Source: Hyalella azteca
Taxonomy: Eukaryota > Arthropoda > Malacostraca > Amphipoda > Hyalellidae
Length of the DNA: 64,000 nt
Direction of reading: 5' to 3'
NCBI RefSeq assembly: GCF_000764305.2
Contig: NW_025939179.1
Location: 27,335-91,334 of the forward strand
Shown here: positions 1 through 64,000 of the stretch, in pieces
Position numbering within the stretch: position 1 is the first letter of the stretch
Layout of the letters: the number at the start of each line of letters is the position of its first letter
Program-made: the position numbers and the translations under genes
The notes under the pieces: model-generated
What the model saw: only the letters and a program-made list of their open reading frames with translations
Database searches by the model: none
What the model was told of the DNA's origin: nothing

Positions 1-290
1 GCAGTTGTCAGCACCCTAGTTCTTGTCAACTGTCGAGCTGACAGCGCAGTTGTCAGCACCCTAGTTCTTGTCAACTGTCGAGCTGACAGCGCTGTTGTCA
101 GCACCCTAGTTCTTGTCAACTTTGGAGCTGATAGAGCAGTTGTCAGCACCCTAGTTCTTGTCAACTGTCGAGCTGACAGCGCAGTTGTCAGCACCCTAGT
201 TCTTGTCAACTGTCGAGCTGACAGCGCTGTTGTCAGCACCCTAGTTCTTGTCAACTTTGGAGCTGACAGAGCAGTTGCCAGCACTCTAGC
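1..290. repeat. 45-bp tandem array with 135-bp higher-order unit
   Basis: Six full copies and a partial seventh of a 45-bp unit (starts at 1, 46, 91, 136, 181, 226, 271) beginning GCAGTTGTCAGCACC. Every third copy carries the same variants (GCTG start and TTTGG in place of TGTCG), so the array is really two copies of a 135-bp trimer. It is cut by the window edge. No gene is seen in it. Confidence 0.95.
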
Positions 291-589
291 TTCATCTTAG
301 GCATCCAGATTGTACACGTCAAACCTTCGTTCGTCTCTGAAGAACAGTTCAGTTAATCCTGAGGCTGGAAATTTGAAGTTTATTTCGTATTATTCATCTG
401 AGAACAATATTTACTCTCATATATTATCACTTCTGTTAAGATTCCGACATTTGAAGGGCTGCGGTAGCGCTTAACTTTCATGGCTTTGCTTAAGTTAAGT
501 AACGTAGCCGCTAATGATAATAGTAGTGACCTGCCCTGCCTGGTCGAGGCAAAGGTCCTGCTGCGCTTCTGCAGCAGAGCTCCTCAACC

Positions 590-695
590 TGCAGGGCGCG
601 GCAGGCTCAGCGAGGCTGCCAGCGCGCGATCGATCTCGTCTCCTCTTCTCGCGCCGCGCGTCGCACAGCGCAGAGTTCCAGTGTTGTTCTGCAGA
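590..695 (-). CDS. possible second exon of the small secreted protein gene
   Basis: A GC-rich island on the minus strand opens after an acceptor-like TGCAG near 693. In the phase required by the upstream signal-peptide exon (2327-2392) it reads about 35 codons rich in Arg, Ala and Leu before a stop close to 590. Together they would make a secreted peptide of roughly 57 residues. The support is only phase compatibility, local GC content and splice-like sites. I recognise no family, and the island could equally be non-coding. Confidence 0.2.
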
Positions 696-736
696 CCTGC
701 AGCGTATGAACTGCATGATCACACTCACCTCATTCA

Positions 737-957
737 GGTCTGATGTAGATTATATTGCGTGGAGTAACGCTCTCTTACTTCCGGTCTGATCTAGATTATA
801 TTGCGTGGAGTAACGCTCTCTTACTTCCGGTCTGTTCTAGATTATACTGCGCGGAGTCACGCTCAACTTCCGGTCTGATCTAGATTATATTGCGTGGAGT
901 CACGCTATCCTACTTCCGGTCTGATGTAGATTATACTGCGCGGAGTCACGCTCTCCT
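737..957. repeat. 46-bp tandem array
   Basis: About 4.8 copies of a 46-bp unit (starts 737, 783, 829, 872, 918) beginning GGTCTGATGTAGATTATA. The third copy is 43 bp. Copies differ by scattered substitutions (ATATTGCGTGG or ATACTGCGCGG). From here to 2326 I see only AT-rich sequence with no supported gene. Confidence 0.93.
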
Positions 958-2326
958 CCTCCTGAGTTAGGTTGTTGCGATATGTACATTCGCCTGCGCT
1001 TATTAACCATATTAAGCTTGTTTGTTTGTGCTCTGAAATTAACTTTCAAAACGAATAAACCTACCTGGCTTTAGGAACTCGAGTTTTCTGCCTGCACTAT
1101 AAATTAAGTGCATATCCCATACTTGTGTTGAAACACGAGTCTTCATATCGCGCCCTACGACGTAACTCGTCCTGCAGTTGCCCATCTGGCCGAACGTCTT
1201 CCAGAAGTTGAGTCACGTTTTCCTGGTAGATTTCTATGCCGTTCTAAACGCTCAATCGCTCTATCAAAATATTGTATATTACATCCCGCATGTTATTTAT
1301 AGGCTTCGACTTGCGCGTTTACGCTTCGGATAATTCTTTGGAATGCGATCAATTTAGAGACAAATTAAGCAAGATCAGATGCAATGAAATCTTGAGACTT
1401 GAGACTTGATGATTACGTCGTGTCTGATGTCTTTATTGTTCCTGATGGAACACGGTATACGTATGGTATTGGTCGAACACGGTATACGTATATTGATAGT
1501 AATGATGACTCACGGTATAATTAAGTGCGATTTTCAACTACATTTTCTGTTCAATTATCAAATTTAGCCACTAAGTTGTACGAGGCGTGGTATGTAAAGT
1601 ACCTACCGTTTTGACAAAACAAATACATTTTTTACAAAGATAATGTATTCACTTTAAAGGCCCTACTACAGTCTATTTATATATAATTGCCATGAATATT
1701 GAGACATTTATCGTATCCTGGGACCAGCTTTTGTATGCTATTGCCAAAGAAGCTTGCCGCCTCGTTAGACAATTTCGTGAAGAACACTTCTTAAGGCAGC
1801 AAGAAACTGATTTGAAGCCTTGAGTGCAGAGAAACGCAAGCGTTTCGCATTCGGCGGGATTCTCATTTGATGGAAGCGTAAAATCGTATAAGCTGATCAT
1901 GTATAATTACTCGATAGGTTGGTTCCGTAATGACGTCTGTGGCTTCCCAACAGACGTATATGTACACGACTTACATGTTCTCAGCTGCAGCGCTGCTGCC
2001 GCGTAATTTATAAAAGGTTCATACTGTATGAATACGCATCGTATTGCGTGTTTGCGTTGCGCCGCTTAAAATACCGCTCATGGACCTCAGAATATTTGAA
2101 CGTACTTTTATTTGATACTAATTCTGACGTAGTGTTTTAACATTTCATTATTGTAAGATTGTGTGGGCATCGCTATTTTATATAAGCTAGATATTGCGCT
2201 CTTGCACTCAGTAATAATATTTGCAATTGAATGCTGTTTTGCAGCTTGCAAAAAATCTAACGATTTAGAACTGCATGTAATAGGAGAAGCAATAACGTTA
2301 TGAAGGCAGTAAAGCATGTCACTCAC

Positions 2327-2392
2327 CTTACTGCACCCGACGTCAACGAAGGCGAGCGTCGCCAGCAGCGCCAGGGCCCAAAAGCTCCTCAT
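2327..2392 (-). CDS. first coding exon of a small secreted protein (partial)
   Basis: Twenty-two codons read on the minus strand from ATG at 2392 to residue Lys22, followed directly by a GTGAGT donor at 2326-2321. The peptide is a textbook signal sequence: a basic start (MRSF), a hydrophobic core (WALALLATLAFV) and small residues before a cysteine (DVGCSK). The intron phase is 0, as is common when one exon encodes the secretion signal of neuropeptide, antimicrobial or cuticle precursors. The mature part lies further left and is not certain (see 590-695). I cannot assign a family. Secretion is inferred from the signal peptide only. Confidence 0.5.
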
Positions 2393-2665
2393 GTTGACTG
2401 GCTGTTCGCTTGTCTGCCTTGTAGTACAGCTCTTGCTTACGGATCACCAACACAACTCTTCGTCAAAGCCAAGTGAACACCAATGTTCGAGTGCTGGCAA
2501 CAACTTTATGACGGATGTTTGAGAAGTTAGCGCTAGATCTAGACGCTATAGCTGTCTTGCCAAGACAGCTGACGTGTTGGCTGTTGTCCGGAACAAAAGC
2601 GCAGAGAGAAGAGCACGTACGACGGTGCACCAACCGTTCTCTGCGGAGTCTGGACGCGATGTGCC

Positions 2666-2870
2666 CGGCCTCGCCAGAGCCCCTCGCAGCGTCCTGCCCC
2701 TCCCGTCCCCTCACTGCCCAGCTCCCCTGACCCCTTGATCGCCGCGTCCTGCCCCTCCCGTCCCCTCACTGCGCAGCTCCCCTGGCACCTCGCTCCGTCC
2801 TGCCCCTCACTGCGCAGCTCCCCTGGCACCTCGATCGCCCCGTCCTGCCCCTCTCGCCGCACCTCGCCGG
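2666..2870. repeat. C-rich degenerate tandem repeat
   Basis: About three and a half diverged copies of a pyrimidine-rich unit of roughly 45-60 bp, recognisable by CACTGCGCAGCTCCCCTGGC. Long open frames across it on both strands are a side effect of base composition. From here to 4304 no gene is visible. A weak 70-bp duplication lies around 3140-3290. Confidence 0.75.
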
Positions 2871-4304
2871 TCCTTCGTCTGAAGGAACGCTTACCCAACT
2901 GGGGAAATTACCTTTGGTGATGGATCCATATTTCTTCACGTGGGATGAAGGAAAAAGTTTACATATCAATGTTAGAAATATTTGTTGAATGATAACATAC
3001 TTATTGGGACTCGTTAACCGGAAGGAGAAAAATTTGGGAAGCGCTATAAACAGAGGCTCGCTGAACAGTGCTACGTAACAAACTAGTATTGATAAGACTG
3101 AACACTCACTCACTCTAAGTGCACGCATCAACTCTAAACGGAGAAAACGGCTTCTTTCAGGCTTTATAGGCCTTGTTTAAGTGTAGTTGTGGAGGAAATG
3201 GCTCCGTTCTGACTTGATAAACTTTATTTAAGGTGTGGTTGCATGTGGAGTGAGCGACTCCGTTCTGACTGAATCAGACTTCAAATCTCCGTAATCGATT
3301 TCTCTAGAAGTTCTTCTCACTCGTACGCTCTAATTATTGCACTTTTTATCAATATGTGTCCATGTTTTTATATCAATGCGCGGGCCTATTGGTCAATTAC
3401 TGCATTCGTTTCTCTATCAAATTGATGTGCACAAAGTGCAAATATTGCGTCGCTTCCGAGACACTGGACGAGCTTGTGTTAGATGTAGTCGTACGATTTA
3501 AGGTCTAATCATGGTTTATAGAAATGAATAATTTGCATGTTAAGTGTAATTTTGCGGTTGCTTCATCAATAATAAAACATCGGTTTTCAGTCAAGATCAT
3601 ATCAAGTCTGATGAGATGCGACCATCTCAAGCCCTTGTTCTCTGTTATAAGAATTACTCATCGTCTAATGATTGGTAAGAAGTTTTACCTAGCTAGGTTT
3701 TACATCCATTAATTATCACGGAGGAGGTGAAAAAGTAAAAAAAAAAAATTGTGTTATTTCAAATGTTTCGTATTATGCAACTTGCTTCGTTGTATGTCGG
3801 TGTTAACGATGAAAGATGAGATGGCACCGTGAGTGCCTCGCTGCTGCTGCTGCCGCTGCCGGCGTCGTATAGCTGAATATATCGCCTGGCTGGGATCCTT
3901 GCGTCTGAATCCACTAACTGATTCAGTGAATCAACGAAGGAGATCTGTATTAATTTCGGTTAAATCTTCAAACTTTGATTTGTTGTATGTTAGCGAATGT
4001 GGCTCAGTTACTCGTTGTGGATTCCAGTATATTCAGCAGGATATTCCCCTCATGGAGGACTTGATTCTGACGCGTGTCTGTGCGCGTCAGAAGTCCTATG
4101 GGATTTCGCGCTCTTATATAGGGGGATTGTTCCTGAGCGCCCCACCGCTGAGCTCGCGGTGTCTGACTGCAGGTCTCAGTTGTGGGGTTAAGTTATTATG
4201 TAGGTAGGATTCCTTACATTTCCCTTCTCTGTCTCTCTCGTGCGGGCGGCCGACGTCCCGTGTAAGCGACCTCTTGTTAGAGTGTCTTCGTTACTGTTAC
4301 TTTT

Positions 4305-4477
4305 CACCTGTCCCTCCTTGTCGCCTGTCCCTCTTTGTCACCTGTCCCTCCTTGTCACCCGTCCCTCCTTGTCACCTGTCCCTCCTTGTCACCTGTCCCT
4401 CCTTGTCACCTGTCCCTCCTTGTCACCTGTCCCTCCTTGTCACCTGTCCCTCCTTGTCACCTGTCCCTCCTTGTCAC
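4305..4477. repeat. 17-bp tandem array, CACCTGTCCCTCCTTGT
   Basis: Ten near-identical 17-bp copies. Because 17 is not a multiple of three, all three frames stay open and give spurious proline/cysteine/leucine proteins. It lies about 450 bp upstream of the exon at 4924. Confidence 0.97.
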
Positions 4478-4923
4478 TTCGTCTCTTCGAGTTGATAACG
4501 CTGCCATTTTCGCCCTAGCTTCAGCGGGCTTCCGCACCTTGTGGGTGATGAAAGATTCTTTGATTTAGGAAACTTTCAATAATTGAGACCTTCCACCTCT
4601 TTGGTGATGTCCATCTGGACTTACAGTGCGAGAAAGCTAAATAGCTGAAGCACTAGCTAGTGAACATGTGGCAAGTTAGTTAGTAGGTTAAAGTAACTCA
4701 GCAGATATTGCTACAACAGCTCGTGTGACGAACATCGTAGTTCAGCACCACGCGTGGTTAATATCGCAGTTTTAAATTAGGTTTCGCGACCACCTCTGTT
4801 CAGTTAATTTTTTTTTTTTTTTTGCTGCATTATTGATATGGATCAACTATCAAAAGCACACTATCATAATTGATAGTTTGCGTGACTCAAACATCCTACA
4901 ATAACTTTGATCCTTTCGGGCAG

Positions 4924-6545
4924 ACTGCGTTCCAGTGGGCGAACCCTCTGAGCGGCAGACACCTGCGACGCCTGCGCCACGTCCTGCTGCAGGAGGTGCT
5001 GGTGAGTGGTGGTGGCTGGTGAGTGGTGGTGGCTGGTGAGTGGTGGTGGCTGGTGAGTGGTGGTGGCTGGTGAGTGGTGGTGGCTGGTGAGTGGTGGTGG
5101 CTGGTGAGTGGTGGTGGCTGGTGAGTGGTGGTGGCTGGTGAGTGGTGGTGGCTGGTGAGTGGTGGTGGCTGGTGAGTGGTGGTGGCTGGTGAGTGGTGGT
5201 GGCTGGTGAGTGGTGGTGGCTGGTGAGTGGTGGTGGCTGGTGAGTGGTGGTGGCTGGTGAGTGGTGGTGGCTGGTGAGTGGTGGTGGCTGGTGAGTGGTG
5301 GTGGCTGGTGAGTGGTGGTGGCTGGTGAGTGGTGGTGGCTGGTGAGTGGTGGTGGCTGGTGAGTGGTGGTGGCTGGTGAGTGGTGGTGGCTGGTGAGTGG
5401 TGGTGGCTGGTGAGTGGTGGTGGCTGGTGAGTGGTGGTGGCTGGTGAGTGGTGGTGGCTGGTGAGTGGTGGTGGCTGGTGAGTGGTGGTGGCTGGTGAGT
5501 GGTGGTGGCTGGTGAGTGGTGGTGGCTGGTGAGTGGTGGTGGCTGGTGAGTGGTGGTGGCTGGTGAGTGGTGGTGGCTGGTGAGTGGTGGTGGCTGGTGA
5601 GTGGTGGTGGCTGGTGAGTGGTGGTGGCTGGTGAGTGGTGGTGGCTGGTGAGTGGTGGTGGCTGGTGAGTGGTGGTGGCTGGTGAGTGGTGGTGGCTGGT
5701 GAGTGGTGGTGGCTGGTGAGTGGTGGTGGCTGGTGAGTGGTGGTGGCTGGTGAGTGGTGGTGGCTGGTGAGTGGTGGTGGCTGGTGAGTGGTGGTGGCTG
5801 GTGAGTGGTGGTGGCTGGTGAGTGGTGGTGGCTGGTGAGTGGTGGTGGCTGGTGAGTGGTGGTGGCTGGTGAGTGGTGGTGGCTGGTGAGTGGTGGTGGC
5901 TGGTGAGTGGTGGTGGCTGGTGAGGTGCTGGTGAGGGGTGGTGGCTGGTGAGTTCAGGCTGAGGCTGTGTTGACTGTATTGAGGCTGTGTGTGCAGGCTG
6001 AGGCTGTGTTGACTGTATTGAGGCTGTGTGTGCAGGCTGAGGCTGTGTTGACTGTATTGAGGCTGCGTGTGCAGGCTGAGGCTGTGTTGACTGTATTGAG
6101 GCTGTGTGTGCAGGCTGAGGCTGTGTTGAGGCTGTGCAGGCTGAGGCTGTGTTGACTATATAGTTGCTGTGTGTGCAGGCTGAGGCTGTGTTGAGGCTGT
6201 GCAGGCTGAGGCTGTGTTGACTGTATTGAGGCTGTGTGTGTGCAGGCTGAGGCAGCGGAGCAGGACGTGCTGAGGCAGCAGTATCAGCAGAAGGCCGCCG
6301 CCTCCCTGGCCCCGACCGCCGCCCAAATTCTCGACCAGGAACTCGAGAGCCTCCGAGGCCCGCCTCCGCCTCACCGTGGTTCCTCTGAGGCGCGCGTCCC
6401 TGACGGCGACGCTGCAGGAGGGGACGAGACGACGTCTGTGGTGACGCCCAGCGAGACGACGTCTGTGGTGACGCCCAGCGAGACGACGTCTGTGGTGACG
6501 TCCAGCGAGACGACGTCTGTGGTGACGCCCAGCGAGACGACGTGA
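4924..6545 (+). CDS. last two coding exons of an unrecognised gene
   Basis: Exon 4924-5001 (26 codons, phase 0 at both ends, starting TAFQWANPLSG, basic and helical) follows a TTTCGGGCAG acceptor and ends at a GTGAGT donor. Exon 6246-6545 (99 codons plus TGA) follows GTGTGTGTGCAG and continues in frame: an acidic/Gln helical stretch (AEAAEQDVLRQQYQQK), a Pro-rich linker, then a 9-residue repeat TTSVVTPSE about four and a half times up to the stop. I see coding-like composition, matching phases and good splice sites, but I do not recognise the family. Earlier exons were not found and may lie left of the window. The C-terminal repeat length is uncertain, because a misplaced copy at 15.6 kb has many more units. 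Confidence 0.6.
4996..5928 (+). repeat. 17-bp array of about 55 tandem splice donors
   Basis: About 55 almost perfect copies of GTGAGTGGTGGTGGCTG, starting at the authentic donor of the exon ending at 5001. Every unit contains CTG|GTGAGT, a consensus 5' splice site. The reverse strand reads as one long His/Pro/Ser/Thr repeat, which is an artefact of the array and not a protein. The array fills the 5' three quarters of the intron. Confidence 0.97.
5956..6245 (+). repeat. 39-bp array of tandem splice acceptors
   Basis: About six copies of a 39-bp unit plus shorter derivatives. Each contains TGTGTGTGCAG followed by GCTGAGG, that is, a 3' splice site and the first seven bases of the exon at 6246. 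Only the final copy continues into the real exon (GCTGAGGCAGCGG). It abuts the donor array with only about 25 bp of degenerate units between. Confidence 0.92.
6426..6542 (+). repeat. 27-bp coding minisatellite (9-residue repeat)
   Basis: About 4.4 copies of a 27-bp unit encoding TTSVVTPSE, ending exactly at the stop codon (ACGACG then TGA where other units have TCT). A longer version, about 11.6 copies, is misplaced at 15624-15938. Confidence 0.93.
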
Positions 6546-6717
6546 GGCAGCACTGCTCAGTAGCCTCCAGCGCCACAGTGTTTCCAACACCTGCTCAGAT
6601 TTTGAATTTAGTACGCGTTTGTCTTGAAATTACGACAAACATAACATACCTCCCGATATTAACATTCCTGCCGTTCCAGCATTCCTCCCGTCCCAGCATT
6701 CCTCCCAGCAAGGAACA

Positions 6718-6908
6718 GTTCACTACTAGTCATGGTCCAGCGAGGTGCCGTTCACTAGTCATGGCCCAGCGAGGTGCCGTTCACTAGTCATGGCCCAGCG
6801 AGGTGCCGTTCACTAGTCATGGCCCAGCGAGGTGCCGTTCACTAGTCATGGCCCAGCGAGGTGCCGTTCACTAGTCATGACCCAGCGAGGTGCTGTTCAC
6901 TAGTCATG
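6718..6908 (+). repeat. 29-bp array in the 3' untranslated region
   Basis: About six and a half copies of a 29-bp unit beginning GTTCACTAGTCATGG, starting some 170 bp after the stop at 6545 and ending before the polyadenylation signal at 7071. Confidence 0.95.
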
Positions 6909-7070
6909 GACACATGATGGTCAATGTATTCCAAAGGCTCTTGCTTCTGTTCCCGTATCAAATTTTCTGGCGCACCGGAGAAAATATTTTCTGAATTTAT
7001 TTGACAGAAAATTGTTGAAGACGTATGCGCGAGTGGCATACGCAATGGCTTGTGCGTAAAGCGTAAACTA

Positions 7071-7076
7071 AATAAA
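7071..7076 (+). terminator. polyadenylation signal of the 4.9-6.5 kb gene
   Basis: AATAAA, 525 bp after the stop at 6545 and followed by a T/GT-rich stretch (CTTGTTTTGTCATTTC). It is the first good signal downstream. Its position after the 29-bp array suggests the array is transcribed as 3' UTR. Confidence 0.5.
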
Positions 7077-10000
7077 TCCTATTATCATTATTTTATAACT
7101 TGTTTTGTCATTTCTATTGTTGAGTGTGATCATATTTTATACGAGATTATTGTGCTGCAATAGTAATCTTATTGTATACGAGAATATACGATATTCCTAC
7201 ATGTTAACTCAGGAACACTTAGTGGGTTATGTTGAAGTCAGGTGAACACTTGCTTATTATCACTAATAAGGCCTAAGTTTTTTTATACATTCTCGCTCTC
7301 TAGATGTTTATAAAGTTATAACGTTATATGATTTACTCGACTTCCATATAAGGTGTTTTTTTGAGGAACTATTATGGCTTTTGCGTGTGTTGTGTGTTTG
7401 ATGTATGGCCATCCTCTGGCATTATACTAGCCTACCTTAGAAATGTACTTGCCAACGAAGGGGAAGTTTATGTTAATAAAAGACTTGCATGGCAGGATGG
7501 AAGAAGTTCTTAAGCAGGGTTGTGTTAGGTTTTGTCGGAGTCTGCGCCGCATTGGGCACGTTGATTGTTTATTGTCTCACTGGGAACTATTTTGTGGCTG
7601 GGATATTCTCGCGTTAAGGTCCTATATATACTTCCTAGTATAATGAAGGAGAAGTAATTTAATGTAATAATTAACCGACTTTTGTATTGTTTCATATCAT
7701 ATTTTAGTCATTCACCTGTATTTTAAGAATAGCCCTGCACAGACAAAGCTCTCTTCGTCACCGAGTCATTTCTAGCGTAAAATGTATTATTCAATAACGT
7801 CAGGGCGCTCGTGGATAGACTGGTGGCTCTGATTACTTTTCCTGCTGCCTGATGTTCTCATTGGAATTATGTAATTAATGATAACTGATATTTTCATTTT
7901 GTGGATACTTTAGATGGTCCAGAAAGCACCGCGCTTAATAACAATAATGTAATACCAAAGGAAACTGTTGTCCATGCCTTAGCTCTTGTGCTTTACATTG
8001 TGCCTTATTAATTTTATTGAAAATGAGTTTGACTTTACTCAGGACCGATACGCGCAGACGAGGACATTGAATCCCTCGCTTCCTTTGCACTCTGTACTTC
8101 AGATTTTGTTGGGAACTGAGAGGTATTAGAAGTTTTATAGCTTTCCACGGTTAAGCACACCTTCACAATGTTTTCGCTTCTGCTTTGAGTTTATCGACCA
8201 CGCTTCAATTCATGACATTTTCTTCGCCATGTGTTGGCAGTATTTTGCTGTGTAAGTCAGTGTCTCGAACATGTCGTGACACTATGCGCCTCTGTGAGCG
8301 TGAGCGAAGCATGCCAAACTGATAATGTTATGTGATTCAGTATTAAATTGGATTTTCATTTGGTGTATATTACCTTTCCCGCCATTTCGAGTGAGATACG
8401 AGGACACTTTGAATCATCAATGTCAACATCTTTTTGTAACTGTCTTGCATCTAATTACCAACTGTAAGATATTTTCCTCAAAACGTCTCGATTACTGCCA
8501 TTCATTTCCCAAATGATGTATTTGAGCCCTGAAATATTGAGCATTTTGACTCCAAAAATTTGCTTTCCGAATATCTTGTGAGCTTAAAACTCGTTAGTTG
8601 TGTACTTATCGCAAAGTGTATTTACAATTCAATGCAGAATTTGAAATGCTTCGAGTGTGGCATTTTATATTTTTTTTAATCGTGCGGCCGATTAAAAAAT
8701 TACCTATTCATTTGATACTTCTGTCAGCTGTTGGGTGGTCGAGTTGTTGCGATTAGTGCAGCGCGATAGGAGTTGTGAGTTAAATACTCGCATTAAGGCC
8801 CTGATTGAGACCCGAGAGGCTTCGAACAGGCTGGGCTCTTCCCTATGCGTTTCTTCACTAATTAGGATAGACTTTACTCCACTCGCAAATGAGATGGCGA
8901 TATGGATTTTTCCATACTTACCCAGCTATTTATTTATAAGCGTCGACCAGTAATAAAAAATATGTAAACTTTGTATTAAAAGAGTTTTAATGAGAGGAAA
9001 TTTCAAGAAACTTTGAATATTATTGTTCATCAAGTCTGCGACTTTTGCACTTTTTTCGAGATATAAACGGGTTGTAATTTTTATTGTCAATTGAATGGTA
9101 TATTCGGCATTCCTTGATCAGCTTCCTTGTTATAGATATTTTCTACCAAAAAATATTTATGATCGAGTCTGCTGATACGCGGAGGGAAAATTCCGCATAC
9201 TAGCTGCTCAAATGGAGACGTTGTGCAATGTTTGAGGGGAAAGAGACGTCGTAAATTACTCAACTGTCAGTTCACAACGGGTGGCATGGTAAAGGCGAAG
9301 TCAATGAGGGCGAAGAATAATACGTGGCCAGTGGTCGGCCTATCCCATTAGTTATAGCCGACCGTTGGCCATTCCTTGGCCACCTGAAAGCGACCAGTTG
9401 CCGCGAAGAAGGGTCTGGCTAGGATATCATATTACAAAGAGTACAAGCTCGAGGGTAGCGACTGGCCGAGCTTTGGGCAGATCAAGGATTTTACACGATG
9501 GTCGCGAGAACCTGACCAGACTTCGCTGCATTTTGACTACAAGCCTTAATCTGTTGAAGTTCTGATCGAAATAGCAGAGTTGGTCAAATGGTTAAAAGTT
9601 TTGAGAGTGGAGTAGCCAATTTGCAGCTCCAATCCCCAGGCATCTTTAAAAATTATTCAATTTATTTCATTCGGCAGACAAAATTTGACTCAATCGAAGC
9701 CGACATACCATAGCTATAACAAATACTTTAGTGTCTGCGTGCTCTGTAAGATGACTTAAAGAATCAGCTTTGCTTGGGTAAGCCCTAAACCTTGAAACAT
9801 TCGCTCTTCAACGATCAACAAAGAGAGATGTGCTTCAATTTAGAGAACTTCTCACTTCCTTGCAAACTCGGCTAGGTGTAATACGGCCAGGTATTATCCC
9901 TATAAAATAGCATTTCGAAAGTGCGCTGCATCGCCGTGGAATATGCACTATCGTCGGCTATTTGAAGTGTAAAAGAATTTTTGATCTAAAAGAGAAGCGA

Positions 10001-11616
10001 CGAGGTAGTAAGCTGGCTCCAAAAAATTAATCTATGCTAAAGTATAACTAGTGTGTTCTCTACATGCGGAATATGCCGGCCCGGAGCCGACCAACAGTAC
10101 CAAATTTTTCATGGTTTCACTTTCAGACTCAGTTTCGTGCTCAAACCGGACGACCGGCCTGGAAAGGGAAAACACCAACCCGTCCCCTTATAAATTTACA
10201 ATCATCTGTATCGGAGTAATCTCGTTGTGCACTGAGCATAATAATAATACACGGATCAAAAAAAGAAGTTTGCTCAAGATTGGTCTTTCGCTTCCCTACA
10301 ATCGTATTGGTACATGGTAGGCTACTATTGATATTGAATAGTGTTGACTGTTGAGAATTGGGATTTGGTCCTTAGACTGTCAGTGGGCAGTGGCACATGA
10401 CTGACTGACCTGTAACTGTTAGCCTACTATGTTAGTGGGTGCGGGGTTGAACGGTTGAATGTTGATGCCTCTGGCCAGGAGTCAGGACTGAGTGACTGAC
10501 CACTGAACTTGACTGAAGACTGAAGTTGACTCACACTCAGGTCTCAGTGGAGACTGTGGACTGTGGAGTCATTGGACGTGAGAACTGCACAAGTGCGCAT
10601 TTAAGCTGGCTCTGCCTCTGGAGACGCTTACCTATTTGATTAAGTTAATTTACCGTGTCAGCCAACCTGCAAGTGTCAGAAGTGTGAAGTGTGGCGGCAG
10701 TGCCAAGTGCCACTGCCAGTGCCAGCCTGCCAGGCTCTCACAAGCAACTTTTTTACCTTTCCTATCTATGAACAACATAGTGGCAAACCAGAGATTTTTT
10801 AGAATCAGTTCATTTTTAATTTCCTCATTTACCTGCGATTTAAACCAATTCCTCATGTAGTCATGTATGATAAGGCTGGTATCCAGGATACTTTACTGGT
10901 CTACTTATGGGACTCAAAAATGAACTTGAGGGAGAGTCTAAAAAAACTCTCTGCTTTGCCACTATGATGAACAACTCAGTTGTATTATAAATGTTCAGAG
11001 ACAAAAAATTTTAGACTGAACATTGCTTTTTAAATGGTTTTTATTTCTTCTCAGTTTCAGTCTAACTCTTAACTGGCTACTGTGGGCTGTGGCTACAGCC
11101 TACAGGCTACTGGCTAGTAGGAACTGCCCTAAATCCAAATAGGTATAGTAACTTCTAACCTTTAAACCTAGAGAAGTCCTAGTGCAAGAAGTTGTTTTAA
11201 AATCTCTGAAATTTTACTGTACTGTCTGCAGTCTGATTGTGATGATTGATGAATGCATCACAAGATAGCTTTAGAGTTTGAGAAAGAGTACCTAACTACC
11301 TATATTCTATACCTAATTTTTACTTTCCTCTGAAATCTGAATCTAAGCCTCTCTTAGCCTATTCTTTCTAAAATTCTATAGAAGAGAATATATTTTATAA
11401 CTTTATGCTTCTTTGCCTTTTGTAACTTTGGTACCTACTGAAACCAATCAAATTCAAACCATCTAGCTATTTCACATTAGTTGTCATAGGAGCAGTCAGC
11501 AGTGCAGTGGCACAAGGCACTTAGCACTTGCCACTTAGCAGTCCACTCTTCTTTACTCTCTAGTCTCTAACAAGTTACCAACCAACCTAGCAGTAGCAGA
11601 CTAGCGTCTAGCAGTA
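7077..11616. other. gene-free intergenic DNA
   Basis: AT-rich sequence without supported exons. The only structures I see are an imperfect hairpin (arms 9326-9339 and 9357-9370, 12 of 14 bases paired) and a weak tRNA-like promoter at 9572-9635. The stretch 10.3-11.6 kb is CpG-poor with many short CAGTG/GACTG repetitions. It might hold the Miro promoter or an untranslated first exon, but nothing marks one. Confidence 0.6.
9572..9635 (+). repeat. degenerate tRNA-like pol III promoter (possible SINE head)
   Basis: TAGCAGAGTTGG (9572-9583) fits the A-box pattern. AGCTCCAATCC (9625-9635) matches 8 of 11 B-box positions at roughly the right spacing. No clean cloverleaf can be drawn, so this is at best a tRNA-derived SINE or tRNA pseudogene. 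Confidence 0.2.
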
Positions 11617-12551
11617 CCGTAAACGCGGTATATTTCAACACATTAAGGATGTAGCAAGAAATTAATGACTATAAATAGATCACCATCACTGTATGCGCAA
11701 CTCAAGTTCTGATTGGTTTACAATACATCACTCTCAAAACACCACACTACGCGCCAGCAATGATAAAGTGTCACAAACTATTGCCATATTTATTTAAAAG
11801 CCTTTAGAATTCAAACCTACAAAATTCCTGAATTCTGACGCTGTGTGTGACTAAATTTGGCATATTGTGAGATTAATTCTGGCAGCGCTACAAACTCTAT
11901 TAATTTGTAATTCCGGCTCCCTGTGTTGGAATTCTGATGCCCTGTGTGAGCTGTATTGGAGTATGACACAGCTTGGAACAAGCTCAATTGAAAAATTTTA
12001 ATTTTTTAATTTAGCTTTTAATTCAGAGCTATTAAGCTTTTAAGTTTTAATTGAGAAAATTTTAATTTTGGACACAGCTCGGAACGAGCTGTATGTGTCT
12101 AATTCCATGCTGTGTTGGAATTAGTTTTTATGTGTCTAAAACCGTCGCTTAACTTATTCATCTATTAATTTATTTACCACTTGAAATCAGCAAAACAAAT
12201 ATACTTGAAGGATTCCTAATATATTCACAGACTTATTTAAAAGTCTCAAACCATAATATTCTTTCTACACAAACAGTTTATCACTATTTTGTAGAGCAAG
12301 ATCAACTATCAACTTTGACATGTTTTTCGATGTTCACACTGGCAGATGTGCACTGTCTCTCTTTAGATCTTAAAATTTTCCCACCAGATGGCCCAGACCT
12401 AGTGTTTTGGCAATAGTATGGTGCGCAATATTATGATGTCACTATTTGAACCATCAACAAATGCGTGGAACTAAGACAAAGCTTAATATAAAGGAAAAAA
12501 GTTGAGAAGTGTTGGAATTTTCCACAATGTTGGAATATACTGCATTTACCC
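11617..12551. mobile_element. non-autonomous inverted-repeat DNA element (MITE-like)
   Basis: Terminal inverted repeats of 24 bp match at 19 positions: CCGTAAACGCGGTATATT at the left, and the complement of ATACTGCATTTACCC at the right. They are flanked on both sides by TA (11615-11616 and 12552-12553), as expected for Tc1/mariner-like target duplication. The 935-bp interior is AT-rich with internal inverted segments (GACACAGCT...GGAACAAGCT and similar) and no transposase frame. It sits upstream of Miro. Superfamily assignment is inference. Confidence 0.5.
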
Positions 12552-12553
12552 TA

Positions 12554-21261
<8,708 letters not shown>

Positions 21262-21269
<8 letters not shown>

Positions 21270-21500
21270 CGTGGTGACCCTAGCGTGACATGGACTCTAG
21301 ATAACGTGGTGACCCTAGCGTGACATGGACTCTAGATAGCGTGGTGACCCTAGCGTGGCATGGACTCTAGATAACGTGGTGACCGTAGCGTGACATGGAC
21401 TCTAGATAACGTGGTGACCCTAGCGTGACATGGACTCTAGATAACGTGGTGACCCTAGCGTGACATGGACTCTAGATAACATGGCTGGTGACCCTAGCGT
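21262..21500 (+). repeat. 35-bp array starting at the Miro stop codon
   Basis: About seven copies of a 35-bp unit containing CTAGATAACGTGGTGACCC. The first copy includes the last two sense codons and the TAA stop of Miro (CCT AGA TAA), and the rest form the proximal 3' UTR. Identity between copies is very high, with single-base variants and one 4-base insertion. Confidence 0.95.
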
Positions 21501-21649
21501 GTCACGGCGACCTGCTGCGTTAAGTGAAGTCATCTGAGCGCTCAACGATTCTTCGCCCCGCACTGCCTCAGGGCTTCCGCACTCCTGGCCAGGGTTTCGG
21601 TTGTATTTTATTGTGTATATTGCAATTACGCCGCAATTTGGTTTACTCA

Positions 21650-21655
21650 AATAAA
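21650..21655 (+). terminator. Miro polyadenylation signal
   Basis: AATAAA, 381 bp after the Miro stop, followed by GTACGGATGAGTAGATTGTG, a GT-rich downstream element. A second candidate (AAATAAAG) lies near 21983. Confidence 0.6.
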
Positions 21656-24600
21656 TGAATTACGTACGGATGAGTAGATTGTGCTGCATGGGTTTTATCT
21701 CGAGTTGATATTCAATCCTCGTGAATAACAATTGGATTCATCCAAATATTATAATCTCTTAATGTAAAGCTACTCAATTTCAGTGGCTTTCAATTTTGTG
21801 ATTGTAATTTAGTTTTTATAGATATTCCTTGATAATTGCTCCAGGGACTTTTTGTAGCTTAGGATATCCATGCCAGCGCATATGCTGCTCTGCTGCTGGA
21901 AGTCCTGTGAGCAATGCACGTGTGGTTGGGGAAATTCCTTCTCTGCAACTGTAGTATCTTTCTTCCACATATATTCGCGTGTAAATAAAGTAACTTTAAT
22001 GCCGGTTTATGAAATGTAATTGCTGAGTGCAATATTGAACGGTAAGGTTTGCCGAGAAATGAACGTATTGGATATAAATTTGATGGAATTTAATTCCAAA
22101 ATGCTTGCTTCAACCGCATGCGGAAGTGCGTTCCTTGCCTTGTTTCGCCCAGTGGCCGGCTCAATAAGTGAGCTCAGTTGTTTGTGTTGCGTCAATTTTA
22201 TCTTGTTGAGTGTAAATAATGAAATCTTGAATAAATTGGTTTTAAACCTGCCAATAAAGAACAAATTTGTTTTGAACATCATTCGATTAGTGTATCAATG
22301 CTTGTACGTGTTGTTCTCAAATATAATAAATTATTTTACCAAATCGTATTGCTGAACGAAATAAATTTGGAATCGTGTTCAGCGCGTTGATCACATTATC
22401 TCGTCCTACTGATATTGATGACTTGTTTATCTCTGCTGCGTGCCTCGCAGATCAAAGCAGCGTGTACACTAAGAATTCTCTTCTCTACTTCAAGTATCAT
22501 TTTAATTGCGAAATGTTCTTCTATTTACTTTTACTATGTTCGTATCTCTTATTTTATAGTTTCTCATGAATTAATGTTTGGCTGCCACATGGCCTGTTGT
22601 GGCGATGCGCCACGAGGGGAGATGTGTAGCTATACTACTTGGAGCAGCTGGTCGTCATGTGGTATATTGTTATTACTTACTTCCTTTTCTGATTTCTAAT
22701 TCAACATTTAGTCTTGGTAACCGTTGGGTGCTAACGAGTCATTTCCAAACTACGTCTTAGGTTCGACCTCGTAGTCAGAGACTTGTATTAATGACCCTTG
22801 AGGTCTTTGTTGTTCTCACTAAAATAGAGGTTGTGTGAATAATAACGATGGTGATTTACAGAGTTTCTAGAAAATTTAGTGCCAAACCATGGAGATTGAG
22901 CTAAGTTACGTTCGACCTTGAACCTCTTTTAGACTACATTCCTGATTCGCGCCCCACGTGAGTATCTCATTTGCCTAACAGATATACGCTTCCCAATGAT
23001 TGGTAGAACCAAGGAGCACGTGAGTGGCCTGTTTGGTTCACTGGTCCAAGTAGTGAAGTGGTTCACAAACTGGTTCACTTTGCCACACAGTTTAACATGC
23101 CAAGTTAGACCTGTTATTTCTTTTACTAAGGTTGTCAGCGTTGGCATGCATGAACTTTTGCAGTCACTAATACATAAATAACCCTTAGTTTGACAACAAC
23201 AATCGTATGTATATATACAAGGTCAGTGTGCCCATACATTTGTGTTGTGCTAGTCGGTATAAGCTAGCGTTGAGAACTGTAAGTAGTCTGCTGCTGTTCT
23301 GTTGAGACTAGCGCGATGTGCAGCTACTCCCCTATTGCTGCTGTTGGGACTAGCACGATGTGCAGCTAATGTTCTGTTGCGGCTGTTTGCATTAAGTCCG
23401 ATTGGTAGCAGCTCACTTTCGTTGCGAGGAACTCCCCCCTGTTTTTTTGATCTCCAGGTATTATGTACAATAAATACTTGAACTCTTCTGGTGTTTACCT
23501 CCTTCATGTAACTAAGAAAACCGTCCGGAGAGGATTTTTTAACCATTTATCTGCGGATACATCGTCCGTCGGCAATGCAATTGGTACCCAAAGGCTGGAT
23601 TATTAGTTGGATTACCGTCGGTAGGAACGGTGGCTAACATTCTCGAGCGAAGGGCCTATAGAATTCACGACAACCTCACACTGTAGATGGCGGGCGGCAT
23701 CGTACACATGATCTCCGAATTTTTGTTTCAAATATTTTGTTTTGAATCACAGGGATGAAGAAACAGGCAGTTTATGACTGGTTGCGGCATTTGTCATATT
23801 AACTGTGCAATGCTTAATTTCAAAATAGGGTGGTTTATTTTTGGCACTTATTTAGCTTTGATCCCCACATTTGTGAGGTTACTGAGAGCTTCGTACTTCC
23901 ATTCTTAATCGTTGAGAATGTGATTTAAAAAATTTCATGAAACAAGTATGAATCGAAATTTCGTGATCCTATCATCACTGGTCCCGTTACTAGAAACGTA
24001 CAAAACCATGTTTAAATTTGATAACTTTTAAAAAATAAATCGTAATTCGACGCTCGTCAATCGCTGTGCTGACACCTGTCTATAGCAAAGAAGGAATTCA
24101 TCTATTGACACGTTTAGCAAGAAAATTCCGTTAAATTTTAGGCTTTCTTTTTGGTTAATGTGAAATTGATTCTAAATTATGTAAGGTGACTCATCTGAAC
24201 TGATTTATATCCTGTTTTCTAAAGACTATTATACAATTAATTTAATTAATGTACATTTATTCAATTATGACATTTATAATTATTTATTCAGTTTCCTCTT
24301 TAACCGACCTAGCCTACCTACCAGAGAAAGAAATAAATATTTGCTCTAAAAGAATCTCTCTTAATGCATGAGGTTCCTGCCGCCAGCAAGGAGCTTTTCA
24401 TTAGGTTGTTTTCTATTATTCCTTCATTACAATACAGTTTTAAATTGACAGTTACTTGGAGGCAAGCTCCGGCAAGGCCCTGAGAAGGTGCGCATACCTG
24501 AGCGCTTTTTTGTGCTGTGCGTTGAGCCTCGACCGCCGCTCGCAGTCCAGTCCAGTGCGGCGACAACCTGTGTTGTGAGAGGTCGTAGGAAGTGGCGCAG

Positions 24601-24741
24601 AGGTTACCCATGAGATTTTTCAGCAATTTTCCGCTACTTAACTGAAAAATAGTCTAGTCTACTGTTTCTCCTGCTTGGTTACATAGGCGAAAAGTGTTGT
24701 GACGGTGTGATATTGATCGAAGAAGAGCTCCAACCACTGAA
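21656..24741. other. gene-free spacer between Miro and the claudin-like gene
   Basis: AT-rich, without exons I can support. It contains one copy of a dispersed repeat (23697-23868). No minisatellite of note. Confidence 0.6.
23697..23868. repeat. dispersed repeat, copy 1
   Basis: About 170 bp, strongly similar to 25840-26025 in the same orientation, including the identical core GCAGTTTATGACTGGTTGCG and the following CATTTGTCATATTAACTGTG. Small indels separate the copies. No terminal repeats or coding capacity are seen, so its type is unknown. Confidence 0.75.
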
Positions 24742-27700
24742 ATGCCGTGTTCCGCCATTACTCTGTCATTAGCCACGATATGCGCTGTGGTGTCAGTTGC
24801 CCTTCTGGCCATCGCCTTCGGCACCGACAACTGGCAATACATAAAAGTCAACAGAGTTGAAATCGAGGTAAAATAATCCATTTTAATCTTATATCATTCG
24901 TCTATAATGTTTAACTCTGCATCTCTTATTTGATTCTTTCTGTTCTCTTTTTATGCGTTTTCTTTACACCTGCCATACGTATTTATGTACGTATAGCCCG
25001 ACTGCCCGAGGCCTTTGCAGTCTGCAGCATTCACCATCGTCTTTTTTCCGCTCCGCCCCAGTCTGGGTTAGAAATAATGCATTGAAGAAAAAACTAGTCA
25101 AGTAAAGCGCAATAAAGTACTTAAACTTCTAAACATTTTGTGCATTTCCTAGAATGTATACCTCCTACACTGCATTCGGTGACAGTCGGTAGAAGCAGTC
25201 CTTAGTTCGTATTACCTTTAGGCTTTATACGTGATCACCGTACTTTTTTCTGTTCATATTTTCTTAGTCCGACGCGTTAATGATGATCAAAATAATGGTC
25301 GTCTGGGCAGTAGAAAGTCGTCAGTTTCAACACAGCGTCTGGACAGAAAAGGCTAGAGAATTGAAAGAATCGTGACATAACTGACATTGTCTTGAGGATC
25401 GCTTCCTGGCGCGCGTTGCAGTCTCGGCTATTCCTGCAAACAATCAGTGTTCTCGTACAATCTCAAATATGTAAAAGTCAAGTCTGTCCCAGGAGCTTCG
25501 ATCATGTTGTAGTTAATGCATGGTGACCCATTCATTTACAGCGGGCTTTGAAATTTCTATTAGCAAATCAAGAATAAGACTGTGAACATTTTCATATTTT
25601 TTTCAAAGCTGACAACTTCGTCAGCTTTGAAATGTTGAGAATGGACGCCTCTTACGCACGGAGGATTCTGGAAGCTTAGTAACTATGACATCTCCAAATT
25701 CCGCTTTCCTTTTTTTATTCGCGTAATCTCCTTCTGAACATAAAAATTTACCTTTCTTGACGAAAATATGATGAATTCTCAGGAAATCATCGCTTTTAAA
25801 TTCTTAGTTGGGACCTTGGACAGTCGAAGTGGCGACAGTCGAAAACATCACACATATGATCTTAGAGTTTTTGTTCAAAATATTTTGTTTGTATCACAAG
25901 GGATGAAGAAACTTAGGCAGTTTATGACTGGTTGCGGCATTTGTCATATTAACTGTGCAATATAGGTACTTAATTTCAAAATAGGGGGCTTTATTTTTGG
26001 TACTTCTTTTAGTTATTTAGCTTTCGAGGTAAGGAGCTTCCCGGGTGAATCGTTGGCGCAGATGGTGAAATTAATTTAATGTGAGGATGTCTTCTGCCGT
26101 ACTTATATTAACCTCCAGTGAATCATTATAGCTAACCTAACCTTAACCCTCTACCGCCTGACATGAGTACCGTAATCGGAGCAATATTGTCACAAGCCTA
26201 TAGTTCCCAAAAAGGATTCGTTATAGTGAGCGCAAATGACTTGCACTGATGGTTGCCGCCGCGTACGACAACTTTAAAATGTTCTCTGTTGCATGCAAAC
26301 GTCCTCATGAGATTGCTACACTCAATAGTTTACGTATAATTTAAGTTGAAAGTTACTTTAAAATGTTCTCTGATGCGTACAAACGTCCTCAGGTTGCTAC
26401 ACTCAATAGTTTACGTATAATTTAAGTTGAAAGTTATGCTCCCGGAGAGTGAGATACGGCAGTAGAGGGTATCAGCGCCGTTTCTTGCCTCGGTAACCTG
26501 GTGTACATCCATCAATTATCTTCTTTTCTATCACCAACACCTCACACGTCGCAGCCTCACCTGGCATTGCGTATACCTATACGCGTAAGTTGTGCCCATC
26601 ACCAGCGGTGGCCATTATGGTGCGCAGTCTCCCATTTATGTTTACGGTCATTTCGGCTCGAGTATCCTACTTCAAGTTGACTCTTATTTTGTGTTTCTTC
26701 CAGTATAAAATTCTTATCTCTTGATAATGTTTCATCAAAATAATTTTAATATAGAAAACATTGATGAAAACTTAGGAAAAATTGTCAATATAGTTCGGCT
26801 GTTATTATTTTTGAGATGGGAATGATGCCATCTGTTTGGCTTCCCCTTGTGAATGTTGAACGTCATGCTATAAAACTAATAGGAACAATCGGCACGCATA
26901 ATTTAATAAGTTGACAAAAGTTTATGCAAGTGAAATAATGGTACAATGTGATTTATCTTAGTTCATTTGCGTATTGAGTACGAAAGTAAAATTTAGAAAT
27001 TGCATGCCTTGGGTACGCGTTGTAAACATCCTCGAAGCGTGAATTCCAAATATGATAACAGAAAGATGCTGCAACTTGCCAAAACCTCTATGGGTTGGTA
27101 TAGTATGACAGAAAAAATCTTTCAATGTTACCGTGGGCGGAAGTTTGATTATTTTCCATGTTCAAAGCTCGTGGACAGCAATCATTATTGTTCGTACAGA
27201 GGTATAAATGAGGCCGCGAGCTCTCAATCTTCAAGATGATCTATCCCATAAATGTTGGGTCTACGTCAGGTGGTTTTGCCAGGATGTTGGCATCCGTGTA
27301 TACAAGATACTTCATGTGGAATGTTTTGAACGGAGCGGAGCAATGCATGTGGAGCTCCCATGTTGCTCGGAATAATGTGATGCTGCGTCGTCTTCCGCAC
27401 GGTATAGGCCGGGATGATCATTCAAGACGGTGGAGGTATGATGAGCTCATCATACCTCCACCGTCTTGAATCATCATCATTACGGGGTCTTAGATCATCC
27501 CTCTTGCTGTGGCTTAGATCATCCCTCTTGCTGTGGCTTAGATCATACCTCTTGCTGTGGCTTAGATCATCCCTCTTGCTGTGGCTTAGATCATCCCTCT
27601 TGCTGTGGCTTTGATCATTCCTCTTGCTGTGGCTTAAATAGTCATCAGTGCAGCGGCTTAGTTGATGTGTTGATTTCATCACTAAGTATGCAAGCAAGGC

Positions 27701-30700
27701 ATCTCCTGTCCGTTTTTGTGTGATGGCGTCATCGGTATTCTGTTAGAGCGCGTCACCTCTTAACCGTGCATGAGTCGTGCACGCGTGACGTGATTGCTTC
27801 ATTATATCAACTCAAACTTACAAAGAGTTCAACTTTGTTTGTATAATTACTTATTTGGATATCCGTAATCCATTCATTTTATTGTAACTTTATTTCTGAC
27901 GCTCGTACGTTCAGAAATTATCAGTGCCCAGCATTGTCCTTTGAGCTTGGAAGAAGAGCTCGTGTTATCGTAGTTCCATTTACTGTTTGTTTCCATGAAG
28001 GTTTTCGGACAAACATGCCCCTTATAGTTAATATAGATGTTTTCTATTAAAAATGACACATTTTTTAGGAAAACTACGAAAGATGGTTAAACTCTCGAAA
28101 TACATCTTTAATGCGGAGCGCCATCACAGTCACCATTTTTGGAAATTATGAGCAAGTTTAATACTGATTATAATCTTTTCATAGTTTTGTAATTCCCAGA
28201 ATAATTTGTTGAGTAAATCCGCATACACTGAATAGAAGATGGTATTTATGTATGCTCGCCGTGCCAACGTTTCCGCGAAGTCAAGGCGCTGGCATGGGAC
28301 GCCAGAGTTCAATATGCTAGTAAAATCTGAGAACTTGAGAAGAGATCCGCAGCTAAAGTTTGGGGAAAATGATGTCACTATCCAGCATGCATTTGTTTCC
28401 ATGTGAATTAAAAGGTCCCGACATAAATAATTGTTGAAGCAATCGGCATTTCCTGCCATGCTGGACGTTGCGCTGCTGATGTAGATGGCAAGTTGTCGTA
28501 AAGCATTTCCTCTTTTATGATCGTCGTTCATGACAACATGATTATGAGTTGATCTTCAATACAACTCGAGATTAAATATTGAAACAACTCAAGTCAGGTC
28601 GTAAATTGAAGTTTCATCATGATTCAGCACCTCTTAAAAACTGCGTCAGCAGTTCCGTGCTTATATTAAATGAACATGTAACCATACATTTCTTTGAATG
28701 TTTTTATAATCGAGTTATAAATGGTAATGGAAGACGTTATAAGAGTGCAACTTTATAGGTTAGGACTTGACGCACTCGAGCTGACGCTCGCAGCGGCTGC
28801 GTTCGGCGGTGCGCGGCCCCGACAATGCCTGCGCCGCTGCGCCTAACGTTCCTCTGCGCGCGCCAATACTTCCCGCGGCGGCCTGTACACGAGCCACCAG
28901 CGTGTACACGCCGCGCCACCAGCGTGTACACGCTGCGCCACCAGCGTGTACACGCCGCGCCACCAGCGTGTACACGCTGCGCCACCAGCGTGTACACGCT
29001 GCGCCACCAGCGTGTACACGCTGCGCCACCAGCGTGTACACGCTGCGCCACCAGCGTGTACACGCTGCGCCTCCAGCGTGTACACGCAACTCACCACCGT
29101 CGTGTACACGCAACTCACCACCGTCTTGTACACGCCACTCGCCACTAGAGTGCGCACGCCACTCGCCACACAATAAGATGTGTGCAACAGACGGAGCGAG
29201 TGGCTGCAAGGGTCGCTGGCAATCTCACCTCCCACGTGACTGCCTCACTTGGACGCCTTCGCTCGTTTTTTTGAACGTATGAAATTGTTAAGACCTTCTC
29301 CTGATTTGCGTGAGAACTTGAGAGTAAACCGATCGCTTAGGGGATATTTCCAGAGTTTTTAACCAAAATAATAGCTAAGTGAAACGTTGTGACAACCTCC
29401 TTGGCACTGGCACGTGTCTCGCCGCAACTAACTAGCGGCAGTTGCGCAAGCATTCCAGCGGCTGTCGCTCCTCCAAATGCCTTGACGTGCGGGCAAGGCC
29501 GCGCTGCTGTTCTCATATGCTTGCTCCGTCTCAATGTTATCTGGTACGCTTGTGCAACCACCAACTCTGCTCCTCACCTGCTCAAGTCTAGAGCGCAGAG
29601 AATGATCTCCGTAGAGAATGTACAAATTACAGGTACAAATTGTTCAGATTGTACAGATTTGAGGAACGTTTAGCTCAGAAGCGGTTCTTGTAATAGGAAA
29701 GGAGTTAGTTGGTCCCGCACGCGCCCGGATGTCAGAAAATTTAGGAAATTCTCGTGCGTCCTGAGAATGACTTGCATGTTTCAAACGTGTTACTTCCTTG
29801 TTGAGATGCTGAAACCGAGGAGAATGAATCTCGTGGTGGTATTATTAAAATAAATTTCATCAGTGTGTTGATTAATATAAATAGGTATGTTAATAAATCA
29901 AATATGCTCATGATAACGTTTTCTTAGAAGATTCGTTGGTTTAAGAAAATAAATGCTCATTAAAAAATTACTAAGAGGAGTTAAAAAGTTCAAGATACAA
30001 CGTACCAAAAATATGGCTGTGCTGTGTTCATTTCTAATGTATATGCGTAATTATTGATTTTTTTATTAACGACTTGCATGAAGAATTGCATCGAAAGTAT
30101 GACATACCCGAGTCTGTATAAACTGATTATTAGCGCTTTGCCTAAATAGTCTTTTTCCTCACTACGCTCACATTTTGTAACAGTGAGTCCTTTTTAATTT
30201 TATGCCGGTGTCAGGCCTCCAAACTAATCGCGGTTTTGTTTGTTTGTTTTTTTCAGAAGCAACTCGTGGGCTCTAGTATTACGCCCGACAATTTCTTGAA
30301 TGTCGGCCTCTACTACACTCGCACTAAGGGCCTCTTCCGAGTGTGCTACCCCGAGGAATTACCCAATGGAGGTGAGATAATACAAATAAAAACTCATACT
30401 ATGCTGTAGAACGGTGATTACATTAGACCCTATCGCAAAAATTATCAACATTTATGTATAAATTAACACACTCGCCCCCACCACTTCGTCCCAAAAATGT
30501 TACCCAGTGGGTTATATTGCCGACAGCTGGGAACCACTGCTGTACAATATTGTCAAGGCCTTCGTGGTGCACGCAATGCTGCTTCGCGAGCAACCTTGTC
30601 TTGCCCCGCGTGATGACTATAACTATCGAGGCGCTTGGAAATCAAAGACCAAATGAATGGAGCTCGAACAAATGTATTGTGCTTTGTCGTGAGACCACTG

Positions 30701-33700
30701 AGAAGATTATGCCGAGCCCCGCTATAAGCCTTACATCAAGTTAAATAAGCGACCGGATGGCCGTAATTTACTACAAATCCACTGCAAAGGTTGCATGTCA
30801 GCTCATTGTCGGATGGGATGTTTTTTTTGTCGTGCGAGTTATGTTTTGGATGTCTTAGTCTGTTAGTTGCATGCTGTGGTCATTGCTGAAACCGCGTTAG
30901 GAATAAAGCTTTTCAACAATCGTGGTTTGCGTGGGCATTTCCGTTGGTTCAGTTGATGTCTGTGACGATAGGTCGTTAACTACAGATTGACATCCCTTGA
31001 GTTTTCTCTTCTAGAATTGATGATGCTCGATACCCAATATCAACTCTCAGACTGTAATGCAGGCCTTCAGCGCTCACCGTAAGAGAGGTCAAGACATGCT
31101 GAGACATATTTTCGTTTCTGGCACATAATTTATATCTGCTCTTTAATCAAAAATTGCAGGAATTTGTGCTTCGGTACTGTAGCTGCTTTTTATGCTTTAC
31201 CATTCTTGCAAATCACACAGTTGGAATGCAAAAGTGTTGGAACAATCATGCATTTGTGACCATTTCATTATATCGTTACCTACTACGAATTCATTGCCTG
31301 TTGTCCGTGCTAGCGCGAGTAGTGGCTGCCTGTGGTCTGCGAAGTAGTTCCGCTAGGCAGGCAAGCCCTACTAACTCTGCAGGAGTTAATAGTGAGGACA
31401 GCGGCAACTGACGATCAAAGACAAGAGGCATTCCTGAGCTGCGTATCCGCCTCGATGGTTCGCGTCGTGACCGCAGCGCGAACTGCCGCCGCTCGAGTCC
31501 ATGGCAAGCAAGACTTGGCCTAGTTTCTGCACTCGGCGCTACCGTGCGATACTTGCTCATCACAATAGCACTATTGTGTGGTGAGCTGTGACTCCTCCAT
31601 GTGGTGCTACCGTGCGATACTTGCTCATCACAATAGCACTATTGTGTGGTGAGCTGTGACTCCTTGCATGTGGCGCTACCGTGCGATGCTTGCTCATCAC
31701 AATAGCACTATTGTGTGGTGAGCTGACTCCTCCATGTGGTGCTACCGTGCGATACTTGCTCATCACAATAGCATAAGATAACATGTTCTGACTGAACATA
31801 ATTTTGAGACCTTGAGACCACGAAGACTAAGCGTGAAGTCTTATCACTGATTTGGGATGGAAAGATAATTGAAGAAGGTAATTTCTTAGAACACGGAAAG
31901 TAATTAGATGTTTCTACATTATTCTCATTGTGTCATTGCTCTTTAAATTAACGGATGGTTTCAATAATGCCGACTAAATCCCGTTCGAAACATTCGGCAC
32001 TTTTTATTCGACGTTCGCCACTTGTTTCTCAATGCTGGGTCCCACCAAAAACCTAAAGAACTTGGTTTTCAAGAACTGCAAGTGACCTGCAACACAGGCA
32101 GTCGGCTCAGCAGCAGAACCGTCATCGACGATCACGTCCACACGTGGCTTCTCTTGCAGCAATTCTGTAATATGTTATTATAATATTAGTTATGTCAGCT
32201 TTAAATTCGGCCATGTTTTCCTGTAGCCGATTCTTGACCACCTCGCCTCCTTGCCAATCAGATCAGAATTTTAACAACTGGTTTCGGGTCTTAAACCCGA
32301 TCTCTAAAAAAATCGGGCCTCAAGCAAAACTCACCTACATTTTTTCACGCTATCATCCAGGTTAGTACGCCGATATTATCACGTTGATCATTTTATACCA
32401 AATTATACATGCCATTCTTAGCGTTATTTTACACCACCATGTTTTCGATTTCCGAGTTCACGTTACCTTCCCTTCGACGAGAACCTTCTATGAATTTCAG
32501 GTTTTTTTCTGATTTAGAAGACTAGCACTAAAGGAAGTAAATGCGGCTTATTGTAAATTACCCTCGATGAACAGAATTACTTTGGGTTTTCGCACTAATT
32601 TTCAATACCTGCTTTGCGGAAGATTAGAGGTCATGTATACGTTGTAATGATTGAGTGACGTCACATTATAATCTCTCCAAGCAGCCAATCTTGCCTCTAG
32701 TAGTAGGCACTCCATTATCGCCAATTTTCCCTTTTTGCATCTTCAATATTTTCAGATTTTTCGTGCCCTTTTACTTTCCAATATTATTTTTTTTATAAAA
32801 ATGCCCATTCACTCGTAAAACATTCCACTGCGGGAGACTCCGACGCTGTCGTGCGCTACCCAGACACAGTTGGTCGGCCGATTATACGATATGCCAGCTG
32901 AGCTCGGCAGTCTTAAAAACCTTGTTTTTCGAATGTAGACACATTACTTCCTATCATGCTTAGTTCTTTTCGTTTCAAACTGTAAATTCACAGACAATAA
33001 TTATGCTCAACCTATTTAAAACCTTACTGCGATTTGGCGAGACTAGCATTTTAAATAAAGCCTTTCCTTTACCAGAATAGTGAAGAGATCTTAATAAAAG
33101 TCTTGTGACATTATTCGTGTAATTGCATGACTTTACTATACTTATTACCGCACTATTTCTGTGTGAACATAATACCTCGTTTCATTGATAATATGATATA
33201 ATACAATGCATTGTCTGCTGTTGTGAGGGCTCCACGTCCCATTGTTACTACCGCATGTGCCTTCCGCTGAGCGTCGCATGTCCGTTGCACGCTAACAAAG
33301 CATACACATGCAAGGCACGTTTGAAATTTATTTCCATGCACCGAATGTAGCGTTCTTATGTGTCGTTATCACCGACAAGCGAGCAGCATACATTTTGTAC
33401 TTTAACATTTAATTGAATGAGTTTTGATTGTGCTTGACTGAAAGATGCTACGTGGTCATCTATTTCATCACGCATTCTTAGAATGAGAACTACTCTGCTT
33501 TGAGTCATGCCGCAGTTCCTGTCATGCCACTATCTGCCAGTTCCTGTCATGCCACTATCTGCCAGTTCCTGTCATGCCACTATCTGCCAGTTCCTGTCAT
33601 GCCACTATCTGCCAGTTCCTGTCATGCCACTATCTGCCAGTTCCTGTCATGCCACTATCTGCCAGTTCCTGTCATGCCACTNCCTCACCCATGCTATGTA

Positions 33701-36700
33701 GGGTGACATCAGTTGCCTGCTACCTCACCCATGCTATGTAGGGTGACATCCTTTTCTCTGTACCCTCGTACACGCTCGCTATGTTCCCATCTAAGGTACG
33801 TAATCATGTTCATGTCTACCATTGATGTATGAGCTGGTCGAAGGATGTCTTCAACTCTCTAAACAATAAAATTTGGAAATAAATAATACTAACCGAGGGC
33901 ATTAATTTTTTAAATGACTGGAAAACAGCCTCCCAAGCCTGTAAGATATAACAAATTTAGGTTTAATGTTATTCGGTGAAGTCTGATTTTTCAACCCCTT
34001 GGCCGTCATTGCAAACCTGCCACAATTGTTTTAATTTTACTCTGTACTTCGTGAGAGCGCGACTGCCTGGCATTCATCAACAGGCCAACGAACCCAGTTA
34101 TTAGATTTTTTGCCGCCATAAACACTCATGATTATATATTCGTTGCTTTTTTCTGAAATTAATAACAGGCAAGTTTCAACTAGTCCAAGTCTGAACCTTT
34201 GTTCTACTAACTTCAATTAATGTGCCTTGTATGTCAAAACCCGGCCTAATGCAATGATTTCAAGGAATAGGTTTGCTTCTGACGTGTCACCGAGAATACT
34301 AATCATCTTGCTTAACAATTGAGAGTGATGATTTTCTTAAGTAGTTGCGTACATTATTTCGAATTGAACTATAATGGACTTGTCTTTATGAAACGAGAGC
34401 TGACGCGCTAAGTGAGTTCTATTTCTATTCATAAAAAGAAGCAACTTTTTTCAAGAGTTCTTGGTAGTTTTCTTGAAAGGCGCTATTGCTCAAGCCATTT
34501 ATAGAGCAGCACTGTGACTAGGAACGTTCTTGCTCTGTTCGGACTTTTCCATGGAGGCCACCTCATTACGGACCGTGAGTCGTCAGCGTCGCTCTCTTGC
34601 TGCTCGCTTTAACCTCGATCTTTGTAAACCGTGACGCAGCTCTGCCTTTGATAGCTCGCCCAACTCACAGGTGCTTCATCTTTGCGACTCTCCACCTCCC
34701 TAAACCTTACCCACCTTTCCTGCTTCGTCCTTTGCCCTTCAGCCCCCACAATCTCTCTCCTCCCTTGCTCCTCCTCCCCCCTCCTCAGGGCTACCCACAT
34801 TCCTGTGACCAGCCGACGTGTATACCTGCCTTCCGTCCTGCGGCCATGGCGTACCAGCCTTGTCTTACCACCTAATGATAGCGATCTCGTTAACCTGCAA
34901 TACCTTACCCTTAATACGGCATTCCGAGGAATGGGGCGCCATACTAACGAACTACCTTTGCTTGTATGCCTCTATCTTTTATTGAAATTTCAATAATTGT
35001 AATTATTACATAGATTGTTCCACAAGGACTTTTAATAAATGTGGAACGCATTCAAGGTGGCCGCCGCCGCTTCTAGAACGGCTTGCCTTGGCGGAGTGTG
35101 GGCAGTGAAATAATAGCTCGACCTCGCGCGCCGCTGAGACTAGAACTGCTGTGCCTCACGTCGCTGCAGAAATGACGCATAACCTTCAGTGTTGAACGTG
35201 TCTCATTTATGACGCGTAACATTCAGTGTTCAACGTGTCTCATTTATGACACGTAACATTCAGTGTTCAACGTGTCTCATTTATGACACGTAACATTCAG
35301 TGTTGAACGTGTCTCATTTATGACACGTAACATTCAGTGTTAAACGTGTCTCAATTATGACGCGTAATATTCAGTGTTGAAACTTGAACGTGTCTCATTT
35401 ATGACGCGTAACATTCAGTGTTGAACGTGTCTCATTGATGACTGCCGAGCGTTCCTGCCCGCCAAATGCTTGCTGAATAACAGTAAGAGTTGGGCACAAT
35501 GCTACACGAATAACAATTGAAATTACTCGTATAATCTTGAGGAAGCATCAATCATGTCAAGGAAGTTATATTTTCTCAATCGAATAGGCGTAGAATGAAG
35601 ATGAATTATAGAGTTGCGTCTTCAATGAGGTAGTGACCTTGCATTAACTTCTACGCTGTGTGTGAACTAATTCGGAAGCGGCAGACCTGACGCTTCCAAA
35701 ATTTTTATATCTTTTGCGTAATGGTTGAGTGAATGAATTCATAGAGTTAAGGTATAGAAAACCTGCACTAAATTATGAGCGTTGTTGAGTGTAGACGTAT
35801 AGCTGAGTCTTGCTTATCTCGGATGAGAGGCAAAAAGCGTTGCAAATTTTGTATCCATTAGTGCATATCATATTTGAATGGACTATTACTAATTAAATTC
35901 ATATGATCCTTTATTTCTTGGCCTCAATCGCTGCACTGGCTGTTAGTGCAGTGCACTCGCTGTTGGTGCAGTGCACTCGCTGCTGGTGCAGTGCACTCGC
36001 TGCTGGTGCAGTGCACTAGCTGTTGGTGCAGTGCACTCGCTGCTGGTGCAGTGCACTCGCTGCTGGTGCAGTGTACTCGCTACTGGTGCAGTGCACTCGC
36101 TGCTGGTGCAGTTTCTTTCGAGAAAGTGCACATTCTGTGGCAGCGAGCGTCTGTTGAGCGCGCCTCATCTACCGCAGTCACTTTCACCCTCACTTCTGCG
36201 CACAACAACGGAAGTTGCTTGTGTCCAATGGCACATTTCGAACACAGCGCGGTGTGTTACTGGAGTCTGGAGTCGAAATATTTTATAAGATTATTTCCTT
36301 TCAGGTGTCATATTTGAAGTTGTCTTCAGCTAAGAGATAGATGCGTTTTATTGACTTATTCTCGTTTTACATTCTTTTTCGTTGATTTATTTTCCACTAA
36401 TTAGGTACGTACATTGAGTGTTTCAAATTTTTTATAACGTCGTGATGTTCAGCGCAAAAGTTTAATCGACATTTTGCTTCCAAAAACTCGTATACAAGAG
36501 AATAAAATGTTAATTTCCTTATTGTAAGACGGATGTTGCGCAGGTCCTGTGCAGAGTGATTACCAGTCGCTTGTTGCTTAAGTAATCGTACAGAGTGTGC
36601 CTTTGCTTGTGCGGAGGTACTGTACCTGTCGCCTGGTACCAAAGTGATCTTATAATGTGCCTCTTACCTGCGCAGAGCGACTGTACCTGTCGCCTGGTAC

Positions 36701-39700
36701 CAAACTAATCTTATAATGTGCCTCTTACCTGCGCAGAGCGACTGTACGTCTGTCGCCTGATACCAAAGTGATCTTATAATGTGCCTCTTACCTGCGCAGA
36801 GCGACTGTACCTGTCGCCTGGTACCAAAGTAATCTTATAATGTGCCTCTTACCTGCGCAGAGCGACTGTACGTCTGTCGCCTGATACCAAAGTGATCTTA
36901 TAATGTGCCTCTTACCTACGCAGAGCGACTGTACCTGTCGCCTGGTACCAAAGTAATCGTATAATGTACGTCTTACCTGCGCAGAGCGACTGTACGTCTG
37001 TCGCCTGGTACCAAAGTAATCGTATAATGTACCTCTTACCTGCGCAGAGCGACTGTACCTGTCGCCCGTGGAGACGCAGTGCCAGAACATCGACTACCAC
37101 ATCTTCGACGAGGACAGCGACGTCACGAGCTTCAGCGACGACGAGATGGCAAGACTACGTGAGTAGAGAAACTCATAAGACGTGTTAAGCTCGTCAGTTT
37201 TCCGTATGGCTTATTTTGTTGCAAACCAAATGACGTTAGGTAGTTATGACGTCGCTATTATTGAGAAAACGCTCAATTTACGTTTTCTTAATAGAATTTG
37301 CAAGCTAGTGTGAATATATGAATTACTTAATTTCTACTTCTGATTTTTCACTATAAGAGCTTATTAGGTTGAGGATATTTTATATCTAAATGCAACTACT
37401 TGCCTGCTTATAATGAAGCTCCTCTCCGATTTATTGATTTAAAGTTTGGGTTCATGTTTATCACAGTTCTCGGATGGCAGGCACATCCGTAAGATCTCCT
37501 TATTTTTCGTTTATATGTATTTTCTGCTCCTGTTAACACAAAACTCGCATCCCTCAAATAGAAAAATATATCTTATTAACAGTGTAATAAAGAGTTTTCT
37601 ATTAGTAATAATGAGTATATATGTTTGCAATTGTTTTTCATCGTATGACTCAACATGTGAGTTCAGAATTGCATAATTTCACTATAAGCTGCCAAGTTAA
37701 GCGTTGTGGCTATGATAACATCAATGTCTCTAAGCGTCTTGTGCACCGATAGCCTGTTCAGCATACAGTTATTAAAGGCCTATTACATGATATTATGGTA
37801 ACTCTTATTAATAATTAATCTTTGGGACCAAAATTGCATATCGTTAAGATTCCAATTGCCATTCAAATTTCAATTGTTCGAAAAATATCGGTTGAATTCT
37901 CGTCTAAGTCAATCCCTGTACCACACTCATCTCAATATCTACTGCTGCTATAATGTCACCAAATAGCGGCAGTCTTGTGTGCTACTTTGCTCCTGTTGTA
38001 CTTATGTACAACATACAACACCTGTACTGTGACTTGAATGTATAAGCTCATCACTCGTAAGGCGCATGCCTGCAGTGTGGCAGTCTTGCCATGAACGGTC
38101 TTCCTCAACCAACAAAACGTAGCGCGATTCTAACCTCTTCTCCACGATCGACCTCGCTGCATTGAGCAAGAAGGGAGCTTTGCTTGAAAGTACTGCAGCA
38201 ATGAACTGGGTTGGTACAGGTGGTTACTGTCAGAAAGTGAAGTACTGCAGCAATGAACTGGGTTGGTACAGGTGGTTACTGTCAGAAAGTGAAGTACTGC
38301 AGCAATGAACTGGGTTGGTACAGGTGGTTACTGTCAGAAAGTGAAGTACTGCAGCAATGAACTGGGTTGGTACAGGTGGTTACTGTCAGAAAGTGAAGTA
38401 CTGCAGCAATGAACTGGGTTGGTACAGGTGGTTACTGTCAGAAAGTGAAGTACTGCAGCAATGAACTGGGTTGGTACAGGTGGTTACTGTCAGAAAGTGA
38501 AGTACTGCAGCAAGGGACTGGGTTGGTACAGGTGGTTACTGTCAGAAAGTGAAGTACTGCAGCAAGGGACTGGGCTGCTCCAAAGGTTTATGCCGAAAGT
38601 AACGTAACGAACAGGTTCGGCGCCTGCCCCTCAGTTCAGCAAAAAGTTGAAGCACTGTTGCTTCCTGCGTGGCGGTGCTCGTGCCGCTGGATATCCACCG
38701 TGTGAAGCATGCGGTGACCCCACCGCTGCACTGATATCCACCGTGTGAAGCATGCGGTGACCCCACCGCTGCACTGATATCCACCGTGTGAAGCTTGCCA
38801 CCACTGCACTGATGAACATTACAAGCCTGTATAGAAGCTTCCACTCAATTAACTTATTATATGAAGTTTACTCCTGTGGATCGTTCGATTTTACGAGGTT
38901 CAAACGAGTTGAAATAAAGCATTTAGCGTCTGTTCAACCCGGGCTTTTGTGTGTTGGTCACTGATTAATTAAATTAACCACTGATGAAGGATACGACAAG
39001 TTTTCGAACAATTCTAACTAACAAATAATAAAGACCTCACGCCACCCAATCAGTAAAATACAAAAATCTAACTTCACTTCGCGGTCAGAAAAACAGAATA
39101 CAGAACTGACGTATGAATTGTTTTGGGGTTTTAATTCTGTAGAATAATGACGTGCGCGTATTTTAATCCGAAAATTGCGAGAGACAACGTGCTGAGTAAG
39201 ACGAAGGAAACCTTCAATGCTGAGGGAGACTTCGGGGGCAACCTTCAGTGCTGAGGGAGACTTCGGGGGCAACCTTCAGTGCTGAGGGAGACTTCAGGCC
39301 AACATTCCAAGAAAATTTTTAATTAAACGCCAAGTGTCGGTAAATTTACTTCGTTGGTAGAGGCAATAGTTCTGTTCTATAAGCATTGCTTGTGAAGATA
39401 ACAATTTTTGCCCACTTTACACTATAGTTTAATCGTGTTGGAAGGGTTATAAAGCTTACAACAGTTTGTTGCTCGTCCCGGAACGATCCTGAAATGCGAG
39501 TGGCATACCTCCACTTAACTAAAAATAACGTAATTTGCTCAATATTTCTCTTCGGAAAACTTGAGGAGACAACGAAAAATTACGTTGAAGTCATAAACAT
39601 TACTCCGATTCTGATCAAAGCATAAATCCTTTTATTCGGAGTATAGCGTAGAGGTTATCGTATCTAAAGTGTAAAATTTAGGTAATTTAGACCTGATCGA

Positions 39701-42700
39701 TCTTCTAGTAGAGAACTGAACAAATGGTCGAAGCCCTCAGAAACCCCATTCTGCATTCAACTTCTTAGTGGTTGAAAAAAAAATTGAAGATCACTTGTCC
39801 ATCGCTTACATGCGATGAGTTACAGTGGTTACCCATGGACACCACGATGAATAACCTGAACTTTGTTGCATAGATAGTGGTCTACATTTAACGCAAAAAT
39901 ATTCATGTTTAGCTTTCCCTATCTATTGTATTTCTGATTAATAATTGAAATTGCCGGAGCTAAATTTTTATTTATTACTATGTAATTTTCTATCCGGGAG
40001 AAACCATCGCAATTTTGAATTCTCTAAAAGTAGCAGGAGACGAGTCGAATACACCCAGTCTCGCCTGCCACCTCTGGACGACACTTTCTACTGTAGCCGC
40101 CATAGCGGCCGGTGCTCCGCTTCTAGGTCGTTTGAAAGGCCGTCTCTTAGCGCTTCTTGATCGCTTCCTTGTACGTCTAGATCGGTGTATGTTAGTCCCG
40201 CATTTCTCTGATCGGTGTATGTTAGTCCCGCATTTCTCTGATCGGTGTATGTTAGTCCCGCATTTCTCTGATCGAGAGTGGACATACCACCTGAGCAGGT
40301 GTAGGCAGGTGAGTGGACATACCACCTGAGCAGGTGTAGGCAGGTGAGTGGACATACCAGCCGAACTTGTGTACCAGGAACAGCCAACTTGATCGTGCAA
40401 GAGAGCGCCACGGAGGCCGTGTTTTTCATCGCTAGTGAGCCAAGACAGCGGTGGAGACGCTATCTCTTGTATAGCTGCCGAGGTCTGTGACCTCAAGAAT
40501 ATAAGTGGCGGCCGCTGCTACAGCCGCGGACATAGGCTTGGTTCGGTTCCTGCAGAACTTAGAGGTTATAATCGTCGCTTACTTGTCAGCTATGGCATGG
40601 GTACAAACGAGACTATAAGAATACAACTTGCTGTATGTGTAGAATTTACTGAATTTTTTTCCACGTCGTATTTCTACAACAATTGGCCTTTATTGTGCAG
40701 TCGCAAATTCGTCGTTATCGTCGCGAGCTCTCAGAGCAACATTATAGCGGGCCCCACCTTATTTGCTAGATTTGTTTCTGTTGGTTGATAAGCTTGTGCG
40801 CCTCGTGTAAATCGCACACCAGTTCCATATTCAGGTTATTCAGAACACGCGGCAGGCCTACGAGCGTTGTGGCGAGCATTCCTTTTGTTCGTCTACTTGT
40901 TCAACTTAATGATAGAACGAGTACAACCTGGTCTTGAATCGTCCGTTTGTTGACCTACTGATGCAAATAATGGATAATTTGAGAAAAATTTGGACTTTAG
41001 TCGTTCTTTTTTTTAATTACTGGTGCAAATAATGGATAATTTGAAAGAAAAATTGAACTTGAATTGTTCTTTTGTTGAACTACTGGCGCAAATAATGGAT
41101 AATTTGAGAAAAATTTGGACTTGAATTGTTCTTTTGTTGAACTACTGGTGCAAATAATGGATAATTTAAAAAAATTCACTTGAGTCGTTCTTTTGTTGAA
41201 CTACTGATGTAAATAATGGATAATTTGAAAAAAAATTGGACTTGAGTCGTTCTTTTGTTGAATTAACTAGAGGTGCAAGCGATGGACAATAAGAGGCCAA
41301 CTTGACAACCTGGAATCAATTTTCAAAGTCTGCACGATGCTGTTACGGGGTCGCATTTTTCTGCGCGTTACTTCAATGCTTGAAATTTCAAAGAGCAATT
41401 TTAGTTTCTTCACTGCATGCACTGAGCTTCACTCAGCGATTGATGCCAGTATCACAATCGAGCTTAACTTATGAGCTTCTCATCGAATTCGTGAATTGCT
41501 CGGTTGAAGAATATCGTCTGTCACCGTTCTTATGTTGTTATATCACAAACACCTCTTGAGTCATGAGTTAGTGAAAGTCTCATTTTTTTATAATTTCTCG
41601 TAGACAGTAAAAGTAGTAACTGGATAACTATTATCCTATCGCGTGTTTTTCGTTGCATTCTACTGAACTTAATGTAATATTCTCTTGAGGCGAAAGATCA
41701 CAAAATTTAGTCAAAGCTTTAATAAATGAGAAAACCTCTAGCAATACTAAAATAATCTTCCACAACTTGGAACAATTTGAATAAAGTTTGGGGGCCTCGA
41801 CTAGCTTTTTCGCTGCCCCTTGCAAATGGCCTCAACACTTGTCATGGTGGAGAAATGCTCAACATTAATCCGCATTACGTGAAGGTTGATCTTACAGACC
41901 GTTTGCTCCTGTACAGCAGGAATGGCTCAATAAAATGCTGTACTCGCAAAGTACTGAATTTTAAATTTGTCATTACAGGAAATTCATTTTAGATGAAAGG
42001 ATGTGGCACTGTACAATGTGAATAGTATTTTTTATTTCGAGAAAGACTGCTTAGACATCCATGAGATTCCTCGCTGATATACTTCAGAGAAACGTGTCCC
42101 AGGCTGAGGCCGAAGCCTCGCCCTATCTGCTGGAGATCACGCAGTCGTATATATCGCCGTGGCCCCCACAGTGAGGTGGTGAACTCGCTTCACGGCGCTT
42201 GCAATTTGCTTTCGAACCTCTCCCATGCTGTTTAGATAAGATAATCTAAAGCCACGTTGATTACCATCATTATTGGAGACTTTAATGTTTTTTAGGTTAA
42301 TCCCTGGTAACGATTGATCACTCATGTGCAGACATGGCGAGGTCGATGATCGCAATGTTCATCGTATCGTTCTTCTTCGTGTTTGTGATAAGATAATCTA
42401 AAGCCACGTTGATTACCATCATTATTGGAGACTTTAATGTTTGTTAGGTTAATCCCTGGTAACATTTGATCACTCATGTGCAGACATGGCGAGGTCGATG
42501 ATCGCACTGTTCATCGTATCGTTCTTCTTCGTGTTTGTGGCGTTCTTCACGGGCGTGGCGGGCTGCTGGCGCCGCTCCCCTGGCAACGTCGCATCCACCG
42601 CCATCCTCATGCTCCTGTCCTGTGAGTGGCATTACACCATAACGAAGTTGTAAAGGAATTTCTTACGTTTTATGAAATATATTGAATAACCAATGTTTCT

Positions 42701-45700
42701 AAATATTTTCTGACAATTGATTGTTTCTTTGTTACGAAAACAAATGATATTCGTGGCTGAGCGGCGATTGCTGTAATGTGACATTCGTTTTGCGATAAAC
42801 TTACACAGATGCTACCAGCATTACTACTTTAGGTGCACTTTGTACTCAATTTGCGAAAACTTGAACCTATTTCGATATTTTCAATTCGGGAAATGTCTGC
42901 TCAACTGTAATTGAATATTAGACTTTATTTATTTTGAGTGTATAAGTGAAAATTGTAGATATGGTTGACTTGTCTCTGCTCAACTGTAATTGAATATTAG
43001 ATTTTATTTATTTTGAGTGCATATTTGAAAATTGTAGATAGGGTTGACTTGTCTCCCAGACAAGTTTGGCGCAGTAACTATAATAGTGGTGCAGTAGTGT
43101 AATGTTCGGTAGGTAGTGTAGTGGTGCAGTAGTGCAGCAGTGCAGTAGTGCAGCAGTGCAGTAGTGTAGCAGTGCAGCAGTGCAGTACAGTAGCAGTGCA
43201 GTAGCAGTGCAGTACAGTAGCAGTGCAGTAGCAGTGCAGTACAACAGCTCGTGGTCCCCAGGCCTGTTCGCGGCGGGGGGCATGGGGCTGTGGCACGGCG
43301 TCGAGTACTACGAGGAGGAGCGCATCAGGACGGCGCCCTTCCGAGGCTCCTGGGACGATGTGAGTTAATATAGTTACGTGTGCTTAGCCACACTTACATG
43401 CGCCTTAGCCACACTTACATGCTGCTTAGCCACACTTACATGCTGCTTAGCCACACTTACATGCGCCTTAGCCACACTTACATGCTCCTTAGCCACACTT
43501 ACATGCTACCTTAGCTACACTTACATGCGCCTTAGCCACACTTACATGCTGCTTAGCCACACTTACATGCTCCTTAGCTACACTTACATGCGCCTTAGCC
43601 ACATTTACATGCTCCTTAGCTACACTTACATGCGCCTTAGCCACACTTACATGCTCCTTAGCTACACTTACATGCTCCTTAGCCACACTTACATGCTCCT
43701 TAGCCACACTTATATGCACACTTACAGCCATCAGTTCTATAAGTGAAGCTAAATTCATTTGCTGCTCTGTGCAATCATGCAATATGTGTGCCTTTTTTAT
43801 TTTTTTAAGCGCCAGCTCGTTCTGACAACACACGAGCGTTAAGCCATTACTTTTGAGTAGCAACAATTAAAACGATGTAATATGAAGACCTCGGCCAATA
43901 CTTTCAGCTGTGACCTCGGCCAATACTTTAAGTTTTATTTCAAGGTGTTTTAATTCTAATAAATAAATAAGCGGCTTGGGAACGTCGCGTCAGTGGACGG
44001 AATCGACGACGTCGCAGGTAGCAGTTCTCCCACAGATCGAGACAGTCGTCCCCAGGTGCAGTTGTGGCGTACAAGTTCTACGCCTTCTTGACAAGCCGGA
44101 GCACGTCTACATATTCTTATTTTAATCACATAATTGTAAAACGGGAATGCAAATTTATGTACAGCATTCCTAAGACAGCCACAAGTTGCCTTTGTAAACA
44201 AGACCATGTCTTATGAATTGGTCCTTGCTGAAGCTCGTCCCTGCTGCAGCAACTTTATACTCACCAAACCTTGTCTTTTATTTGCCATGCTTCTTGTGAT
44301 CGCTTGTGGTCCTCGTGTTTAGACGGGACCTTAGACGAAACTAACTTCACCTCTACAGTAATAGATTGCCGGCGCCATCTCGGCATGTGCAGGCTGTTCT
44401 GCGCTACGTATCTCGAGAATAGTTTTCAAGCTCGCCATTTGATTTCCGTTCATTTTCCTGCAGAGCTCAACATTATCTATTCGTTTATTTTTGACGCAAT
44501 CCTATCTCTCCTTCATCTCTCCTTCAAAGAAGCACTCTTCATCAGTTCCTGTTGCCTTCCCCTTAGAACATCTAGAATATGCATGTTATTTTTTATTGAG
44601 ACTTCTGACCTAATTGATTAATTTATCAACCTTTTAGTAAAAGAAGCTGATGAAATAGCCCAAATCCTCCATTCACGAAGAAGCAACGAATTCGTTCGTT
44701 CATGTAGTTCTTCAACTGATCGTAATGATTCCTTCGTAGCATATATTCATACTCATTATAGTTCTTGATGATGCAATAAAGTAATTTATGCGTCAATTCA
44801 TTATAAAGTACTACTGTAGCGCTTATATTTTTGCGTATAAAAATACCCACTCTTCTGCTGTGTTGGACGAGGCGACACTCTAACTCCTGCACCTATAAAA
44901 TATGATTAATTTGCACTAATAATTATGTAACGTCAGATGCTGGAGAATTCTACGCATATTTGGTACGACTGGTCGTACATGCTGGCGTGGGTGGGCTCAG
45001 GCATGGCATTGCTGTCATTCTGCCTCTTCCTAGGAGCGTCCCAGTGCATGCAGTCTGAGTACCGCAAGGAACAGAGCAAACAGATGCAGTACATGATGCC
45101 AGGTACTGAGCAAACACATACAGTACATTGTGCTACTGTGCCCAGTACATGTACCTCGTGCTTCTTACGCCACGCCAGTAATCGCACAAAATAATTCTCT
45201 TTCTCACTGGGCTCCACGAACACAGCTACGAGCCTGCTCCTCCACAGCTACATAATATTATATTTAATGCTTTCTAACAAATTTTGTACAGGCATGCACT
45301 ATGTTAGCTGTCACTGCATGGCAATAACTAACATCTTGAAGTGCGTGTGTGTATATATAGTGTGGTCTGTGTAGTGTAAACTGTGCAGGGAATTTTATCG
45401 GAAGTATTTTTAATTACATCGGTTATGCCCACAGATTATCCTTCATTTCTTATATAATCAATTGCCTTTAGATGACTCTTCACTAATGGTTCAATTCCGT
45501 GGGTTTAGCCCCTGAACCTCAAACGTCTTTTGACCAGCAACTTGTGAGGTTCTCTAACCTCGCTCAATAATGCGAGGTGTGACTCATGGTGACCGCGATT
45601 AATCACATCGAAGTTGTACTATAACTTGCATTTATTATTCTGCTCATTATTCTCTGATGTGACCATCTCTTCTTTATATAATTATTTAAGCTTTGGGTTA

Positions 45701-47702
45701 CGTGTCACATCCTATATCATAAATGAATTATTTCATATCCTAAACCTTCGTTTATTATATTCTCAAATTTTGAAAACTGATGACTTTTGCTCAAAATAAG
45801 GCTTCTGTCCAAGACCTTATAGCCTTATACTTACGACTCTACGACTGAAACACAAACGTTGTAGCCTCTCTTGATTTAATCGCTGTTCACGAGACCGTTG
45901 GTATGATTATGCGTTCGTAGCAAAATTTTACTCTAGCTTACTTATTTTTCACATCTTTCATATAACCTTCAATTCACACGCGCGCTGTAAAGCGAGGTAA
46001 CTCCTTTAATTGTACCTAACTAACCAATGAGCCTGGGAGCTACGTACATCTGTCGCCTCTTGTAGCCTCTCGCGCTCAGGAGGGCAGTCGGCCAGACGTG
46101 CAGCGCTTTTTCTTATCTATGACAGTCACCAACTGAGGCTCACTGCGCTGTAGTGATATTGTCCTCAATGATAGCCACTAACTGAGGCTCACTGCGCTGG
46201 TGATAATATTTTTACAGCTATTGGTGTCCGGGACGATCAGCGTGTACGACTGGTCGTACTTCCTCGCCTGGATTGGTGTTGGCTGGGCACTGATTTCGAC
46301 CCTCCTCTTCTTTGGGGCCTCGGTTTGCTTACGTAGCGAGGGTGAACTCGAGGATAAGAACATGGCCTATATCATGCCGGGTAAAGCTTCACACGCGTCT
46401 ACACATTAACTCCTACTTTAGCTCGAACATTTCTCTAAGTATATAAGCTCACTGCAGCCAGTAGATGGTTAGCTAACTGCACGTAGAGACCTTTGTTCTC
46501 ATGCTTCAGTAACTACTTGATTAACCGATTAACCATCACACGATCACACGAGGTTATTAACCTGATCACTAGCGTGTTGGTGTGCTTCAACTAACACTAG
46601 CTTTTTTTAATATATGGTTTAATTTTAATGCTTAATCATCAAATCTTTGTATTATTGTTGCATTTGTCTGGAGATTTATGTGTTGAGTTCTGACTAACAG
46701 TTTAATTTATCGTATTTTTTTTGTACTTAATCCTCGCAATATTTGAATATATTGTTGTGCAATCGAAATAATATCATTTTTGTTCACTTCAGAGTCAGCC
46801 CATATGTTCGTTTGTGTCTGCATATTAATTATGCATAGAATTATTCGCCTATGTAAAACACGTATCTATTTCACATCCATTGAGTTAAATATTGGAGCAT
46901 TGAGCAACGTGATCGAGTGCTCGATGGATGCCAGGCCCAGGGTGTCCGTCCCCATTTCACTTGTCCGCTTTTCAAACTAGATTCACGTCTGAATGTTAAG
47001 CGGATGTATCGTTTGGAGCGCAACTGAGTGTCAAGTTCAAGGTTTATATTCAGTTGCGAATACTAATCAAAGAGATTAATAGGAAACCCCAGTAGCGTTT
47101 CATGATCGCTCATCCTGACCAGCAAACTGTTGCACATTAGATCACTTAAGCCTGCAGCGTCCTTCACCCGTTTGAAATAGAGTCGAGTTGAGTGCAGCAG
47201 ACAAACTTATATTTCAATCTAGAATCTTAGTTGTGAACTCTGTCATTCTCATGTCTTAGAATCAATAATCGTTGACATGATCACTCCTGATGGTTTACAC
47301 CAAATGGAACTTATCTCACTTCTCTATTTTTTGAACGTTTTATTCATATGACGATCTCATTATCAGTAAAATTAACGCTTCGATATTAGAAATTTCTTTT
47401 ATTTTAACCCTGCATAACTTAACTGATCAAATTCATCAAGATATTAACGAGCGTATGGGCTAGCCAGAAGTTGATAGAGCAAATTATTAGAAGTTATTCT
47501 CCTAGCACTCTGAAATATTAGTTTCGTAAGGCAGAACTATAAGGAACTTTTTAGCGTTTCATCATAAATTTCCCGCTAATGTGATGATGTGTTGGCAGTG
47601 TACCCGCAGAAGCAGCAGTACCCCACCTACGGGTACGGGTACCCCCCACCGGCCGCGTACCAGTACGCCACGTCCCCCCAGTACGGTCACTACAACTACT
47701 GA
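24742..47702 (+). CDS. four-span PMP22/claudin-like membrane protein
   Basis: Exons: A 24742-24867, B 30257-30371, C 37048-37158, D 42484-42621, E 43262-43359, then either F 44937-45102 or F' 46218-46380, then G 47599-47702. They join in frame to 285 (F) or 284 (F') residues. Membrane spans fall at about 6-28, 122-145, 152-176 and 209-234. The long first extracellular loop carries the claudin-type GLF..C motif (GLFRVC, 67-72) and a second cysteine (92), the pair that stabilises the loop in the PMP22/claudin/gamma-subunit superfamily. The cytoplasmic tail (252-285) is rich in Tyr, Pro and Gln and ends GHYNY. Such proteins act at cell contacts or as channel partners. The exact role here is unknown. 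The exon structure and strong conservation-like GC bias make it a real gene. Introns A-B, B-C and C-D are 5.3-6.7 kb. Confidence 0.87.
25840..26025. repeat. dispersed repeat, copy 2
   Basis: Partner of 23697-23868 in the same orientation, about 2.1 kb away across the first exon of the claudin-like gene. It is slightly longer than copy 1 because of short insertions (for example ATAGGTA). Confidence 0.75.
26275..26436. repeat. about 80-bp tandem duplication
   Basis: Two copies sharing ACTTTAAAATGTTCTCTG and ending in GTTTACGTATAATTTAAGTT. The second lacks a short ATGAGA segment. Confidence 0.9.
27413..27478. repeat. 66-bp zero-spacer palindrome
   Basis: Centred on GAG|CTC between 27445 and 27446. 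All 26 inner base pairs match (arm TGGAGGTATGATGAG against CTCATCATACCTCCA and beyond). Past one mismatch at 27419/27472, six more pairs match. It immediately precedes the 24-bp array at 27480. Confidence 0.93.
27480..27645. repeat. 24-bp tandem array
   Basis: About seven copies containing GATCATCCCTCTTGCTGTGG. Open frames across it are repeat artefacts (24 is a multiple of three). Confidence 0.95.
28885..29165. repeat. 22-bp tandem array, GTGTACACGC core
   Basis: About twelve copies of a unit containing the palindrome GTGTACAC and GCGCCACCAGC, with diverged copies at the right end. All six frames stay open through it and give false Cys/His/Arg-rich proteins. It lies in intron A-B, 1.1 kb before exon B. 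Confidence 0.95.
31532..31775. repeat. about 62-bp tandem array with internal hairpin
   Basis: Four copies of a unit containing GCTACCGTGCGATACTTGCT and CACAATAGCACTATTGTG, the latter an 8-bp stem with a 2-base loop. The last copy is truncated. Confidence 0.93.
33516..33750. repeat. 25-bp array, gap base and 37-bp duplication
   Basis: About six and a half copies of a unit containing GTTCCTGTCATGCCACTATC up to 33681, an N at 33682, then two copies of CCTCACCCATGCTATGTAGG plus GTGACATC. The N marks an unresolved repeat, so copy number is unreliable. Confidence 0.93.
35165..35445. repeat. 36-bp tandem array
   Basis: About seven copies of a unit containing ACATTCAGTGTT and AACGTGTCTCATTTATGAC, with one 8-bp insertion near 35380. 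Confidence 0.94.
35930..36112. repeat. 20-bp tandem array, TGCAGTGCACTCGCTGCTGG
   Basis: About nine copies. The unit contains the palindrome TGCAGTGCAC in part, and translated frames are artefacts. Confidence 0.95.
36600..37065 (+). repeat. 61-63-bp array containing exon C acceptor
   Basis: About seven and a half copies, each with CTCTTACCTGCGCAG followed by AGCGACTGTACCTGTCGCC. That is the polypyrimidine/acceptor of exon C plus its first 18-19 coding bases. Only the final copy continues into the true exon (CGTGGAGACGCAG) at 37048. In the upstream copies the frame reaches a TAA within about 20 codons. Confidence 0.95.
38189..38572. repeat. 52-bp tandem array
   Basis: About seven and a half virtually identical copies of a unit containing AGTACTGCAGCAATGAACTG and TACAGGTGGTTACTGTCAG. 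The last two copies carry CAAGGGACTG instead. Confidence 0.96.
38692..38800. repeat. 43-bp tandem repeat
   Basis: Two and a half copies of a unit containing GATATCCACCGTGTGAAGC. Confidence 0.92.
39208..39297. repeat. 32-bp tandem repeat
   Basis: Three copies of a unit containing GTGCTGAGGGAGACTTCGGG. Confidence 0.92.
40183..40360. repeat. adjacent 30-bp and 35-bp tandem repeats
   Basis: Three copies of a 30-bp unit (GATCGGTGTATGTTAGTCCC and ten more bases) are followed at 40276 by two and a half copies of a 35-bp unit containing GTGGACATACCACCTGAGCA. Confidence 0.93.
40915..41275. repeat. about 60-bp tandem array
   Basis: Six diverged copies sharing AATAATGGATAATTTGA and GTTCTTTTGTTGAACTACTG. 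The greater divergence suggests an older array than its neighbours. Confidence 0.92.
42235..42538 (+). repeat. 152-bp duplication of exon D acceptor and exon start
   Basis: Two copies (42235 and 42387). Each contains the intron end, the acceptor CTCATGTGCAG and the first 54-57 bases of exon D, differing at only a few bases. The second copy is continuous with the real exon. In the first, the exon-like piece runs back into intron sequence and meets an in-frame TAA. Confidence 0.95.
42895..43060 (+). repeat. about 83-bp duplication in intron D-E
   Basis: Two copies of a unit containing CTGCTCAACTGTAATTGAAT and ending in GGTTGACTTGTCTC. Confidence 0.92.
43090..43250 (+). repeat. GCAGTA/GCAGCA-rich array before exon E acceptor
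   Basis: Irregular repeats of GCAGTAGCAGTGCAGTACA-type units rich in CAG acceptor-like triplets, ending about 12 bp before the true acceptor GTCCCCAG (43261). Confidence 0.85.
43380..43728 (+). repeat. about 21-bp array after exon E donor
   Basis: About sixteen copies of CTTAGCCACACTTACATGCT with one or two variable bases, beginning about 20 bp after the donor at 43360. On the minus strand each unit contains GCATGTAAGTGTGG, a donor-like site pointing the wrong way. Confidence 0.95.
44937..45102 (+). CDS. claudin-like gene exon F (fourth membrane span, version 1)
   Basis: Fifty-five codons plus one base, acceptor GTAACGTCAG, donor CCAG|GTACTG. It begins MLENSTHIWYDWSY, then a membrane span, then the start of the cytoplasmic tail ending QYMMP. 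It enters at phase 0 and leaves at phase 1, exactly like F' (46218). About half of aligned residues are identical to F', including YDWSY, LAW, FxGAS and a conserved Cys. The pyrimidine tract is weak compared with that of F', so inclusion may be regulated. Confidence 0.85.
46120..46205 (+). repeat. about 45-bp duplication before exon F' acceptor
   Basis: Two copies sharing CTGAGGCTCACTGCGCTG, the second running into TGATAATATTTTTACAG, the F' acceptor. Confidence 0.85.
46218..46380 (+). CDS. claudin-like gene exon F' (fourth membrane span, version 2)
   Basis: Fifty-four codons plus one base, acceptor ATTTTTACAG, donor CCGG|GTAAAG. It begins LLVSGTISVYDWSYFLAW and ends YIMP. It shares phases, length and motifs with exon F and so encodes an alternative fourth membrane span and proximal tail. 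If both exons were included, F' would be read one frame off and terminate at a TAG (46334-46336), so a productive transcript must choose one. Confidence 0.85.
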
Positions 47703-47733
47703 TGGCCGTACCACGCAGGGCATTGCTGTGCCG

Positions 47734-47830
47734 ACTACTGACCGCTACAGCAGTCATGGTAGTGGCAACTACTGACCGCTGCAGCAGTCATGGTAGTGGC
47801 AACTACTGACCGCAGCACCACTCATGGCAG
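47734..47830 (+). repeat. 34-bp repeat copying the claudin-like stop codon region
   Basis: ACTACTGA, the last codons and stop of the claudin-like gene (47695-47702), recurs at 47734, 47768 and 47802 with period 34 in units containing GCAGCAGTCATGGTAGTGGC. The array begins about 30 bp after the stop, in the 3' UTR. Confidence 0.88.
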
Positions 47831-49936
47831 CATGGTAGTCTCTGCTGCAGCTCAAGGCTCTCATTGTTTCAATATCAATTTCTCACCATTTGCTGTATTG
47901 AATAATTGTTTTTGTCGTTTGGTACGTTTTAAATATGAAATGTTTACTGATGGGATAGTTGAATTCATAAAGTTTTATCTAACTAACAGACCAAAGGGCG
48001 CTAACTAAAAACATTTTTGAAGTAGAGTGTAGAGGATGGTCGGGTGCCGCCTTCTGGTGTATCCCTTACAAAGCTCCTCCATATCCCGATCAGTTGTGTC
48101 TCTCAGCATCACAAACTCTTTTAATGAACATTTTTAATAACCGAATATGTGATAAGGCTTCCATGTGCGTTCCTGCCTTCATCACTACTAAAATATACTG
48201 GCTCTCTTCATTTCCATCAATAGGATTGTAACTACAAAAATCAGTCCATGCTTCTTAGCTGTAATTAAAACAATTTCAGTTAAAGCTGTAACGGGTGAGC
48301 TGCGTGCTCGAGAAGCGTCAAGTAATGGGCGGAGATAAGGACCCGTTGAGACCAAAGTGAGTCATAACATTGCAAGTTTTAATGCAATTCTTCTTGCCGC
48401 ACTGGATGGCATCAAAAAGGCTGAATCCGCCGGCCCCGTATGCGTGTTTATAATTTATTCTTGGGTACTTAATAATAATGACGTAAACAATCACGTTCAG
48501 GGTTTCAACTCACGTAACTCAACTTTAACGTAACTCAACTCAACTTTAAATAAATAATTGATGTAAACTTTCGGACGTGGGACGCGTCTTGTGTCCCTCA
48601 AGAGTTTGCGACAGAGGAGCTGCTCAACATGCGCCAGGTTCTGTACAAAGTACACATTGTATTTAGTGCAACGTTACTGTCTCTTAGAGGCGCTCACGAT
48701 AAATTTCCCCACTACTTCCCATCACGGTTCATCTTTACATGTTACATAAATTACTGCGCTGTATTTCCTCTGAATACATTCCATTTCCGACCTGCCGCGT
48801 GTATAGTCTAAGCTTTCACTAGCGTTACATTCCTCACAGAACGTCATCCCCCTCAGTGGCCGCAGACACCAACTTTTTTATTATGTCTACACTATCATTT
48901 AGGTTAAGATATAGTGAATTACTAAGTTTTCTATAGTTTCTTATCGTCCTATGGTTGTTTCGTCTCTCCTGTAGTGAACTATCTAGGCGGCGACAGACGG
49001 TATCCCTTCCACTCAAAGTTAGTCACGCCTAACTTGTAAAAATTAATTGAGACGCGCTGCTAAACGCACAAAAATGTGTACGTTCCCTAGAAAACATTTC
49101 CTATGCTTGTGGCTCTTTCACTCAGCAAGATGATTTTCAGAGCACCTTCTCTTTCTGTTGCGTGGAGATTTCCGTTAGAAGCAGTTCGTAATCGGTGCGA
49201 TTTAATCGATGTACACAAATCCTCATTTCTGTTGCCGTTGTAGATCATCGGTGTCAATGTGCCGAGCAATCAACGCGGCTGTGCTGTACGGCAGGCCCTC
49301 TCAGGACATGCTTCTGATCGATAAACTCATCTCTGACTTGTAATAGAATTCTGTGAATAATTTATTCAATTCTTCGCGTAATAATGTCTTCGTTCAATTG
49401 TTTGTGTAAGCCTTTCAATTCAACGATGATTGTATGAATGCTTTGGAAGCGAAATGTTAGCCTTCTTCAAATTTTCTTGTTTATCATAAATACAAATGTT
49501 TTTTAAAGCAGTGTTTTTTACACCCTTCATTTCATTTAAGTAGTGTTGAGTGTTTTAAAAGCTTTTCGCATGTGCCGGCTCACGCGTGCAGGCTCAAGCG
49601 TATTGGCTCACCCCCAATAAAGTTTGAATACCGGCCCGACCAAAGTCGGGCCCGCAATCTTGGAGAAGAGATTCTGACCAGGAGCTGATTTCGATCGGGT
49701 GGCGAAGCAAACCTAGAATAAGGCCGAATGTTATGAAGGACATTAGTTTGGTCCACGAGTACCGCACGAAATAAACGAGTGCTCGCAGCACTCGCGCTTT
49801 AGTTTTGAGAAAGACACTCAAAACACGCACTAGTAATAGTAACGAAAAATCAACAATAAATCATATAAATGAAAGGGTTTGCTATATGTATTCTAGTTAT
49901 ATTTAAAGAAAAGTGCAGTATTGAGCTATGAACATT
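47831..49936. other. gene-free convergent intergenic region
   Basis: This lies between two genes that end toward each other. It contains the 3' UTR of the claudin-like gene; a possible AATAAA occurs at 48549-48554. A 78-codon minus-strand frame (49594-49830) is unremarkable. A small GGCCCGAC/GTCGGGCC hairpin lies near 49640. No supported gene. Confidence 0.6.
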
Positions 49937-49942
49937 TTTATT
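49937..49942 (-). terminator. cuticle gene polyadenylation signal
   Basis: AATAAA on the minus strand (TTTATT on plus), 66 bp beyond the stop codon of the cuticle gene at 50008. Confidence 0.6.
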
Positions 49943-50007
49943 GCTAAAAGTTTTGTTTCGTAAAGAGATTGTCCAAACACTGTACACTAGGAGCACAATG
50001 GCCGCCA

Positions 50008-53000
50008 CTACGCCCGTAGAGGGTCTGCTAGGAGCTCCCTGTTCGCCTCCAGCCACTGAAGGATTCTGTCCTCTGTAGTTTTTCTCTCTTCGTCGACCTG
50101 TAAGTTGAACGCAGGTCAGGAATAGGTTCTTAGTTTGACTACAGTTGCCAAACGTCGCGGCATGTCGCGCTTTGCGAACATTCCTATCCTTGAATTGTAT
50201 AATTCATTCTTGTCAGGGGCATCTTGCAGGCGTTCAGACAAAGATGTTTGGTATAACACTTGAGCAGTTGATTACTAACTCTATATCATTCCCTTTCTTA
50301 TGCTGTTATGCATGAAATATTTAGTTAACACCAATCTAAAAACTTACCAAGTAGGAAATAATATAGTTCATGCCGGAATCCATCTCTTTGATGCATCTCC
50401 TCTGTGCACATCAAGGCCGGGTTCACACCATACTGCCGGGCGCGTGCCAGACATATGCGAGTCACGATCCAGGCCAAAATTCTTTAATGCATTTCTAAAG
50501 AAGTATTCGCACGACGCACGTGGCAGGCCCCTTGCAAGGCGGGTGTGAATGCCTCTATCGAAATTCATTAAAGAATAGTAAATTGGACCGTGACTGGCAT
50601 AGGCCTATAGCGCTTGCCCAGCAGTATGGTGTGAAACCGGCCCAAGTCGCTTCCAATAAAACGTGTTCTCCAAAATAATTAAAAGATAATGTAAATGCAG
50701 TGACCACATCTTCGGGGCAATTTAACGTGTCCTCAACAATAATACGAGGAAAAAGTTTATACAGTGGCCTCACCTTCGGAACAATAAAAGCTCCTTGGAC
50801 AAAATCGTGCACCAGCGACCGCTGGGTGTCGGTGAGGCGAGTCTTGGTGCTCCTTGGGTGGTAGCCCGTCGTGTCGGCGTAGTAGCTCGTGCGGTACGAG
50901 AAGCCGTCTTCGTGCAGGCGGCCGTACTCTCCCACCTTGGTGCCGTTCTCCATACAGCGCTCCCAGTGGAAGTTCACCCTGAAGAAGGATATCATTTCTC
51001 ATACCATCACTAGTACCTGACTGAGACTCTCCAGGTTACATAGCGATATCAAGATTATGACACTTGATTATTGTATTGCCCTGAAGGAAAGACCGAATTT
51101 AGATGCGTATAATTGTCAATTAATGTAATTGAATTTATAAAAAATTAATGTAGGTTCCCTATTCGTGCCAAAGACTGTCGTCATTTTGCTAGGAAAGAAA
51201 AATACGCTTGAAACTTTAAAGAACAAAGAAACTACATGCTGTGCAGAGATATACCAAGCCTCCTCTATCTTTGAAAGGTTTCTTGCACTCACTTGGTGCT
51301 GTAGAAGAAGTAGTAAGGACAGCTACCAACTCCTGCGCCCTGCCTCAGCGAGTCCAGAAGTTGTTTGCCAGAATCTTCCCCTGGCTTCACTCGATCTTTG
51401 TCGTCACTACCCGGACCTCCTTTTGTGTGATCTTTGTCGCCGATTTTGGCATTTGGATCAAGAGGGCCTGAACCTCCTGCATCATCAGTTCCCCCGCCCC
51501 CGCTCTTGCCGTCATCGTTTGGCAGGGCGCCGTTGAGATCTCCCTCTGGATCATCGCTGCCGGAGCCCTTCTTACGACCTTTCAGTGTTCGTCGGGGAGG
51601 AGGAACAGGAGGTGTCCAGCCAGGGATCCGAACTCTTCTCATCTTTGGGAAGAAGCCGTTTTCATTTGCCCTGAAAATATGATTGAAGATTAAAAAATAG
51701 CCGTAACCGTACAACAAAGCCAAGTAACAGTCATTGAAAATAACCCGCTACATAGAATAACGGTGTCATCCATGGCAGTATAGTACTTGTGACGTACATC
51801 ACTCATTTGTATTCTCATCCGCAATGTCCATTTGGTCTTTTTTTTTAATTCGACTTTAAGAACACGAGCAAATCTCCGCTTAACTGATAATAATGAGCAA
51901 TCACTCTTCCGGGAGACTCCCATTGGTGGGAATGCATGCTTACTCGTAAGTCACAATGCGGCGCCAACCATCAAGAGAGTCAAAATAATATTCTCCCTTC
52001 TTGGAGCCGTCGGCTAAGCCTGACTGCGTGTGGCCGTGTCCGGGGGCTGTGAACCCGAATGAATAGACGGGATCTTCCTTCTGGTCGAGCACCCTGGCCC
52101 TACTGTCACCTGACAGCGCCTTGAAGTCGAATTCTTTCTTAGTTTTCTTAGGAACGTTTTTCCCAGCAACTGGAAAGACATGGAAATTGGTCTCAGAATT
52201 CAGGATACATAGTCAGTATCCTAAGCCAATATGGAAAATGGTACTTATTTTTATGTCTTTTGAATATAATATTGATAGAGTGAATGAAAATAAAAAATTC
52301 ACATGCTGCGGAAGATTGTCCCTATAATTAAGTAACGTTATTGAAATTAATAACATTGCAAATTATATCAATTCCGAATCGCATTCTGGTTTGAATTTAT
52401 GTATTTGTTCTATGACGTACTTGGGACAACATCGTTGATCCGTGGAGGTGCATTGTCGTGAGTCACGACATTTCTCCGTTCAGTTGTTGGTTCGCGTGGT
52501 GTGGTCGTCTCAGGTTCACTGCTCTTCGCGACCGCGCCAGGCTCGTCTTCAACAATAACTGGAGCTGGGTCTGCAAACGCCTTGTTTCTGGCTGGAGGTA
52601 AGCTTGAAACTGGAGGATTTGGCTGCTCTGCAGCAAAGTCATCTTCTTTTCGTAAGCGTTGCGGCTCCTTAGCTGGTCGGCGAACATTTTGTGTTCTTAC
52701 GGGATCTGAAAACTCATCCCACGCTGCCTTAAATTGACATCTATCAAAATGTTGAGCAACTACGAATGCAGATGATTCAACGCAGTCGTATGATCTAGTT
52801 TCAGCCAAAAAATCTATTATTTTCAGGATATTCATTTCATTCAAGGTGGCTGCCACATGCTGGCAGCTTGTCTACTAACGCACCTAAGCTACTTTAACGC
52901 ACTTCTGATATATACAACTCACTGCAGTCTTCTTTGCGGGTGCTCAGAACTTTAAATCCTCCAGTGGGCGTGGCCTTGTACGTGGTCACCCGCAGACACC

Positions 53001-56000
53001 CGTCGCCCGTGCGCGCCCCAAACGACCCCGTCACGCCACCCTCTCCGTCTGCCAGGAGCATTTATTTCATCAAGCATATTTGCTTAATTAGGGACCTTGA
53101 ATAATTGGTTTGTTAATAATTTAGCCCACACTTCAATTGCAACTGAGACGTGCTGTTGCAATTTGAATGTTATTGATGGGGTCTTACGATTAAACTGACA
53201 ACTTTCGTTTACCGTTTGCGTCCTGCACCCAAACCCTATGTAAGCTGGCAGCACTTTAATAACTTCGTGGCTAAGACAACATAAATCTTTAGGCTTTTAA
53301 GTTGGCGAACGAAAAATTATGTTCAAGAAAAATTTCAAATTGATTGCTGATCAGGCTTTAGATTGTATTATAGTTATGTTACGGTGATCAACACGTTAAA
53401 CTTCATTCAAGTTTCAGCCATTTGCTACGTATTAATTTCTTTCTCGCTTGTTGAATGTATTCCAGTAAATCTCATTTCAGGAGGTTTAGAGCAGCAGTAT
53501 GTTTTTGCCTCTACGGTAGAATGTAGAATTCTGTTAGGCAGTCGTGCTGATCAGTCCAGAGCGTGCATGGGCATGATAATTTCATTGATATTACGGTAAT
53601 TCTTTAGTACGAGTATTGTAATGCATACCGCCTTTGCATACGCAAATATTTTATGAAATTTTACCGATAAACTGCGAGGTGATAGTTGAATTTTAATAAA
53701 GAAGACCTAATAAATACGTCAATAGGCCATAAATGATACAGCTATACCAGTCCTGACCAACATCTCGAGAGGGCCTGGCTGGGCTAAATTTTTACCATCG
53801 AAGAATGGACTGGAAGGCCATTGGGAACGAACTCCTCGAAGTCGACTGGAGATTTGAGTTCATGTAGTTAAACGCCAAAACAATGTACAACAAACTGTGA
53901 GAAGCATTACTGCTGGTATGCGCGCGTCACACGCCGGGAAGAACGACCCCCAAACGGCACATAATTCCATGCGACAGACCGATCCTCATGAGAAAACGAG
54001 TGAGCTTGGACAACCAGATAACGGCCGCCCCTAGGAATAAAGAGAGGCGGAGGCTGGAATATCTAAAGAAGAAAATTGAAGATACTGAACGACAGTTGCA
54101 GGACTCACAAGAGGCTGAGAAACAAGTAACGGAGGCGCGACCGGTGGCTGCCATTCAGGATAACCCCAAATATTTCTAAACATATGCCCAGTCAAAGCCA
54201 AAATCAAGGCCAAAGTGGGGCCTCTGAAAAATAACGATGTCTTTATTTGAGACGACCAGGGCATGTGCGAACTGCTAGGAGCGCAGCTTAAAAAAGTATT
54301 CAGCGAACCCCGATGACAGCAGAACGAAATTGAGTCTTTCAAGAGCTGCCAGGGGGGCGGGTGCTGATGAACATTGAGTTTGAAACAGCTGATGTAGATT
54401 GGAGTATCAAACAATTATCGAATTATTCTGCTCCTGGGCCAGATGGGGTCCCTACAGTGCTACTGAAAAAAATGTGTCGGTGCACCAAAGGTCCCTCTGC
54501 TCTGGAAAGCATCATTGAGAGAAGGAAACGTTCCTTGCTACCTAAAATTAGGGCTAATAACCCCAATTTACAAAGGAGGTGCGAGAGACCAACCCAAAAT
54601 TACAGGCCGGTTACATTAACATCACATGTAATCTAAGTATTTGAGGAGGTCATGGCCAGAAGGTTGGTGCAGTACATGGAGGAAGCTGACCTTTTCAACA
54701 AAAGACTTCACGGCTTTAGGCGAATTCGCTCCTGTTTGTCTCGGCTAACGGAGTATCACCACCTAATCCAGACCATGCTGGAGGAAGAGGCTGAGGTGGA
54801 CGTGGTGTAATTAGACTTCGCGAAAGTGTTTGACAAAGTTGACCACGGAATGCTTTTCAGAAAATTAAGACTACTGGGGGTCGGAGGTAAATTGTTGGCA
54901 TGGATATACAAGTTCCTAACTGAAAGACTACAAGCGGCCGCTGTTTGAGGCTCGTGGAGTACCACAGCGAACGGTACTCTGCGCTATATACTCTTCCTCA
55001 TCCACATCGCCGACATGATGTGGCAGTGAACCACGCCTCTGCATCGTCATACGCGGACGACACCAAGATATTGATGACTATTACGGACAGGACAGACTGC
55101 GAGAGGCTCCATCCAAAAAGGGGTCCAGCGAACTTTCACTTTCAGAATCAAAGTGTTGAAGGAGTTGAACTACTGGGGAGGCTAGAGTGCCTGAGAGACG
55201 CACTGCAGAGGAGACGGGAGAGGTATGTCATTCTGTACACACTGAAAATAATAATCGGAATGGCGACCAACTTTGAAAACGAGACCTTCCGTATTGAAAC
55301 ATACCATAAAGAGAGGAGGGGGAGACTGCTGATTTCAATCCCCCTACCTTCTCTTCCACTAGCAGGGCCGAGGCTGTTTAACGTTCACCAAAGTGTCTAT
55401 GAGAGGGTGAGTTCACCCTGAAGATCTTCAAAAGACGACTGGACGTGTTCCTGGTCACAATCCCTGATCGTCGTTCCCTGCATGCACCACTACCGGTGGC
55501 AAGAAGCAAGTAACAGCATCGTGCATCAGCTTGCCCAAATGAGGGCGGATGCGTGATAATATAATCAGAGGCGGCGATCGATCGTGTCCTGGGACTGCTA
55601 CGTTCGAAACATATACTAAGAATACTGGGATGTCTGTCGGAGACCACCACTGCCATGCTTCGAATGGTCTTTCATAATCTCTTCCCTAAAGAACGTAGCC
55701 TATAACACTTCTTGACTGTAACAATATCAGCCGCAAGCCACCAGACAGATCACATCCATTGAATTAGATCATGCATCCCACAGGAAAGTATCCTGACGGA
55801 GTATGACCCAGCATCGTCAGGTTATACGCGAAAAAGTTTTACACCACCCGGACGGAGCACGCTGGAGCCTTGCAGTGATTATGGTGCTCGCCACTTTCCC
55901 GTCCTTATCTGTCCCGTACGTGTGTCGAATCAGCCTACGGCTGATGGGAGGTCTTACAGAAATATGCTAGGCGTTCTATTCATGGCTGATTGGTGCGCAA

Positions 56001-56336
56001 AATTGGCGGCGCCTGGTACGCTCCCAGGATACTAAGGATATGGAGTAGAGATGTCGACGTTGACGAGCAACGACATCTTAACGTTCGAGCTGTGAATCTA
56101 TACAGCATCGTCTGTCAATGTTTTACACGCTCATAATCAAGTATAGACCTTTCCTGAAATTAAATGAAAATTTTGCAATTATATTTCTGACATCTAAATA
56201 TTTGCACTGTCAGCCGTGAAGACATACCGCTAACTTCCTTCCTGAACTGGTTGTCGAGCGTGAAGCCAATCCGCTGCTGAGGGAGCTTCAGTGCGGCAGC
56301 GATGGCGGCCCAGCACACCTGCACGATGATGCACAT
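50008..56336 (-). CDS. cuticle protein with three chitin-binding R&R domains
   Basis: Seven minus-strand exons in order: 56336-56228, 53048-52923, 52705-52421, 52169-51944, 51670-51293, 50978-50774, 50097-50008, joining in frame to 472 residues. It begins with a signal peptide (MCIIVQVCWAAIAAALK). Three Rebers-Riddiford-like (Chitin_bind_4) domains end in the hallmark Y-x-A-x3-G-[FY]: TYKATPTGGFKV (about 22-75), TYEANENGFFP (about 209-260) and YYADTTGYHP (about 365-420). A hydrophilic Pro/Glu/Thr linker separates domains 1 and 2. An acidic, Gly/Asp/Lys-rich linker separates 2 and 3. The product should be secreted and bind chitin in the cuticle. A TAA lies four codons upstream of the chosen ATG. 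The usual alternative, a tiny separate first exon joined at 56318, cannot be excluded. Confidence 0.87.
50415..50642. mobile_element. 228-bp foldback element (MITE) in the last cuticle intron
   Basis: The two halves are inverted copies of each other over about 85 bp: GGCCGGGTTCACACCATACT at the left against the complement of AGTATGGTGTGAAACCGGCC at the right, continuing through GAGTCACG(A/G)TCCA and ATTCTTTAATG. It is flanked by CAA on both sides (50412-50414 and 50643-50645), consistent with a 3-bp target duplication as in PIF/Harbinger-type MITEs, though those prefer TWA. No coding capacity. Confidence 0.75.
53049..56227 (-). other. cuticle gene intron 1 (3.2 kb)
   Basis: Donor GTATGTC, acceptor CTCCTGGCAG on the minus strand. 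Besides the retrotransposon relic at 53930-55556 it holds only AT-rich sequence. Confidence 0.75.
53930..55556 (+). mobile_element. dead non-LTR retrotransposon (LINE), ORF2 remnant
   Basis: Fragments of a jockey/CR1-like reverse transcriptase can be followed on the plus strand in shifting frames: a basic coiled region (RRRLEYLKKKIEDTE, near 54030), NYSAPGPDG (near 54420), NYRPVTLTSH (near 54600), LDFAKVFDKVDHGML (near 54810), the catalytic YADD (near 55046) and a C-terminal FKRRLDVFL...HQLAQMRADA ending at a TGA (55554-55556). Several frameshifts and stops (for example a TAA just before LDFAK) mean it is inactive. The endonuclease half is missing, so the copy is 5' truncated. It lies antisense inside intron 1 of the cuticle gene. 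Clade assignment is inference from motif style. Confidence 0.85.
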
Positions 56337-56402
56337 CACATAACATTAGAGCTCACGGGCACAGGTGACATGTCATGTCACTTATTCGTGTCATATAAGT
56401 GG

Positions 56403-56408
56403 TATATA
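56403..56408 (-). promoter_or_regulatory. candidate TATA box of the cuticle gene
   Basis: TATATA in the minus-strand context GTATATACC, about 67 bp upstream of the start codon at 56336. A transcription start about 30 bp further on would leave a short 5' UTR. Arthropod cuticle genes often have TATA promoters, which favours the ATG-containing exon at 56336 as exon 1. Confidence 0.35.
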
Positions 56409-59400
56409 CATGATACATTAATCGTTATAGTTCTAAATGGCAGACATAAACCTCAACAGAAGAAACATTTTCTCAAGAGGTATTACTTCACCGCGCTGCG
56501 ATTGTTTGTACAGGAATTACTTCGTCCCGCTACGATTGTCTCTACAGCATTTGTATACCGCGCTGCGATTGCATGGATTCCAAAAATTAGGTAAGCTTTT
56601 ATCATTTAAAAATCATTCAAGAATTTTCATTTGATCCGAAAAACTTACATCAAATATTTTCATTGCTTTCATATCTGAGTGGCGTACACTGCCGAAACGA
56701 GCGTCGAGTGTATGAATTAAGTTGACATGGTAACGTTTACGCGATCTGTTCCTTTTGCTTCAGATACTACGGAAATACTAACTTCATTATTATTACAATA
56801 CTAAAGAGTTTCTTCATGAAAAGATATACAATAAAAATTTAAAGTGCTGCACAACATATTTCCATGGTTTGATGCCATATTTTCAATCCAATTTGGAACC
56901 AGCGTATCATTACAGGGCATCCATTGGGTCTCTCGTCTTCCTATATAAGTAGCACAAATTGTCTATTGTGTGTTTACGTGAATAATTAATATTCGCCAAT
57001 GCATTGAACCTTGCAAATCTACTTCTTGACGGGAATTACAAGTGGTAGGAATATATTGCATATCAAACTAAGCCGACGATTTTGTATGAATCCGAGAATC
57101 ACCTTGCAGATTGTGACACTTGCATCATCTATTTCCTTTTCAGCGCAAATAATATTTAAATCTTTAATAGTCTTAATATAATGTTCTTGCCATTGCTATC
57201 TTTCCTACTCAAGCATTTAAATCACAACAGTTTATGGCCTCTTCGTTTGTATGGAGGTTTAGCCTCCGCTCACAAGGTTCGGGTCATAAATACAGAGAAT
57301 GCAGCGCTCCAATGTTGCGTTCCGCTGCAGCGCGCCTATGCATCGCGGCAACATAGCGTGCCAATGCAGCGCGTTTAGGCATCGAACTTTATGGTAATTA
57401 AAACGAACGCTAATTTAGATTCCCTTCCTGGTCATGCTTAGACTGCCCAACGTTTCCCTATGCCGCTTAACTTCTGCAAACGTCTTCCTGTTTCTCATTT
57501 TTATCTCAACAAAATTATTTAACTATTGGTGATAATAAACTTTTTTAACGGATGAAACTTACGTATTTTTATAGTTTTGCTGAACTATAATATTTGCACC
57601 TTTCAAGACAAGATTTCCTCATTTCATCGATCGATGTTTGGGAGCCTCAATATGAGCATTAGCTTTGCTCACGGTTCCGGCTTGCCACCATCACACCGCT
57701 GATGGCATGCCCACTCTGCCCACCCCACATGCTCATGTTGGTACCTGCTTGTCACAGTCACACCGCTGATTACGTGACTTATTTACAGCCTCTGCCGTTC
57801 CTGCTTGACCGTATCGATGAATTATTTATCATTCACCGCCATGCGTGCTAATGTCCCAACTTATATTATAATAAAAATTCGAATTACCGAAAAGAATTTT
57901 AGAGGGCACGGCATAAAATTGCTAATATCATGTCATAATCATTGGCGTTGCTGAACTCATCAAGTCTCGTATTAAGGATAAGAAAGTTTGTTGGAGTCTA
58001 CCGTTGTATCGTCTGGTGTAAGTCATGGCGGTTAGTCACTTGCCTTGCTCAAGCAAAACTATGTCAAAGACTTTCAATTCCTACCCCATGAATGCCAACT
58101 TCATAGTACGTCCTTTGAGATAGCGAAGAACAGGTCAGGAGTACACGCTTATTCTACTTTGTTATACATATTAATATTATATGGTCTCTGGTGCGAATTG
58201 ACATGCAGGATTCTACATTGTGATCATTCCAATCTGAAGAAACAAAACCTTCCCGCAAGGACACTGCCATTACGCCTGATCTCATGCACATTGCCTGGGC
58301 TACCAACCTTGTTATTTTATCCTAAATTTTAATGATTTAATTATAAATTTTTTAATGTCTTATTTTATTAGCCATTGACTTTTGGAAGGCACGCTTCGAG
58401 GCAACTCGTCCACAGCGCGGACCTTCCCGGTTATTGCCGTGGATCTCAAGGTTGGATTGTTGGCTTTGGCACAGCATGAATGGTTAACAGACCGTCGCAA
58501 ACTTCTTATACTGAATAATTTTCCGTAAGGGATTGATCATCTTCGACCAGCTTATTCCTTCTTGATGCTTCCCGCCTTACTTAGTTCTCCACATTCGAAT
58601 AAGTTGTTGCGCTATCATCAATTTTACGACTCGTTTTATTGCCCTGAGAACTCCACGATTTTTCGACCACTGAAATTATTTCAAACGCTACAAGAATATC
58701 GTCACCAAAGATTAAAATTTTATGATTATCTGACATTTGAGCTTAACGGTGAGACGCTCCGCCAATAATTTTTCTAATCACCCTTTATTCGTAATTTCAA
58801 AGTTGAAGGTTGTGCCTAACATCCATGCCTCCCCTCCTTCGATGTTTGCAGAAGTAATATCGAGATGCCGGCCCACGCGCGCCTTGCATACTAAGTGTTG
58901 ACTTGAGCGCCTCGCAAGCAGCTACACACCACGACGCTTGTTTGCTGTAGACGGCATGGCTGGAGAAAGTGAGAACCACATTTCCTTCAGTCGGTCCAGC
59001 TGGGGGTCAACTTGTCTCGGTCAGTCTCGTAGCAATTTTGTTCTATAAGCCTGTTATATCTGCAGTCTTTACCTTTGCATACATGATGCTGATTGCGGGT
59101 CTGGGGGAAAAGGCGAGGCTTGAAAATGTTTAGTGGTCCTCAGTCGTAAAGATGGTTTTTATGTTTTATGGTGAATAATTAAGAAAATATTGATAACCGA
59201 TTTCATTTTTGAGGTAGACTTTATAAAATTTAAATTTATTACCTCACATTTTTTGCATGTTATTCAACTAATTTTGCAAGAGCCCAAGATTACTAGTTTG
59301 GTTCATACAATCTGGACACTTTATTCAATTTTCCTGCAAGTCCCCATCATTTTATAAGAAAATTTTACGTGTCTCGAAAAATACACGTAGTAAAATCGAT

Positions 59401-62400
59401 TTGATTTGAGAAAACCCAACTATAACCTATCAGACATTCTGATAAAATGTTCATTTTTGGACCGAAACCACAAGATTAAACGCAAATTGCATGGACGCCA
59501 CTAACCGTCATACCTACAACTTCAAGTGATGTTAAATGTAAATACAATAAATTTAACTCTCCGTCTTTGGATACATTAACCGTCGTCAATCCATGTCATC
59601 TCTAAATGCTTAGTAACTAAAATTACCAGCAGTAGACGAGAGGATTGAAGGTGTCCGCTCACTGGGGCACTTCGCGTCCTAAAACTTCTTATCGCGTTGA
59701 AGGACAAACAGCGATGCTTGATCTATACTCCCACCGCAAGTTTCTTATTTCATCGGTAAAAACGGTTCGTTTTGTCGAAGGTGCAATTTATGGCATTGTT
59801 GAGAGTGCACTGCAATCTCTCAAATGCATGATTAATGCTGAGCAAACTTCATAGATTCGTCTTTCCGAAAGCATTTCAATGAAAATAGGTGCCGAATTAA
59901 AATGACGTGGATTCTTAACAACGGCATCACCACATGTACCGCGCATGCTCTCGTTTCGGCTTACACTGAATATTTTAAATTAACCTATTTTTCATTCAAA
60001 TTATGAATTTCATTTTGATTCATGCGTAACGATGAGTGTCTGTGCTCCATTGCGTCCTCAACTATCGATGTATGATATTTCGTCTCTTATTTTCTCTTCC
60101 CAAATTTGCTTCAGAAGTCTCAACCTTTTCAAATTAACGGGAAATATTTACGCCATGCAATGAAGGTTTTGATGACTTCAATTCATTCGAAGCTAAAATG
60201 TTTACATAGGTTTATTCTTCCACAAGGGATTAACATAATGCGGGGCCCGATAAACATATTATCGTTGAATAGTCCAGACTGTTCAAGTTTAGTTCAGAAA
60301 AAAATTCAATTTATCAAATCCTCATGTCTTGCATGCATCTTGTTTATAAATACAAGCTTCAAAATGCAACTTTATCTCTGAAGAGCTTTGCAGCAAGCGA
60401 CTGGCTGCTGTAGGCCAGGAACTTGTCTTGCTTCACTCTGTCTGTCATTTACATTCTAATGATCAAGTGCCTATTGATGGTCGTGTCGTTTACCGCGGTA
60501 AGTGCGCCTCTATTCAACGTTGCTACTAAGGATTCATATGAAGGCAAAGTTTTACGATGAGGGGCAGACTGCATGCGTGGGCAAGACGCCACAGTGATTC
60601 GGTAGCTGCGAATGCGCGTTACGCGACAGCTGATGTAATCACGGAACAGAGCGACGTTCAAGGTAAGTGATCAAAGCATAAGATGCCTTCAAGGCTACTT
60701 CCACGTAAACCGCCTCGTAAGAAATACTGGAAACTTATTTACCCATCTTTATATTTCACATGGTCTTCGCTTATTCCTGATTATAGGGTTTCGTTCAAGT
60801 TTGCCGTAGACCAGAGGGCCCCAAACGGGCTCTGAGATACGAGCCCTTGGCAAGCGGTTCCCTGCTGATGAACGGTTCTGTTGACCTTACCTGCACTTAG
60901 CGTCCCATACGACGTGTCACTACGGCGATCGAAAAACTTTGCAGTGCGCACGGTATATCCGTATTGCACAGTCAATAACAGAATGGCTTACGCTTAGCAA
61001 CTCAAAGCAGATGATAACAAAAAGCATAATACCCTTCGCATTCAGCTGATAGTTGGACACATCCGATAGATGAAGGGCAGACGAGCTTTGCGTTCAAACA
61101 GCAATATATTTCAGCTTATAACATCAACAGTTTTAATGACGCTCTTGATGCATGGTCCACTGAAAAGAAATACATGCATGTATACAGAATTACAGACGCG
61201 CACAGTCGGATAAAAAGCACATCCAATAACAATGGCAGACGCATTGGGCTTAGTGTCAGCTACATACTAGAAGATTATAACTGAAAAATGCAGCATTCAG
61301 CGTTCACTCAGGTTTGCGCGTTTAAGCTCTGCTAAGTTAAACCAGAAGCCCGATTGAGGAACAAATCGATTATTATAACTCACCCGCAAAGAAACACTTT
61401 TGTTTCTTACGTTAGTGAATTATGATTAATGGAAGCTTGTTCGAGTACTTAAAACTACCTCGAGTGATGGTTACAAAGTCATTGATTAATGTTGTACAAT
61501 TTAGAAACGAAAGTGACGTTAAAATTTAAATAAAACTGAAGAGTTTTCCGTCACTAGAAAATCTGCTGACTACACAGAATATTTTTAATTATATTCATGT
61601 GCCTCAAAGTTACTCTTTTATCTGCTGATGAAGGCTAATCCAGGCCTCACGTCACCAAGGCTTCGCAGAGTTGCTCAGCACTTGGGCACACATTACGGTT
61701 TGTTCTCCATGATATCAGCATAAACTGCAGCAAGGACAAGTTCTCTACTTAGAATATTATATGTATATTGCGGAAGGAATACTTTTTTTCCAGTGCGGAA
61801 GCCAGTCAGTGCGTATTTTATATTCAGCGACAACTTGAACCCGTCATGTTCCTTCCGTCATGTACCACGTAGAGTTTTTATGGGACTCCAGACAGTCATG
61901 CGAAATTTTTATTCTGACACTAAATTTTTTTCTATGATAAAATTAAAAAAAAATTTAACTTCGATACTGATTTCAGGAATTATTCATTCGATATGTCAAA
62001 AGACCGTTTTACTAGTTATCGCTCTTTGTATTTATGGCTTGAATGATTTCATTTTATTTTCTTGACTAATGAGCAAGATGAACGACCTTCCCAAGACTGC
62101 GTATTGGCGGCTGGTTATGGGTGCTCTTTAGCTCATGGTAGACTTGAGTAACAAGGAGAGTTCATAACAAGTGCCGAGGTTCTGCGGTACACAGAACGCT
62201 GCTTATCTTGCTAATATCGCATTATGTGGATCGTCGCTTCCTTGCTTTAAGTTTAAAAGGGATGTGACGGTCATCTAAGTTACCCGAATAGAACCTGTTC
62301 AGTCTTGTGTGTGTGCGTGGAGGAAAAATATTTCGAAATGCCGATTTAATTTATATTGTTCTCGAATGTCTCCGTCGGACTTTTCAAACCATGGTGATAT

Positions 62401-63067
62401 TTTCGCACTGAAATAAACTTACGGCTCGGCTAATAATCACAGTAAATTATCGTTCTCAAAATAATGCTGTAGGCGCATTCTAAGCTCAGTTGCAGGATAG
62501 CTTTAATGGCCGTAGCGAAGTCAATCTCAGATATTGCTGGGGATTTGTACGGCCAGACATCAAATTCCTGATAAGATTTAAAGCTGCCAGGATGAGTGAT
62601 GGATTGTGACGCAGAGTACCGAGACTTGCTTCTGAAACTGCATGAGATGCTGGGAAAATGGTTGGTAATGGTTTTGGTTGGTTTAACTTTTGGTCTACGG
62701 TTACATTAACCGTTGTCGATGTTTTTCAAACCCCTAGGCCTGGATTAAGAGGTCCCGTTTGTACATATAAAGTTCATTTTTATAAAGCCGAGTCAAGAAT
62801 TTCATCATATGCAACAAACTATTCGTCTCAGATACAAGTCGGCGACGAATAAAAATTTGCTAGTGATCGTGAAATTTAATCATGAATCTAGTTACATTGC
62901 TAAAAATATATCGGAATTGCATTGTTTGGGCAAAAGTATTTATAATATGCATGCTATTCCCCATTATGAAATTATCCAACATTGATATCTTCGTTGCGTG
63001 TTAAATTTTGGCCACGTGCACTGTATACGCGGTGGTCATGTGCGTGTAAGACTGTCTTATAATAATA
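56409..63067. other. gene-free flank
   Basis: AT-rich DNA without supported exons, arrays or RNA genes. A degenerate 80-bp duplication with CACACCGCTGAT is visible around 57680-57780. Confidence 0.55.
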
Positions 63068-63165
63068 CCTACAAGGTACGTCGAACTTTGCACGAGGCAC
63101 AAATATCTTCAGAGGGACGTCAAACTTTGCATGAGGCACAAATATCTTCAGAGGGACGTCGAACT
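63068..63165. repeat. 39-bp tandem repeat
   Basis: Two and a half copies of a unit containing GAGGCACAAATATCTTCAGA, directly left of the compound array. Confidence 0.9.
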
Positions 63166-63179
63166 TTGACGGTACCGTT

Positions 63180-63745
63180 CTCATGGTTCAGGCAAGCATG
63201 TTCACTGTACAGTGCTCACGGTTCAGGCAAGTTGTACAATGCTCACGGTTCAGGCAAATTGTTCACATACAGTGCTCACGCTTTAGGCAAGTTGTCCAAT
63301 GCTCACGGTTCAGGCAAGTTGTACAGTGCTCACGGTTCAGGCAAATTGTACTATGCTCACGGTTCAGGCAAGTTGTTCACATACAGTGCTCACGCTTTAG
63401 GCAAGTTGTCCAATGCTCACGGTTCAGGCAAGTTGTACAGTGCTCACGGTTCAGGCAAGTTGTACAATGCTCACGGTTCAGGCAAATTGTACTATGCTCA
63501 CGGTTCAGGCAAGTTGTTCACATACAGTGCTCACGCTTTAGGCAAGTTGTACACACTGCAGTGCTCACAGTTCGGGTAAGTCGTACACTGTACTGTGCTC
63601 ACGGTTCATGCGAGTTGTACACGGTGCAGCGCTCACGATTCAAGCAAGTTGTTCACGGCTAAAGCAAGGCGCACACGGCTACGGCAAGTTGTACACAGTA
63701 CAGCGCTCACGGTTCAAGTGGATTGTACAAGTACAGTGCTCACGG
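63180..63745. repeat. compound array of about 27-bp units
   Basis: About twenty copies of CTCACGGTTCAGGCAAGTTG plus a short variable tail (TACAGTG, TACAATG or TTCACATACAGTG). The tail variants recur in the same order, giving a higher-order block of about 135-165 bp that is itself repeated. Copies decay toward the right end. Long frames across it are artefacts. Confidence 0.93.
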
Positions 63746-64000
63746 CATCAACAAACGCTAATAAACATAAGCATAAGGTTCGAATCTTGATAATGTCGTA
63801 AGCGCCATTGATTTTTTGAGTTAAATTCTACATTAAAAAGTTTCGTAAAAATATGAGATATTCCCCAACTGTTAAACTGAGGAGTTCGTAGTTTCGTTCT
63901 GTTGATGAGGTCGTGTTTTCGTTCCTAATTTCTTAAATTCTCTAGTACATTTGAAGTGAGCACAAATCCAGTAATGTACACGCACTTTGATCTATTTTAT

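Follow-up and report, generated by a model that had tools for sequence, protein, structure and literature searches.

In the amphipod Hyalella azteca, minisatellite arrays straddle splice sites, and these border-spanning arrays are real. In the window, by which we mean the whole 64,000-nucleotide stretch of DNA that was analysed, the two supported genes have 38 splice sites, of which arrays cross five and miss 33. We consider it probable (roughly 0.68) that these are 'mirage'-type arrays in a minisatellite-rich amphipod genome, of which the border-spanning ones are kept as their outermost copy still works. Whether exon borders are overlapped more often than by chance depends on the counting unit: by array coverage there is no excess, and by duplication event there is a modest one.

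Arrays were found with Tandem Repeats Finder (TRF) and set against protein-supported gene models. TRF gave 71 rows for the window, which merged into 47 arrays with a period of at least 7 covering 14.0% of it. The first supported gene (13443..21269, plus strand) encodes Miro, the mitochondrial Rho GTPase, in 13 coding exons separated by 12 introns. Over 650 aa, the translation built from these exons matches the Hyalella azteca record for mitochondrial Rho GTPase 1 at 100% identity, and it carries the Pfam domains EF_assoc_1, EF_assoc_2 and Ras; a GC-AG intron is present at 16114 (donor CCCCAG/gcaagt). The second is a claudin-family gene (24742..47702, plus strand, Pfam Claudin_2) with eight coding exons (24742-24867, 30257-30371, 37048-37158, 42484-42621, 43262-43359, 44937-45102, 46218-46380 and 47599-47702), whose product matches Hyalella LOC108666125 isoform X2 (P0121). 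Its exons 44937-45102 and 46218-46380 resemble each other as alternative exons and are likely mutually exclusive, P0121 having the 46218-46380 type and the database protein P0122 the 44937-45102 type. Putative gene 1 (4924-6545) matched nothing in Pfam, and a protein search at E 0.01, covering proteins of about 69-219 aa, gave no homolog; its splice sites at 5002 and 6245 are therefore putative. Minus-strand open frames of 367-576 codons run over the 17-bp array of this region (window 4850-6594) with no sign of being genes, and a cuticle protein gene with chitin-binding domains (PF00379, two stretches) lies on the minus strand at about 50000-53060.

The crossed sites are the donors 16840, 19106 and 19704 and the acceptors ending at 37047 and 42483, all backed by database proteins and all on the plus strand. 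At donor 16840, a 65-bp array of 3.1 copies (16789..16992) reaches 51 bp into the exon, and its first copy is the one used according to the database Miro protein. On the acceptor side of this 336-bp intron (16840-17175), a 46-bp array of 3.3 copies (17021..17171) ends 4 bp short of acceptor 17175 without crossing it, and together the two arrays make up 91% of the intron. Donor 19106 lies in a 31/32-bp array of 2.5 copies (19089..19167, 17 bp exonic), in which a decoy donor at 19138 scores equal to the functional one. The 21-bp array of 5.9 copies across donor 19704 (19695..19817, 9 bp exonic) has ATCTACTTG as its functional unit and ATCTGCTTG as its remaining copies, and the residues ARIYL of the database Miro protein come from the first unit. 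Acceptor 37047 is crossed by a 61/124-bp array (36619..37066, 19 bp exonic) with upstream decoy acceptors of about equal score, and acceptor 42483 by a 152-bp duplication of 2.0 copies (42235..42539, 56 bp exonic), of which the downstream copy is used. The presence of MIALF and NGE-RLYLSP in P0121 shows that splicing at 42483 and 37047 takes the exon-proximal copy. Four of these sites (19106, 19704, 37047 and 42483) have decoys whose scores resemble that of the functional site.

These five sites sustain the core of the first-pass annotation, which had placed eight splice sites within array units. Two of its other three fall outside, 17175 by the 4 bp mentioned above and the putative acceptor 6245 by 29 bp past the last TRF array (39-bp and related arrays, 5943..6216), where the motif carries on by eye. 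The third, donor 5002, does lie inside a 17-bp array of 56 copies (4998..5953), in a gene that is itself putative; arrays occupy 96% of its intron 5002-6245. It was also claimed that arrays abut or copy all three stop codons. The Miro stop (21267-21269) is indeed inside the first unit of a 35-bp array of 6.9 copies (21258..21501), and in gene 1 a 27-bp (9-codon) in-frame array in the putative coding sequence (6425..6543) extends as far as the first base of the stop. The claudin-family stop (47700-47702) lies outside the 34-bp array of 2.8 copies 3' of it (47734..47827). All of these arrays are likewise on the plus strand.

Because the window had been chosen for the pattern, the kinesin genes, the sole sample not picked for it, provide the fair figure. 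A domain search listed 141 kinesin-motor fragments, from which the 20 loci with several close fragments were taken with repeats disregarded; here, 121 merged arrays cover 18,425 of 185,020 bases (10.0%). The domain exons served to train a gene finder, which was run on these 20 loci and nine short ones (29 loci, 214,276 bases). Because ab initio exons were noisy within arrays, junctions were also solved directly between neighbouring kinesin-domain fragments. This gave 39 introns, of which 34, judged by eye as reading through, were kept. The five dropped by hand (L048 twice, L049, L008 and L050) had a join that was not kinesin-like by eye, and two of them carried the solver's array-spanning flag; L045 was shifted by hand to the second-best join and L038 was retained despite a length mismatch excluded by the solver. 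Eight arrays cross the kinesin junctions, namely at a donor and an acceptor in L033, at donors in L036, L037 and L047, and at acceptors in L038 (one) and L045 (two), and border-spanning arrays are consequently not peculiar to the window. In L032 a 36-bp array (4264-4387, gene strand) stops short of a kinesin acceptor by about 2 bp. Over both sets, 13 of the 106 supported junctions lie in arrays (13 crossing arrays, 53 introns; the gene-1 array excluded), at seven donors and six acceptors.

The first-pass annotation knew of no described system of this kind. Such a system is in fact documented from amphioxus (PMC3087553, PMC3902484): tandem repeats lie over intron-exon borders of the Adh, globin, TnC and PGBD5 genes, go by the name 'mirages' in the first three, have unit lengths of 10-160 bp and are described as leaving splicing intact. 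In Adh, globin (BflGb6 and BflGb9), TnC and PGBD5 as in Hyalella, units span the border at donors and acceptors alike, splice signals occur in many copies, and the genuine border is used, here according to the database proteins. Judging by decoy scores and these proteins, the Hyalella decoys look usable and yet appear to be passed over. Unlike the amphioxus mirages, the Hyalella arrays are in an arthropod host, also lie over one stop codon and reach 56 copies in putative gene 1.

Three further known systems were compared. Intron gain by AGGT duplication, as described for ATP2A1, potato RdRp and fission yeast (PMC4974935), shares tandem duplication with splice signals inside genes; unlike there, the Hyalella intron ends carry different repeats (65 and 46 bp), the protein is unchanged and no new intron was observed. 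Accordingly, at intron 16840-17175 no single duplicated exon segment provides both splice sites. Border repeats are also common to human segmentally duplicated genes, where variable internal tandem repeats at exon-intron boundaries may make introns (PMC2812944); unlike that case of recent paralogs, no change of gene product was seen with the Hyalella arrays. Introner elements place a repeated sequence inside introns. A search for dispersed copies of this type with one array, the 65-bp array, matched one place in 519 Mb, the size of the assembly, with simple repeats and very common words skipped. Among the literature matches listed, titles and abstract openings including the Hyalella genome literature contained no report of border-spanning minisatellites in crustaceans.

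The way in which the arrays sit on the borders bears on their origin. In all 14 crossing arrays (one in putative gene 1) less than one period is exonic and the breakpoint is 4-56 bp within the exon, so the earlier description of the landmark copy as outermost is borne out, as is that of unrelated units of several lengths. The conclusion that the arrays grew away from the exon does not follow: any other outcome would alter the protein, and the outward direction is therefore uninformative on the origin of growth. Nor do the breakpoints agree with a process repeatedly starting at exon borders. If growth began by nicking or priming at the splice site, the offset should be constant; the observed offsets are scattered, the exonic share of the unit in 13 arrays ranging from 0.14 to 0.78 (mean 0.40; KS against uniform, P = 0.12), which argues against a start at the border itself. 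Units may also differ between the donor and the acceptor side of a single intron, as in 16840-17175 and in L033 (periods of 72 and 64 bp, respectively). Divergence is no greater in crossing arrays than in the other intronic ones (copy match 92.2% versus 89.4%, P = 0.26), and a comparison of border copy and inner copies in five window arrays gave no consistent difference in homogenisation. Among five exon-internal array calls, several of them in doubtful exon calls, three have a period divisible by 3.

By coverage, borders are not enriched. In the window 6 of 40 splice sites lie in arrays against 5.5 expected (P = 0.45), on a list that includes gene 1, lacks 30256 and 30372, wrongly has 24772 as an acceptor and has three sites 1-9 bp off, with no faulty entry counted as a match. 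In the kinesin loci this holds for 14 of 161 gene-finder edges against 14.5 expected (P = 0.60) and, with array-blind models, for 13 of 156 against 13.9 (P = 0.63); an earlier gene-finder run had 15 of 150 edges in arrays at 9.8% coverage. Uniform coverage was rejected as the sole null and both counts are given, duplication events of one unit each being the fairer count because arrays grow on the intron side only. In the event null, each array was collapsed to one unit and placed at random within its own intron, a conservative version using longer units. Under this null, 8 of 26 kinesin arrays cross against 3.0 expected (simulated P = 0.005; conservative 4.3, P = 0.04), for which Poisson values are P = 0.012 (expected 3.0) or 0.07 (expected 4.3). 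The window has 5 of 28 against 2.2 (P = 0.04) or 3.0 (P = 0.15), and both sets together have 13 of 54 against 5.2 (P = 0.0002) or 7.3 (P = 0.015). A locus-wide version for kinesin gave 12 of 161 gene-finder edges crossed against 3.5 or 5.6 expected, and 9 of 76 solved edges against 2.0 or 3.3.

Other counts are weaker. The predicted enrichment of array edges within 20 bp of a border appears in the window (6 against 2.3 expected, P = 0.03) and in the kinesin loci (13 against 7.6, P = 0.04) and fades with the array-blind gene finder (10 against 7.2, P = 0.18). An excess at borders, as the first-pass annotation supposed, is present to a modest degree by duplication event and absent by coverage. 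Kinesin exons without a domain anchor show 3 crossings against 2.7 expected (conservative 4.3) with array-blind models and 5 against 3.0 (conservative 4.7) with full models. A stricter first filter on adjacent gene-finder exons left 1 of 36 edges crossed against 0.9-1.4 expected, a count that is biased low because array-rich introns were lost where the gene finder had put false exons in arrays. The median period is 72 in crossing arrays and 27 in the others; this is expected, since a long unit is more likely to reach over a border, and the null takes unit length into account. An exon-avoiding placement null (P of 0.018 or below) was not relied on, as it forbids what selection does allow. GC-rich seeding is not the cause in the kinesin loci (array GC 0.38, noncoding 0.37) and possibly has a part in the window (0.49 versus 0.41). 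Gene 1 was left out of the intron-conditioned simulation and of the divergence and decoy counts and included in the 40-site list, the locus-wide null and the 14-array list. A genuine bias towards borders, two- to three-fold in size, may exist but is unproven.

From the anatomy of the arrays, the array load, the use of the exon-proximal copy in database proteins and the scattered breakpoints, we infer a selection filter acting on a general mutational process. Tandem duplications of about 15-150 bp would arise genome-wide by replication slippage or template switching, followed by unequal exchange, and by chance a duplicated unit would straddle a donor, an acceptor or a stop. Provided that the exon-proximal splice site or stop is used, the mRNA would be unchanged, and further copies would fall in the intron or 3'UTR, hidden from the protein and free to multiply, while out-of-frame lengthening of coding sequence would be removed by selection. 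Such a filter would yield outermost functional copies, unrelated units, arrays at donors and acceptors, and seemingly intronward arrays. It is favoured by the occurrence of splice sites in arrays at the coverage rate, by the unlike units at two intron ends and the scattered exonic share, by the use of the exon-proximal copy and the amphioxus anatomy with intact splicing, and by the tandem-repeat load of 6.18% in another amphipod genome, that of Trinorchestia (PMC7062882). Counting against it are the excess of crossings by event, the similar divergence of crossing arrays, which leaves longer persistence no obvious explanation of that excess, the weak test of an in-frame filter by three of five exon-internal periods, and an exclusion of the border copy from homogenisation that is not clearly seen.

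The modest border excess may reflect either survivorship or a hot spot. Survivorship would be an add-on to the selection filter: border arrays accumulate at an ordinary rate of origin, as exon flanks are old and free of recent transposons and a simple deletion cannot erase an array that holds the functional copy. It agrees with the modest crossing excess and with the array density in the kinesin loci, which falls from 1.0-1.4 per kb in the first 50 bp next to predicted exons to 0.52-0.73 at 50-200 bp and 0.43-0.56 beyond 200 bp. Crossing arrays are not older by copy divergence, however, and we regard survivorship as possible while leaning against it.

The same divergence figures mildly favour the other alternative, in which tandem duplication is two to three times as frequent at exon borders, for example through transcription-tied nicks, R-loops or stalled forks near exons. 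In favour of a hot spot are the event-null excess in both samples, the locus-wide counts on gene-finder and solved edges, and the high density within 50 bp of exons. Coverage, however, shows no excess in the window or the kinesin loci, unanchored exons show little or none, the 36-edge filter, itself biased low, gives none, and the kinesin Poisson P values are only 0.012-0.07. The density has already dropped at 50-200 bp, that of non-crossing arrays is just mildly raised near the borders of verified introns, and the breakpoints are spread inside exons. A mechanism of this type is in our judgement unlikely, and the broader statement that minisatellite birth in Hyalella azteca is raised two- to three-fold at exon borders, with about one in eight splice junctions inside arrays, is doubtful.

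In the Rogers model, introns are gained when exon segments containing AGGT are duplicated in tandem, and the arrays would be the young introns. This model would suit the two introns that consist almost wholly of array (5002-6245 and 16840-17175), and is very improbable since donor- and acceptor-side units differ in both, so that no single duplication supplied both sites.

The assembly does bear traces of misjoining. The window and the 29 loci contain 11 N runs, 8 of them no more than 5 bp from an array, and four back-to-back Nextera mosaic-end pairs, untrimmed mate-pair junctions, were left in the assembly: one in the window, which L001 repeats, one in L041 (3739-3776) and two in L049 (5346-5383 and 5425-5462). 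The one in the window opens an assembly artefact in a Miro intron (15553..15939), in which head-to-head mosaic ends are followed by a copy of the gene-1 27-bp array and a single N. This artefact contains a duplicated piece of the 6383-6543 region, and the distance to its partner, 9.2 kb upstream, looks like mate-pair spacing. The array has 11.3 copies there and 4.4 at 6425, a difference that is artefactual or allelic. The artefact array (15634-15938) was left out of the crossing-array, intron-null and divergence counts and is inside the 14.0% coverage, the window coverage null and the locus-wide nulls. Array copy numbers are hence unreliable, and the existence of the arrays is much less doubtful: that they are assembly products as such is highly unlikely given the scattered variants among copies, the shortness of many arrays and the high tandem-repeat content of another amphipod. 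The misstatement of array-rich loci by short-read assemblies nevertheless stands as a warning.

A pattern reported, as far as we found, only in amphioxus now extends to an arthropod with a large array load. With 13 of 106 junctions in arrays, several of them with decoys of equal score, Hyalella azteca offers a natural experiment on splice choice among near-identical sites and on intron lengthening. Should the excess at borders prove to hold across the genome, gene structure and tandem duplication would seem to be linked. If exon borders are indeed hot spots of duplication, the spliceosome must routinely pick the outermost of several equally strong sites, and this genome would lend itself to natural tests of how splice sites are chosen and how introns grow.
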